64,000 nt of DNA from Phytophthora sp. 'mugwort'. Its lineage: Eukaryota; Oomycota; Peronosporomycetes; Peronosporales; Peronosporaceae. Location of the stretch: assembly GCA_033558025.1 (NCBI GenBank), contig JAUCEF010000013.1, forward strand, positions 861,001 to 925,000, in the 5' to 3' direction. Made by a program: the position numbers and the translations under genes. Below the pieces are notes generated by a model. That model was not told the origin of the DNA. It saw only the letters and a list, made by a program, of their open reading frames with translations, and did no database searches. Of the stretch, positions 1-64,000 are shown piece after piece. Every line of letters starts with the position of its first letter. Positions within the stretch are counted from its first letter, which is position 1.

Positions 1-1756
1 CGGATGAGCATGTTTTCCACGCGAACATTGGACAAGATCGCACCAGTAGACCGAGAAGTGGAGGAGACAGTGCTCGTCTCTCATGAGGATAACCGACTGG
101 ATGCTCGACGCTTCTCTACGGCTCATACCGACTCGGCGCACATCACACCTGATGAAAATTACTCATTGGGCAATCCTTCCGACACACCAGAAACACTAGA
201 GCACAAACCTTTAAGACCAATTGTTCCAGTTATCGCCTTGACTCCTGCTGAGTTAGTGAAAAAGGCGACAACACCGCGTGGTCGCACGAGAGATCCCGTC
301 GTAAAACCTTTGTCAAGTAGGATACCACTAAGTGCCAGAAGTACCAGAAGTACTCAAGAGCAGAGTACACGAGATGGGAGCGTCTGGGAGTCTTCGAACA
401 AACATCCAAGTGACAAAGCAGTGTCGGGCGAAACACCAGGACCAACACCAAGTCCCAGTGTTGGAGATTTGTTCACACACGGATCTCGAGAAACTGCGCG
501 GAGTGAAGACACGACTTCGGCTAGTACAGCGACAACCAGTCAGCCTTCCACGAGAGGTCCCCAACTCCGTGATGTCCCAGCACCACGACAATATGCCGAC
601 GAAGAAGACAATTATCACTCGTCGAGCTGGGAACCTGCTCCTCTCCAACCACCATCCGTCGGTGCTACTGGGAACTTACGAGCGCGTATTCGTCACTTGT
701 CGCTTTGCTTCCGTCGGGATCCCCCACCGATAACAATGAGCAACCACTATGTCGTCTGTGGAACGCCTAGTAATTACGAAGACTTTCTCGCGAACCTTTG
801 TGACCTGAATGAAAAAGTAGCTGGCGTGGTTTTCATTACACAGCGAGCATTGACGGAGAAGGATGTGATGGCCCATCAACTGCACGAACGCTTGTACTTT
901 GTACGTGGCTCCCCGCTCAGTATGCACGTCTTTCACATGGCCCGGATGTTCCACGCGCGAAGTATCTTGATCATGTCGTACTGTGGGATGGAAAATACAA
1001 GCAGCTTGGATGCTGAGAACGACCTCGAAAGCATGGATGAAAATATGGCCGATGTGGACGCGATCACAACGCACCGATTTATTAGCGAAGCACTGCAGAA
1101 CGAAGTGTCTCGCCTGCAAATCAATGGGAGCAACGAGACGAGACCAATGCCATTTATCGTCGTCGAGATGATTCGCCCAAGCAACGTCAAGTTTCTCATT
1201 GACCGAAGCGGTTCCCTCTTTGACTCCAAGGCAACAGCGAACGAGACACGTCAACGGGATCTGCTCAAGGAGGTCAAGTTCCTCGATAGCTCGTTTTTCA
1301 GTCCTCTGTACTCGTCTGGCCACATTTACTTTTCGAATTTCATGGATGCACTCATGGGGTCTTGCTCCAGCCAACAGCTCATGATTGAGATGATAACGCA
1401 GCTTGTGATCAGTGGCAACATGAGCATGAGGATGCCCAATCGAGTTCAAAGATCGCGACATCGATTGACGCAGATTCCAGCACCGGAGCGATATCATTTT
1501 CGCCCTTATGCGCTACTGGTAGAAGGATTACTGCACAACGAGGTACTGCCTTGTTTTACTCCTTCAATGGCGCGCTTTTGTTGTAAGTTGAGTAGTTGGA
1601 GGTGACTTACCCGTCGTTTCTTGAACTAACTAGGACACGATGACGTTGGGGATTTATCGAAGCGCTAGCACCAAAACCTCTCCACAGTATGTACTGACGA
1701 ACCCGCCAGGTGACGAGCTTATCGCCCCGCAGGATTTTCTTTTCGTGATCAAATGA
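1..1756 (+). CDS. BK/Slo-type calcium-activated potassium channel, C-terminal part (5' partial)
   Basis: This is the cytoplasmic C-terminal half of a large-conductance calcium-activated K+ channel. The frame is open to the left edge, so the membrane pore and RCK1 lie outside the window. Two exons are visible: 1-1542 and 1634-1756. The 91-nt intron (1543-1633) has donor GAG/GTACTG, a CTAAC branch-like motif and acceptor TAG. Reading through instead gives a stop at 1603 and loses the conserved tail. From the ATG at position 4, 553 residues are visible. Residues 1-240 are a Ser/Thr/Pro-rich, low-complexity linker. An RCK2 domain begins near residue 247 with HYVVCGTPSNYEDFL, a Slo-family signature. 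Exon 2 supplies LGIYR and YVLTNPPGD, matching the end of animal Slo proteins. An acidic stretch at residues 335-355 could correspond to a calcium-sensing loop, but that is inference. The gene converges on the WD40 gene, whose stop is about 73 bp away. Confidence 0.85.
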
Positions 1757-1828
1757 GTTTTTTTTCAATACTTTAACAAGTATCAGGGCTTGCTAACCCA
1801 ATTTTGTGAGAAAATAATTGCTTGGGGG

Positions 1829-3614
1829 TTATAGCGTAATGGAGCAAAATTCCTGGCGGCCAACAGCAATGAGTGCATCGCCAGACGGTGCCCATTGAAG
1901 ACCAAGTGCTTGAAAAGATTCTGGAATCCATGAAAAAGATCGAGCAAACAAGTGTAAATAACCTGGAAGACGACTGCGACACAATTAATTCATAATGGAA
2001 CCCACCGGTGGGAATGTCGATCCACGAGATGCCCTCGGTAGTCCAAAGGTGGACACGATTCTCACCCGAAGTAATCGCGAGGCGAATGTGTATCGGGTCC
2101 CATCGCAAGCTTCGAACAGACTCCAGCAGAGATACGACCGAATGCAGTGTGAGACTCTCTGTATGCCAAATCCACACGTTGTATGGCATCTGATCGCTTT
2201 TGGTAGCAATATATGCGGAGTCGGCACTCCACATAACGCGACTAACACCAATCTTGGGGTTTTCTGTCCTGTAAAAGCGAGCCAAAATGCAGCATCATCA
2301 AGTCAGTAAAGTACGACAAGATCAGTTGTATCGTAGCTACACTTACAAAGGATCAGAGGCGATTGTTCGGACAGAAAATGGTGAGTCCCGTGTCACGAAG
2401 CAGATCTCGCGATTCTTTCTACCACCCGCTGCCTGAGCTGCTGCGGAAGCCGCTTGCAACGAATTCGATAGTAGTGAAGAGCTGCGTTGTGTCACAGCGA
2501 CACGTTTGCCTTGTGGTCGGTCCATGACATTGTCATCTGCAAAATTCTCTTCATATTCAATCTACAACTCGCAAAAAGCACCGAGAATTTAGAATATGAT
2601 AGGGATTTGACAACAGATATGACATCTTACCGCAGCTTGGTTCGTATGACAGTTCGTGATGGCAATGCTCTCGTGATCGAAGTCTATAACCGGTTTCCAG
2701 TTGATATGACTCAACACGCGCATATGTTCGTCATAACTCCCAAGCGCGAGAAATTGCCCAGACGCCGACCAAGTCATTGCCTTCAATCCCAACGCGTTCT
2801 CGTAAGCCTACAAAGGGATAAAAAAAAAGACCCACAAACACTGTCATAACGCTTGCACACACACTTCAACTTTCGCCTTGTTCGTGCCTGGTACTTGGCC
2901 TGCAACGTCCCATCAGGCGAATAGAGCAGCACTCTGAACTCCAAGTGGGTGTCCCGCACAGCAATTGTCCTGCACACGCGTCATCATTCCCTCAGTTAGA
3001 ATGACAGCTCAATACTCAAGACCTTATACGTACGCATTGTCAGGCGACCACTGGAGCTCAACGCAGTCGTAGCTGTCAATGGCGAAGTGCGCTGTGAGTT
3101 CCCAGCTCTCGCAGCTGTAGATGCCGATGAAGTCCTTACAGTCATGACGCTCTGCCACCGCCAGGAACTCCCCGTTATTCGAAAAGCTGAGACCGTCACC
3201 TGCTAGTTTGGGACTACGGATGATGCATCGAGCCGTCGGGTCCTCGAGGGACCACACGGTCGCGTGCAGTTGGAAGTCGGACACCGTCACGACGTGGCGC
3301 GCGTCAGGCGTCCATCTGGCGTGGACGAGTCCTGCCACGCCCTCTGAGATCTTGCAGGTCCAGGACACGTCCTGTACAGACCAGAGCTGCACCACAGCGC
3401 GCTTGAGCGTGGCCGTCAGCACCAGCTGCGAGTCCTCGGACCAAACAAGCGCCTGCACCACGTCTATTGTCGAGTATCGCTGCACAATCTGCAGCGATTG
3501 CGCGTCACGGATCGCAAGGCGGTTGCCGCTCGCAGACGCCACGTACCGACCGCACGGAGACCAGCGCACTAGTCCGTGCGTCACGCGCATCGTGGCCGAC
3601 ACCTCCGCCGCCAT
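1829..3614 (-). CDS. WRAP73/WDR8-like WD40-repeat protein
   Basis: This is a WD40 beta-propeller protein of the WRAP73 (WDR8) family, which in animals and fungi acts at centrosomes or spindle poles. I reconstruct six exons on the minus strand: 3614-3034, 2969-2888, 2807-2631, 2561-2347, 2268-2006 and 1920-1829. They sum to 1,410 nt, or 469 residues plus TAA; human WRAP73 is about 460. The start is the ATG of MAAEVS at 3614. Family signatures appear in order: GLVRWSPCGRYVAS, AVAERHDCKDFIGIY, TIAVRDTHLEFRVLLYSPDG, TWSASGQFLALGSYD, ENPKIGVSRVMWSADS, and a last exon with LGLQWAPSGDALIAVG. Four introns are GT-AG. Intron 2 (2887-2808) appears to use a GC donor (CAG/GCACGA), because that junction alone keeps the conserved YQAYENALGLKA frame. 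The Mut-7-like gene ends 84 bp upstream on the same strand. Confidence 0.9.
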
Positions 3615-3698
3615 TTTACTCCGAGTAAGAATATAATGTGGACTATATTTTTTTAACACGTAATTGTATTTTGGTGTGCATGCACACGATCTCTCTAG

Positions 3699-6600
3699 TT
3701 ACGGCAACGGGTCTGGGAGATGGCGCGTGTCGGAGCGATCATCAGCGGTGCGTGTCCTCGGCACAGGGCGGTACATGACTCTGCCGGCAGGACTTGGCTC
3801 CGTTTCATAGCTCATCGAAGGAGCGTATTTGGGGCCTTCCCAATAGACTCGACTGCAGCCGTCGCAAACCCAGAACTTGGTGACACTGGGAGGGACTTTC
3901 TTGCGAAGCCGCTCCGACATCTCCTTACGGGCAGATGAAGCGTCGATGGGGGAAAATGTATCGGAGTTGCAGCGCGCACACCGGGATGAGCGCGCGTTTA
4001 TCTGGTCCAGCAGCCCAAACTGCATTTTGACTTCCCGGAACTGCTTGTAGCACTCGTCATCTGATAACACGAAGCAAGCACCAGCGTCACGGCGGCTCGG
4101 AAGGCTTGTGTCTCTAGTTAAGATAATTCGGTCTTCCCGGGCAGCATACGCTAGCATGATGCCTTTAGGGTCCTTGCTTCGAACGGTTTTGACATTATCA
4201 GGATTCCAGGTGACCACGTCGACTCCAATTGTACGCAGCCAGCGACCAACTTGAGTCACCATTGAATCTGCTAAGAACTTATAGTCGATAAGTTTCGGCT
4301 TCTCGGTGGCACCGCCACTTGCCTCGTCACTATAGTCGGCGTTGGATCTGGTAGCACATGAGGTCCTAGAGCAAGAACGTGAAGAATTGCGGAGAATTGA
4401 GATATCGTGGATCAGTTTGATGCTGATCAAAGCGAAAAATGCCTTCGACTCCATACAAATAACCTCGTCTGGAGATCCCGATCCGGCTGCCAGATATTGC
4501 GCGTTCTGTAATTGTGAATCTGCGTACACTTGGATTTGAACTTGTTGTGTCGAGCTCCCGTCCGAGTTTGGTGTCCATGTCTTGTGACCGAAAGGGGCGA
4601 CGGTACCTGGTGAGAATCCAAACACATCGCGACATTCCGATGCTGATGCCAGCCGAACTCGGCGACGCCCAATACCACAGAATCTTGCAAACTGAGCTAT
4701 ATCGAGCTTGCAACTGGCATCAATGCACACCACGGCCGGCGTATCTGGAGATAAAAACATAAAAAGCAAAAAAAAGTTGTTAGAATCCGGATGATGTGGC
4801 TTATTCTCCATCTCTGCCTTTGATACCGTCAACAAAAAGGCAAATACTGTTCACAGTAAAGAAGTTGCGAGTGTCTCCACCTCCTTCCAAGTCTTCTAGC
4901 ATCGCTGTGATCTGGTCCATCGGCAAAAACCTCAACTTCGTGTCGATCTTCGAGGTCCTTTCGAGCGCTACAAAACGTGTTCGATCTTCCCAGATTCGTA
5001 GAATTTCTTGCGGCGTCACTAGCGGGGTTGCATGCTGTATTTCGACTCCCGTAACGCATTGTAGAAGCCACTTCTTCTGATACTCGATGCGGCGAGAGGA
5101 AGCTTGCAGTAATTCAACCTCGCTAAGTGAAATTGCGTGCTCGAGCTTGCCGATATGCTTGAAAACGTCACTCCAGACGGGCAACCTATTGTCATTGTCA
5201 CTTCGGTTTTGCCTGTAGTAACATCTCATTAGACAGACAACTGACAGCCCTGAACAAAACCCCATTGACTTACAGCTTCTCGACGACTTGAACAAGGCAC
5301 AGAGCGTCCAGTGCAGCATAATTCAGCTGATCCTGTGAAAGTGGGCGCTGTTCCCAATCGCTTAGCTGCATCCTCTGAGAGTCAGTGACACTCAAGTCAG
5401 ATGCATCTCATCAAGTCACAACGCAGGTGCAAGTCATCTTTGCTAACCTTGTCCATTGGTTTGCCTAAAACATGACGGACACATTGCGACAAACAAGGGC
5501 AACTCATGCGATCTCCCGATTTCAACTCCAATGCGTTCAGCTGCAGCAACAAAAACAATGAGTGCGTCAGTAACATACTCCAACCATACATTCTATACGT
5601 TCAAGAGCTTACATCTAGGAACGGCAACACACTAGCAAACGCTCGACGCTCAGGGAAAGTTTGATGCAGGACTACAGTCAAATAGTGTAACACAATGAAA
5701 ATTTCCGAATTGTGACAGCACAGAAGCATCACAAACACCGTCACACCTTTCAAGTCTGAATCAAAGCTGAAGCCCAGCTTAAGCCACTTGGGAGACGTTA
5801 GTAGTCGAAGCAGGAAGCTGTCAAATAAAAAGTCGTTGTCCTACAGTGCAACACATCACGACGAGAAAAAAAGTAAGATAGTGACTGCAAACCTTACTAC
5901 TACTGTTCAACATACATGCAGTGCCAGTAGATCAATGATAAAAACTCGTTCCGACGAGGATATCTGAAGGATGCTCGCCACTGCTGCCACTGATTTCGAC
6001 CGTGATGTGACGGGCTTCCATTCCACGTCCAAGCCCACCACTTGATTAGCATCGTGGTGGTCATCGCTCCCGCTCTCGGCAGTGGCTGGCCCGAAAAAGT
6101 GCCTTATCGCCTCCCTCACGGCATCGTCCGAATTGCAAAATACAATGTTCTGGGCCTCATCGGGCAGTGAGAGGAAACTCTCAGCTACAATTTTGTATTG
6201 GTCAGAGCCCCAAGTTTCTCCGACCTCCGTAGAATCTGGCGGGGCCTGTTTCATGAGCGACATGTCGGGCTCAAAGCCGACAGCTACCATCTTCTTGACC
6301 AATTGAGCGGCATATGCCACCTCTCCGGAAGCCACCATGTGCTCGAGCAATACTTTCTGAAGAGTGATATCGTGGCCAACAAAAGTAATTGCAAGCTGCC
6401 AACGCTGGGTTTCAATGAGTCTTATGAGACCGTCCCGGCTGTACAGCACATCTGCCATCACGAATTATGCGGAATCTGTTTAAGTACTGAGCAGACAACA
6501 GCCACACTTTAAGTGCTGTACGTACCAATGTCCGGATACTGCTTCTGGAGATTGAAGTTTAACACGAATCGATGCGCCTAAAGTAAATGAATCATGAATA

Positions 6601-7625
6601 CGTCAGACTCGACGAAAAAAAAAACACTTGATAGCCTCCTCTTGCGCTTACCCGCTTGAAATCCCGAAGGTTAATCGTTTCTTCAATTAATGTCTTGGCT
6701 AGTACTGCATTCGAACATACCCTCAGCACCGTTGATCAGAGATGAAGAGCATATATCCATTCGAACAACAACTTCACACCTCTCTCGTCGTCGGCCTCGA
6801 ATGTTCGCACAAGAAGCTCTGCTGACGTCCAATCTCTCACTTGAACCATTCTCATCGTGATAGTTTCTAACGGCCAATCTATATCAGAGAAAGTCTCGCA
6901 CAGCTTAATCAACGCCGCATGGCTCTTGGACGCAAGTAAATGGTCCATCGCATTAAAGACAAGACCAGGGTCAATATCTGTGATCTGGAAGAGTCCCAGC
7001 AACTCAACCAGCAATTTTTGGTCCTGTAAGAAATGCAGTCACCACAATAGCACAGAAAATTAGCGTTTCAAAAAAATCAGAGAGACACACTTGAGTCTAT
7101 TAAGTCTCGTACAATGCCCGAGCTGTTGCCCAATCCAATGATACAGAAGCTCCGCAACTCGTCGTTGTTTCTTCCCTGCAGTCGACACAACTCCATCTGC
7201 TCGTTGTTCACATCCCCACTAGTTATTTTTCTCAATGCGTTCACCACAAGAAACGCCAATGGGGCGTTGGGTTGACACTTTTTGGAGCTCGTCTTGTTTA
7301 CGTGGGGCCGTGTCCTGGGGCTGTTGGGTCTGAAGATGGAAGCTGGATCGACTGCTGGCTCGTGTGCCAGTACCAGCAGAACTTGCACCACAAAATGCCA
7401 AAATAATTGGGCGCTCTCTCCACGGCTGAGGCGAGTAAAGACTTGTGCCAGCGTCGACTCCAGCGCCAGGAACTTGTTGCTGCCTCGTGTGGACCTGGCC
7501 CTGTAGAACGCATAGTGAATGCGGCGGGCCCATTGTGCTGCCGTGGCGACATTGACGTCGTTAGTTTGCGCTGCGTTGCTGCAAGAGTGGAAGGTCTCCA
7601 CCAGCTCGGGGGCGAGGAGCTCCAT
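3699..7625 (-). CDS. Mut-7/EXD3-type 3'-5' exonuclease with YbaK-like and Mut7-C domains
   Basis: This is a multidomain RNase D-like protein. The eleven exons are 7625-7089, 7023-6780, 6704-6652, 6577-6526, 6451-5916, 5840-5747, 5671-5613, 5540-5448, 5365-5274, 5212-4827 and 4744-3699, giving 1,063 residues; introns are 61-82 nt. The helical N-terminal region (1-400) precedes a DEDDy exonuclease: exo I LDVEW (D437, E439), exo II D503, exo III YAALD (Y572, D576). Next comes a YbaK/aminoacyl-tRNA-deacylase-like segment (about 690-830) with VVCIDASCKLD, RVRLAS and GTVAPFGHK. It ends in Mut7-C, a PIN-fold nuclease (D875 in YKFLAD) with a zinc ribbon (C971, C974, C1009, C1012). The frame stays open upstream to about 7760 but begins at TTG, so I use the first in-frame ATG. 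CCGCACAG just before it could be a splice acceptor, so a missing upstream exon is possible. Any small-RNA or RNA-decay role is inferred from C. elegans Mut-7. Confidence 0.85.
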
Positions 7626-7775
7626 CTGTGCGGATTGACTTTGCGTTAAGACATGAGACAACTTGCACGTGTAGGTGTACCCATCGGAACCACCATCACT
7701 CACGTATTCGGTTGAAGAGTAAAAGTTATGTACAGACACTTCCCCCAAACTTTGGCAGCTTCAATTTTTTAGTAT
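7626..7775. other. 5' region of the Mut-7-like gene
   Basis: The frame is open without an ATG up to about 7760, where an in-frame TGA closes it. The stretch may be 5' UTR, promoter, or the remains of an upstream exon interrupted by the repeat that begins at 7776. I see no clear oomycete initiator motif. Confidence 0.4.
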
Positions 7776-8340
7776 ACTAGCCGAGCACCGCCGCGTAGCG
7801 GCGGTGGGTCTAGTTTTGGTCCCAGTAGGTGGGTCTTTGCCCATGCGCAGCTGCAGTCTCAGCCCTTCAAGACGGAGCGGGGGCGGTACATGTAACACTC
7901 GCGCCTCGCACACCGTGCATGTGATGACGACCTTATTTCAGGAATGAAATACATAAATTTTCACACCAATCATTAATTAATCTTTTCCACCCCATGGCCG
8001 CCTCGGCGGAATGTTGTTTTAGTAACGGGGGCCGCCTTCGCTTGCGCTCGCCAGTCAATAAAATTGCGGCTAGAAATCACGTTATGGCGTGAGAGGAAAA
8101 TTAGTGTTGAGTTTTAGGACTAGCCGAGAGATGGCCGCTTTGCGGGCGGGGTAATGAAAGTTTGGAAGGAGCCCGTTTCGCTCGCTCGAAAGCAAGCTCC
8201 ACTACTGATAGTAGCGCCTCCGCCGCTCGCAGAGGGGGGGGGGATTCCTTACAACTCAGCAGCGAAATTGCCAGACGAACTAATAGTACCACTCCTCAAG
8301 TAACACAACGCTGAGTCAGGAGAAACGGAGTATGGCAACC
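7776..8340 (+). repeat. Hairpin-bearing repeat, possible Helitron-like remnant
   Basis: No coding region is visible. Motif ACTAGCCGAG occurs at 7776-7785 and again at 8119-8128, each followed by a G+C-rich dyad. The first dyad is a perfect 9-bp stem with a 3-nt loop (86-94 pairing with 98-106 after 7700). Four bases later comes CTAG followed by T (7810-7814). Hairpin plus CTRR then T resembles a Helitron 3' end, and the duplicated motif suggests two tandem or nested copies. No Rep/helicase is present, so the class is uncertain. The spacing of the two motifs is 343 bp. Confidence 0.35.
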
Positions 8341-8365
8341 AAACAACTGATGGTCCTACTGAATC

Positions 8366-9546
8366 GTTGAATGTGCCGAGTCGGCTGACAGTTGAGTTCA
8401 GCCTACGGTGCCGTCAGCCGAGTCGTGATACTTATGAGATGTGGATTCAGCGCTCTAATGATTGGATTCCGACAGTTGCGCATAATCCCAAGGGCAAGGC
8501 CATATGGGTAATGATTACGAACGTCAGCAGTAAATTGGTATGGTGTCCCGCTCACTTCCCGGTGGTACTTTGGGCACCATATGGTAATCTTCCACCAGAA
8601 ATGGCTATGTGAGGCTCAACTCAGCGAAATACCATGATTGGCAAGTTCTAGCTTTCGAGTCGGCTATCGATAAAAAAAACGTTTTGAAATAATTTATAAA
8701 AGATCTGTTGAGAAACGAACAACGACTGTACGACGAGTGGGTCGCACAAGAGCCACCAGCAGTGGGAAAAAGGCAGTATGAGACCCCGACTGGGGTGATA
8801 CCGCGGGAGCAAACAGTTTGAGCAGCCGAGAAGCAGAACCCACTTGTGCACAGCGTTGGGAGCGGTTGGAACGGTCCAGGAGTGCTACTATATTCCCTGA
8901 GGATCAAACTCGGCCTGCTACTGAGTCTTTCGACTCTGAATGCTCATTCGCTGAGTACGCTGATCCCGTGTATAGTCTAAGGATGGAATCAGCTGAAGTA
9001 AAACAGTCTTCCGTAAACTCGGCGGGCACATCCCGCACCTCGGCAGAGGTGATAGACTCCGTTAACCCAGTGCTTTGGGTAGCCGAGATCGGTTCGAGTG
9101 AGATCACTCAGCACGAGGGATGATCCGCCTAGCACGATAATGAGAGGACCCGCCATCGCTGGAGTCGGAGAGAAAACTAAAACAAACCCAGCGGAGATGT
9201 CCAGCAGAAGGTTGTGGAGTGAAGAAATCGATGTGAGTGACGAATCACTCGCAGACGACCCTGGAGAAGACTTGCGACTTCGTCTCATGGCAGCGATGGA
9301 ATGGTCGAGGACCTGGCTGTAACGGCGGTGCACGATGAAAGCACGCATGTAGCTGAGTTCGAACACTCTGCTAATGAGATTAATCTATCTGGAGGATTAC
9401 GCTCGCGAGTTGACTTTTCTGCCTGATTTGAGTGATTTGACGCCTACGGTTCTCGATTACACTGGAAATAATGTGATGTGCAGTAATCCCACACCGGAGC
9501 AACAACAACTGCTGGTAAAGATGCTTAAACGTCATGAAGTATCATG
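8366..9546 (+). pseudogene. Gypsy polyprotein linker between protease and RT (broken)
   Basis: The segment at 8367-8612 has the hydrophobic beta-rich character expected after a retroviral-type protease. It stops at TGA 8610-8612. Further short frames follow at 8818-9123 and 9098-9322 (acidic, Asp/Glu-rich). Bases 9385-9546 encode EDYARELTFLPDLSDLTP, a linker typical of these elements directly before RT, ending in a stop. The original frame is split by several stops and shifts, and the catalytic protease motif is not visible. Confidence 0.6.
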
Positions 9547-10783
9547 ATCGCGAGTGGTAATGCACTGCCATCACCAGCCTCTGGTGCCATTTGTGATATC
9601 GACGTTCAAGGACACCAGTCGATCAAACAACGAGCCCGGCGGACACCTCTCAAGCATTTGAAGAAGTTGCACGAACTCCTCAAGGGTCTATTAGAAGCTG
9701 GGTTGATTGCCTTCTCGGACAGTCCTTGGGCATCCCGATTGTTATTGTACTTGAGAAGAATGGGGTGGATATCCGTCTGTGTATCGATTACAAGATGGTC
9801 AACACATTCACGGTGCTCATGGAATATGCCATGCCGTTAGTCGATGATCTACTGACGGAGCTGGAAAGCTACCTTTGGCTTTGCTCCGTTGATGCGGCTA
9901 GCGGATTTTGGGCTGTTATGATGACTCAATGGTCTAGAAAATTTCAGCTTTTGTCTCTGCGCCGGGAGATTTGAGTGGCTTCGAATGCGTTTTGGTTTGA
10001 AGAACGCCCCTATGACTTATCAGCGGCTAATCGACAATGCCTTGTGGGGTTATGTACAACCCCGTGGTGGGTGGACTGCGTATGCCGAACGTTTCCGTCA
10101 AGCAGAGGAAGCAGCCGCAACTCAGCCTAGTCAACACAGCGCAGGAGGAACTCAGCTGACTCCTGAGCCGAGTTACCCGACCAAGTTCGAAGCTGATCAC
10201 CGTGCCTTAGCTGAGTCCGATCCGCTCCAAAAAATAGTTGATGGGCCAGATGGTAACATGTTCAGGAACGGCGAATCCAATGAATCCAAACACGTCCCGG
10301 TGTTCGAACGTCGGTCATTTGTGGATGATATCTGCTTTGGTGGGAAAACGTTTGATGAATGTTTAGCCATGTTAGATCGATTATTAACTGGATTCGCCGA
10401 GTGCAGAATCAGCATCAGTTTCACCAAGAGCATCTTTGTGCAACAGACTGTTAATTTCCTCTCTCATTATCTCGCCGAATGGTATATTTGCCAACCCGAA
10501 GAAGTCGGCTGAGATAGCTGAGTTACCTTTCCCGTCGAAGAAGGGAATGCAAGCTTTTCTGGGCGCACTGAATTACTACAGTCGGTTCATTCAGAACCTG
10601 GCAGTATACGGAGCTGTCCTCTACCAGCTTAAGGATACCGATTTCACTTCGGGAGATGACGTGACTTCAGCTAAGTCAGCTTTTGCAGCATTGAAAGAAA
10701 AGTCGTCCAAGCTCCAATACTCCGACACTTTGATCCATCGAAGGATGTCTACATTATTCTTTTCGCCAACGACTGGGCTTTGA
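9544..10783 (+). pseudogene. Gypsy reverse transcriptase (frameshifted)
   Basis: The RT fingers and palm are spread over three frames: 9544-9840, 9726-9974 and 9985-10512. The thumb and connection continue at 10436-10783. Recognisable pieces are AGLIAFSDSPWAS, a pre-motif-A segment DIRLCIDYKMVN, motif A in LCSVDAASGFWAV, MRFGLKNAPMTYQRLIDNA, and the catalytic box as FVDD in RRSFVDDICFGGKTF. The tail contains FLGALNYYSRFIQNLAVY, the usual gypsy RT-RNase H connection. The catalytic aspartates survive, but at least three frame changes make the gene non-functional as it stands. Confidence 0.88.
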
Positions 10784-11745
10784 GTTCTACTTTGATGCAG
10801 TTTCATGATGATAAATTGCACCCCGTTCGGTTCTGTGGCCGAGTCCTCAAGGACAATGAAGTCAACTATTATTCAGCTAAGAAGGAGCTATTGGCTTTAC
10901 CCCATTTGCTGAAAGTCTGCTATCTACTGCTAGCCAGCAAAACACTCACTGTGTTTACTCGCTTTTCTACTTTGGAGTGGGTTTACCAGTCTAAATCACT
11001 CTACGGTCGGGCGAGGAGCTTCGCAGTGTTATTGCCACCCTTTCACCTTAAGGTGAAACGGGTCCGAGAGCGGGATGTCGACTTCGCTCAGCTATTGCAG
11101 GCGTCTATCACTCCACACATTGGACTCGACGAATCGCTCGCGTACATTGCCCCCTCCTTCGAAGAACTCGGCGGTAGTACGATTGGACCCCTCACTATTA
11201 TATGCTCACTTACCTCGAATCTTTGAAGGTTATGTATTGTCCTTCGACGGGTCCGCTAAGACTGAGAAGAACGGTGGGTATGGAAGCTGCTCTTGGATTT
11301 TGTGGCGCTTACCGGCATGGGGCATTGAGATCGCTGCGAGTGCGTACCTCTCATCCACCACTATTAATATAGCGGAGTACACTGGAATGAATAATGGCGC
11401 AGCCGCAGCTTTAGACCGTGAAGTAACCGATCTGGTAATCATCGGGGACTCGTGGTTTGCAATCCAGCAATCCATGGGGGTGATCGCATGTAAGAAGGAG
11501 ACGTTGCAAGTTGAGTTGGCACAGCACAAAGAGATGACTGAGAGGTTAAAGTCAGTTCGCTATTTCATGTAGTACGTTGCTACAACGCAGCACTTGACTC
11601 TCTCGCTGCAGAAGCTCTGGAGAACAAAGTTGGTCGTGTGGTATTCAGCGGCGAACAAAAAGCCGAGTTGAAGATGCTGAATCGGATTTCTGAAGACTAT
11701 ATACGAAGAGCCAAGATGAAAACAACGTGGAAGCTGGTCGGATAG
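10784..11745 (+). pseudogene. Gypsy RNase H plus second archaeal-type RNase H (frameshifted)
   Basis: The first RNase H (10780-11226 frame) shows HPVRFCGRVLKDNEVNYYSA and KKELLALPHLL, the usual Ty3/gypsy signature. A frame change near 11170-11190 leads into a second RNase H fold at about 11180-11640. It has SFDGSAKTEKNGGYGSCSW (first Asp), INIAEYTGMNNGA (Glu) and VIIGDSWFAIQQS (Asp), the archaeal-type catalytic set. A stop at 11570-11572 cuts it before the last acidic residue, which reads on in another frame as YNAALDSLAAEALENK. Dual RNase H domains are established for oomycete and some plant gypsy elements. Confidence 0.82.
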
Positions 11746-12960
11746 CAGTGATGATCAGACGACAAACCCGCCGAGTCCACTTCGATGATGAAACCATGTT
11801 GAACCCGGCGGAAGAACCACCAAGGTCGGCTAGGCGAAAACAGAAGTCAACCGGAGACGACACAACCATCCTACCAGACCTAGAAGAGGTTGGAACTGAG
11901 TTTGAGTCACCACAGCCGAGTTCATTTAGGAGCCGAGTAGAAGGACCGACTCAAATACCAGTTGAAGAGAATCGCGTGCCCAATGTAACCGACATTGATC
12001 CAGTAGTGGTGCAAGCGGAACCTCGACGACGCATATCAAGAGCCCAAGAAGAGGAATTGAAGTGGTCCAACTTGAAAGCATTGCTTCGAGGAGAACCCGA
12101 TATGCTCACACACCGTCGTACTCAGCGAGCAAGCAAAATAGCCGAAAACTTCGTACTCAGTGAGGATGGTCTGCTGTACTATCAGGGTCAGAGATGGCGA
12201 GCAGTTGAGTCTGACGATGGCGATCTCAAGCTGAGAGTGGTGATACCGACAACGATGATCGACGAAGTACTCCATCACTGCCACAACTCGATAGAAGGAG
12301 GTCACCAGGGAATTGTACGGACCTTTCATCGAGTGAACGCTGAGTTCTATTGGGTGGGGTTATATGCTGATGTACTCAAACACGTCCAAGCATGTGAAGA
12401 TTGCAGCACGAGTAAAAGTAAGCCCCAGCTAAAGGGCTATTCACCGGGCAATGTTGTATCTAAACACCCTTCTAACTGGTATCAATGGATTTCGTAATTC
12501 CGTTACCAAAGACTCAGCGGGGTAATACAGCGCTATTGCTTTTCCAAGACCACTTCACAGGGTTCGTGATAGCAAAATCTATGAGTGACACGAGAGCATT
12601 GGAAGTGGCGAAGGTTTTTGAAGAATGTGTATTCCGGAGGTTCGGTGCTCCATCTTTAGTCCGCCGCGATAGGGATCCCCGCTTCATGAGCGAAGTTTTC
12701 CAAGCGTTCGCTGAGTTGATGCTGTCACGGTCTAGGGCAACGCTGAGTTACAGGCCTCAAGCTAACGGCCAACAAGAACGCAGTCAAGACGATGATCCAG
12801 ACTATACGCGTTTATGTAGAAGACCCACTGCAAGCCGACTGGGACGACATAGCTGAAAGAATGGTCCATGCCATAAACAACTCACGCGATACAACTCGAC
12901 GTGAAACACCCTTCTACTTGGTGCATGGATGGAACGTCAAGTCTACGCTGAAGCAATGAC
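11727..12960 (+). pseudogene. Gypsy integrase, zinc-binding domain and catalytic core (frameshifted)
   Basis: The 11727-12497 frame opens with a charged linker. It then has an HHCC zinc-binding domain: HHCHNSIEGGHQG and later CEDCSTSK. The frame breaks at 12495, just where the core begins. The core continues at 12485-12856 with MDFVIPLPK (first Asp), VRRDRDPRF (second Asp) and YRPQANGQQER (Glu), the DDE triad. A second break after QQER moves the rest (DPLQADWDDIAERMVHAINN) to another frame, ending near 12960. Confidence 0.85.
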
Positions 12961-13335
12961 ATCTACTATTAAAGCTGACACAGCCAACTCAGCAGATGCT
13001 GTTCAATGGCGTAGAGAGACCAACCGTCAACGGGAAATCGCACTACCACTCGCTAAGGCATATCAGATAGCCGAGAAAACGCGGCGAGCCGAAGAAAATA
13101 ATGCACATCTTGATAAAAAGGAACGCGAGATCATCCCAAACTCAGCTAACTCATCCAGGTCGGGAGAAAATGTATTAGCCGAGTCGGTGGAGAACCAGAA
13201 GTCCATGTTCAACGAAAGAGATCAAGTCTGGTTGTTCATGGAACGGGTCAAACCTGGTTTGAAAAGAAGCTAACCCATAGGTGGCACGGACCGTTCCGAG
13301 TAAGACGAAGGTTGAAGAGTTTGGATAACTGGAGT

Positions 13336-13727
13336 TTCCCGACAAGAGTGGGTATCGGTTTTACCCGGTAGTACATATATTTCGGCTGAAAGCAGTACCC
13401 GACCCGGGGCAAAGACCCACTGCTCAGCTGATAGACGAACTCAGCGAAACCCAACGTTTCGATGAAGAACTCCTTCCAGAAGATAGCTGGGAAATTGGTG
13501 ATAGTGCCGACAAATATGAAGTAGAAGCGATTTTGGATGACGATATGCCGTTATCAACTACCACCAACAGAGCCCAGCGGCTGTCTAAGGTCAAATGGGT
13601 CGGCTACGACGAGCCGACATGGGAACCACTCTCGAACTTGTCATGTGGGGGTCTATTGTTTGATTACTTACGGCAAAAGAAACGAGAGAATCGTCTGCAG
13701 ATGGTGCAAGTGACAGACGAAAACTAG
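13336..13727 (+). pseudogene. Gypsy integrase C-terminus with chromodomain
   Basis: An open stretch without its own start codon encodes VVHIFRLKAV, as in integrase C-terminal beta domains. After an acidic linker a chromodomain follows: YEVEAILDDD, then RLSKVKWVGYDEPTWEPLSNL and FDYLRQ. The aromatic and WxxxWEP positions match Ty3-type chromodomains, which steer integration to chromatin. It stops at TAG 13725-13727. The preceding piece (12929-13273) is out of frame with it. Confidence 0.85.
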
Positions 13728-13939
13728 CATTACGGTGCCACAAGTTGACCACCACCCGGTGACAGGATTCAAGCCTGGTGGGACGGAATAAAACTACTGA
13801 AACCATTGTATGATTGTATATGAATGAAATGAAGTCGTGGGGGCCCAGCTGAGACGTCATAACTACTACTCGAAATTCAGCTCAGCCACAGTGCCTGGAA
13901 ATTGGACTAAGTGAGTGTGAGAACCACTAAGGCGAACGC
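13728..13939. other. Short non-coding gap between pol and the antisense region
   Basis: I see no open frame, RNA gene or paired LTR terminus here. Confidence 0.4.
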
Positions 13940-16900
13940 CTACAAGGTTTCGAATATAGCCAGGCCTTCTCGATTGGCAGGAGTCAGCGCAGTAGGAGAC
14001 AAACTGGATGGAGTCGGCTCGTTTGGATCGTTATCTTCTTCGACATGGGATTGGACGTACTCGGAATCGAACTCAGCAGGGGCAAACACCGGAAATTCGG
14101 GATGTAGCGGTTGGAAACACTGGTTGTAAGGGTGAGAAGACGGCGAGCGAAACCACCCCGCGCGACAAGGCTCCTCACGGTCAGCTTCAGCAACACTTGC
14201 TCTCCAGTCCGCGCTTACCGGAAACCAGGCCACATTAGTCGCCGGAGCGATCAAAAAATAATTCGGAATCCAGAGTCGGCGCAGGTCCAGCTGAGTCATG
14301 CACGTAACACCACTGTGCAGAGCTTGATTTAATTCCTTGAGAAGAGGACGAAGGCTGTCTGGATGACGCTTTCGATCCTTGCTATACTTGAACCGCAATT
14401 GGAGAATGAGCTCAAGCCCGCTGAGTGGGACACCAGGATGCAAATCTGGGTGTAAACCCAAAATAGCACTCGAGTCCACTATCCAGTGCAGGCGCTCCCA
14501 GTGAGCGATGAAAAAACGCACCCAATCACTTTCTTCCCCTCGTAATTTGCGCCAACATTGAGCGATGACCTTCACTGGTGAAGCTGGCTGATATCCTGAT
14601 GCCCGTACTCGAGCCATCACAGATAGAGACATGAAGAAGGGCTCAGCTGGGAGCTTCGACATCAAGCGGCAACAAGGATGCTGGGGTGATTGAATATCAG
14701 CAAAAGAGGCGACCCCTTTCAAGGAGGAAGGAGTCGGACAGACATAACTCTTCCCATCGATAACCTCCATCTTAATAGCCACCCGGCACGACGAGAGGAT
14801 TTTTCTCCTAACAATGAGCAGACCCAGGGTGGAAGAATGGAGGATTCAAGCATGTCTACACTTAATCCGTCACCCGTTTATCACGGGCTACTGTTTGAGC
14901 AGCTCGCGTCCTCAGCTGAGTAATCCGTTTCGCCAAGGGGCCAGAAGAGGTGGAAGCACTGTCAACTTGGCTGGATTTGCTTGAGACAGCTGAAGCCGAA
15001 CTGGGCGATCTTTTTTTTTCGACTTTTTCCTTTGGGTGTCGATGGTTTGACGGAAGCCAACTCAGCGGATACTGTGTCCAGATGAGCCGAGCCGGTACGA
15101 GTCGACTTCTTCGCTGATGATACTCCTGATACCGGACTCTTGGAAGTCGACTTCTTGGAAGCTGACTTCATGGATGCAGGATTCTTAGCCAACGTAGGAG
15201 AGAGAGCTGAGTTTGTAATAGCTGGAACACCCGGAGCTGACTTCTGAGATGTAGATTTTGGAGAATTCGGCGTCGACAGTGCCGAGTCCGTAGTAGCTGA
15301 CTGGAGCAACGCCACCTTTGGAGATGCTGAGTTCTTGGGAGCGGAAATGGACCGGGGTGAAGAGTGACCAACAGGTGTTCTAGTCCGGGAAGCAGTCGGA
15401 GAGGACGTGACCAGAACAGAATTGCTAGTAGAATCGCCTCGAAGCCGTTTGGGGGCTGGGCGAGAAGGCGATTGACGCAGACGCTTACCAGCTCCCTGTG
15501 CTGGTGGAGGAGAACTGGAGGGAAGATCCGAAGTTTGTGGAGGAATCACCAATGACAACTGGCTTGGTACGGACGAAATAACTGGAGGGTTCTCTCTTCT
15601 CTGTTTGCGTCAGCATCATCACTGTTATCATTATCAGACCCGAATACCTCGATGAAGAACTTCTTAGGAGACCGTGGAGGTCGGCGAATATTCTCCTGCT
15701 CGGCATCAGAAGAGTTGGCTTCGAAGGGGAGGGATACTGATGTACCCAGAGCCAGTGACAGCTTGGGAGTTGGGAGTTCCAGCCGACTTGACTTTCGCGG
15801 GACCTAGACAACGATATCAGACGTCTCGAAGTCCTCAAGTTGGACTCGGCTAATAGCCCTGGCAGTAACCGATGCAGCTCGAAATGATCGACGCAAAGGA
15901 GATGGGACAGCAACCTTGGGTTTGACCGATGTGGAACGGCTTTCCTCGGTTCCTTCTTGGAGTGAATACCCTTGGCCTTCCCGGAAGGCGTTGTCAAGAT
16001 GATACCAGCCGGGTTAGATGGAGTCGGCGATCGGGACTCAGCTACCGACGAAACAAGTCGAGCCGATGCAACAGGAGACTCATAAGAGCTCGGCGGTGGA
16101 ACAGTGTTCACCGAACTCAGCAAAGTCAACGCTACCGCAGCGGATGTTGTGCTCGTTAAACCAGTCGAACTTGATGTCGAACCAGACGTTGTCGATGGAA
16201 GCGGGATCAATCCATGAACGGAAGGGAGAGTCACCGGAATGAGGTGATCCCGACGATAATGGCTTTCTGAAACTCGATGTGGTTGATTCGTAGGCGTGGA
16301 AGTCGGCTTTAGAGTCGTTAACTTGACACGGGAAGGAGGAGACAGGTCGAGACCGCTTGGGCTGCGGAAGTCGACTGCCCAACAGGCCCACTCGAACTCG
16401 GCTGCCCAACAGAGCCACTTGACCGAGCTAAGACTTGCAAGGTGATCTTACGAGGCTCATCTGACTGCATCAGTGCAATCTTAGGCCTGCGAGCTTCGAG
16501 AAGTCGGCACAAACGGGCATTCAAGGTGAGATCGCTTGGAGTCAGACCTGGAGCGTCAAGACCAGCAGCTGCAGCCATCACCATCTCTGGATCTGCCGCG
16601 GAAATAGGACCATAATGACGGAGAAGGTTCTTGAGACGGGTAATGGTGCGCTTTTGCTCCTCGATCGTCTTGTGTGCCAACCGAAGATCCAGCTTGTCCC
16701 TACCTGAAGTCACCAAACCTGCTGTCTCTTGAAGACGACGGAAGTCAGTGTCTGACAAAGCCTTCAAGGCGTTGTAAGACATCGTACGTTCCGTGAGCTG
16801 ATCAGTTAGGAGCTAACAATCCCTATTCCGATCCTCAATCATGTGATGGAGCCTGTCCACATGTTCTTGGATGGCGTCAATATGGCAATTCTCTAGCCGA

Positions 16901-17199
16901 GTTGACTCCCCCCCCATTTCCAACCGATAGATGGTAGAGCGGTAGGAAGTCAGCAGGATGGTATTCATGCTGGATGATTGTTTCCACTTGTCCCGCTCTC
17001 GAACCACCGCAGCCAGCTCAGTCTCTAGCCGAGCGGTCGACGCCAAAGCTGACTCCAGTCTCCGGCTTAAGGCACCATTTTCGCGATGCAGCCGAGTTAC
17101 GTCATGTCGGAGCTGAGCTAGTTCTTCGGAAGAGCTCGGTAAAGGTGAAGAGCCGGCTTGGAGCAGTGATAACATCTCAGTCGGGGAACGAGCAGCCAA
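13940..17199 (-). pseudogene. Antisense reading region behind gypsy pol, broken into pieces
   Basis: Minus-strand coding-like segments follow one another from right to left: 17199-16813, 16782-16318, 16418-16080, 16234-15485, 15558-14962 and 14782-13940. The first is a heptad-rich coiled coil (LAQLRHDVTRLHRENGALSR). The second is helical (RLAHKTIEEQKRTITRLKNLL). The middle is Ser/Pro/Lys-rich and basic (APKRLRGD, SASKKSTSKSPVSG). The last is globular with many Trp (WVRFFIAHWERLHWI). Order and spacing suggest one original protein of roughly 1,000 residues, now split by stops and shifts. I do not recognise a named family. The position between integrase and the expected 3' LTR, on the opposite strand, suggests an accessory antisense ORF of the retroelement. 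A captured or neighbouring host gene is the alternative. Confidence 0.55.
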
Positions 17200-17541
17200 A
17201 AGTTCTCTCCGGTGACGCCAGTCACCAGGATGAACAAAAATACATTACACTTTAAGGCTTGTAAGCAACCTACTTAGCTACCCTACTTGCTATTTGGGAT
17301 CGATTTGGGTCATGTGGACCCAAAAATTGGGTACGAAGCATCCAATTGGTGTCCAAGAAGGTCCATTTTCTTGAAAGTGGGTACCCTGAAAGACCCATTT
17401 TAGTTTTCAGGAGGAAACTGGTGGACGTCCCGAGACGTCTCTGGGCCGAGTTGGACATTTGCAGGACCTTTCTGATGGGTTCTTTACAAAAACCAAGTAT
17501 AACCCGATGAACCAGGTGGTGGTGAGCCACCTACTTCTAGT
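17200..17541. other. Non-coding stretch, possible solo or 3' LTR of the gypsy element
   Basis: No gene is evident. It lies where a 3' LTR would be expected, with short repeated words such as ACCTACTTAGC and ACCTACTTCTAG and several GGGTAC/GACCC motifs. No second LTR copy is in the window, so the ends cannot be fixed and the call is tentative. Confidence 0.3.
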
Positions 17542-17614
17542 GAGCTCAGATAGCTCAGCTATTAAGCATCCAGTGTCGGACGGAAGCGGCCAGGGTTCAA
17601 TCCCCGGGCCGACC
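17542..17614 (+). repeat. tRNA-like sequence, probable SINE head or tRNA pseudogene
   Basis: TAGCTCAGCTA at 17551-17561 looks like a Pol III A box. GGTTCAATCCC at 17594-17604 is a B box, at tRNA-like spacing. The T-arm can almost form (one mismatch), but the 5' part does not pair with GCCGACC at the 3' side, so there is no acceptor stem. tRNA-derived SINEs are known in Phytophthora. A tail or target duplication is not clear. Confidence 0.5.
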
Positions 17615-18179
17615 AGACCTTACGGACGATAGTTGGGGTTTGGCCGCGAAGGTTGGGATATCTGGTCTTGTGACTGGACTGGTGGTCTTGGGGGCTACTG
17701 GGCGCCGTCTCATGGGCTGTAGGCCTGGAAGCACAGTTAGACCCGGTAGTTCTTGAGACTGCTTGACCGGGCACTTCAGTAGGAGAGATGCGGGTCGTGG
17801 TCTAGAGGGGCAAAGCCTCCCAGTCGTCGTCTCATGGGCTTGTAGGCCTGGTAGTACGCGCGGCTCGGGAGTGTGGCGCCGCTCTAGACCTCGATCAAAA
17901 GAGTAGTCCAGTGATGTCGTATGCCATAACACGCGTAAGCGTCTGTAGCGTGTCGCGTTCTTCAGCCGCCTGTCCGCCAACATGGGGCCCCGCCTGGGTT
18001 CAAAAATCCACACCGCCTTCGGGTACAGCAGACATAAGGCAACGCCCGCTAAGCGATCGGCAAATGGAGCCGGGAACTTGACGTATGGGCGTGAAAGTGG
18101 TGGAGACTGGAGCCAGTAATGGCCGAGCACGCCGGCGGCGGATTGTAAGACATCAGGATGAAGCCTTGAGCTTGTGGCC
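17615..18179. repeat. Non-coding repeat stretch, probably LINE 3' flank
   Basis: No credible protein is encoded. A direct repeat built around GTCTCATGGGCT and GTAGGCCTGG occurs at 17705-17729 and 17828-17852. The stretch follows the end of the LINE reading frame in its orientation and may be its 3' untranslated part. Confidence 0.35.
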
Positions 18180-18328
18180 TTACCTTCGGGCCACAGGCGT
18201 CTCTTCCCGGCTACGGTTCAACATGGCCGCGGGAAAGGAGCCCCGCTGACGGGTTTCCACCGCGCGATCGATTGGATCTGCAGTCTTGAAGGGCGCCAAC
18301 GCTCCGGACGTCTCTTCCCTGTCGTGGT

Positions 18329-19979
18329 TCAACATGACCGCGAGTAAGGAGTCCCGCTGGCGGGCTTCCGCCTCGTGGTCGCTTGGGCCATTGGCGTCGA
18401 AGGATGCCGACACACAGGCTGTTCTCGCAATAAGGTGTGTAACTGCATACTCACCTGCGAGGACTGTCTTATTGCTTGCGCCTGGGTTGCCTGCCATAAG
18501 GCAGCAACATGAAGGTCAATCAGGGCGTGCATCCGAGCCTTGACGCCGATGAGACTTGGTTCATACTCGTGGAAGCGGATGTCATTGCGGTGCGTCCATA
18601 GGCAGCGAAGTACCACAACTCTCACTATGTGGAAGACCGCAAAGAGGCTGTAACCAAAGTCCTTTTTGGCTCGGGGCGTAGGCATGATGTCCGCGAAGTA
18701 GACCACAGTAGCCCACTCAATGGGAGACTCAAACCACTGTTGGAACACCTCAAGCCATTCCGCCCATACGGTTGCCGCAAAGTCACAATACCAAAAGAGA
18801 TGGGAGACGGTTTCAATGACTCCACACCCATGATGGCAGCGAGTCATAGCGCCTTGCACGTGCTGCAGCCTAAAGCCCACCCAAAGTGCGTTGTGCTGAA
18901 GTCTGTACAGCAAGTCCGCGTTCACTGGTAGGTCGTGCTTGTTCATCTTTAGGTCCCTGCCCCATACATTTGCGGGAGGCGCTTGTTCAAGGCCAAGTGC
19001 AGTCGTTGGCAGGCCGGGTGCCTTGTACTGAACCAGGAGCTTGCGTATTAACGACACCGTGAGATCAGCAACTTCATAGCCACTGAAGCTCCAAGTATGG
19101 AGTGCGCAGCCGTAGTGTGGCTTGGGGCGGGGTCCAATGGGCATATTGGCCAACGGTCGTAACAGCGAGTCAATCTTAGTTAGGAAAGATCCGCAGAAGC
19201 TCACGCTGTTAGCACGCCTAGGCTGGCCATGCTCACGGATGACTTGGGATAGCTTGGCGGCTTGAGGCGGGTATCCACTAAGCTCAAACAAGTCAGATAT
19301 CCGATAAACCTTTAAGCGAATAAGGTCTTGGACAATTCCAGGTTTGCGGCTCGCAGGGCTTGGGCGTCTTGGTTGCAGTCGTGATATCCACATTGTCCAG
19401 CAGCGGCATTGTCAACTTGTCAAACTTGGTCATGTTGCGAGTGATCTTGGGGCGCAGTTTGGTGTTCCAAAGGAAGAGAACATGGTGCCAATACAAACCA
19501 AGCGGTCTCCATCGTCTTAGCCGTCGAGACACCACATGATGAGGGCTGTTCCAGACCGGCGCGTACAGGATGTCAAAGTCGCGTCCCCAAGGTTTCATCA
19601 CGGAGTCAAACAGCGCAATGACTGGGGCGGCCCATGAGGGTACATCATCCGGTGACTGGCGTACGGCCATGAGCAGCTTGCAGAGCATGTGTAGTTGGAG
19701 TCCCTCGATCATCGTTTTCACAGGCGTTAAACCGAGGCCTCCCATGTGCATGGGCAACGTCCACCAAGCTCGGGGCACGATGTTCGAAGTAGAAGACTGG
19801 GTCATGAACCGTACTATCATGTCCTGGACTTGGTCTTGGAAACCAGTTTCAGGTATGTAGCAGACACTGGCCGTGTACCAGAGAACAGGCAAGATGATCT
19901 GTTGTAGGATAACCACTTGTCCTCGCAGAGTGCGTGCCCGGTACTTCCACAGTGAACACCTTGTCTGCATGTCCGCCAA
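18329..19979 (-). pseudogene. LINE ORF2 C-terminal region with RT zinc-binding (zf-RVT) domain
   Basis: Two overlapping frames, 19979-19293 and 19393-18329, carry the part after the RT catalytic core. The first contains VVILQQIILPVLWYTASVCY and WWTLPMHMGGLGL, typical of the thumb region of L1-like RTs. The second contains LYRLQHNALWVGFRLQHVQG and CHHGCGVIETVSHLFWYCDF, a zf-RVT domain with its Cys/His pattern. One frame change lies between 19293 and 19393. The 3' end of the frame runs into a degenerate direct repeat (period 111 bp, near 18198 and 18309). Confidence 0.8.
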
Positions 19980-20032
19980 TATGTGCTGTAGCCGTGCCGC
20001 GTCTGTGAGCTTGGAACCGTAGTATATACCAA

Positions 20033-20091
20033 GGGACTAAAGGTTGTTGGGAACAATGGCCGAGTCGTTGTTCCCAACAACCTTTAGTCCC
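20033..20091. repeat. Perfect 24-bp inverted repeat with 11-nt loop inside LINE RT
   Basis: Arms 20033-20056 and 20068-20091 are exact reverse complements around the loop 20057-20067. The right arm carries the in-frame stop (TAG) that ends the 20360-20037 segment. The frame of the next segment resumes just beyond it with LGIYYGSKLTD. Confidence 0.9.
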
Positions 20092-21109
20092 AATTGCTGT
20101 AGTTCCTCACGGATGCTGTCGGTTTCACTGTTCCAGGGGTGGAACGGCAGCACCACGGTATTGTTCTTGTTCAGCTCCATGCCCGATGCCTCACAGAATA
20201 GATCCACCAAGTCCAGTAGACGCTGAGTATCCCGCAGGTCCCTCAGTAGTCCAGTGCAGTCATCAGCAAAGCTGATAACTGTATGGACTACCGAAGAGTC
20301 TCCACACCGAAGTCCAGCATCCTTTATCTTGGCGCGAATCAAGTTCAGCAAAGGTTCCACGTAAACGCACGAACAGACCCGGGGAGAAAGGATCTCTTTG
20401 CCGCACGCCTCTCCCTATTCAAAGGACGAGAGTGGGCTACCATTGAATAGTAGTGCCACCAAGTTTCAGGAAACATCAAACGTACCCAGCGAGGAAACAC
20501 TTCAGAGAATAGGAGACTGTCTAACACAGTTCCCAGACGGTATGCCAGTATCTTGGGGCCCAGCTTGGCATCGACGTTGAGGAGAGTAATGGGTCCCTCC
20601 TCCGGCGAATTGACAGGAATCGGAATGTTGAGCAGGATCTGAGGCGGTCGGAAGAAGTACTTGGTACCTCGCTCAGAATCATGGAGGTCGAAGGCAAACT
20701 TCTTCTTCGATGCGTAGAACTTTTTCACCTTCATCTTGACCTCCAGTAGTGCCCTCTTTTCAGTCATCCGCCGGCGTTGATCATCGGTAGGCTCCGTCGC
20801 TTGGCGGTGCTGCAGATCATTGATTTCCAGGTGCGGTTCCTCAAGTTCGCGCTGGCGAGCATTCTTCCGGGATTCGAATAACTCGTGCAGGAAGATGTTG
20901 TCGCGACGCTTGTGCTCGTCGAGTAGGCAGCCCGGGTTGTAGTGGGAGTCCGTTGGTGCATGGAGCATGTCTGCCAACTTGATCAGCAATTCTTGGAGAT
21001 ACTGCTGCGCTTCAGGAAGCTGGATGATCCATTCTGGGCAGCGCCAGGGGTCTCTTAGCCGGCCGAAAGACAGCAGATCCGAGTCGAAAGTCGATGCCGC
21101 AGTGGTCAC
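20037..21109 (-). pseudogene. LINE reverse transcriptase, internally deleted
   Basis: The 21109-20345 frame has a long helical N-terminal part, then KYFFRPP and ITLLNVDAKLGPKILAYRLG, a conserved early RT motif. After GTVLDSLLFSEV it passes directly to a late segment (FPRWVRLMFPETWW, VALLFNGSPLSS in a neighbouring frame). The block that normally carries motif A (FAKAFD type) is not visible. The 20360-20037 frame holds the catalytic box as ISFADDCTGLL. It stops at a perfect inverted repeat (20033-20091). These breaks mean it cannot encode an active enzyme. Confidence 0.8.
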
Positions 21110-21790
21110 CCATATTGGAGCGATTGCGAAAGTCGTGCAGAATGCCCTGCATGGCCGAGTGGAAGAGCTGGGAGCTTAGCATCACGTAGTCTAACCTTGA
21201 GCTGGAGTTGGGGCTGGTGAACTCGACGAGCGTCGGATGTTCCAGGCGCCATGCATCCACAACGTTGATAGCTTGCATCCAGTCCAGCAGCTCGGTTCGT
21301 CCCCGCGACCGATTTCGGTCGGTGTGGTTGGCTTGGTCCAGTTGGCTTGACATCACCGTGTTGAAGTCGCCCATGACAATGTGCAGCACATCATCGTCGA
21401 AGTCTCTTGGAAGGTTCTTAAAGAAAGTTGGCCGCTTCTGTCCTTTAACGGGGGCATACACCACATGAATGTACGTCTCTTTCAAGTCCAGAGTGCCGCG
21501 TAGTAGTAAGTACCGATCCATCATATCAGCCGAGCTAACATGACGGAGGGTAACGTCTTGGATATCTTGAACAGGCATGTCGGCGTGAGTAGTAAGCCCA
21601 CACCAGCGTGCCCTGTGTATGTAGTCATATGTTCTTGCGACCAAAAGCTGGAATTAAACCGCGAGGTTTGCCTCCAGATCTGTTTCAAGCGCTGGTAGTT
21701 GAAGGGCCCGGTGAAGCACGTCTCCTGAAGACCGATCATGTGAAAGGTCTTAGAGAAGTACTGCAGCGAGCTCCTTGTGGTCCGGTTCAT
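21012..21790 (-). pseudogene. LINE apurinic/apyrimidinic-type endonuclease (frameshifted)
   Basis: The 21790-21521 frame begins the domain with HMIGLQETCFTG, whose LQET holds the metal-binding Glu. A shift near 21600 moves to the 21644-21012 frame. That frame has HVVYAPVKG, the catalytic IVMGDFNTVMSS, SSRLDYVMLS and the terminal MGDHCGIDF, where the last catalytic Asp-His pair lies. This is the endonuclease that nicks target DNA for target-primed reverse transcription. All catalytic residues appear present, only split by the frame change. Confidence 0.85.
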
Positions 21791-21833
21791 GCCGTTAGCG
21801 TTCAGCGAGAACCCTCTCAGGGCCCAATTCCCA

Positions 21834-23863
21834 TTAGAGAGAAGGGCTACCCGAGTTGGCTACTGCCAAAGCCGCTTGTTGGAGATCAACGATGCATTGG
21901 CGTAAGTCGTCCGGCAACGGGCCATCAAGGAGTCGAGTTGCCAACGGCGAGGTTACCAGTACCCCTAGGGTGCGATCGTCCCAGAGGTGCCACATCGGAT
22001 GGGGCAGCGTAGTAGCTTCTTCTTGGATTAGAGCGCAGACCTTGACCGGATCCATATAGATGCTTGGAGCAATCACTTGCAACGCAAGATCAAACTCGGC
22101 CAGTCGCGTTTGGAACCAGAACTCGTTTGGGGTAGAGCAAAGGCTCTGCAGCACGACTTCTGGGCTTAGGTCGTCAGCGTCCGGGAAGAGCTCGGCCAAC
22201 TTGTTCTTGAGCAAGTAGTCCTTCGCCGAGGAGTCTAGCTTCGTGGAGATCATTCGGAGTACTGCGTGGCCAAACGTCTTGCTGCGAAGATGCTGGAAGT
22301 TACCGGGAGCCGAGGTGTCCAATAAAAAGCGATGGACGCTAGGCTGGGCTTGGATCCCGTACAAGCTGCTATCGGCATCTGAGGTGTTCGAGAACTCCGT
22401 CAGATACGATTCGATGACGTCGCAGAGGTCATTGAGGGTGATCGTCTCTGCAGGGTACTTGATCACAGCGCTGTTGAGTATATTTTCGGCAGGCTTGGAC
22501 AGCTTGACATACGAGGCAACCGGGGAGGGCGGGATCTGAGTACTGTCCCAGAGAGTCATATCCTGATCAGGTGGGACATTGCCACCATCTCCCTCACTCA
22601 GCCACTCATACTGGTTGGTGGATGCCAGTACTGGATAGCCAGTCTGGGACGGGGGTAGTTCCTTTGCCTTGGCTGTGGGAGTGGACATCTTGCCAAATAC
22701 AAGTTGCTTGGCGCGCAAGATACGCGCCGGCTCCCGGTCCGTTCGCTTGATCGAGCCAGTGGGAAAATTTGGAGGTTCTTCATCCGACGGCCAGATAGAA
22801 TTGGGCTGGACTGTGATCCCGTCTCCGACAGTTTCTCCTTCAACACCTTCCATAGCGCTGCCTGAACTGGCTTCCGAGTCACTCACTTCTGAGCCATTTG
22901 GCTCGGATGGCTCGTACTCGGCGTCCGACGTTTCCATAGGCGTGCCATTGGCTTCGGCGCTCGTGGCAATAGCAGGCTTCGAGGAAGCCTGATGTGCCGC
23001 ATGGTCGACCGACTTAGATGCTGATGGGTGAGCCTTGCGTTTCTCGTGCATCGCCTTCAGGAAGGGCGGCGTGCGTGGTTGAACGCACGGATGCGGTGAT
23101 TGACCACCGCGTATCCATGGTCACCGAACTTGATTTCTCGCAACGGCGTCGTTGGCGTAAGCATCAGCGACTCGGGCGGGGACTTGTGGTTGAAGTACAC
23201 TCGGCGGCTGCGTGACTTCAGACCGCGAATCGTACGACTAGGGCAGATGAACACCGGTGGTGTCCCATGTGCGGCGAACCAGTCGTAGATCTCGCTGTCA
23301 TCGACCTCGTCAGGCAGGCGCTGCAAGTCGACATTGTACCAGCTGGAGTACTTGGAGTACGGTTGAACCCGATAGTTTCGGTCACAGATCGACAGCGTCT
23401 GGCCACCCAACTTGGATGCGATAGCTTGATCAGTGCATACAAAGCTGATGCCAGCGTTCCGGATGGTCTTGAAATCGCGCAGATGGCTGACGTTGGCCGA
23501 CCAGATGGCCGGTTGCGTATCCGATCCGAGCGAGGTCATGATCTCCGTATCAGAGAACGTGGCGGTCAGGTCTCGCGCAGGAATCCACATGGAGTAGGTT
23601 AACTCACTCGAGACGAGCTGGGGAACTCCACGTAGAGCAGCTGCTTTCTTGTCATCAGCGTTGCGCTCGGGATCCAACATAGCCTTTTCCGCTGACGCGA
23701 GTGCGTCATCGGTGGGCAACGAGAACTCGACCTGTGGGGCCTTGTTTCGCCACTCAGCATGCCAAGTTTGGTCACGACGGGGAGCCGCCATGATGATGGG
23801 CTGCGAAGGCTGACGGACCAGTTCGGGCGTTTCTTCTTCCAGCTGCTCTCTCGCAGCTGTCAC
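21834..23863 (-). pseudogene. LINE ORF1 protein (one frameshift)
   Basis: Two abutting frames, 23863-23057 and 23051-21834, form one ORF1-like protein of about 675 residues. At the join, NHAR is followed by PPFLKAMHEKR in a frame one base off, so a single missing base near 23070 explains the break. The N-terminal part is mixed alpha/beta (FKTIRNAGISFVCTDQAIAS, YSKYSSWYNVDLQRLP) and could be an RNA-recognition-like fold. The second part is Ser/Glu/Pro-rich and acidic (SDAEYEPSEPNGSEVSDSEA), then globular. ORF1 proteins bind the element RNA. I see no CCHC knuckle. Confidence 0.65.
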
Positions 23864-24194
23864 GTTCCCCCCTTTACGGTAGGGCTAGGCCGCACTCCTC
23901 TGACCTCCTAGGGCCACAGGCGCAAACTCGGCAACAGCTTCAAGGGAGCGGCTCGATGGGGGAGTCGCGACGACTTAGTTCTTCGGCGGCAGCAGCACGA
24001 CGGCTTAGCGTGGTGGTGGTGTCGCGGCGCGGGGCGGGATCTTAAGGTCCGGTAGTCAGGTGAGGCGACAGCACGACAGATAGGCTGAGGTGGAGAAACG
24101 ACAACACGGGACTGGAGGGACCGAAGCTTGAAAGCGCAGTAGCAGGTATGGGCCTGTCTATGTGCACTTGTGGGGTAGCCGGCAAATTGCAAAC
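23864..24194. other. LINE 5' untranslated region adjoining the array
   Basis: No conserved protein. G+C-rich sequence with CACCACCAC-type triplets lies between the first codon of ORF1 and the truncated tRNA. The break with tRNA homology is at 24194/24195. Confidence 0.5.
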
Positions 24195-24247
24195 TAGTAT
24201 ACCCGCCTGTCACGCGGGTGACCCGGGTTCAATTCCCGGACGGGAAG
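24195..24247 (+). pseudogene. 5'-truncated tRNA-Asp(GTC), left edge of the array
   Basis: Bases 20-72 of the array tRNA are present and unchanged, including anticodon GTC and the B box, but bases 1-19 (acceptor 5' strand and A box) are replaced by LINE-side sequence. Without an A box or acceptor stem it should not yield a tRNA. Confidence 0.93.
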
Positions 24248-24733
24248 CTTCTTTTGATCTTCGAATCCGATGATGTCACACCCCTGTGTCGCTTCGTTTA
24301 AGACGAACGCTGTGCCCGACTGTTCACAGCACACACCCCGCGCGCTGCCGCCTTGTCGCCATGGCTAGACTTCAAACAAGACGACCGTCGCTGACGAGGC
24401 TTGACCTCGGGCCCTCGTCGGTGGCGTGGCCCATTTCGTTGACAGATCCGCTGAGATGACACGTCTGGCATGTCGACCGAGTCCATGCTCGGCGTGGACC
24501 TGCTGCGGTGCGGTATGAATCGGTGGAGTGGCGTGGTGGCGGCATAGAATAGCGATCGCATGCGGCGGTCGTGGTGGGTTCCAGCACGGGTTTGAGGATG
24601 CAAGGTAGCGAAGAGGGTGTGAGCCAGGGCGTGCCGGCGCAGCAGGACGTGGTGTAGCGTGTGTCGGATGTGTGGCTGTGTGTAGATGCGTTTATTTGTT
24701 CGTTTTTGGCGATGAGTGCGTTCTTTGAACGGA

Positions 24734-24805
24734 TTCTCGTTAGTATAGTGGTTAGTATACCCGCCTGTCACGCGGGTGACCCGGGTTCAATTCCCGGACG
24801 GGAAG
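24734..24805 (+). tRNA. tRNA-Asp-GTC: tRNA-Asp(GTC), array copy 1
   Basis: The cloverleaf is complete. TTCTCGT pairs with ACGGGAA (one U-G pair) and the discriminator is G, as expected for Asp. The anticodon stem CCCGC/GCGGG encloses GTC at bases 34-36, and the T stem is CCGGG/CCCGG. Internal promoter: A box TAGTATAGTGG (8-18), B box GGTTCAATTCC (51-61). It has no intron. It reads GAC and, by wobble, GAU. The CCA end is not encoded. Spacer type H, T, with a private A in GACGAGGC. Confidence 0.98.
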
Positions 24806-25291
24806 CTTCTTTTGATCTTCGAATCCGTTGATGTCACACCCCTGTGTCGCTTCGTTTAAGACGAACGCTGTGCCCGACTGTTCACAGCACACACCCCGCG
24901 CGCTGCCGCCTTGTCGCCATGGCTAGACTTCAAACAAGACGACCGTCGCTGACGGGGCTTGACCTCGGGCCCTCGTCGATGGCGTGGCCCATTTCGTTGA
25001 CAGATCCGCTGAGATGACACGTCTGGCATGTCGACCGAGTCCATGCTCGGCGTGGACCTGCTGCGGTGCGGTATGAATCGGTGGAGTGGCGTGGTGGCGG
25101 CATAGAATAGCGATCGCATGCGGCGGTCGTGGTGGGTTCCAGCACGGGTTTGAGGATGCAAGGTAGCGAAGAGGGTGTGAGCCAGGGCGTGCCGGCGCAG
25201 CAGGACGTGGGGTAGCGTGTGTCGGATGTGTGGCTGTGTGTAGATGCGTTTATTTGTTCGTTTTTGGCGATGAGTGCGTTCTTTGAACGGA

Positions 25292-25363
25292 TTCTCGTTA
25301 GTATAGTGGTTAGTATACCCGCCTGTCACGCGGGTGACCCGGGTTCAATTCCCGGACGGGAAG
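25292..25363 (+). tRNA. tRNA-Asp-GTC: tRNA-Asp(GTC), array copy 2
   Basis: Same gene as copy 1. Spacer H, T, with GTCGATGG and a private GTGGGGTAGC. Confidence 0.98.
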
Positions 25364-25849
25364 CTTCTTTTGATCTTCGAATCCGTTGATGTCACACCCC
25401 TGTGTCGCTTCGTTTAAGACGAACGCTGTGCCCGACTGTTCACAGCACACACCCCGCGCGCTGCCGCCTTGTCGCCATGGCTAGACTTCAAACAAGACGA
25501 CCGTCGCTGACGGGGCTTGACCTCGGGCCCTCGTCGATGGCGTGGCCCATTTCGTTGACAGATCCGCTGAGATGACACGTCTGGCATGTCGACCGAGTCC
25601 ATGCTCGGCGTGGACCTGCTGCGGTGCGGTATGAATCGGTGGAGTGGCGTGGTGGCGGCATAGAATAGCGATCGCATGCGGCGGTCGTGGTGGGTTCCAG
25701 CACGGGTTTGAGGATGCAAGGTAGCGAAGAGGGTGTGAGCCAGGGCGTGCCGGCGCAGCAGGACGTGGTGTAGCGTGTGTCGGATGTGTGGCTGTGTGTA
25801 GATGCGTTTATTTGTTCGTTTTTGGCGATGAGTGCGTTCTTTGAACGGA

Positions 25850-25921
25850 TTCTCGTTAGTATAGTGGTTAGTATACCCGCCTGTCACGCGGGTGACCCGG
25901 GTTCAATTCCCGGACGGGAAG
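25850..25921 (+). tRNA. tRNA-Asp-GTC: tRNA-Asp(GTC), array copy 3
   Basis: Same gene as copy 1. Spacer H, T, sharing GTCGATGG with unit 2 only. Confidence 0.98.
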
Positions 25922-26407
25922 CTTCTTTTGATCTTCGAATCCGATGATGTCACACCCCTGTGTCGCTTCGTTTAAGACGAACGCTGTGCCCGACTGTTCA
26001 CAGCACACACCCCGCGCGCTGCCGCCTTGTCGCCATTGCTAGACTTCAAACAAGACGACCGTCGCTGACGGGGCTTGACCTCGGGCCCTCGTCGGTGGCG
26101 TGGCCCATTTCGTTGACAGATCCGCTGAGATGACACGTCTGGCATGTCGACCGAGTCCATGCTCGGCGTGGACCTGCTGCGGTGCGGTATGAATCGGTGG
26201 AGTGGCGTGGTGGCGGCATAGAATAGCGATCGCATGCGGCGGTCGTGGTGGGTTCCAGCACGGGTTTGAGGATGCAAGGTAGCGAAGAGGGTGTGAGCCA
26301 GGGCGTGCCGGCGCAGCAGGACGTGGTGTAGCGTGTGTCGGATGTGTGGCTGTGTGTAGATGCGTTTATTTGTTCGTTTTTGGCGATGAGTGCGTTCTTT
26401 GAACGGA

Positions 26408-26479
26408 TTCTCGTTAGTATAGTGGTTAGTATACCCGCCTGTCACGCGGGTGACCCGGGTTCAATTCCCGGACGGGAAG
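26408..26479 (+). tRNA. tRNA-Asp-GTC: tRNA-Asp(GTC), array copy 4
   Basis: Same gene as copy 1. Spacer N, T. Confidence 0.98.
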
Positions 26480-26965
26480 CTTCTTTTGATCTTCGAATCC
26501 GATGATGTCACACCCCTGTGTCGCTTCGTTTAAGACGAACGCTGTGCCCGACTGTTCACAGCACACACCCCGCGCGCTGCCGCCTTGTCGCCATTGCTAG
26601 ACTTCAAACAAGACGACCGTCGCTGACGGGGCTTGACCTCGGGCCCTCGTCGGTGGCGTGGCCCATTTCGTTGACAGATCCGCTGAGATGACACGTCTGG
26701 CATGTCGACCGAGTCCATGCTCGGCGTGGACCTGCTGTGGTGCGGTATGAATCGGTGGAGTGGCGTGGTGGCGGCATAGAATAGCGATCGCATGCGGCGG
26801 TCGTGGTGGGTTCCAGCACGGGTTTGAGGATGCAAGGTAGCGAAGAGGGTGTGAGCCAGGGCGTGCCGGCGCAGCAGGACGTGGTGTAGCGTGTGTCGGA
26901 TGTGTGGCTGTGTGTAGATGCGTTTATTTGTTCGTTTTTGGAGATGAGTGCGTTCTTTGAACGGA

Positions 26966-27037
26966 TTCTCGTTAGTATAGTGGTTAGTATACCCGCCTGT
27001 CACGCGGGTGACCCGGGTTCAATTCCCGGACGGGAAG
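26966..27037 (+). tRNA. tRNA-Asp-GTC: tRNA-Asp(GTC), array copy 5
   Basis: Same gene as copy 1. Spacer N, T, L, with a private CTGTGGTG. Confidence 0.98.
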
Positions 27038-27523
27038 CTTCTTTTGATCTTCGAATCCGATGATGTCACACCCCTGTGTCGCTTCGTTTAAGACGAACGC
27101 TGTGCCCGACTGTTCACAGCACACACCCCGCGCGCTGCCGCCTTGTCGCCATTGCTAGACTTCAAACAAGACGACCGTCGCTGACGGGGCTTGACCTCGG
27201 GCCCTCGTCGGTGGCGTGGCCCATTTCGTTGACAGATCCGCTGAGATGACACGTCTGGCATGTCGACCGAGTCCATGCTCGGCGTGGACCTGCTGCGGTG
27301 CGGTATGAATCGGTGGAGTGGCGTGGTGGCGGCATAGAATAGCGATCGCATGCGGCGGTCGTGGTGGGTTCCAGCACGGGTTTGAGGATGCAAGGTAGCG
27401 AAGAGGGTGTGAGCCAGGGCGTGCCGGCGCAGCAGGACGTGGTGTAGCGTGTGTCGGATGTGTGGCTGTGTGTAGATGCGTTTATTTGTTCGTTTTTGGC
27501 GATGAGTGCGTTCTTTGAACGGA

Positions 27524-27595
27524 TTCTCGTTAGTATAGTGGTTAGTATACCCGCCTGTCACGCGGGTGACCCGGGTTCAATTCCCGGACGGGAAG
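27524..27595 (+). tRNA. tRNA-Asp-GTC: tRNA-Asp(GTC), array copy 6
   Basis: Same gene as copy 1. Spacer N, T. Confidence 0.98.
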
Positions 27596-28081
27596 CTTCT
27601 TTTGATCTTCGAATCCGTTGATGTCACACCCCTGTGTCGCTTCGTTTAAGACGAACGCTGTGCCCGACTGTTCACAGCACACACCCCGCGCGCTGCCGCC
27701 TTGTCGCCATTGCTAGACTTCAAACAAGACGACCGTCGCTGACGGGGCTTGACCTCGGGCCCTCGTCGGTGGCGTGGCCCATTTCGTTGACAGATCCGCT
27801 GAGATGACACGTCTGGCATGACGACCGAGTCCATGCTCGGCGTGGACCTGCTGCGGTGCGGTATGAATCGGTGGAGTGGCGTGGTGGCGGCATAGAATAG
27901 CGATCGCATGCGGCGGTCGTGGTGGGTTCCAGCACGGGTTTGAGGATGCAAGGTAGCGAAGAGGGTGTGAGCCAGGGCGTGCCGGCGCAGCAGGACGTGG
28001 TGTAGCGTGTGTCGGATGTGTGGCTGTGTGTAGATGCGTTTATTTGTTCGTTTTTGGCGATGAGTGCGTTCTTTGAACGGA

Positions 28082-28153
28082 TTCTCGTTAGTATAGTGGT
28101 TAGTATACCCGCCTGTCACGCGGGTGACCCGGGTTCAATTCCCGGACGGGAAG
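28082..28153 (+). tRNA. tRNA-Asp-GTC: tRNA-Asp(GTC), array copy 7
   Basis: Same gene as copy 1. Spacer N, A; the first A-type unit. Confidence 0.98.
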
Positions 28154-28639
28154 CTTCTTTTGATCTTCGAATCCGATGATGTCACACCCCTGTGTCGCTT
28201 CGTTTAAGACGAACGCTGTGCCCGACTGTTCACAGCACACACCCCGCGCGCTGCCGCCTTGTCGCCATTGCTAGACTTCAAACAAGACGACCGTCGCTGA
28301 CGGGGCTTGACCTCGGGCCCTCGTCGGTGGCGTGGCCCATTTCGTTGACAGATCCGCTGAGATGACACGTCTGGCATGTCGACCGAGTCCATGCTCGGCG
28401 TGGACCTGCTGCGGTGCGGTATGAATCGGTGGAGTGGCGTGGTGGCGGCATAGAATAGCGATCGCATGCGGCGGTCGTGGTGGGTTCCAGCACGGGTTTG
28501 AGGATGCAAGGTAGCGAAGAGGGTGTGAGCCAGGGCGTGCCGGCGCAGCAGGACGTGGTGTAGCGTGTGTCGGATGTGTGGCTGTGTGTAGATGCGTTTA
28601 TTTGTTCGTTTTTGGAGATGAGTGCGTTCTTTGAACGGA

Positions 28640-28711
28640 TTCTCGTTAGTATAGTGGTTAGTATACCCGCCTGTCACGCGGGTGACCCGGGTTCAATTCC
28701 CGGACGGGAAG
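28640..28711 (+). tRNA. tRNA-Asp-GTC: tRNA-Asp(GTC), array copy 8
   Basis: Same gene as copy 1. Spacer N, T, L. Confidence 0.98.
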
Positions 28712-29197
28712 CTTCTTTTGATCTTCGAATCCGATGATGTCACACCCCTGTGTCGCTTCGTTTAAGACGAACGCTGTGCCCGACTGTTCACAGCACACAC
28801 CCCGCGCGCTGCCGCCTTGTCGCCATTGCTAGACTTCAAACAAGACGACCGTCGCTGACGGGGCTTGACCTCGGGCCCTCGTCGGTGGCGTGGCCCATTT
28901 CGTTGACAGATCCGCTGAGATGACACGTCTGGCATGTCGACCGAGTCCATGCTCGGCGTGGACCTGCTGCGGTGCGGTATGAATCGGTGGAGTGGCGTGG
29001 TGGCGGCATAGAATAGCGATCGCATGCGGCGGTCGTGGTGGGTTCCAGCACGGGTTTGAGGATGCAAGGTAGCGAAGAGGGTGTGAGCCAGGGCGTGCCG
29101 GCGCAGCAGGACGTGGTGTAGCGTGTGTCGGATGTGTGGCTGTGTGTAGATGCGTTTATTTGTTCGTTTTTCGCGATGAGTGCGTTCTTTGAACGGA

Positions 29198-29269
29198 TTC
29201 TCGTTAGTATAGTGGTTAGTATACCCGCCTGTCACGCGGGTGACCCGGGTTCAATTCCCGGACGGGAAG
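29198..29269 (+). tRNA. tRNA-Asp-GTC: tRNA-Asp(GTC), array copy 9
   Basis: Same gene as copy 1. Spacer N, T, with a private TTTTCGCGATG. Confidence 0.98.
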
Positions 29270-29755
29270 CTTCTTTTGATCTTCGAATCCGTTGATGTCA
29301 CACCCCTGTGTCGCTTCGTTTAAGACGAACGCTGTGCCCGACTGTTCACAGCACACACCCCGCGCGCTGCCGCCTTGTCGCCATTGCTAGACTTCAAACA
29401 AGACGACCGTCGCTGACGGGGCTTGACCTCGGGCCCTCGTCGGTGGCGTGGCCCATTTCGTTGACAGATCCGCTGAGATGACACGTCTGGCATGACGACC
29501 GAGTCCATGCTCGGCGTGGACCTGCTGCGGTGCGGTATGAATCGGTGGAGTGGCGTGGTGGCGGCATAGAATAGCGATCGCATGCGGCGGTCGTGGTGGG
29601 TTCCAGCACGGGTTTGAGGATGCAAGGTAGCGAAGAGGGTGTGAGCCAGGGCGTGCCGGCGCAGCAGGACGTGGTGTAGCGTGTGTCGGATGTGTGGCTG
29701 TGTGTAGATGCGTTTATTTGTTCGTTTTTGGCGATGAGTGCGTTCTTTGAACGGA

Positions 29756-29827
29756 TTCTCGTTAGTATAGTGGTTAGTATACCCGCCTGTCACGCGGGTG
29801 ACCCGGGTTCAATTCCCGGACGGGAAG
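29756..29827 (+). tRNA. tRNA-Asp-GTC: tRNA-Asp(GTC), array copy 10
   Basis: Same gene as copy 1. Spacer N, A. Confidence 0.98.
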
Positions 29828-30313
29828 CTTCTTTTGATCTTCGAATCCGTTGATGTCACACCCCTGTGTCGCTTCGTTTAAGACGAACGCTGTGCCCGAC
29901 TGTTCACAGCACACACCCCGCGCGCTGCCGCCTTGTCGCCATTGCTAGACTTCAAACAAGACGACCGTCGCTGACGGGGCTTGACCTCGGGCCCTCGTCG
30001 GTGGCGTGGCCCATTTCGTTGACAGATCCGCTGAGATGACACGTCTGGCATGTCGACCGAGTCCATGCTCGGCGTGGACCTGCTGCGGTGCGGTATGAAT
30101 CGGTGGAGTGGCGTGGTGGCGGCATAGAATAGCGATCGCATGCGGCGGTCGTGGTGGGTTCCAGCACGGGTTTGAGGATGCAAGGTAGCGAAGAGGGTGT
30201 GAGCCAGGGCGTGCCGGCGCAGCAGGACGTGGTGTAGCGTGTGTCGGATGTGTGGCTGTGTGTAGATGCGTTTATTTGTTCGTTTTTGGCGATGAGTGCG
30301 TTCTTTGAACGGA

Positions 30314-30385
30314 TTCTCGTTAGTATAGTGGTTAGTATACCCGCCTGTCACGCGGGTGACCCGGGTTCAATTCCCGGACGGGAAG
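30314..30385 (+). tRNA. tRNA-Asp-GTC: tRNA-Asp(GTC), array copy 11
   Basis: Same gene as copy 1. Spacer N, T. Confidence 0.98.
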
Positions 30386-30870
30386 CTTCTTTTGATCTTC
30401 GAATCCGTTGATGTCACACCCCTGTGTCGCTTCGTTTAAGACGAACGCTGTGCCCGACTGTTCACAGCACACACCCCGCGCGCTGCCGCCTTGTCGCCAT
30501 TGCTAGACTTCAAACAAGACGACCGTCGCTGACGGGGCTTGACCTCGGGCCCTCGTCGGTGGCGTGGCCCATTTCGTTGACAGATCCGCTGAGATGACAC
30601 GTCTGGCATGACGACCGAGTCCATGCTCGGCGTGGACCTGCTGCGGTGCGGTATGAATCGGTGGAGTGGCGTGGTGGCGGCATAGAATAGCGATCGCATG
30701 CGGCGGTCGTGGTGGGTTCCAGCACGGGTTTGAGGATGCAAGGTAGCGAAGAGGGTGTGAGCCAGGGCGTGCCGGCGCAGCAGGACGTGGTGTAGCGTGT
30801 GTCGGATGTGTGGCTGTGTGTAGATGCGTTATTTGTTCGTTTTTGGCGATGAGTGCGTTCTTTGAACGGA

Positions 30871-30942
30871 TTCTCGTTAGTATAGTGGTTAGTATACCCG
30901 CCTGTCACGCGGGTGACCCGGGTTCAATTCCCGGACGGGAAG
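30871..30942 (+). tRNA. tRNA-Asp-GTC: tRNA-Asp(GTC), array copy 12
   Basis: Same gene as copy 1. Spacer N, A, del; the only unit joining A with del. Confidence 0.98.
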
Positions 30943-31428
30943 CTTCTTTTGATCTTCGAATCCGTTGATGTCACACCCCTGTGTCGCTTCGTTTAAGACG
31001 AACGCTGTGCCCGACTGTTCACAGCACACACCCCGCGCGCTGCCGCCTTGTCGCCATTGCTAGACTTCAAACAAGACGACCGTCGCTGACGGGGCTTGAC
31101 CTCGGGCCCTCGTCGGTGGCGTGGCCCATTTCGTTGACAGATCCGCTGAGATGACACGTCTGGCATGTCGACCGAGTCCATGCTCGGCGTGGACCTGCTG
31201 CGGTGCGGTATGAATCGGTGGAGTGGCGTGGTGGCGGCATAGAATAGCGATCGCATGCGGCGGTCGTGGTGGGTTCCAGCACGGGTTTGAGGATGCAAGG
31301 TAGCGAAGAGGGTGTGAGCCAGGGCGTGCCGGCGCAGCAGGACGTGGTGTAGCGTGTGTCGGATGTGTGGCTGTGTGTAGATGCGTTTATTTGTTCGTTT
31401 TTGGCGATGAGTGCGTTCTTTGAACGGA

Positions 31429-31500
31429 TTCTCGTTAGTATAGTGGTTAGTATACCCGCCTGTCACGCGGGTGACCCGGGTTCAATTCCCGGACGGGAAG
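31429..31500 (+). tRNA. tRNA-Asp-GTC: tRNA-Asp(GTC), array copy 13
   Basis: Same gene as copy 1. Spacer N, T. Confidence 0.98.
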
Positions 31501-31986
31501 CTTCTTTTGATCTTCGAATCCGTTGATGTCACACCCCTGTGTCGCTTCGTTTAAGACGAACGCTGTGCCCGACTGTTCACAGCACACACCCCGCGCGCTG
31601 CCGCCTTGTCGCCATTGCTAGACTTCAAACAAGACGACCGTCGCTGACGGGGCTTGACCTCGGGCCCTCGTCGGTGGCGTGGCCCATTTCGTTGACAGAT
31701 CCGCTGAGATGACACGTCTGGCATGACGACCGAGTCCATGCTCGGCGTGGACCTGCTGCGGTGCGGTATGAATCGGTGGAGTGGCGTGGTGGCGGCATAG
31801 AATAGCGATCGCATGCGGCGGTCGTGGTGGGTTCCAGCACGGGTTTGAGGATGCAAGGTAGCGAAGAGGGTGTGAGCCAGGGCGTGCCGGCGCAGCAGGA
31901 CGTGGTGTAGCGTGTGTCGGATGTGTGGCTGTGTGTAGATGCGTTTATTTGTTCGTTTTTGGCGATGAGTGCGTTCTTTGAACGGA

Positions 31987-32058
31987 TTCTCGTTAGTATA
32001 GTGGTTAGTATACCCGCCTGTCACGCGGGTGACCCGGGTTCAATTCCCGGACGGGAAG
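31987..32058 (+). tRNA. tRNA-Asp-GTC: tRNA-Asp(GTC), array copy 14
   Basis: Same gene as copy 1. Spacer N, A. Confidence 0.98.
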
Positions 32059-32544
32059 CTTCTTTTGATCTTCGAATCCGTTGATGTCACACCCCTGTGT
32101 CGCTTCGTTTAAGACGAACGCTGTGCCCGACTGTTCACAGCACACACCCCGCGCGCTGCCGCCTTGTCGCCATTGCTAGACTTCAAACAAGACGACCGTC
32201 GCTGACGGGGCTTGACCTCGGGCCCTCGTCGGTGGCGTGGCCCATTTCGTTGACAGATCCGCTGAGATGACACGTCTGGCATGACGACCGAGTCCATGCT
32301 CGGCGTGGACCTGCTGCGGTGCGGTATGAATCGGTGGAGTGGCGTGGTGGCGGCATAGAATAGCGATCGCATGCGGCGGTCGTGGTGGGTTCCAGCACGG
32401 GTTTGAGGATGCAAGGTAGCGAAGAGGGTGTGAGCCAGGGCGTGCCGGCGCAGCAGGACGTGGTGTAGCGTGTGTCGGATGTGTGGCTGTGTGTAGATGC
32501 GTTTATTTGTTCGTTTTTGGCGATGAGTGCGTTCTTTGAACGGA

Positions 32545-32616
32545 TTCTCGTTAGTATAGTGGTTAGTATACCCGCCTGTCACGCGGGTGACCCGGGTTCA
32601 ATTCCCGGACGGGAAG
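32545..32616 (+). tRNA. tRNA-Asp-GTC: tRNA-Asp(GTC), array copy 15
   Basis: Same gene as copy 1. Spacer N, A. Confidence 0.98.
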
Positions 32617-33101
32617 CTTCTTTTGATCTTCGAATCCGTTGATGTCACACCCCTGTGTCGCTTCGTTTAAGACGAACGCTGTGCCCGACTGTTCACAGCA
32701 CACACCCCGCGCGCTGCCGCCTTGTCGCCATTGCTAGACTTCAAACAAGACGACCGTCGCTGACGGGGCTTGACCTCGGGCCCTCGTCGGTGGCGTGGCC
32801 CATTTCGTTGACAGATCCGCTGAGATGACACGTCTGGCATGTCGACCGAGTCCATGCTCGGCGTGGACCTGCTGCGGTGCGGTATGAATCGGTGGAGTGG
32901 CGTGGTGGCGGCATAGAATAGCGATCGCATGCGGCGGTCGTGGTGGGTTCCAGCACGGGTTTGAGGATGCAAGGTAGCGAAGAGGGTGTGAGCCAGGGCG
33001 TGCCGGCGCAGCAGGACGTGGTGTAGCGTGTGTCGGATGTGTGGCTGTGTGTAGATGCGTTATTTGTTCGTTTTTGGCGATGAGTGCGTTCTTTGAACGG
33101 A

Positions 33102-33173
33102 TTCTCGTTAGTATAGTGGTTAGTATACCCGCCTGTCACGCGGGTGACCCGGGTTCAATTCCCGGACGGGAAG
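33102..33173 (+). tRNA. tRNA-Asp-GTC: tRNA-Asp(GTC), array copy 16
   Basis: Same gene as copy 1. Spacer N, T, del. Confidence 0.98.
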
Positions 33174-33659
33174 CTTCTTTTGATCTTCGAATCCGTTGAT
33201 GTCACACCCCTGTGTCGCTTCGTTTAAGACGAACGCTGTGCCCGACTGTTCACAGCACACACCCCGCGCGCTGCCGCCTTGTCGCCATTGCTAGACTTCA
33301 AACAAGACGACCGTCGCTGACGGGGCTTGACCTCGGGCCCTCGTCGGTGGCGTGGCCCATTTCGTTGACAGATCCGCTGAGATGACACGTCTGGCATGTC
33401 GACCGAGTCCATGCTCGGCGTGGACCTGCTGCGGTGCGGTATGAATCGGTGGAGTGGCGTGGTGGCGGCATAGAATAGCGATCGCATGCGGCGGTCGTGG
33501 TGGGTTCCAGCACGGGTTTGAGGATGCAAGGTAGCGAAGAGGGTGTGAGCCAGGGCGTGCCGGCGCAGCAGGACGTGGTGTAGCGTGTGTCGGATGTGTG
33601 GCTGTGTGTAGATGCGTTTATTTGTTCGTTTTTGGCGATGAGTGCGTTCTTTGAACGGA

Positions 33660-33731
33660 TTCTCGTTAGTATAGTGGTTAGTATACCCGCCTGTCACGCG
33701 GGTGACCCGGGTTCAATTCCCGGACGGGAAG
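33660..33731 (+). tRNA. tRNA-Asp-GTC: tRNA-Asp(GTC), array copy 17
   Basis: Same gene as copy 1. Spacer N, T. Confidence 0.98.
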
Positions 33732-34217
33732 CTTCTTTTGATCTTCGAATCCGTTGATGTCACACCCCTGTGTCGCTTCGTTTAAGACGAACGCTGTGCC
33801 CGACTGTTCACAGCACACACCCCGCGCGCTGCCGCCTTGTCGCCATTGCTAGACTTCAAACAAGACGACCGTCGCTGACGGGGCTTGACCTCGGGCCCTC
33901 GTCGGTGGCGTGGCCCATTTCGTTGACAGATCCGCTGAGATGACACGTCTGGCATGTCGACCGAGTCCATGCTCGGCGTGGACCTGCTGCGGTGCGGTAT
34001 GAATCGGTGGAGTGGCGTGGTGGCGGCATAGAATAGCGATCGCATGCGGCGGTCGTGGTGGGTTCCAGCACGGGTTTGAGGATGCAAGGTAGCGAAGAGG
34101 GTGTGAGCCAGGGCGTGCCGGCGCAGCAGGACGTGGTGTAGCGTGTGTCGGATGTGTGGCTGTGTGTAGATGCGTTTATTTGTTCGTTTTTGGCGATGAG
34201 TGCGTTCTTTGAACGGA

Positions 34218-34289
34218 TTCTCGTTAGTATAGTGGTTAGTATACCCGCCTGTCACGCGGGTGACCCGGGTTCAATTCCCGGACGGGAAG
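34218..34289 (+). tRNA. tRNA-Asp-GTC: tRNA-Asp(GTC), array copy 18
   Basis: Same gene as copy 1. Spacer N, T. Confidence 0.98.
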
Positions 34290-34775
34290 CTTCTTTTGAT
34301 CTTCGAATCCGTTGATGTCACACCCCTGTGTCGCTTCGTTTAAGACGAACGCTGTGCCCGACTGTTCACAGCACACACCCCGCGCGCTGCCGCCTTGTCG
34401 CCATTGCTAGACTTCAAACAAGACGACCGTCGCTGACGGGGCTTGACCTCGGGCCCTCGTCGGTGGCGTGGCCCATTTCGTTGACAGATCCGCTGAGATG
34501 ACACGTCTGGCATGTCGACCGAGTCCATGCTCGGCGTGGACCTGCTGCGGTGCGGTATGAATCGGTGGAGTGGCGTGGTGGCGGCATAGAATAGCGATCG
34601 CATGCGGCGGTCGTGGTGGGTTCCAGCACGGGTTTGAGGATGCAAGGTAGCGAAGAGGGTGTGAGCCAGGGCGTGCCGGCGCAGCAGGACGTGGTGTAGC
34701 GTGTGTCGGATGTGTGGCTGTGTGTAGATGCGTTTATTTGTTCGTTTTTGGCGATGAGTGCGTTCTTTGAACGGA

Positions 34776-34847
34776 TTCTCGTTAGTATAGTGGTTAGTAT
34801 ACCCGCCTGTCACGCGGGTGACCCGGGTTCAATTCCCGGACGGGAAG
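34776..34847 (+). tRNA. tRNA-Asp-GTC: tRNA-Asp(GTC), array copy 19
   Basis: Same gene as copy 1. Spacer N, T. Confidence 0.98.
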
Positions 34848-35333
34848 CTTCTTTTGATCTTCGAATCCGTTGATGTCACACCCCTGTGTCGCTTCGTTTA
34901 AGACGAACGCTGTGCCCGACTGTTCACAGCACACACCCCGCGCGCTGCCGCCTTGTCGCCATGGCTAGACTTCAAACAAGACGACCGTCGCTGACGGGGC
35001 TTGACCTCGGGCCCTCGTCGGTGGCGTGGCCCATTTCGTTGACAGATCCGCTGAGATGACACGTCTGGCATGTCGACCGAGTCCATGCTCGGCGTGGACC
35101 TGCTGCGGTGCGGTATGAATCGGTGGAGTGGCGTGGTGGCGGCATAGAATAGCGATCGCATGCGGCGGTCGTGGTGGGTTCCAGCACGGGTTTGAGGATG
35201 CAAGGTAGCGAAGAGGGTGTGAGCCAGGGCGTGCCGGCGCAGCAGGACGTGGTGTAGCGTGTGTCGGATGTGTGGCTGTGTGTAGATGCGTTTATTTGTT
35301 TGTTTTTGGCGATGAGTGCGTTCTTTGAACGGA

Positions 35334-35405
35334 TTCTCGTTAGTATAGTGGTTAGTATACCCGCCTGTCACGCGGGTGACCCGGGTTCAATTCCCGGACG
35401 GGAAG
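35334..35405 (+). tRNA. tRNA-Asp-GTC: tRNA-Asp(GTC), array copy 20
   Basis: Same gene as copy 1. Spacer H, T, Q. Confidence 0.98.
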
Positions 35406-35890
35406 CTTCTTTTGATCTTCGAATCCGTTGATGTCACACCCCTGTGTCGCTTCGTTTAAGACGAACGCTGTGCCCGACTGTTCACAGCACACACCCCGCG
35501 CGCTGCCGCCTTGTCGCCATTGCTAGACTTCAAACAAGACGACCGTCGCTGACGGGGCTTGACCTCGGGCCCTCGTCGGTGGCGTGGCCCATTTCGTTGA
35601 CAGATCCGCTGAGATGACACGTCTGGCATGTCGACCGAGTCCATGCTCGGCGTGGACCTGCTGCGGTGCGGTATGAATCGGTGGAGTGGCGTGGTGGCGG
35701 CATAGAATAGCGATCGCATGCGGCGGTCGTGGTGGGTTCCAGCACGGGTTTGAGGATGCAAGGTAGCGAAGAGGGTGTGAGCCAGGGCGTGCCGGCGCAG
35801 CAGGACGTGGTGTAGCGTGTGTCGGATGTGTGGCTGTGTGTAGATGCGTTATTTGTTCGTTTTTGGCGATGAGTGCGTTCTTCGAACGGA

Positions 35891-35962
35891 TTCTCGTTAG
35901 TATAGTGGTTAGTATACCCGCCTGTCACGCGGGTGACCCGGGTTCAATTCCCGGACGGGAAG
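35891..35962 (+). tRNA. tRNA-Asp-GTC: tRNA-Asp(GTC), array copy 21
   Basis: Same gene as copy 1. Spacer N, T, del, C. Confidence 0.98.
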
Positions 35963-36447
35963 CTTCTTTTGATCTTCGAATCCGTTGATGTCACACCCCT
36001 GTGTCGCTTCGTTTAAGACGAACGCTGTGCCCGACTGTTCACAGCACACACCCCGCGCGCTGCCGCCTTGTCGCCATTGCTAGACTTCAAACAAGACGAC
36101 CGTCGCTGACGGGGCTTGACCTCGGGCCCTCGTCGGTGGCGTGGCCCATTTCGTTGACAGATCCGCTGAGATGACACGTCTGGCATGTCGACCGAGTCCA
36201 TGCTCGGCGTGGACCTGCTGCGGTGCGGTATGAATCGGTGGAGTGGCGTGGTGGCGGCATAGAATAGCGATCGCATGCGGCGGTCGTGGTGGGTTCCAGC
36301 ACGGGTTTGAGGATGCAAGGTAGCGAAGAGGGTGTGAGCCAGGGCGTGCCGGCGCAGCAGGACGTGGTGTAGCGTGTGTCGGATGTGTGGCTGTGTGTAG
36401 ATGCGTTATTTGTTCGTTTTTGGCGATGAGTGCGTTCTTCGAACGGA

Positions 36448-36519
36448 TTCTCGTTAGTATAGTGGTTAGTATACCCGCCTGTCACGCGGGTGACCCGGGT
36501 TCAATTCCCGGACGGGAAG
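36448..36519 (+). tRNA. tRNA-Asp-GTC: tRNA-Asp(GTC), array copy 22
   Basis: Same gene as copy 1. Spacer N, T, del, C. Confidence 0.98.
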
Positions 36520-37004
36520 CTTCTTTTGATCTTCGAATCCGTTGATGTCACACCCCTGTGTCGCTTCGTTTAAGACGAACGCTGTGCCCGACTGTTCACA
36601 GCACACACCCCGCGCGCTGCCGCCTTGTCGCCATTGCTAGACTTCAAACAAGACGACCGTCGCTGACGGGGCTTGACCTCGGGCCCTCGTCGGTGGCGTG
36701 GCCCATTTCGTTGACAGATCCGCTGAGATGACACGTCTGGCATGTCGACCGAGTCCATGCTCGGCGTGGACCTGCTGCGGTGCGGTATGAATCGGTGGAG
36801 TGGCGTGGTGGCGGCATAGAATAGCGATCGCATGCGGCGGTCGTGGTGGGTTCCAGCACGGGTTTGAGGATGCAAGGTAGCGAAGAGGGTGTGAGCCAGG
36901 GCGTGCCGGCGCAGCAGGACGTGGTGTAGCGTGTGTCGGATGTGTGGCTGTGTGTAGATGCGTTATTTGTTCGTTTTTGGCGATGAGTGCGTTCTTTGAA
37001 CGGA

Positions 37005-37076
37005 TTCTCGTTAGTATAGTGGTTAGTATACCCGCCTGTCACGCGGGTGACCCGGGTTCAATTCCCGGACGGGAAG
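37005..37076 (+). tRNA. tRNA-Asp-GTC: tRNA-Asp(GTC), array copy 23
   Basis: Same gene as copy 1. Spacer N, T, del. Confidence 0.98.
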
Positions 37077-37562
37077 CTTCTTTTGATCTTCGAATCCGTT
37101 GATGTCACACCCCTGTGTCGCTTCGTTTAAGACGAACGCTGTGCCCGACTGTTCACAGCACACACCCCGCGCGCTGCCGCCTTGTCGCCATTGCTAGACT
37201 TCAAACAAGACGACCGTCGCTGACGGGGCTTGACCTCGGGCCCTCGTCGGTGGCGTGGCCCATTTCGTTGACAGATCCGCTGAGATGACACGTCTGGCAT
37301 GTCGACCGAGTCCATGCTCGGCGTGGACCTGCTGCGGTGCGGTATGAATCGGTGGAGTGGCGTGGTGGCGGCATAGAATAGCGATCGCATGCGGCGGTCG
37401 TGGTGGGTTCCAGCACGGGTTTGAGGATGCAAGGTAGCGAAGAGGGTGTGAGCCAGGGCGTGCCGGCGCAGCAGGACGTGGTGTAGCGTGTGTCGGATGT
37501 GTGGCTGTGTGTAGATGCGTTTATTTGTTCGTTTTTGGCGATGAGTGCGTTCTTTGAACGGA

Positions 37563-37634
37563 TTCTCGTTAGTATAGTGGTTAGTATACCCGCCTGTCAC
37601 GCGGGTGACCCGGGTTCAATTCCCGGACGGGAAG
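37563..37634 (+). tRNA. tRNA-Asp-GTC: tRNA-Asp(GTC), array copy 24
   Basis: Same gene as copy 1. Spacer N, T. Confidence 0.98.
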
Positions 37635-38119
37635 CTTCTTTTGATCTTCGAATCCGTTGATGTCACACCCCTGTGTCGCTTCGTTTAAGACGAACGCTGT
37701 GCCCGACTGTTCACAGCACACACCCCGCGCGCTGCCGCCTTGTCGCCATGGCTAGACTTCAAACAAGACGACCGTCGCTGACGGGGCTTGACCTCGGGCC
37801 CTCGTCGGTGGCGTGGCCCATTTCGTTGACAGATCCGCTGAGATGACACGTCTGGCATGTCGACCGAGTCCATGCTCGGCGTGGACCTGCTGCGGTGCGG
37901 TATGAATCGGTGGAGTGGCGTGGTGGCGGCATAGAATAGCGATCGCATGCGGCGGTCGTGGTGGGTTCCAGCACGGGTTTGAGGATGCAAGGTAGCGAAG
38001 AGGGTGTGAGCCAGGGCGTGCCGGCGCAGCAGGACGTGGTGTAGCGTGTGTCGGATGTGTGGCTGTGTGTAGATGCGTTATTTGTTCGTTTTTGGCGATG
38101 AGTGCGTTCTTCGAACGGA

Positions 38120-38191
38120 TTCTCGTTAGTATAGTGGTTAGTATACCCGCCTGTCACGCGGGTGACCCGGGTTCAATTCCCGGACGGGAAG
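38120..38191 (+). tRNA. tRNA-Asp-GTC: tRNA-Asp(GTC), array copy 25
   Basis: Same gene as copy 1. Spacer H, T, del, C; a combination seen nowhere else, so a likely recombinant. Confidence 0.98.
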
Positions 38192-38677
38192 CTTCTTTTG
38201 ATCTTCGAATCCGTTGATGTCACACCCCTGTGTCGCTTCGTTTAAGACGAACGCTGTGCCCGACTGTTCACAGCACACACCCCGCGCGCTGCCGCCTTGT
38301 CGCCATTGCTAGACTTCAAACAAGACGACCGTCGCTGACGGGGCTTGACCTCGGGCCCTCGTCGGTGGCGTGGCCCATTTCGTTGACAGATCCGCTGAGA
38401 TGACACGTCTGGCATGTCGACCGAGTCCATGCTCGGCGTGGACCTGCTGCGGTGCGGTATGAATCGGTGGAGTGGCGTGGTGGCGGCATAGAATAGCGAT
38501 CGCATGCGGCGGTCGTGGTGGGTTCCAGCACGGGTTTGAGGATGCAAGGTAGCGAAGAGGGTGTGAGCCAGGGCGTGCCGGCGCAGCAGGACGTGGTGTA
38601 GCGTGTGTCGGATGTGTGGCTGTGTGTAGATGCGTTTATTTGTTCGTTTTTGGCGATGAGTGCGTTCTTTGAACGGA

Positions 38678-38749
38678 TTCTCGTTAGTATAGTGGTTAGT
38701 ATACCCGCCTGTCACGCGGGTGACCCGGGTTCAATTCCCGGACGGGAAG
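38678..38749 (+). tRNA. tRNA-Asp-GTC: tRNA-Asp(GTC), array copy 26
   Basis: Same gene as copy 1. Spacer N, T. The next spacer is split by transposon copy 1. Confidence 0.98.
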
Positions 38750-38869
38750 CTTCTTTTGATCTTCGAATCCGTTGATGTCACACCCCTGTGTCGCTTCGTT
38801 TAAGACGAACGCTGTGCCCGACTGTTCACAGCACACACCCCGCGCGCTGCCGCCTTGTCGCCATTGCTA

Positions 38870-40394
38870 CAGTGCGCGCCAAAAAATTAGGAACAAACTT
38901 TGCGGCGCGATATCTCGGCTTCCACTGAGCCGTTTGGCTTGCTGTTTAGATATGAGGTCGCTATTAGCAATAAAAAACGTTGGTTTAGGCTAACAACCTG
39001 AGTTTTGTAGTTGGTGATAGGGCTTCTATACAAAAGACCACAATCGACACCGCGTCAGAATAATAAAAACATGGCAGACATACAAAATCCAATATTATTG
39101 GAATGATGGTCAAAATGGTTTGATGTGAGCTGACGCGTGTCAGTCGAGAATAATGGGGCTCGGCCCCAGCGTGAAAGAGCATGAGCGCGGCCGAATGGAA
39201 GGGCTGCGCGAGGCGGGACTGACGATACGCGAGGTCGCTGACCGTGTGGGCCGCTCGCCCACGTGCGTGTGGAACAACGTGACCAAGAATGAAGGAGAAC
39301 GAGAGGTAGAGAAGCGAGGGCGTCCGCTGAGCCTGACTGATCGCGAGCTGCGCGCTGTGGTTCGAGCCGCGGCGACGGGCACATCCTCGGCGGCTACGCT
39401 CAAGGTTGACTACAACTGCTCGTGCTCGGTGCGCACAATCCAGCGCCTGCTCTCCAGCGTCGACTGGCTTGTGTACGCGAAGATGGAGAAGACACTGGAC
39501 CTCACCCCGGCGCACAAGGAGGCACGGCGAACCTGGGCAAAGGAGATGGTGACCAAGCCCAAGATCTGGGAGCGCGTCGTGTTCTCGGATGAGAAAAAGT
39601 TCAATCTCGACGGCCCCGATGGCTACAAGCACTACTGGCGCGATCTGCGCAAGGCACCGCGCACGTACGTCAATCGCCAGAATGGCGGCGGGTCAGTGAT
39701 GGTCTGGGGGGCGTTCTCTTCGGCGGGTAGGTCCTCGCTGGCGATCCTGGTCGGCAAGCAGAAGTCAGAGGACTATGCCTACACCCTATCTGAGTACTTG
39801 CTGCCTTTTGCTCACCTCCATCACGGAGTCGATTTTGTGTTTCAGCAGGACAACGCTCCCATACATTCGTCGGCCATGACGCGCGAGTTCCTTGGCGAAA
39901 TGGAGGTCGAGGTCATGGAGTGGCCCGCTCGCTCCCCTGACCTCAACCCAATCGAGAATGTATGGAACGCGTTGTCCTCTGCTGTCTACGCGAATGGCAA
40001 GCAGTATCGCTCAACATCGGACCTGACCCGCGCTGTTCTCGACGCCTGGGAGCGCCTCAGTCCATCGCTCTGTGACGCGCTCCTCACCTCGATGCCGAAC
40101 CGGTGCATCGAAGTGATTGAGCGTCGCGGCGGTAAAACGCATTACTAGGTCCGACCATCATTCCAATAATATTGGATTTTGTATGTCTGCCATGTTTTTA
40201 TTATTCTGACGCAGTGTCGATTGTGGTCTTTTGTATAGAAGCCCTATCACCAACTACAAAACTCAGGTTGTTAGCCTAAACCAACGTTTTTTATTGCTAA
40301 TAGCGACCTCATATCTAAACAGCAAGCCAAACGGCTCAGTGGAAGCCGAGATATCGCGCCGCAAAGTTTGTTCCTAATTTTTTGGCGCGCACTG
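38870..40394 (+). mobile_element. Tc1-like DNA transposon, copy 1 (1,525 bp)
   Basis: The element is flanked by TA on both sides (38868-38869 and 40395-40396), the target duplication of Tc1/mariner. Unoccupied units read GCTAGAC at this site. Terminal inverted repeats are 242 bp (38870-39111 and 40153-40394), begin CAGTGCGCGCC and differ at one base near 39052. The inner ends carry the palindrome CCAATATTATTGG. The transposase frame fills the space between them. Confidence 0.97.
39153..40148 (+). CDS. Tc1-family transposase, DD34E, intact (copy 1)
   Basis: This 331-residue protein performs cut-and-paste transposition at TA sites. The N-terminal 110 residues form paired helix-turn-helix DNA-binding segments ([20 protein letters not shown], then [12 protein letters not shown]) separated by a basic [10 protein letters not shown]-hook-like linker. 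The catalytic domain has [16 protein letters not shown] (first Asp), [13 protein letters not shown] (second Asp) and [11 protein letters not shown] (Glu). Exactly 34 residues lie between the second Asp and the Glu, the Tc1 spacing. Length is normal for the family. The ATG at 39153 follows the 5' inverted repeat by 41 bp, and the stop lies 4 bp before the 3' repeat. No frameshift or missing catalytic residue is seen, so the enzyme could be active. Confidence 0.96.
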
Positions 40395-40762
40395 TAGACT
40401 TCAAACAAGACGACCGTCGCTGACGGGGCTTGACCTCGGGCCCTCGTCGGTGGCGTGGCCCATTTCGTTGACAGATCCGCTGAGATGACACGTCTGGCAT
40501 GACGACCGAGTCCATGCTCGGCGTGGACCTGCTGCGGTGCGGTATGAATCGGTGGAGTGGCGTGGTGGCGGCATAGAATAGCGATCGCATGCGGCGGTCG
40601 TGGTGGGTTCCAGCACGGGTTTGAGGATGCAAGGTAGCGAAGAGGGTGTGAGCCAGGGCGTGCCGGCGCAGCAGGACGTGGTGTAGCGTGTGTCGGATGT
40701 GTGGCTGTGTGTAGATGCGTTTATTTGTTCGTTTTTGGCGATGAGTGCGTTCTTTGAACGGA

Positions 40763-40834
40763 TTCTCGTTAGTATAGTGGTTAGTATACCCGCCTGTCAC
40801 GCGGGTGACCCGGGTTCAATTCCCGGACGGGAAG
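40763..40834 (+). tRNA. tRNA-Asp-GTC: tRNA-Asp(GTC), array copy 27
   Basis: Same gene as copy 1. Right half of the spacer split by transposon copy 1; A type. Confidence 0.98.
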
Positions 40835-41320
40835 CTTCTTTTGATCTTCGAATCCGTTGATGTCACACCCCTGTGTCGCTTCGTTTAAGACGAACGCTGT
40901 GCCCGACTGTTCACAGCGCACACCCCGCGCGCTGCCGCCTTGTCGCCATTGCTAGACTTCAAACAAGACGACCGTCGCTGACGGGGCTTGACCTCGGGCC
41001 CTCGTCGGTGGCGTGGCCCATTTCGTTGACAGATCCGCTGAGATGACACGTCTGGCATGTCGACCGAGTCCATGCTCGGCGTGGACCTGCTGCGGTGCGG
41101 TATGAATCGGTGGAGTGGCGTGGTGGCGGCATAGAATAGCGATCGCATGCGGCGGTCGTGGTGGGTTCCAGCACGGGTTTGAGGATGCAAGGTAGCGAAG
41201 AGGGTGTGAGCCAGGGCGTGCCGGCGCAGCAGGACGTGGTGTAGCGTGTGTCGGATGTGTGGCTGTGTGTAGATGCGTTTATTTGTTCGTTTTTGGCGAT
41301 GAGTGCGTTCTTTGAACGGA

Positions 41321-41392
41321 TTCTCGTTAGTATAGTGGTTAGTATACCCGCCTGTCACGCGGGTGACCCGGGTTCAATTCCCGGACGGGAAG
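41321..41392 (+). tRNA. tRNA-Asp-GTC: tRNA-Asp(GTC), array copy 28
   Basis: Same gene as copy 1. Spacer G, N, T. G marks the unit after a transposon unit. Confidence 0.98.
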
Positions 41393-41878
41393 CTTCTTTT
41401 GATCTTCGAATCCGTTGATGTCACACCCCTGTGTCGCTTCGTTTAAGACGAACGCTGTGCCCGACTGTTCACAGCACACACCCCGCGCGCTGCCGCCTTG
41501 TCGCCATTGCTAGACTTCAAACAAGACGACCGTCGCTGACGGGGCTTGACCTCGGGCCCTCGTCGGTGGCGTGGCCCATTTCGTTGACAGATCCGCTGAG
41601 ATGACACGTCTGGCATGACGACCGAGTCCATGCTCGGCGTGGACCTGCTGCGGTGCGGTATGAATCGGTGGAGTGGCGTGGTGGCGGCATAGAATAGCGA
41701 TCGCATGCGGCGGTCGTGGTGGGTTCCAGCACGGGTTTGAGGATGCAAGGTAGCGAAGAGGGTGTGAGCCAGGGCGTGCCGGCGCAGCAGGACGTGGTGT
41801 AGCGTGTGTCGGATGTGTGGCTGTGTGTAGATGCGTTTATTTGTTCGTTTTTGGCGATGAGTGCGTTCTTTGAACGGA

Positions 41879-41950
41879 TTCTCGTTAGTATAGTGGTTAG
41901 TATACCCGCCTGTCACGCGGGTGACCCGGGTTCAATTCCCGGACGGGAAG
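41879..41950 (+). tRNA. tRNA-Asp-GTC: tRNA-Asp(GTC), array copy 29
   Basis: Same gene as copy 1. Spacer N, A. Confidence 0.98.
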
Positions 41951-42436
41951 CTTCTTTTGATCTTCGAATCCGTTGATGTCACACCCCTGTGTCGCTTCGT
42001 TTAAGACGAACGCTGTGCCCGACTGTTCACAGCACACACCCCGCGCGCTGCCGCCTTGTCGCCATTGCTAGACTTCAAACAAGACGACCGTCGCTGACGG
42101 GGCTTGACCTCGGGCCCTCGTCGGTGGCGTGGCCCATTTCGTTGACAGATCCGCTGAGATGACACGTCTGGCATGACGACCGAGTCCATGCTCGGCGTGG
42201 ACCTGCTGCGGTGCGGTATGAATCGGTGGAGTGGCGTGGTGGCGGCATAGAATAGCGATCGCATGCGGCGGTCGTGGTGGGTTCCAGCACGGGTTTGAGG
42301 ATGCAAGGTAGCGAAGAGGGTGTGAGCCAGGGCGTGCCGGCGCAGCAGGACGTGGTGTAGCGTGTGTCGGATGTGTGGCTGTGTGTAGATGCGTTTATTT
42401 GTTCGTTTTTGGCGATGAGTGCGTTCTTTGAACGGA

Positions 42437-42508
42437 TTCTCGTTAGTATAGTGGTTAGTATACCCGCCTGTCACGCGGGTGACCCGGGTTCAATTCCCGG
42501 ACGGGAAG
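42437..42508 (+). tRNA. tRNA-Asp-GTC: tRNA-Asp(GTC), array copy 30
   Basis: Same gene as copy 1. Spacer N, A. Confidence 0.98.
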
Positions 42509-42994
42509 CTTCTTTTGATCTTCGAATCCGTTGATGTCACACCCCTGTGTCGCTTCGTTTAAGACGAACGCTGTGCCCGACTGTTCACAGCACACACCCC
42601 GCGCGCTGCCGCCTTGTCGCCATTGCTAGACTTCAAACAAGACGACCGTCGCTGACGGGGCTTGACCTCGGGCCCTCGTCGGTGGCGTGGCCCATTTCGT
42701 TGACAGATCCGCTGAGATGACACGTCTGGCATGACGACCGAGTCCATGCTCGGCGTGGACCTGCTGCGGTGCGGTATGAATCGGTGGAGTGGCGTGGTGG
42801 CGGCATAGAATAGCGATCGCATGCGGCGGTCGTGGTGGGTTCCAGCACGGGTTTGAGGATGCAAGGTAGCGAAGAGGGTGTGAGCCAGGGCGTGCCGGCG
42901 CAGCAGGACGTGGTGTAGCGTGTGTCGGATGTGTGGCTGTGTGTAGATGCGTTTATTTGTTCGTTTTTGGCGATGAGTGCGTTCTTTGAACGGA

Positions 42995-43066
42995 TTCTCG
43001 TTAGTATAGTGGTTAGTATACCCGCCTGTCACGCGGGTGACCCGGGTTCAATTCCCGGACGGGAAG
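42995..43066 (+). tRNA. tRNA-Asp-GTC: tRNA-Asp(GTC), array copy 31
   Basis: Same gene as copy 1. Spacer N, A. Confidence 0.98.
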
Positions 43067-43551
43067 CTTCTTTTGATCTTCGAATCCGTTGATGTCACAC
43101 CCCTGTGTCGCTTCGTTTAAGACGAACGCTGTGCCCGACTGTTCACAGCACACACCCCGCGCGCTGCCGCCTTGTCGCCATTGCTAGACTTCAAACAAGA
43201 CGACCGTCGCTGACGGGGCTTGACCTCGGGCCCTCGTCGGTGGCGTGGCCCATTTCGTTGACAGATCCGCTGAGATGACACGTCTGGCATGTCGACCGAG
43301 TCCATGCTCGGCGTGGACCTGCTGCGGTGCGGTATGAATCGGTGGAGTGGCGTGGTGGCGGCATAGAATAGCGATCGCATGCGGCGGTCGTGGTGGGTTC
43401 CAGCACGGGTTTGAGGATGCAAGGTAGCGAAGAGGGTGTGAGCCAGGGCGTGCCGGCGCAGCAGGACGTGGTGTAGCGTGTGTCGGATGTGTGGCTGTGT
43501 GTAGATGCGTTATTTGTTCGTTTTTGGCGATGAGTGCGTTCTTCGAACGGA

Positions 43552-43623
43552 TTCTCGTTAGTATAGTGGTTAGTATACCCGCCTGTCACGCGGGTGACCC
43601 GGGTTCAATTCCCGGACGGGAAG
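43552..43623 (+). tRNA. tRNA-Asp-GTC: tRNA-Asp(GTC), array copy 32
   Basis: Same gene as copy 1. Spacer N, T, del, C. Confidence 0.98.
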
Positions 43624-44109
43624 CTTCTTTTGATCTTCGAATCCGTTGATGTCACACCCCTGTGTCGCTTCGTTTAAGACGAACGCTGTGCCCGACTGTT
43701 CACAGCACACACCCCGCGCGCTGCCGCCTTGTCGCCATTGCTAGACTTCAAACAAGACGACCGTCGCTGACGGGGCTTGACCTCGGGCCCTCGTCGGTGG
43801 CGTGGCCCATTTCGTTGACAGATCCGCTGAGATGACACGTCTGGCATGTCGACCGAGTCCATGCTCGGCGTGGACCTGCTGCGGTGCGGTATGAATCGGT
43901 GGAGTGGCGTGGTGGCGGCATAGAATAGCGATCGCATGCGGCGGTCGTGGTGGGTTCCAGCACGGGTTTGAGGATGCAAGGTAGCGAAGAGGGTGTGAGC
44001 CAGGGCGTGCCGGCGCAGCAGGACGTGGTGTAGCGTGTGTCGGATGTGTGGCTGTGTGTAGATGCGTTTATTTGTTCGTTTTTGGCGATGAGTGCGTTCT
44101 TTGAACGGA

Positions 44110-44181
44110 TTCTCGTTAGTATAGTGGTTAGTATACCCGCCTGTCACGCGGGTGACCCGGGTTCAATTCCCGGACGGGAAG
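44110..44181 (+). tRNA. tRNA-Asp-GTC: tRNA-Asp(GTC), array copy 33
   Basis: Same gene as copy 1. Spacer N, T. Confidence 0.98.
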
Positions 44182-44667
44182 CTTCTTTTGATCTTCGAAT
44201 CCGTTGATGTCACACCCCTGTGTCGCTTCGTTTAAGACGAACGCTGTGCCCGACTGTTCACAGCACACACCCCGCGCGCTGCCGCCTTGTCGCCATGGCT
44301 AGACTTCAAACAAGACGACCGTCGCTGACGGGGCTTGACCTCGGGCCCTCGTCGGTGGCGTGGCCCATTTCGTTGACAGATCCGCTGAGATGACACGTCT
44401 GGCATGTCGACCGAGTCCATGCTCGGCGTGGACCTGCTGCGGTGCGGTATGAATCGGTGGAGTGGCGTGGTGGCGGCATAGAATAGCGATCGCATGCGGC
44501 GGTCGTGGTGGGTTCCAGCACGGGTTTGAGGATGCAAGGTAGCGAAGAGGGTGTGAGCCAGGGCGTGCCGGCGCAGCAGGACGTGGTGTAGCGTGTGTCG
44601 GATGTGTGGCTGTGTGTAGATGCGTTTATTTGTTTGTTTTTGGCGATGAGTGCGTTCTTTGAACGGA

Positions 44668-44739
44668 TTCTCGTTAGTATAGTGGTTAGTATACCCGCCT
44701 GTCACGCGGGTGACCCGGGTTCAATTCCCGGACGGGAAG
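44668..44739 (+). tRNA. tRNA-Asp-GTC: tRNA-Asp(GTC), array copy 34
   Basis: Same gene as copy 1. Spacer H, T, Q. Confidence 0.98.
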
Positions 44740-45225
44740 CTTCTTTTGATCTTCGAATCCGTTGATGTCACACCCCTGTGTCGCTTCGTTTAAGACGAAC
44801 GCTGTGCCCGACTGTTCACAGCACACACCCCGCGCGCTGCCGCCTTGTCGCCATGGCTAGACTTCAAACAAGACGACCGTCGCTGACGGGGCTTGACCTC
44901 GGGCCCTCGTCGGTGGCGTGGCCCATTTCGTTGACAGATCCGCTGAGATGACACGTCTGGCATGTCGACCGAGTCCATGCTCGGCGTGGACCTGCTGCGG
45001 TGCGGTATGAATCGGTGGAGTGGCGTGGTGGCGGCATAGAATAGCGATCGCATGCGGCGGTCGTGGTGGGTTCCAGCACGGGTTTGAGGATGCAAGGTAG
45101 CGAAGAGGGTGTGAGCCAGGGCGTGCCGGCGCAGCAGGACGTGGTGTAGCGTGTGTCGGATGTGTGGCTGTGTGTAGATGCGTTTATTTGTTTGTTTTTG
45201 GCGATGAGTGCGTTCTTTGAACGGA

Positions 45226-45297
45226 TTCTCGTTAGTATAGTGGTTAGTATACCCGCCTGTCACGCGGGTGACCCGGGTTCAATTCCCGGACGGGAAG
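45226..45297 (+). tRNA. tRNA-Asp-GTC: tRNA-Asp(GTC), array copy 35
   Basis: Same gene as copy 1. Spacer H, T, Q; a direct duplicate of unit 34. Confidence 0.98.
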
Positions 45298-45782
45298 CTT
45301 CTTTTGATCTTCGAATCCGTTGATGTCACACCCCTGTGTCGCTTCGTTTAAGACGAACGCTGTGCCCGACTGTTCACAGCACACACCCCGCGCGCTGCCG
45401 CCTTGTCGCCATTGCTAGACTTCAAACAAGACGACCGTCGCTGACGGGGCTTGACCTCGGGCCCTCGTCGGTGGCGTGGCCCATTTCGTTGACAGATCCG
45501 CTGAGATGACACGTCTGGCATGTCGACCGAGTCCATGCTCGGCGTGGACCTGCTGCGGTGCGGTATGAATCGGTGGAGTGGCGTGGTGGCGGCATAGAAT
45601 AGCGATCGCATGCGGCGGTCGTGGTGGGTTCCAGCACGGGTTTGAGGATGCAAGGTAGCGAAGAGGGTGTGAGCCAGGGCGTGCCGGCGCAGCAGGACGT
45701 GGTGTAGCGTGTGTCGGATGTGTGGCTGTGTGTAGATGCGTTATTTGTTCGTTTTTGGCGATGAGTGCGTTCTTTGAACGGA

Positions 45783-45854
45783 TTCTCGTTAGTATAGTGG
45801 TTAGTATACCCGCCTGTCACGCGGGTGACCCGGGTTCAATTCCCGGACGGGAAG
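45783..45854 (+). tRNA. tRNA-Asp-GTC: tRNA-Asp(GTC), array copy 36
   Basis: Same gene as copy 1. Spacer N, T, del. Confidence 0.98.
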
Positions 45855-46340
45855 CTTCTTTTGATCTTCGAATCCGTTGATGTCACACCCCTGTGTCGCT
45901 TCGTTTAAGACGAACGCTGTGCCCGACTGTTCACAGCACACACCCCGCGCGCTGCCGCCTTGTCGCCATTGCTAGACTTCAAACAAGACGACCGTCGCTG
46001 ACGGGGCTTGACCTCGGGCCCTCGTCGGTGGCGTGGCCCATTTCGTTGACAGATCCGCTGAGATGACACGTCTGGCATGTCGACCGAGTCCATGCTCGGC
46101 GTGGACCTGCTGCGGTGCGGTATGAATCGGTGGAGTGGCGTGGTGGCGGCATAGAATAGCGATCGCATGCGGCGGTCGTGGTGGGTTCCAGCACGGGTTT
46201 GAGGATGCAAGGTAGCGAAGAGGGTGTGAGCCAGGGTGCGCTGGCGCAGCAGGACGTGGTGTAGCGTGTGTCGGATGTGTGGCTGTGTGTAGATGCGTTT
46301 ATTTGTTCGTTTTTGGAGATGAGTGCGTTCTTTGAACGGA

Positions 46341-46412
46341 TTCTCGTTAGTATAGTGGTTAGTATACCCGCCTGTCACGCGGGTGACCCGGGTTCAATTC
46401 CCGGACGGGAAG
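46341..46412 (+). tRNA. tRNA-Asp-GTC: tRNA-Asp(GTC), array copy 37
   Basis: Same gene as copy 1. Spacer N, T, L, with a private cluster GGGTGCGCTGGCGC in place of GGGCGTGCCGGCGC. Confidence 0.98.
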
Positions 46413-46532
46413 CTTCTTTTGATCTTCGAATCCGTTGATGTCACACCCCTGTGTCGCTTCGTTTAAGACGAACGCTGTGCCCGACTGTTCACAGCACACA
46501 CCCCGCGCGCTGCCGCCTTGTCGCCATTGCTA

Positions 46533-48057
46533 CAGTGCGCGCCAAAAAATTAGGAACAAACTTTGCGGCGCGATATCTCGGCTTCCACTGAGCCGTTTGG
46601 CTTGCTGTTTAGATATGAGGTCGCTATTAGCAATAAAAAACGTTGGTTTAGGCTAACAACCTGAGTTTTGTAGTTGGTGATAGGGCTTCTATACAAAAGA
46701 CCACAATCGACACCGCGTCAGAATAATAAAAACATGGCAGACATACAAAATCCAATATTATTGGAATGATGGTCAAAATGGTTTGATGTGAGCTGACGCG
46801 TGTCAGTCGAGAATAATGGGGCTCGGCCCCAGCGTGAAAGAGCATGAGCGCGGCCGAATGGAAGGGCTGCGCGAGGCGGGACTGACGATACGCGAGGTCG
46901 CTGACCGTGTGGGCCGCTCGCCCACGTGCGTGTGGAACAACGTGACCAAGAATGAAGGAGAACGAGAGGTAGAGAAGCGAGGGCGTCCGCTGAGCCTGAC
47001 TGATCGCGAGCTGCGCGCTGTGGTTCGAGCCGCGGCGACGGGCACATCCTCGGCGGCTACGCTCAAGGTTGACTACAACTGCTCGTGCTCGGTGCGCACA
47101 ATCCAGCGCCTGCTCTCCAGCGTCGACTGGCTTGTGTACGCGAAGATGGAGAAGACACTGGACCTCACCCCGGCGCACAAGGAGGCACGGCGAACCTGGG
47201 CAAAGGAGATGGTGACCAAGCCCAAGATCTGGGAGCGCGTCGTGTTCTCGGATGAGAAAAAGTTCAATCTCGACGGCCCCGATGGCTACAAGCACTACTG
47301 GCGCGATCTGCGCAAGGCACCGCGCACGTACGTCAATCGCCAGAATGGCGGCGGGTCAGTGATGGTCTGGGGGGCGTTCTCTTCGGCGGGTAGGTCCTCG
47401 CTGGCGATCCTGGTCGGCAAGCAGAAGTCAGAGGACTATGCCTACACCCTATCTGAGTACTTGCTGCCTTTTGCTCACCTCCATCACGGAGTCGATTTTG
47501 TGTTTCAGCAGGACAACGCTCCCATACATTCGTCGGCCATGACGCGCGAGTTCCTTGGCGAAATGGAGGTCGAGGTCATGGAGTGGCCCGCTCGCTCCCC
47601 TGACCTCAACCCAATCGAGAATGTATGGAACGCGTTGTCCTCTGCTGTCTACGCGAATGGCAAGCAGTATCGCTCAACATCGGACCTGACCCGCGCTGTT
47701 CTCGACGCCTGGGAGCGCCTCAGTCCATCGCTCTGTGACGCGCTCCTCACCTCGATGCCGAACCGGTGCATCGAAGTGATTGAGCGTCGCGGCGGTAAAA
47801 CGCATTACTAGGTCCGACCATCATTCCAATAATATTGGATTTTGTATGTCTGCCATGTTTTTATTATTCTGACGCAGTGTCGATTGTGGTCTTTTGTATA
47901 GAAGCCCTATCACCAACTACAAAACTCAGGTTGTTAGCCTAAACCAACGTTTTTTATTGCTAATAGCGACCTCATATCTAAACAGCAAGCCAAACGGCTC
48001 AGTGGAAGCCGAGATATCGCGCCGCAAAGTTTGTTCCTAATTTTTTGGCGCGCACTG
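46533..48057 (+). mobile_element. Tc1-like DNA transposon, copy 2
   Basis: Same length, TA site and orientation as copy 1; inverted repeats 46533-46774 and 47816-48057. Confidence 0.97.
46816..47811 (+). CDS. Tc1-family transposase (copy 2)
   Basis: Protein identical to copy 1 over all 331 residues, intact. Confidence 0.96.
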
Positions 48058-48425
48058 TAGACTTCAAACAAGACGACCGTCGCTGACGGGGCTTGACCTC
48101 GGGCCCTCGTCGGTGGCGTGGCCCATTTCGTTGACAGATCCGCTGAGATGACACGTCTGGCATGACGACCGAGTCCATGCTCGGCGTGGACCTGCTGCGG
48201 TGCGGTATGAATCGGTGGAGTGGCGTGGTGGCGGCATAGAATAGCGATCGCATGCGGCGGTCGTGGTGGGTTCCAGCACGGGTTTGAGGATGCAAGGTAG
48301 CGAAGAGGGTGTGAGCCAGGGCGTGCCGGCGCAGCAGGACGTGGTGTAGCGTGTGTCGGATGTGTGGCTGTGTGTAGATGCGTTTATTTGTTCGTTTTTG
48401 GCGATGAGTGCGTTCTTTGAACGGA

Positions 48426-48497
48426 TTCTCGTTAGTATAGTGGTTAGTATACCCGCCTGTCACGCGGGTGACCCGGGTTCAATTCCCGGACGGGAAG
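48426..48497 (+). tRNA. tRNA-Asp-GTC: tRNA-Asp(GTC), array copy 38
   Basis: Same gene as copy 1. Spacer split by transposon copy 2; A type. Confidence 0.98.
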
Positions 48498-48983
48498 CTT
48501 CTTTTGATCTTCGAATCCGTTGATGTCACACCCCTGTGTCGCTTCGTTTAAGACGAACGCTGTGCCCGACTGTTCACAGCGCACACCCCGCGCGCTGCCG
48601 CCTTGTCGCCATTGCTAGACTTCAAACAAGACGACCGTCGCTGACGGGGCTTGACCTCGGGCCCTCGTCGGTGGCGTGGCCCATTTCGTTGACAGATCCG
48701 CTGAGATGACACGTCTGGCATGTCGACCGAGTCCATGCTCGGCGTGGACCTGCTGCGGTGCGGTATGAATCGGTGGAGTGGCGTGGTGGCGGCATAGAAT
48801 AGCGATCGCATGCGGCGGTCGTGGTGGGTTCCAGCACGGGTTTGAGGATGCAAGGTAGCGAAGAGGGTGTGAGCCAGGGCGTGCCGGCGCAGCAGGACGT
48901 GGTGTAGCGTGTGTCGGATGTGTGGCTGTGTGTAGATGCGTTTATTTGTTCGTTTTTGGCGATGAGTGCGTTCTTTGAACGGA

Positions 48984-49055
48984 TTCTCGTTAGTATAGTG
49001 GTTAGTATACCCGCCTGTCACGCGGGTGACCCGGGTTCAATTCCCGGACGGGAAG
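48984..49055 (+). tRNA. tRNA-Asp-GTC: tRNA-Asp(GTC), array copy 39
   Basis: Same gene as copy 1. Spacer G, N, T. Confidence 0.98.
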
Positions 49056-49541
49056 CTTCTTTTGATCTTCGAATCCGTTGATGTCACACCCCTGTGTCGC
49101 TTCGTTTAAGACGAACGCTGTGCCCGACTGTTCACAGCACACACCCCGCGCGCTGCCGCCTTGTCGCCATTGCTAGACTTCAAACAAGACGACCGTCGCT
49201 GACGGGGCTTGACCTCGGGCCCTCGTCGGTGGCGTGGCCCATTTCGTTGACAGATCCGCTGAGATGACACGTCTGGCATGACGACCGAGTCCATGCTCGG
49301 CGTGGACCTGCTGCGGTGCGGTATGAATCGGTGGAGTGGCGTGGTGGCGGCATAGAATAGCGATCGCATGCGGCGGTCGTGGTGGGTTCCAGCACGGGTT
49401 TGAGGATGCAAGGTAGCGAAGAGGGTGTGAGCCAGGGCGTGCCGGCGCAGCAGGACGTGGTGTAGCGTGTGTCGGATGTGTGGCTGTGTGTAGATGCGTT
49501 TATTTGTTCGTTTTTGGCGATGAGTGCGTTCTTTGAACGGA

Positions 49542-49613
49542 TTCTCGTTAGTATAGTGGTTAGTATACCCGCCTGTCACGCGGGTGACCCGGGTTCAATT
49601 CCCGGACGGGAAG
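49542..49613 (+). tRNA. tRNA-Asp-GTC: tRNA-Asp(GTC), array copy 40
   Basis: Same gene as copy 1. Spacer N, A. Confidence 0.98.
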
Positions 49614-49733
49614 CTTCTTTTGATCTTCGAATCCGTTGATGTCACACCCCTGTGTCGCTTCGTTTAAGACGAACGCTGTGCCCGACTGTTCACAGCACAC
49701 ACCCCGCGCGCTGCCGCCTTGTCGCCATTGCTA

Positions 49734-51258
49734 CAGTGCGCGCCAAAAAATTAGGAACAAACTTTGCGGCGCGATATCTCGGCTTCCACTGAGCCGTTTG
49801 GCTTGCTGTTTAGATATGAGGTCGCTATTAGCAATAAAAAACGTTGGTTTAGGCTAACAACCTGAGTTTTGTAGTTGGTGATAGGGCTTCTATACAAAAG
49901 ACCACAATCGACACCGCGTCAGAATAATAAAAACATGGCAGACATACAAAATCCAATATTATTGGAATGATGGTCAAAATGGTTTGATGTGAGCTGACGC
50001 GTGTCAGTCGAGAATAATGGGGCTCGGCCCCAGCGTGAAAGAGCATGAGCGCGGCCGAATGGAAGGGCTGCGCGAGGCGGGACTGACGATACGCGAGGTC
50101 GCTGACCGTGTGGGCCGCTCGCCCACGTGCGTGTGGAACAACGTGACCAAGAATGAAGGAGAACGAGAGGTAGAGAAGCGAGGGCGTCCGCTGAGCCTGA
50201 CTGATCGCGAGCTGCGCGCTGTGGTTCGAGCCGCGGCGACGGGCACATCCTCGGCGGCTACGCTCAAGGTTGACTACAACTGCTCGTGCTCGGTGCGCAC
50301 AATCCAGCGCCTGCTCTCCAGCGTCGACTGGCTTGTGTACGCGAAGATGGAGAAGACACTGGACCTCACCCCGGCGCACAAGGAGGCACGGCGAACCTGG
50401 GCAAAGGAGATGGTGACCAAGCCCAAGATCTGGGAGCGCGTCGTGTTCTCGGATGAGAAAAAGTTCAATCTCGACGGCCCCGATGGCTACAAGCACTACT
50501 GGCGCGATCTGCGCAAGGCACCGCGCACGTACGTCAATCGCCAGAATGGCGGCGGGTCAGTGATGGTCTGGGGGGCGTTCTCTTCGGCGGGTAGGTCCTC
50601 GCTGGCGATCCTGGTCGGCAAGCAGAAGTCAGAGGACTATGCCTACACCCTATCTGAGTACTTGCTGCCTTTTGCTCACCTCCATCACGGAGTCGATTTT
50701 GTGTTTCAGCAGGACAACGCTCCCATACATTCGTCGGCCATGACGCGCGAGTTCCTTGGCGAAATGGAGGTCGAGGTCATGGAGTGGCCCGCTCGCTCCC
50801 CTGACCTCAACCCAATCGAGAATGTATGGAACGCGTTGTCCTCTGCTGTCTACGCGAATGGCAAGCAGTATCGCTCAACATCGGACCTGACCCGCGCTGT
50901 TCTCGACGCCTGGGAGCGCCTCAGTCCATCGCTCTGTGACGCGCTCCTCACCTCGATGCCGAACCGGTGCATCGAAGTGATTGAGCGTCGCGGCGGTAAA
51001 ACGCATTACTAGGTCCGACCATCATTCCAATAATATTGGATTTTGTATGTCTGCCATGTTTTTATTATTCTGACGCAGTGTCGATTGTGGTCTTTTGTAT
51101 AGAAGCCCTATCACCAACTACAAAACTCAGGTTGTTAGCCTAAACCAACGTTTTTTATTGCTAATAGCGACCTCATATCTAAACAGCAAGCCAAACGGCT
51201 CAGTGGAAGCCGAGATATCGCGCCGCAAAGTTTGTTCCTAATTTTTTGGCGCGCACTG
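49734..51258 (+). mobile_element. Tc1-like DNA transposon, copy 3
   Basis: Same as copy 1 in length, site and orientation; exactly 3,201 bp after copy 2. Confidence 0.97.
50017..51012 (+). CDS. Tc1-family transposase (copy 3)
   Basis: Protein identical to copy 1, intact. Confidence 0.96.
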
Positions 51259-51626
51259 TAGACTTCAAACAAGACGACCGTCGCTGACGGGGCTTGACCT
51301 CGGGCCCTCGTCGGTGGCGTGGCCCATTTCGTTGACAGATCCGCTGAGATGACACGTCTGGCATGACGACCGAGTCCATGCTCGGCGTGGACCTGCTGCG
51401 GTGCGGTATGAATCGGTGGAGTGGCGTGGTGGCGGCATAGAATAGCGATCGCATGCGGCGGTCGTGGTGGGTTCCAGCACGGGTTTGAGGATGCAAGGTA
51501 GCGAAGAGGGTGTGAGCCAGGGCGTGCCGGCGCAGCAGGACGTGGTGTAGCGTGTGTCGGATGTGTGGCTGTGTGTAGATGCGTTTATTTGTTCGTTTTT
51601 GGCGATGAGTGCGTTCTTTGAACGGA

Positions 51627-51698
51627 TTCTCGTTAGTATAGTGGTTAGTATACCCGCCTGTCACGCGGGTGACCCGGGTTCAATTCCCGGACGGGAAG
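51627..51698 (+). tRNA. tRNA-Asp-GTC: tRNA-Asp(GTC), array copy 41
   Basis: Same gene as copy 1. Spacer split by transposon copy 3; A type. Confidence 0.98.
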
Positions 51699-52184
51699 CT
51701 TCTTTTGATCTTCGAATCCGTTGATGTCACACCCCTGTGTCGCTTCGTTTAAGACGAACGCTGTGCCCGACTGTTCACAGCGCACACCCCGCGCGCTGCC
51801 GCCTTGTCGCCATTGCTAGACTTCAAACAAGACGACCGTCGCTGACGGGGCTTGACCTCGGGCCCTCGTCGGTGGCGTGGCCCATTTCGTTGACAGATCC
51901 GCTGAGATGACACGTCTGGCATGTCGACCGAGTCCATGCTCGGCGTGGACCTGCTGCGGTGCGGTATGAATCGGTGGAGTGGCGTGGTGGCGGCATAGAA
52001 TAGCGATCGCATGCGGCGGTCGTGGTGGGTTCCAGCACGGGTTTGAGGATGCAAGGTAGCGAAGAGGGTGTGAGCCAGGGCGTGCCGGCGCAGCAGGACG
52101 TGGTGTAGCGTGTGTCGGATGTGTGGCTGTGTGTAGATGCGTTTATTTGTTCGTTTTTGGCGATGAGTGCGTTCTTTGAACGGA

Positions 52185-52256
52185 TTCTCGTTAGTATAGT
52201 GGTTAGTATACCCGCCTGTCACGCGGGTGACCCGGGTTCAATTCCCGGACGGGAAG
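52185..52256 (+). tRNA. tRNA-Asp-GTC: tRNA-Asp(GTC), array copy 42
   Basis: Same gene as copy 1. Spacer G, N, T. Confidence 0.98.
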
Positions 52257-52742
52257 CTTCTTTTGATCTTCGAATCCGTTGATGTCACACCCCTGTGTCG
52301 CTTCGTTTAAGACGAACGCTGTGCCCGACTGTTCACAGCACACACCCCGCGCGCTGCCGCCTTGTCGCCATTGCTAGACTTCAAACAAGACGACCGTCGC
52401 TGACGGGGCTTGACCTCGGGCCCTCGTCGGTGGCGTGGCCCATTTCGTTGACAGATCCGCTGAGATGACACGTCTGGCATGACGACCGAGTCCATGCTCG
52501 GCGTGGACCTGCTGCGGTGCGGTATGAATCGGTGGAGTGGCGTGGTGGCGGCATAGAATAGCGATCGCATGCGGCGGTCGTGGTGGGTTCCAGCACGGGT
52601 TTGAGGATGCAAGGTAGCGAAGAGGGTGTGAGCCAGGGCGTGCCGGCGCAGCAGGACGTGGTGTAGCGTGTGTCGGATGTGTGGCTGTGTGTAGATGCGT
52701 TTATTTGTTCGTTTTTGGCGATGAGTGCGTTCTTTGAACGGA

Positions 52743-52814
52743 TTCTCGTTAGTATAGTGGTTAGTATACCCGCCTGTCACGCGGGTGACCCGGGTTCAAT
52801 TCCCGGACGGGAAG
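52743..52814 (+). tRNA. tRNA-Asp-GTC: tRNA-Asp(GTC), array copy 43
   Basis: Same gene as copy 1. Spacer N, A. Confidence 0.98.
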
Positions 52815-52934
52815 CTTCTTTTGATCTTCGAATCCGTTGATGTCACACCCCTGTGTCGCTTCGTTTAAGACGAACGCTGTGCCCGACTGTTCACAGCACA
52901 CACCCCGCGCGCTGCCGCCTTGTCGCCATTGCTA

Positions 52935-54459
52935 CAGTGCGCGCCAAAAAATTAGGAACAAACTTTGCGGCGCGATATCTCGGCTTCCACTGAGCCGTTT
53001 GGCTTGCTGTTTAGATATGAGGTCGCTATTAGCAATAAAAAACGTTGGTTTAGGCTAACAACCTGAGTTTTGTAGTTGGTGATAGGGCTTCTATACAAAA
53101 GACCACAATCGACACCGCGTCAGAATAATAAAAACATGGCAGACATACAAAATCCAATATTATTGGAATGATGGTCAAAATGGTTTGATGTGAGCTGACG
53201 CGTGTCAGTCGAGAATAATGGGGCTCGGCCCCAGCGTGAAAGAGCATGAGCGCGGCCGAATGGAAGGGCTGCGCGAGGCGGGACTGACGATACGCGAGGT
53301 CGCTGACCGTGTGGGCCGCTCGCCCACGTGCGTGTGGAACAACGTGACCAAGAATGAAGGAGAACGAGAGGTAGAGAAGCGAGGGCGTCCGCTGAGCCTG
53401 ACTGATCGCGAGCTGCGCGCTGTGGTTCGAGCCGCGGCGACGGGCACATCCTCGGCGGCTACGCTCAAGGTTGACTACAACTGCTCGTGCTCGGTGCGCA
53501 CAATCCAGCGCCTGCTCTCCAGCGTCGACTGGCTTGTGTACGCGAAGATGGAGAAGACACTGGACCTCACCCCGGCGCACAAGGAGGCACGGCGAACCTG
53601 GGCAAAGGAGATGGTGACCAAGCCCAAGATCTGGGAGCGCGTCGTGTTCTCGGATGAGAAAAAGTTCAATCTCGACGGCCCCGATGGCTACAAGCACTAC
53701 TGGCGCGATCTGCGCAAGGCACCGCGCACGTACGTCAATCGCCAGAATGGCGGCGGGTCAGTGATGGTCTGGGGGGCGTTCTCTTCGGCGGGTAGGTCCT
53801 CGCTGGCGATCCTGGTCGGCAAGCAGAAGTCAGAGGACTATGCCTACACCCTATCTGAGTACTTGCTGCCTTTTGCTCACCTCCATCACGGAGTCGATTT
53901 TGTGTTTCAGCAGGACAACGCTCCCATACATTCGTCGGCCATGACGCGCGAGTTCCTTGGCGAAATGGAGGTCGAGGTCATGGAGTGGCCCGCTCGCTCC
54001 CCTGACCTCAACCCAATCGAGAATGTATGGAACGCGTTGTCCTCTGCTGTCTACGCGAATGGCAAGCAGTATCGCTCAACATCGGACCTGACCCGCGCTG
54101 TTCTCGACGCCTGGGAGCGCCTCAGTCCATCGCTCTGTGACGCGCTCCTCACCTCGATGCCGAACCGGTGCATCGAAGTGATTGAGCGTCGCGGCGGTAA
54201 AACGCATTACTAGGTCCGACCATCATTCCAATAATATTGGATTTTGTATGTCTGCCATGTTTTTATTATTCTGACGCAGTGTCGATTGTGGTCTTTTGTA
54301 TAGAAGCCCTATCACCAACTACAAAACTCAGGTTGTTAGCCTAAACCAACGTTTTTTATTGCTAATAGCGACCTCATATCTAAACAGCAAGCCAAACGGC
54401 TCAGTGGAAGCCGAGATATCGCGCCGCAAAGTTTGTTCCTAATTTTTTGGCGCGCACTG
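52935..54459 (+). mobile_element. Tc1-like DNA transposon, copy 4
   Basis: Same as copy 1 in length, site and orientation; exactly 3,201 bp after copy 3. Confidence 0.97.
53218..54213 (+). CDS. Tc1-family transposase (copy 4)
   Basis: Protein identical to copy 1, intact. Confidence 0.96.
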
Positions 54460-54827
54460 TAGACTTCAAACAAGACGACCGTCGCTGACGGGGCTTGACC
54501 TCGGGCCCTCGTCGGTGGCGTGGCCCATTTCGTTGACAGATCCGCTGAGATGACACGTCTGGCATGACGACCGAGTCCATGCTCGGCGTGGACCTGCTGC
54601 GGTGCGGTATGAATCGGTGGAGTGGCGTGGTGGCGGCATAGAATAGCGATCGCATGCGGCGGTCGTGGTGGGTTCCAGCACGGGTTTGAGGATGCAAGGT
54701 AGCGAAGAGGGTGTGAGCCAGGGCGTGCCGGCGCAGCAGGACGTGGTGTAGCGTGTGTCGGATGTGTGGCTGTGTGTAGATGCGTTTATTTGTTCGTTTT
54801 TGGCGATGAGTGCGTTCTTTGAACGGA

Positions 54828-54899
54828 TTCTCGTTAGTATAGTGGTTAGTATACCCGCCTGTCACGCGGGTGACCCGGGTTCAATTCCCGGACGGGAAG
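54828..54899 (+). tRNA. tRNA-Asp-GTC: tRNA-Asp(GTC), array copy 44
   Basis: Same gene as copy 1. Spacer split by transposon copy 4; A type. Confidence 0.98.
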
Positions 54900-55385
54900 C
54901 TTCTTTTGATCTTCGAATCCGTTGATGTCACACCCCTGTGTCGCTTCGTTTAAGACGAACGCTGTGCCCGACTGTTCACAGCGCACACCCCGCGCGCTGC
55001 CGCCTTGTCGCCATTGCTAGACTTCAAACAAGACGACCGTCGCTGACGGGGCTTGACCTCGGGCCCTCGTCGGTGGCGTGGCCCATTTCGTTGACAGATC
55101 CGCTGAGATGACACGTCTGGCATGTCGACCGAGTCCATGCTCGGCGTGGACCTGCTGCGGTGCGGTATGAATCGGTGGAGTGGCGTGGTGGCGGCATAGA
55201 ATAGCGATCGCATGCGGCGGTCGTGGTGGGTTCCAGCACGGGTTTGAGGATGCAAGGTAGCGAAGAGGGTGTGAGCCAGGGCGTGCCGGCGCAGCAGGAC
55301 GTGGTGTAGCGTGTGTCGGATGTGTGGCTGTGTGTAGATGCGTTTATTTGTTCGTTTTTGGAGATGAGTGCGTTCTTTGAACGGA

Positions 55386-55457
55386 TTCTCGTTAGTATAG
55401 TGGTTAGTATACCCGCCTGTCACGCGGGTGACCCGGGTTCAATTCCCGGACGGGAAG
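55386..55457 (+). tRNA. tRNA-Asp-GTC: tRNA-Asp(GTC), array copy 45
   Basis: Same gene as copy 1. Spacer G, N, T, L; same type as unit 54. Confidence 0.98.
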
Positions 55458-55942
55458 CTTCTTTTGATCTTCGAATCCGTTGATGTCACACCCCTGTGTC
55501 GCTTCGTTTAAGACGAACGCTGTGCCCGACTGTTCACAGCACACACCCCGCGCGCTGCCGCCTTGTCGCCATTGCTAGACTTCAAACAAGACGACCGTCG
55601 CTGACGGGGCTTGACCTCGGGCCCTCGTCGGTGGCGTGGCCCATTTCGTTGACAGATCCGCTGAGATGACACGTCTGGCATGTCGACCGAGTCCATGCTC
55701 GGCGTGGACCTGCTGCGGTGCGGTATGAATCGGTGGAGTGGCGTGGTGGCGGCATAGAATAGCGATCGCATGCGGCGGTCGTGGTGGGTTCCAGCACGGG
55801 TTTGAGGATGCAAGGTAGCGAAGAGGGTGTGAGCCAGGGCGTGCCGGCGCAGCAGGACGTGGTGTAGCGTGTGTCGGATGTGTGGCTGTGTGTAGATGCG
55901 TTATTTGTTCGTTTTTGGCGATGAGTGCGTTCTTCGAACGGA

Positions 55943-56014
55943 TTCTCGTTAGTATAGTGGTTAGTATACCCGCCTGTCACGCGGGTGACCCGGGTTCAAT
56001 TCCCGGACGGGAAG
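55943..56014 (+). tRNA. tRNA-Asp-GTC: tRNA-Asp(GTC), array copy 46
   Basis: Same gene as copy 1. Spacer N, T, del, C. Confidence 0.98.
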
Positions 56015-56500
56015 CTTCTTTTGATCTTCGAATCCGTTGATGTCACACCCCTGTGTCGCTTCGTTTAAGACGAACGCTGTGCCCGACTGTTCACAGCACA
56101 CACCCCGCGCGCTGCCGCCTTGTCGCCATTGCTAGACTTCAAACAAGACGACCGTCGCTGACGGGGCTTGACCTCGGGCCCTCGTCGGTGGCGTGGCCCA
56201 TTTCGTTGACAGATCCGCTGAGATGACACGTCTGGCATGTCGACCGAGTCCATGCTCGGCGTGGACCTGCTGCGGTGCGGTATGAATCGGTGGAGTGGCG
56301 TGGTGGCGGCATAGAATAGCGATCGCATGCGGCGGTCGTGGTGGGTTCCAGCACGGGTTTGAGGATGCAAGGTAGCGAAGAGGGTGTGAGCCAGGGCGTG
56401 CCGGCGCAGCAGGACGTGGTGTAGCGTGTGTCGGATGTGTGGCTGTGTGTAGATGCGTTTATTTGTTCGTTTTTGGCGATGAGTGCGTTCTTTGAACGGA

Positions 56501-56572
56501 TTCTCGTTAGTATAGTGGTTAGTATACCCGCCTGTCACGCGGGTGACCCGGGTTCAATTCCCGGACGGGAAG
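56501..56572 (+). tRNA. tRNA-Asp-GTC: tRNA-Asp(GTC), array copy 47
   Basis: Same gene as copy 1. Spacer N, T. Confidence 0.98.
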
Positions 56573-57058
56573 CTTCTTTTGATCTTCGAATCCGTTGATG
56601 TCACACCCCTGTGTCGCTTCGTTTAAGACGAACGCTGTGCCCGACTGTTCACAGCACACACCCCGCGCGCTGCCGCCTTGTCGCCATGGCTAGACTTCAA
56701 ACAAGACGACCGTCGCTGACGGGGCTTGACCTCGGGCCCTCGTCGGTGGCGTGGCCCATTTCGTTGACAGATCCGCTGAGATGACACGTCTGGCATGTCG
56801 ACCGAGTCCATGCTCGGCGTGGACCTGCTGCGGTGCGGTATGAATCGGTGGAGTGGCGTGGTGGCGGCATAGAATAGCGATCGCATGCGGCGGTCGTGGT
56901 GGGTTCCAGCACGGGTTTGAGGATGCAAGGTAGCGAAGAGGGTGTGAGCCAGGGCGTGCCGGCGCAGCAGGACGTGGTGTAGCGTGTGTCGGATGTGTGG
57001 CTGTGTGTAGATGCGTTTATTTGTTTGTTTTTGGCGATGAGTGCGTTCTTTGAACGGA

Positions 57059-57130
57059 TTCTCGTTAGTATAGTGGTTAGTATACCCGCCTGTCACGCGG
57101 GTGACCCGGGTTCAATTCCCGGACGGGAAG
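57059..57130 (+). tRNA. tRNA-Asp-GTC: tRNA-Asp(GTC), array copy 48
   Basis: Same gene as copy 1. Spacer H, T, Q. Confidence 0.98.
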
Positions 57131-57615
57131 CTTCTTTTGATCTTCGAATCCGTTGATGTCACACCCCTGTGTCGCTTCGTTTAAGACGAACGCTGTGCCC
57201 GACTGTTCACAGCACACACCCCGCGCGCTGCCGCCTTGTCGCCATTGCTAGACTTCAAACAAGACGACCGTCGCTGACGGGGCTTGACCTCGGGCCCTCG
57301 TCGGTGGCGTGGCCCATTTCGTTGACAGATCCGCTGAGATGACACGTCTGGCATGTCGACCGAGTCCATGCTCGGCGTGGACCTGCTGCGGTGCGGTATG
57401 AATCGGTGGAGTGGCGTGGTGGCGGCATAGAATAGCGATCGCATGCGGCGGTCGTGGTGGGTTCCAGCACGGGTTTGAGGATGCAAGGTAGCGAAGAGGG
57501 TGTGAGCCAGGGCGTGCCGGCGCAGCAGGACGTGGTGTAGCGTGTGTCGGATGTGTGGCTGTGTGTAGATGCGTTATTTGTTCGTTTTTGGCGATGAGTG
57601 CGTTCTTTGAACGGA

Positions 57616-57687
57616 TTCTCGTTAGTATAGTGGTTAGTATACCCGCCTGTCACGCGGGTGACCCGGGTTCAATTCCCGGACGGGAAG
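57616..57687 (+). tRNA. tRNA-Asp-GTC: tRNA-Asp(GTC), array copy 49
   Basis: Same gene as copy 1. Spacer N, T, del. Confidence 0.98.
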
Positions 57688-57807
57688 CTTCTTTTGATCT
57701 TCGAATCCGTTGATGTCACACCCCTGTGTCGCTTCGTTTAAGACGAACGCTGTGCCCGACTGTTCACAGCACACACCCCGCGCGCTGCCGCCTTGTCGCC
57801 ATTGCTA

Positions 57808-59332
57808 CAGTGCGCGCCAAAAAATTAGGAACAAACTTTGCGGCGCGATATCTCGGCTTCCACTGAGCCGTTTGGCTTGCTGTTTAGATATGAGGTCGCT
57901 ATTAGCAATAAAAAACGTTGGTTTAGGCTAACAACCTGAGTTTTGTAGTTGGTGATAGGGCTTCTATACAAAAGACCACAATCGACACCGCGTCAGAATA
58001 ATAAAAACATGGCAGACATACAAAATCCAATATTATTGGAATGATGGTCAAAATGGTTTGATGTGAGCTGACGCGTGTCAGTCGAGAATAATGGGGCTCG
58101 GCCCCAGCGTGAAAGAGCATGAGCGCGGCCGAATGGAAGGGCTGCGCGAGGCGGGACTGACGATACGCGAGGTCGCTGACCGTGTGGGCCGCTCGCCCAC
58201 GTGCGTGTGGAACAACGTGACCAAGAATGAAGGAGAACGAGAGGTAGAGAAGCGAGGGCGTCCGCTGAGCCTGACTGATCGCGAGCTGCGCGCTGTGGTT
58301 CGAGCCGCGGCGACGGGCACATCCTCGGCGGCTACGCTCAAGGTTGACTACAACTGCTCGTGCTCGGTGCGCACAATCCAGCGCCTGCTCTCCAGCGTCG
58401 ACTGGCTTGTGTACGCGAAGATGGAGAAGACACTGGACCTCACCCCGGCGCACAAGGAGGCACGGCGAACCTGGGCAAAGGAGATGGTGACCAAGCCCAA
58501 GATCTGGGAGCGCGTCGTGTTCTCGGATGAGAAAAAGTTCAATCTCGACGGCCCCGATGGCTACAAGCACTACTGGCGCGATCTGCGCAAGGCACCGCGC
58601 ACGTACGTCAATCGCCAGAATGGCGGCGGGTCAGTGATGGTCTGGGGGGCGTTCTCTTCGGCGGGTAGGTCCTCGCTGGCGATCCTGGTCGGCAAGCAGA
58701 AGTCAGAGGACTATGCCTACACCCTATCTGAGTACTTGCTGCCTTTTGCTCACCTCCATCACGGAGTCGATTTTGTGTTTCAGCAGGACAACGCTCCCAT
58801 ACATTCGTCGGCCATGACGCGCGAGTTCCTTGGCGAAATGGAGGTCGAGGTCATGGAGTGGCCCGCTCGCTCCCCTGACCTCAACCCAATCGAGAATGTA
58901 TGGAACGCGTTGTCCTCTGCTGTCTACGCGAATGGCAAGCAGTATCGCTCAACATCGGACCTGACCCGCGCTGTTCTCGACGCCTGGGAGCGCCTCAGTC
59001 CATCGCTCTGTGACGCGCTCCTCACCTCGATGCCGAACCGGTGCATCGAAGTGATTGAGCGTCGCGGCGGTAAAACGCATTACTAGGTCCGACCATCATT
59101 CCAATAATATTGGATTTTGTATGTCTGCCATGTTTTTATTATTCTGACGCAGTGTCGATTGTGGTCTTTTGTATAGAAGCCCTATCACCAACTACAAAAC
59201 TCAGGTTGTTAGCCTAAACCAACGTTTTTTATTGCTAATAGCGACCTCATATCTAAACAGCAAGCCAAACGGCTCAGTGGAAGCCGAGATATCGCGCCGC
59301 AAAGTTTGTTCCTAATTTTTTGGCGCGCACTG
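57808..59332 (+). mobile_element. Tc1-like DNA transposon, copy 5
   Basis: Same as copy 1 in length, site and orientation; 4,873 bp after copy 4. Confidence 0.97.
58091..59086 (+). CDS. Tc1-family transposase (copy 5)
   Basis: Protein identical to copy 1, intact. Confidence 0.96.
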
Positions 59333-59700
59333 TAGACTTCAAACAAGACGACCGTCGCTGACGGGGCTTGACCTCGGGCCCTCGTCGGTGGCGTGGCCCA
59401 TTTCGTTGACAGATCCGCTGAGATGACACGTCTGGCATGACGACCGAGTCCATGCTCGGCGTGGACCTGCTGCGGTGCGGTATGAATCGGTGGAGTGGCG
59501 TGGTGGCGGCATAGAATAGCGATCGCATGCGGCGGTCGTGGTGGGTTCCAGCACGGGTTTGAGGATGCAAGGTAGCGAAGAGGGTGTGAGCCAGGGCGTG
59601 CCGGCGCAGCAGGACGTGGTGTAGCGTGTGTCGGATGTGTGGCTGTGTGTAGATGCGTTTATTTGTTCGTTTTTGGCGATGAGTGCGTTCTTTGAACGGA

Positions 59701-59772
59701 TTCTCGTTAGTATAGTGGTTAGTATACCCGCCTGTCACGCGGGTGACCCGGGTTCAATTCCCGGACGGGAAG
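59701..59772 (+). tRNA. tRNA-Asp-GTC: tRNA-Asp(GTC), array copy 50
   Basis: Same gene as copy 1. Spacer split by transposon copy 5; A type. Confidence 0.98.
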
Positions 59773-60258
59773 CTTCTTTTGATCTTCGAATCCGTTGATG
59801 TCACACCCCTGTGTCGCTTCGTTTAAGACGAACGCTGTGCCCGACTGTTCACAGCGCACACCCCGCGCGCTGCCGCCTTGTCGCCATTGCTAGACTTCAA
59901 ACAAGACGACCGTCGCTGACGGGGCTTGACCTCGGGCCCTCGTCGGTGGCGTGGCCCATTTCGTTGACAGATCCGCTGAGATGACACGTCTGGCATGTCG
60001 ACCGAGTCCATGCTCGGCGTGGACCTGCTGCGGTGCGGTATGAATCGGTGGAGTGGCGTGGTGGCGGCATAGAATAGCGATCGCATGCGGCGGTCGTGGT
60101 GGGTTCCAGCACGGGTTTGAGGATGCAAGGTAGCGAAGAGGGTGTGAGCCAGGGCGTGCCGGCGCAGCAGGACGTGGTGTAGCGTGTGTCGGATGTGTGG
60201 CTGTGTGTAGATGCGTTTATTTGTTCGTTTTTGGCGATGAGTGCGTTCTTTGAACGGA

Positions 60259-60330
60259 TTCTCGTTAGTATAGTGGTTAGTATACCCGCCTGTCACGCGG
60301 GTGACCCGGGTTCAATTCCCGGACGGGAAG
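60259..60330 (+). tRNA. tRNA-Asp-GTC: tRNA-Asp(GTC), array copy 51
   Basis: Same gene as copy 1. Spacer G, N, T. Confidence 0.98.
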
Positions 60331-60816
60331 CTTCTTTTGATCTTCGAATCCGTTGATGTCACACCCCTGTGTCGCTTCGTTTAAGACGAACGCTGTGCCC
60401 GACTGTTCACAGCACACACCCCGCGCGCTGCCGCCTTGTCGCCATTGCTAGACTTCAAACAAGACGACCGTCGCTGACGGGGCTTGACCTCGGGCCCTCG
60501 TCGGTGGCGTGGCCCATTTCGTTGACAGATCCGCTGAGATGACACGTCTGGCATGACGACCGAGTCCATGCTCGGCGTGGACCTGCTGCGGTGCGGTATG
60601 AATCGGTGGAGTGGCGTGGTGGCGGCATAGAATAGCGATCGCATGCGGCGGTCGTGGTGGGTTCCAGCACGGGTTTGAGGATGCAAGGTAGCGAAGAGGG
60701 TGTGAGCCAGGGCGTGCCGGCGCAGCAGGACGTGGTGTAGCGTGTGTCGGATGTGTGGCTGTGTGTAGATGCGTTTATTTGTTCGTTTTTGGCGATGAGT
60801 GCGTTCTTTGAACGGA

Positions 60817-60888
60817 TTCTCGTTAGTATAGTGGTTAGTATACCCGCCTGTCACGCGGGTGACCCGGGTTCAATTCCCGGACGGGAAG
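60817..60888 (+). tRNA. tRNA-Asp-GTC: tRNA-Asp(GTC), array copy 52
   Basis: Same gene as copy 1. Spacer N, A. Confidence 0.98.
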
Positions 60889-61008
60889 CTTCTTTTGATC
60901 TTCGAATCCGTTGATGTCACACCCCTGTGTCGCTTCGTTTAAGACGAACGCTGTGCCCGACTGTTCACAGCACACACCCCGCGCGCTGCCGCCTTGTCGC
61001 CATTGCTA

Positions 61009-62533
61009 CAGTGCGCGCCAAAAAATTAGGAACAAACTTTGCGGCGCGATATCTCGGCTTCCACTGAGCCGTTTGGCTTGCTGTTTAGATATGAGGTCGC
61101 TATTAGCAATAAAAAACGTTGGTTTAGGCTAACAACCTGAGTTTTGTAGTTGGTGATAGGGCTTCTATACAAAAGACCACAATCGACACCGCGTCAGAAT
61201 AATAAAAACATGGCAGACATACAAAATCCAATATTATTGGAATGATGGTCAAAATGGTTTGATGTGAGCTGACGCGTGTCAGTCGAGAATAATGGGGCTC
61301 GGCCCCAGCGTGAAAGAGCATGAGCGCGGCCGAATGGAAGGGCTGCGCGAGGCGGGACTGACGATACGCGAGGTCGCTGACCGTGTGGGCCGCTCGCCCA
61401 CGTGCGTGTGGAACAACGTGACCAAGAATGAAGGAGAACGAGAGGTAGAGAAGCGAGGGCGTCCGCTGAGCCTGACTGATCGCGAGCTGCGCGCTGTGGT
61501 TCGAGCCGCGGCGACGGGCACATCCTCGGCGGCTACGCTCAAGGTTGACTACAACTGCTCGTGCTCGGTGCGCACAATCCAGCGCCTGCTCTCCAGCGTC
61601 GACTGGCTTGTGTACGCGAAGATGGAGAAGACACTGGACCTCACCCCGGCGCACAAGGAGGCACGGCGAACCTGGGCAAAGGAGATGGTGACCAAGCCCA
61701 AGATCTGGGAGCGCGTCGTGTTCTCGGATGAGAAAAAGTTCAATCTCGACGGCCCCGATGGCTACAAGCACTACTGGCGCGATCTGCGCAAGGCACCGCG
61801 CACGTACGTCAATCGCCAGAATGGCGGCGGGTCAGTGATGGTCTGGGGGGCGTTCTCTTCGGCGGGTAGGTCCTCGCTGGCGATCCTGGTCGGCAAGCAG
61901 AAGTCAGAGGACTATGCCTACACCCTATCTGAGTACTTGCTGCCTTTTGCTCACCTCCATCACGGAGTCGATTTTGTGTTTCAGCAGGACAACGCTCCCA
62001 TACATTCGTCGGCCATGACGCGCGAGTTCCTTGGCGAAATGGAGGTCGAGGTCATGGAGTGGCCCGCTCGCTCCCCTGACCTCAACCCAATCGAGAATGT
62101 ATGGAACGCGTTGTCCTCTGCTGTCTACGCGAATGGCAAGCAGTATCGCTCAACATCGGACCTGACCCGCGCTGTTCTCGACGCCTGGGAGCGCCTCAGT
62201 CCATCGCTCTGTGACGCGCTCCTCACCTCGATGCCGAACCGGTGCATCGAAGTGATTGAGCGTCGCGGCGGTAAAACGCATTACTAGGTCCGACCATCAT
62301 TCCAATAATATTGGATTTTGTATGTCTGCCATGTTTTTATTATTCTGACGCAGTGTCGATTGTGGTCTTTTGTATAGAAGCCCTATCACCAACTACAAAA
62401 CTCAGGTTGTTAGCCTAAACCAACGTTTTTTATTGCTAATAGCGACCTCATATCTAAACAGCAAGCCAAACGGCTCAGTGGAAGCCGAGATATCGCGCCG
62501 CAAAGTTTGTTCCTAATTTTTTGGCGCGCACTG
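61009..62533 (+). mobile_element. Tc1-like DNA transposon, copy 6
   Basis: Same as copy 1 in length, site and orientation; exactly 3,201 bp after copy 5. Confidence 0.97.
61292..62287 (+). CDS. Tc1-family transposase (copy 6)
   Basis: Protein identical to copy 1, intact. Confidence 0.96.
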
Positions 62534-62901
62534 TAGACTTCAAACAAGACGACCGTCGCTGACGGGGCTTGACCTCGGGCCCTCGTCGGTGGCGTGGCCC
62601 ATTTCGTTGACAGATCCGCTGAGATGACACGTCTGGCATGACGACCGAGTCCATGCTCGGCGTGGACCTGCTGCGGTGCGGTATGAATCGGTGGAGTGGC
62701 GTGGTGGCGGCATAGAATAGCGATCGCATGCGGCGGTCGTGGTGGGTTCCAGCACGGGTTTGAGGATGCAAGGTAGCGAAGAGGGTGTGAGCCAGGGCGT
62801 GCCGGCGCAGCAGGACGTGGTGTAGCGTGTGTCGGATGTGTGGCTGTGTGTAGATGCGTTTATTTGTTCGTTTTTGGCGATGAGTGCGTTCTTTGAACGG
62901 A

Positions 62902-62973
62902 TTCTCGTTAGTATAGTGGTTAGTATACCCGCCTGTCACGCGGGTGACCCGGGTTCAATTCCCGGACGGGAAG
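62902..62973 (+). tRNA. tRNA-Asp-GTC: tRNA-Asp(GTC), array copy 53
   Basis: Same gene as copy 1. Spacer split by transposon copy 6; A type. Confidence 0.98.
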
Positions 62974-63459
62974 CTTCTTTTGATCTTCGAATCCGTTGAT
63001 GTCACACCCCTGTGTCGCTTCGTTTAAGACGAACGCTGTGCCCGACTGTTCACAGCGCACACCCCGCGCGCTGCCGCCTTGTCGCCATTGCTAGACTTCA
63101 AACAAGACGACCGTCGCTGACGGGGCTTGACCTCGGGCCCTCGTCGGTGGCGTGGCCCATTTCGTTGACAGATCCGCTGAGATGACACGTCTGGCATGTC
63201 GACCGAGTCCATGCTCGGCGTGGACCTGCTGCGGTGCGGTATGAATCGGTGGAGTGGCGTGGTGGCGGCATAGAATAGCGATCGCATGCGGCGGTCGTGG
63301 TGGGTTCCAGCACGGGTTTGAGGATGCAAGGTAGCGAAGAGGGTGTGAGCCAGGGCGTGCCGGCGCAGCAGGACGTGGTGTAGCGTGTGTCGGATGTGTG
63401 GCTGTGTGTAGATGCGTTTATTTGTTCGTTTTTGGAGATGAGTGCGTTCTTTGAACGGA

Positions 63460-63531
63460 TTCTCGTTAGTATAGTGGTTAGTATACCCGCCTGTCACGCG
63501 GGTGACCCGGGTTCAATTCCCGGACGGGAAG
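63460..63531 (+). tRNA. tRNA-Asp-GTC: tRNA-Asp(GTC), array copy 54
   Basis: Same gene as copy 1. Spacer G, N, T, L. Confidence 0.98.
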
Positions 63532-64000
63532 CTTCTTTTGATCTTCGAATCCGTTGATGTCACACCCCTGTGTCGCTTCGTTTAAGACGAACGCTGTGCC
63601 CGACTGTTCACAGCGCACACCCCGCGCGCTGCCGCCTTGTCGCCATTGCTAGACTTCAAACAAGACGACCGTCGCTGACGGGGCTTGACCTCGGGCCCTC
63701 GTCGGTGGCGTGGCCCATTTCGTTGACAGATCCGCTGAGATGACACGTCTGGCATGTCGACCGAGTCCATGCTCGGCGTGGACCTGCTGCGGTGCGGTAT
63801 GAATCGGTGGAGTGGCGTGGTGGCGGCATAGAATAGCGATCGCATGCGGCGGTCGTGGTGGGTTCCAGCACGGGTTTGAGGATGCAAGGTAGCGAAGAGG
63901 GTGTGAGCCAGGGCGTGCCGGCGCAGCAGGACGTGGTGTAGCGTGTGTCGGATGTGTGGCTGTGTGTAGATGCGTTTATTTGTTCGTTTTTGGCGATGAG
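63532..64000 (+). repeat. Unfinished array unit at the right edge
   Basis: Spacer of type G, N, T, cut by the window about 17 bp before the next tRNA would start. It is the only case of two G units in a row. Confidence 0.95.

Follow-up and report, generated by a model that had tools for sequence, protein, structure and literature searches.

A 117-kb tandem array as the probable home of the nuclear tRNA-Asp(GTC) genes in an 86-Mb genome

The analysis reveals a locus of 163 tRNA-Asp(GTC) copies arranged in tandem. With a probability of roughly three in four, this array is the nuclear tRNA-Asp(GTC) family gathered in a single locus, most likely supplying tRNA-Asp and kept uniform by unequal exchange. 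The layout is already known from an oomycete and is not a new kind; a LINE family found at the array is the newer part of the findings.

In the analysed stretch of DNA, a window of 64,000 nucleotides, the array is bordered by a LINE. ARAGORN and Rfam agree on 54 full-length tRNA-Asp(GTC) genes in the window, every one on the + strand. Copy 55, at 24196, is truncated at its 5′ end and lacks the first 19 nt. The A box is present in 54 of these 55 copies and the B box in all 55, and each tRNA end has a TTTT no more than 15 nt away. The first-pass annotation had described at least 54 tRNA-Asp(GTC) genes in a single-isoacceptor, head-to-tail array with intact boxes and terminators, all of which holds for the window. 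Its period of 557–558 bp is correct for most spacings but overlooks six of 2,085 bp. The main features are as follows.

17233..24195, − strand: non-LTR retrotransposon (LINE) with broken frames, bordering the array; its family is shared with copies inside the locus
24196..64000, + strand: window part of the tRNA-Asp(GTC) tandem array, with 54 full-length genes and one truncated gene in units of 557–558 bp; the array extends beyond the window
24196..24249, + strand: truncated first tRNA-Asp, starting at nt 20 and abutting the LINE 5′ end
24734..24806, + strand: first full-length tRNA-Asp(GTC), representative of the 54; its A box is TAGTATAGTGG and its B box GGTTCAATTCC, then TTCTTTT
24807..25291, + strand: typical spacer of 485 bp, in which Rfam (E up to 1) gives just tRNA or tRNA-like matches overlapping the tRNA itself

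An Rfam search of about two units at E up to 1 found no further RNA in the spacer. Within the window, TRF lists no tandem repeats with periods of 500 or less for the array, and the array itself is missing from its list because 500 is the longest period it considers. A 162-aa antisense reading frame, present in most units, extends into the tRNA and is not counted as a gene here.

Each 2,085-bp spacing is a spacer that carries a 1,525-bp insert. The six inserts are identical and have the features of Tc1/mariner elements: they are flanked by a duplicated TA, end in inverted repeats of about 240 bp (judged from self-matches), and encode a DD34E transposase in which 34 residues separate the second D from the E.

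38870..40394, + strand: Tc1-like transposon copy 1, inserted in the spacer with a TA duplication; DDE_3 transposase frame at 39129–40148
46533..48057, + strand: copy 2, identical to copy 1 and at the same position in the unit
49734..51258, + strand: copy 3
52935..54459, + strand: copy 4
57808..59332, + strand: copy 5
61009..62533, + strand: copy 6

The six copies presumably derive from one insertion that was multiplied along with the array.

The complete locus spans 117 kb (C13:885196–1002495, on the contig that holds the window). It contains 107 copies on the + strand, up to C13:953479, and 56 reversed copies that lie beyond a retrotransposon and continue to C13:1002495. Thus, the interval 24195..64000 given earlier is correct within the window, but the array and its 163 copies reach well past it. 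Two further features had also gone unremarked, namely the arm of opposite orientation and the retrotransposon that borders the array.

The locus lies 0.885 Mb from one end of the 5.37-Mb contig and 4.37 Mb from the other, and is therefore not terminal. The nearer end carries what we take to be 18S rDNA, and the farther end is a TTTAGGG repeat. A role as subtelomeric filler, one of those first suggested, is unlikely at these distances.

The relation between the two arms can be read in two ways. The + arm breaks off at position 103 of the unit, and the − arm begins, at its far end, at position 113, which fits one simple inversion of 49 kb. Identical units are found across the junction: p947893 equals m960753 and m962427, and p948451 and p949535 both equal m961869. 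Since these matches pair the − units closest to the junction with + units that also lie close to it, a fold-back or exchange between the arms fits better than a simple inversion. A nearest-unit test displays no clear trend (Spearman −0.23, p = 0.09).

Variation within the array is mosaic and block-wise. Over the whole locus, units differ by 0.72% on average, in line with the earlier description of homogenised spacers, and 72 distinct sequences occur among 158 comparable units. Neighbouring units of the + arm differ by 0.45%, compared with 0.56% after shuffling (minimum over 200 shuffles, 0.51%). Blocks of several units are also repeated, together with the transposon they contain. The 73-nt tRNA-Asp sequence is identical in 152 of the 163 genes. 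TTTT lies within 15 nt downstream in 158 genes and is absent in five, a G17A change at the A box/D loop is found in eight copies, and one copy has an ATC anticodon. The tRNA and the spacer do not differ significantly in conservation among copies (2 of 73 versus 38 of 485 variable columns; Fisher p = 0.145), and selection on every copy thus draws no support from the Fisher test.

Outside the locus, neither of two pattern counts over the whole genome detected a tRNA-Asp(GTC) gene. A tRNA-Asp 38-mer with up to 3 mismatches has 163 matches in the 86-Mb genome (107 + 56), all within the locus, and a generic Asp anticodon/T-arm pattern has 162 (107 + 55), equal to the number within the locus. A looser Asp pattern has 272 matches, of which 100 are listed, leaving room for a strongly diverged tRNA-Asp elsewhere. 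RF00005 scores over the whole genome cover 63 of 9,329 candidates; the six of these 63 places that were examined are presumably mitochondrial. Small contigs carry tRNA clusters, part of them in inverted pairs, that we likewise take to be mitochondrial by their look. These clusters and the TTTAGGG telomere repeat were the features considered for a candidate oomycete host.

The same genome contains comparable arrays of other isoacceptors. Glu(CTC) has 164 matches on a single strand, and the 100 matches listed lie at C5:5.280–5.338 Mb in steps of mostly about 560 bp. Lys(CTT) has 128 matches, also on a single strand, with the 100 listed at C10:1.319–1.373 Mb in steps of 547–548 bp. Thr(TGT) has 22 matches, comprising 21 at C17:3.723–3.762 Mb and one at the edge of the tRNA-Asp array. 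A whole-genome search with a Cys pattern found no nuclear array, so the layout is not seen for every isoacceptor tried. The 78 Cys-pattern sites share one identical sequence. Of these, 77 are spread over C15 and the contigs from C19 upward and the last is on C16; they are presumed to represent a mitochondrial gene.

Pol III transcription of the array, the extent to which its copies are active, the recombination mechanism and an oomycete-like host lineage are all inferred. Each 558-bp unit would constitute one complete Pol III gene, its A and B boxes lying inside the gene and a run of T residues ending it. Through unequal crossing-over and conversion among its units, the array would expand and contract and yet stay uniform, and these processes may also have turned the single Tc1-like insertion into six identical copies. 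The role of the array had been called undecidable from the sequence. Supply of tRNA-Asp is favoured here over other roles because both pattern counts place no tRNA-Asp(GTC) gene elsewhere. With every gene found by the two counts in one recombining locus, the dose of tRNA-Asp should shift by unequal crossing-over. Links between array size, codon demand and fitness thereby become testable.

Three other explanations were weighed. The array could be a mostly silent, tRNA-derived satellite, in which few copies are transcribed and the others are heterochromatic passengers kept by recombination, as in the Arabidopsis Ser/Tyr cluster. That tandem cluster is reported to be silenced in most tissues (PMC12308677), and the presence of transposons in the array and the absence of a significant difference in conservation between tRNA and spacer agree with such a state. 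We regard it as possible but rather unlikely: some copies must be active if there is no other nuclear tRNA-Asp gene, as the two counts suggest, and the 152 identical genes and 158 retained terminators also argue against it.

tRNA genes can act as insulators in other systems, and the main purpose of the array might be structural, as a boundary in chromatin or an organiser of the nucleus, with tRNA supply secondary. No sequence feature requires such a structural role, and the locus is not terminal, with LINE copies at its left border and just past its right end; we consider this improbable, although the P. infestans authors raise a function in nuclear or chromatin organisation (PMC9584435). Still less probable is an assembly artefact with repeat copies wrongly multiplied or misjoined: tRNA gene numbers vary between assemblies of a single species and the inverted arm and exact unit sharing between arms could partly be assembly joins, but 72 distinct sequences occur among 158 units, variants cluster locally, LINE and transposon landmarks lie inside the locus, 234 kb of sequence contain no N, and read depth in P. 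infestans agreed with assembled tRNA copy numbers (PMC9584435).

The LINE family has a recognisable reverse transcriptase (RVT_1, E 3.2e-28, in the copy at C13:1002646–1010202). For a candidate APE-type endonuclease, an Exo_endo_phos_2 match scores 24.4 bits, below the cut-off of 27.4, and the matching piece of another copy returns no family. A tRNA gene in the LINE tail, suggested by the B-box-like GGGTTCAATCCC, was rejected: Rfam has no hit with an E value of 1 or less, and ARAGORN makes no call under normal settings and only low-grade calls under permissive ones.

A clear target duplication, 11–29 letters long, is present in 11 of 17 LINE copies read at both ends. In seven of these 11 copies the duplication falls inside or spans the 5′ part of a tRNA gene, in both orientations and at differing positions in six isoacceptors (Asp, Asn, Phe, Gly, Leu, and Thr); the other four are at non-tRNA sites. 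Altogether, copies are found at varying positions in Asp, Asn, Phe, Gly, Leu, Thr, and Arg genes, as well as outside tRNA genes. The LINE thus apparently prefers tRNA gene bodies as insertion sites. It may be aimed at active Pol III genes generally and, whichever the tRNA gene and in either orientation, cut around the transcription start and A box, with tRNA arrays serving as its safe harbour, much as rDNA does for R2; for this reading the balance is about even. If it is true, the LINE would break and flip arrays, the arrays would render insertion into an essential gene harmless, and the two would shape each other.

Tandem tRNA repeats have been reported in several lineages. The first-pass annotation had named Entamoeba as the parallel, but a unit of the Entamoeba arrays can hold as many as five tRNA genes, separated by short tandem repeats (PMC2652664). 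An array of that type was rejected, since each unit here has a single tRNA gene and the window part shows no tandem repeats with periods of 500 or less. Tandem tRNA repeats are also shared with the human 1q23.3 VNTR, which has a 7.3-kb unit in 9–43 copies and binds CTCF (PMC4041453), and with the Arabidopsis cluster of mixed Ser and Tyr tRNA genes (PMC12308677).

The closest parallel is P. infestans, for which single-isoacceptor tandem tRNA arrays have been published (Matson et al. 2022, PMC9584435). Its 271 tRNA-Cys(GCA) genes, for example, lie in tandem on a single chromosome with a repeat of 513 nt. Those arrays and the tRNA-Asp array have one tRNA gene per ~0.5-kb repeat, and near-identical copies can number in the hundreds. 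About two-thirds of the P. infestans families lie on a single chromosome, their variants are grouped, and unequal crossing-over was proposed. The tRNA-Asp array likewise has a monomeric head-to-tail unit of ~0.5 kb, the whole family seen by the two counts on one chromosome, and near-identical repeats with grouped variants. It differs in isoacceptor and genome, and the P. infestans-style layout is thereby extended to another genome, for four isoacceptors. The available P. infestans account does not mention arms of opposite orientation, transposons amplified along with the array, or LINE insertion within genes.

The LINE can be compared with two groups of elements. Like the dictyostelid non-LTR elements TRE5, TRE3, NLTR-A, and NLTR-B, it is drawn to many different tRNA genes. 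However, those elements insert 2–64 bp upstream or 40–150 bp downstream of the mature tRNA (PMC5911963, PMC5006619), whereas the LINE targets the gene itself, with duplications inside or spanning its 5′ part and in both orientations. NeSL-1_TV, LIN15_SM, and LIN25_SM (PMC4640811) and the Dada DNA transposons, which integrate inside tRNA genes (PMC3706591), also target tRNA genes, each family being reported for one kind. The LINE is found in many isoacceptors, at varying positions and at non-tRNA sites too. If the safe-harbour reading is true, its targeting is distinct from both the near-gene dictyostelid elements and the one-site inserters, and may represent a third way for retrotransposons to exploit Pol III genes.

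The window contains 54 tRNA-Asp(GTC) genes between positions 24734 and 63532, all on the + strand. ARAGORN and Rfam (62 bits) agree on the same 54, bearing out the array of at least 54 single-isoacceptor genes proposed by the first-pass annotation. A 55th copy on the + strand, at window 24196, is 5'-truncated and lacks the first 19 nt. The first-pass annotation had described intact boxes and a terminator in every copy. This holds for the B box (GGTTCAATTCC, 55/55) and for a TTTT within 15 nt of the tRNA (55/55); the A box (TAGTATAGTGG) is present in 54 of the 55 copies. The uniform spacing of 557-558 bp is likewise correct for most steps and broken at six steps of 2,085 bp. The array is real, and it is bigger than the interval first assigned to it (window 24195..64000), since units continue to position 1002495 of the contig, JAUCEF010000013.1 (C13).

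The assembly comprises 86.26 Mb in 154 contigs, of which the window represents C13:861001-925000. The flanks were examined over 150 kb rightward and 20 kb leftward by BLAST with one unit, a repeat of about 558 bp composed of one tRNA-Asp gene and its spacer. The units form a plus arm followed by a minus arm, bordered and interrupted by copies of a non-LTR retrotransposon family (the LINE).

Features of the tRNA-Asp locus and its surroundings
C13 start: inside what we take to be an 18S rRNA gene, 885 kb before the array start
Window 3699-4850: host gene frame, an aminoacyl-tRNA editing domain joined to a Mut7-C RNase domain
Window 9925-12497: LTR-retrotransposon fragments matching reverse transcriptase and integrase zinc-binding, on the upstream side of the array
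Window 17233-24195: LINE copy, its 5' end cutting the first tRNA of the array
C13:885195-953479, +: plus arm (BLAST)
C13:949009-952260 and 964102-986400: 21 units with a 32-bp deletion (20 measuring 526 bp and one 523 bp)
C13, between the two arms: unit-free stretch of 5.9 kb (BLAST)
C13:953480-959355: LINE copy with inverted 5' part, exactly at the junction between the arms
C13:959356-988071, -: minus arm, first block (BLAST)
C13, after 988071: unit-free stretch of 12.3 kb (BLAST)
C13:988072-1000359: LINE copy inside a tRNA-Asp gene, with a nested LTR element
C13:993936-998665: the nested LTR element, Copia-like by eye
Up to C13:1002495, -: minus arm, later units (BLAST)
C13:1002502-1002573: lone tRNA-Thr(TGT) at the right end of the array (pattern match at C13:1002532)
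From C13:1002646: LINE copy
C13 end: TTTAGGG repeats, 4.37 Mb past the array end

A 38-mer from the 3' part of tRNA-Asp, with up to three mismatches, matches the locus at 107 forward and 56 reverse sites, and the same search of the whole assembly returns the same numbers. The 73-nt tRNA sequence is invariant in 152 of these 163 copies. The deviant copies carry G17A (eight), an ATC anticodon (one), a truncation (one), or first nucleotides replaced by the LINE (one). TTTT lies within 15 nt of the tRNA in 158 of the 163 copies, and five genes carry TTCTTTAG in place of TTCTTTT. The 161 neighbour intervals measure 558 bp (122), 557 bp (10), 555 bp (1), 526 bp (20), 523 bp (1), 2,085 bp with a transposon (6), and 12,859 bp with a LINE (1).

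A generic pattern combining the GTC anticodon loop with the T-arm finds 107 + 55 sites genome-wide, the same tally as that of the exact 38-mers of the locus. A looser tRNA-Asp pattern gives 272 matches; among the 100 listed, 87 fall in the array and 13 on contigs C2-C11 of the same assembly. None of these 13 places is tRNA-Asp-like by eye, and several are repeats of a single sequence similar to the LINE tail. Because 100 of the 272 matches were listed, a strongly diverged tRNA-Asp gene may exist outside the locus. The best reading of the sequence is that a single recombining locus would supply tRNA-Asp, and its transcription is predicted. A solitary 75-bp stretch of Asp spacer (unit positions 98-172) lies on another contig, at C16:981916-981990, with 99% identity; the surrounding 401 bp contain no tRNA.

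Units were compared for 158 of 160 aligned, the two joined to a LINE being dropped. They fall into 72 distinct sequences and differ from one another by 0.72% on average and by at most 2.66%. Neighbouring units of the plus arm differ by 0.45%, versus 0.56% in shuffled order (200 shuffles, lowest 0.51%). The variants are combined in mosaic fashion and come back in multi-unit blocks, one of them made up of a transposon unit, a 156G unit, and a 298A unit. The 32-bp deletion is found in three plus-arm units (949-952 kb) and 18 minus-arm units (964-986 kb), and five unit sequences are letter-for-letter common to both arms. Unequal crossing-over and conversion produce this kind of pattern. Variable columns number 2 of 73 in the tRNA versus 38 of 485 in the rest of the unit (Fisher p = 0.145), which does not support stronger constraint on the tRNA.

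All six 2,085-bp steps carry the same 1,525-bp element, letter for letter, together with a TA duplication, at one constant unit position. The element is a Tc1-like transposon, as inverted repeats of about 240 bp form its termini, its frame of 339 codons has a DDE_3 match (2.9e-16), and the spacing between the second D and the E of the transposase is 34 residues. At least 20 full-length copies exist in the genome, six in the Asp array and 14 elsewhere, these counts being lower bounds from 40 of 74 candidates scored. As the array copies are identical at one unit position, they in all likelihood derive from one insertion that the array afterwards multiplied.

Of four further isoacceptors searched, three form an array. 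Glu(CTC) has 164 matches on a single strand; the 100 listed span C5:5279825-5337956 in steps mostly of 558-561 bp, and all six ARAGORN genes in a 4-kb piece are tRNA-Glu. Lys(CTT) has 128 matches on a single strand, the 100 listed lying at C10:1318661-1372877 in steps of 547-548 bp. Thr(TGT) has 22 matches, of which C17:3722785-3761896 holds 20 forward and one reverse; steps are mostly 1,131-1,245 bp, and LINE copies occupy two larger gaps. The Thr gene at the Asp array's right end may be a piece of this C17 array that moved. The Cys pattern matches 78 sites, spread over C15, C16, and the contigs from C19 upward, with no array. Unit lengths lie close together for Asp (558 bp, C13), Glu (about 560 bp, C5), and Lys (547-548 bp, C10). 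In BLAST against the 4-kb Glu piece, the Asp unit matches within the tRNA and a few bases past it, and the spacers do not match. A length constraint on array units, such as nucleosome phasing, is possible.

One LINE copy matches RVT_1 at 3.2e-28, and the endonuclease match is weaker than Pfam's cut-off. The genome contains at least 40 matches to each LINE end (40 of 62 candidates scored for the 5' end, 40 of 174 for the 3' end). Junctions were read for 28 of the 40 5' ends: three at the locus, the 19 ranking next, and six lower-ranked ones with a listed 3' end. Eleven of the 28 fall within a tRNA gene or at its 5' edge (Thr 2, Phe, Asn, Gly, Leu, Arg 2, Ala, Asp 2). Ten of these calls rest on a program or the array, an Arg among them at E 0.69 only; the Ala tRNA was identified by eye. 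No tRNA cut was seen at the other 17, which include the copy at C13:1002646, beginning about 75 bp past a complete tRNA-Thr.

A target duplication 11-29 letters long flanks 11 of the 17 copies read at both ends. In the 988-1000-kb copy, TCGTTAGTATAGTGG on either flank corresponds to nt 4-18 of tRNA-Asp. Joining the flanks rebuilds a complete tRNA gene in seven of the 11 (Asp, Asn, Phe, Gly, Leu, Thr, Thr); the other four yield no tRNA gene in this way. Six independent events is the safer count, because the two Thr copies, which have the same junction, may go back to a single insertion duplicated along with its array. The duplications extend from about nt -5 to about +26 of the tRNA (to 45 in Thr), in both orientations. 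The remaining six of the 17 copies have no duplication; they include the window 17233-24195 copy and one Arg copy whose flanks are mutually inverted copies. At C3:3351950-3352160, the 3' flank of one LINE copy resembles a tRNA 3' half by eye, which Rfam does not report up to E = 1. For comparison, window 1-24194 and nine flanking 10-kb stretches (pieces L017-L025) yielded no tRNA, which gives a small background. In this modest sample, the LINE shows an apparent preference for tRNA gene bodies, which is the more novel part of the analysis, compared with the array.

The tRNA-Asp array belongs to a kind already described for an oomycete. In P. infestans, Matson et al. 2022 (PMC9584435) counted about eight thousand tRNA genes and checked copy numbers by read depth; across long-read oomycete assemblies their counts run from 380 to 8,606. 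They also propose unequal crossing-over for the P. infestans arrays, and the Asp array is of the same kind. Together with the TTTAGGG telomere repeat and contigs of mitochondrial appearance, this points to a probable oomycete host. For the LINE, titles and abstract openings of open-licence PMC papers yielded no report of an oomycete retrotransposon in tRNA genes. According to excerpts of PMC5911963 and PMC5006619, dictyostelid elements insert outside tRNA genes, 2-64 bp upstream or 40-150 bp downstream, whereas the LINE duplications cover about nt -5 to +26 of tRNA genes. The NeSL, LIN, and Dada families each use one kind of tRNA gene in the excerpts of PMC4640811 and PMC3706591, whereas the restored genes at LINE sites are Asp, Asn, Phe, Gly, Leu, and Thr.
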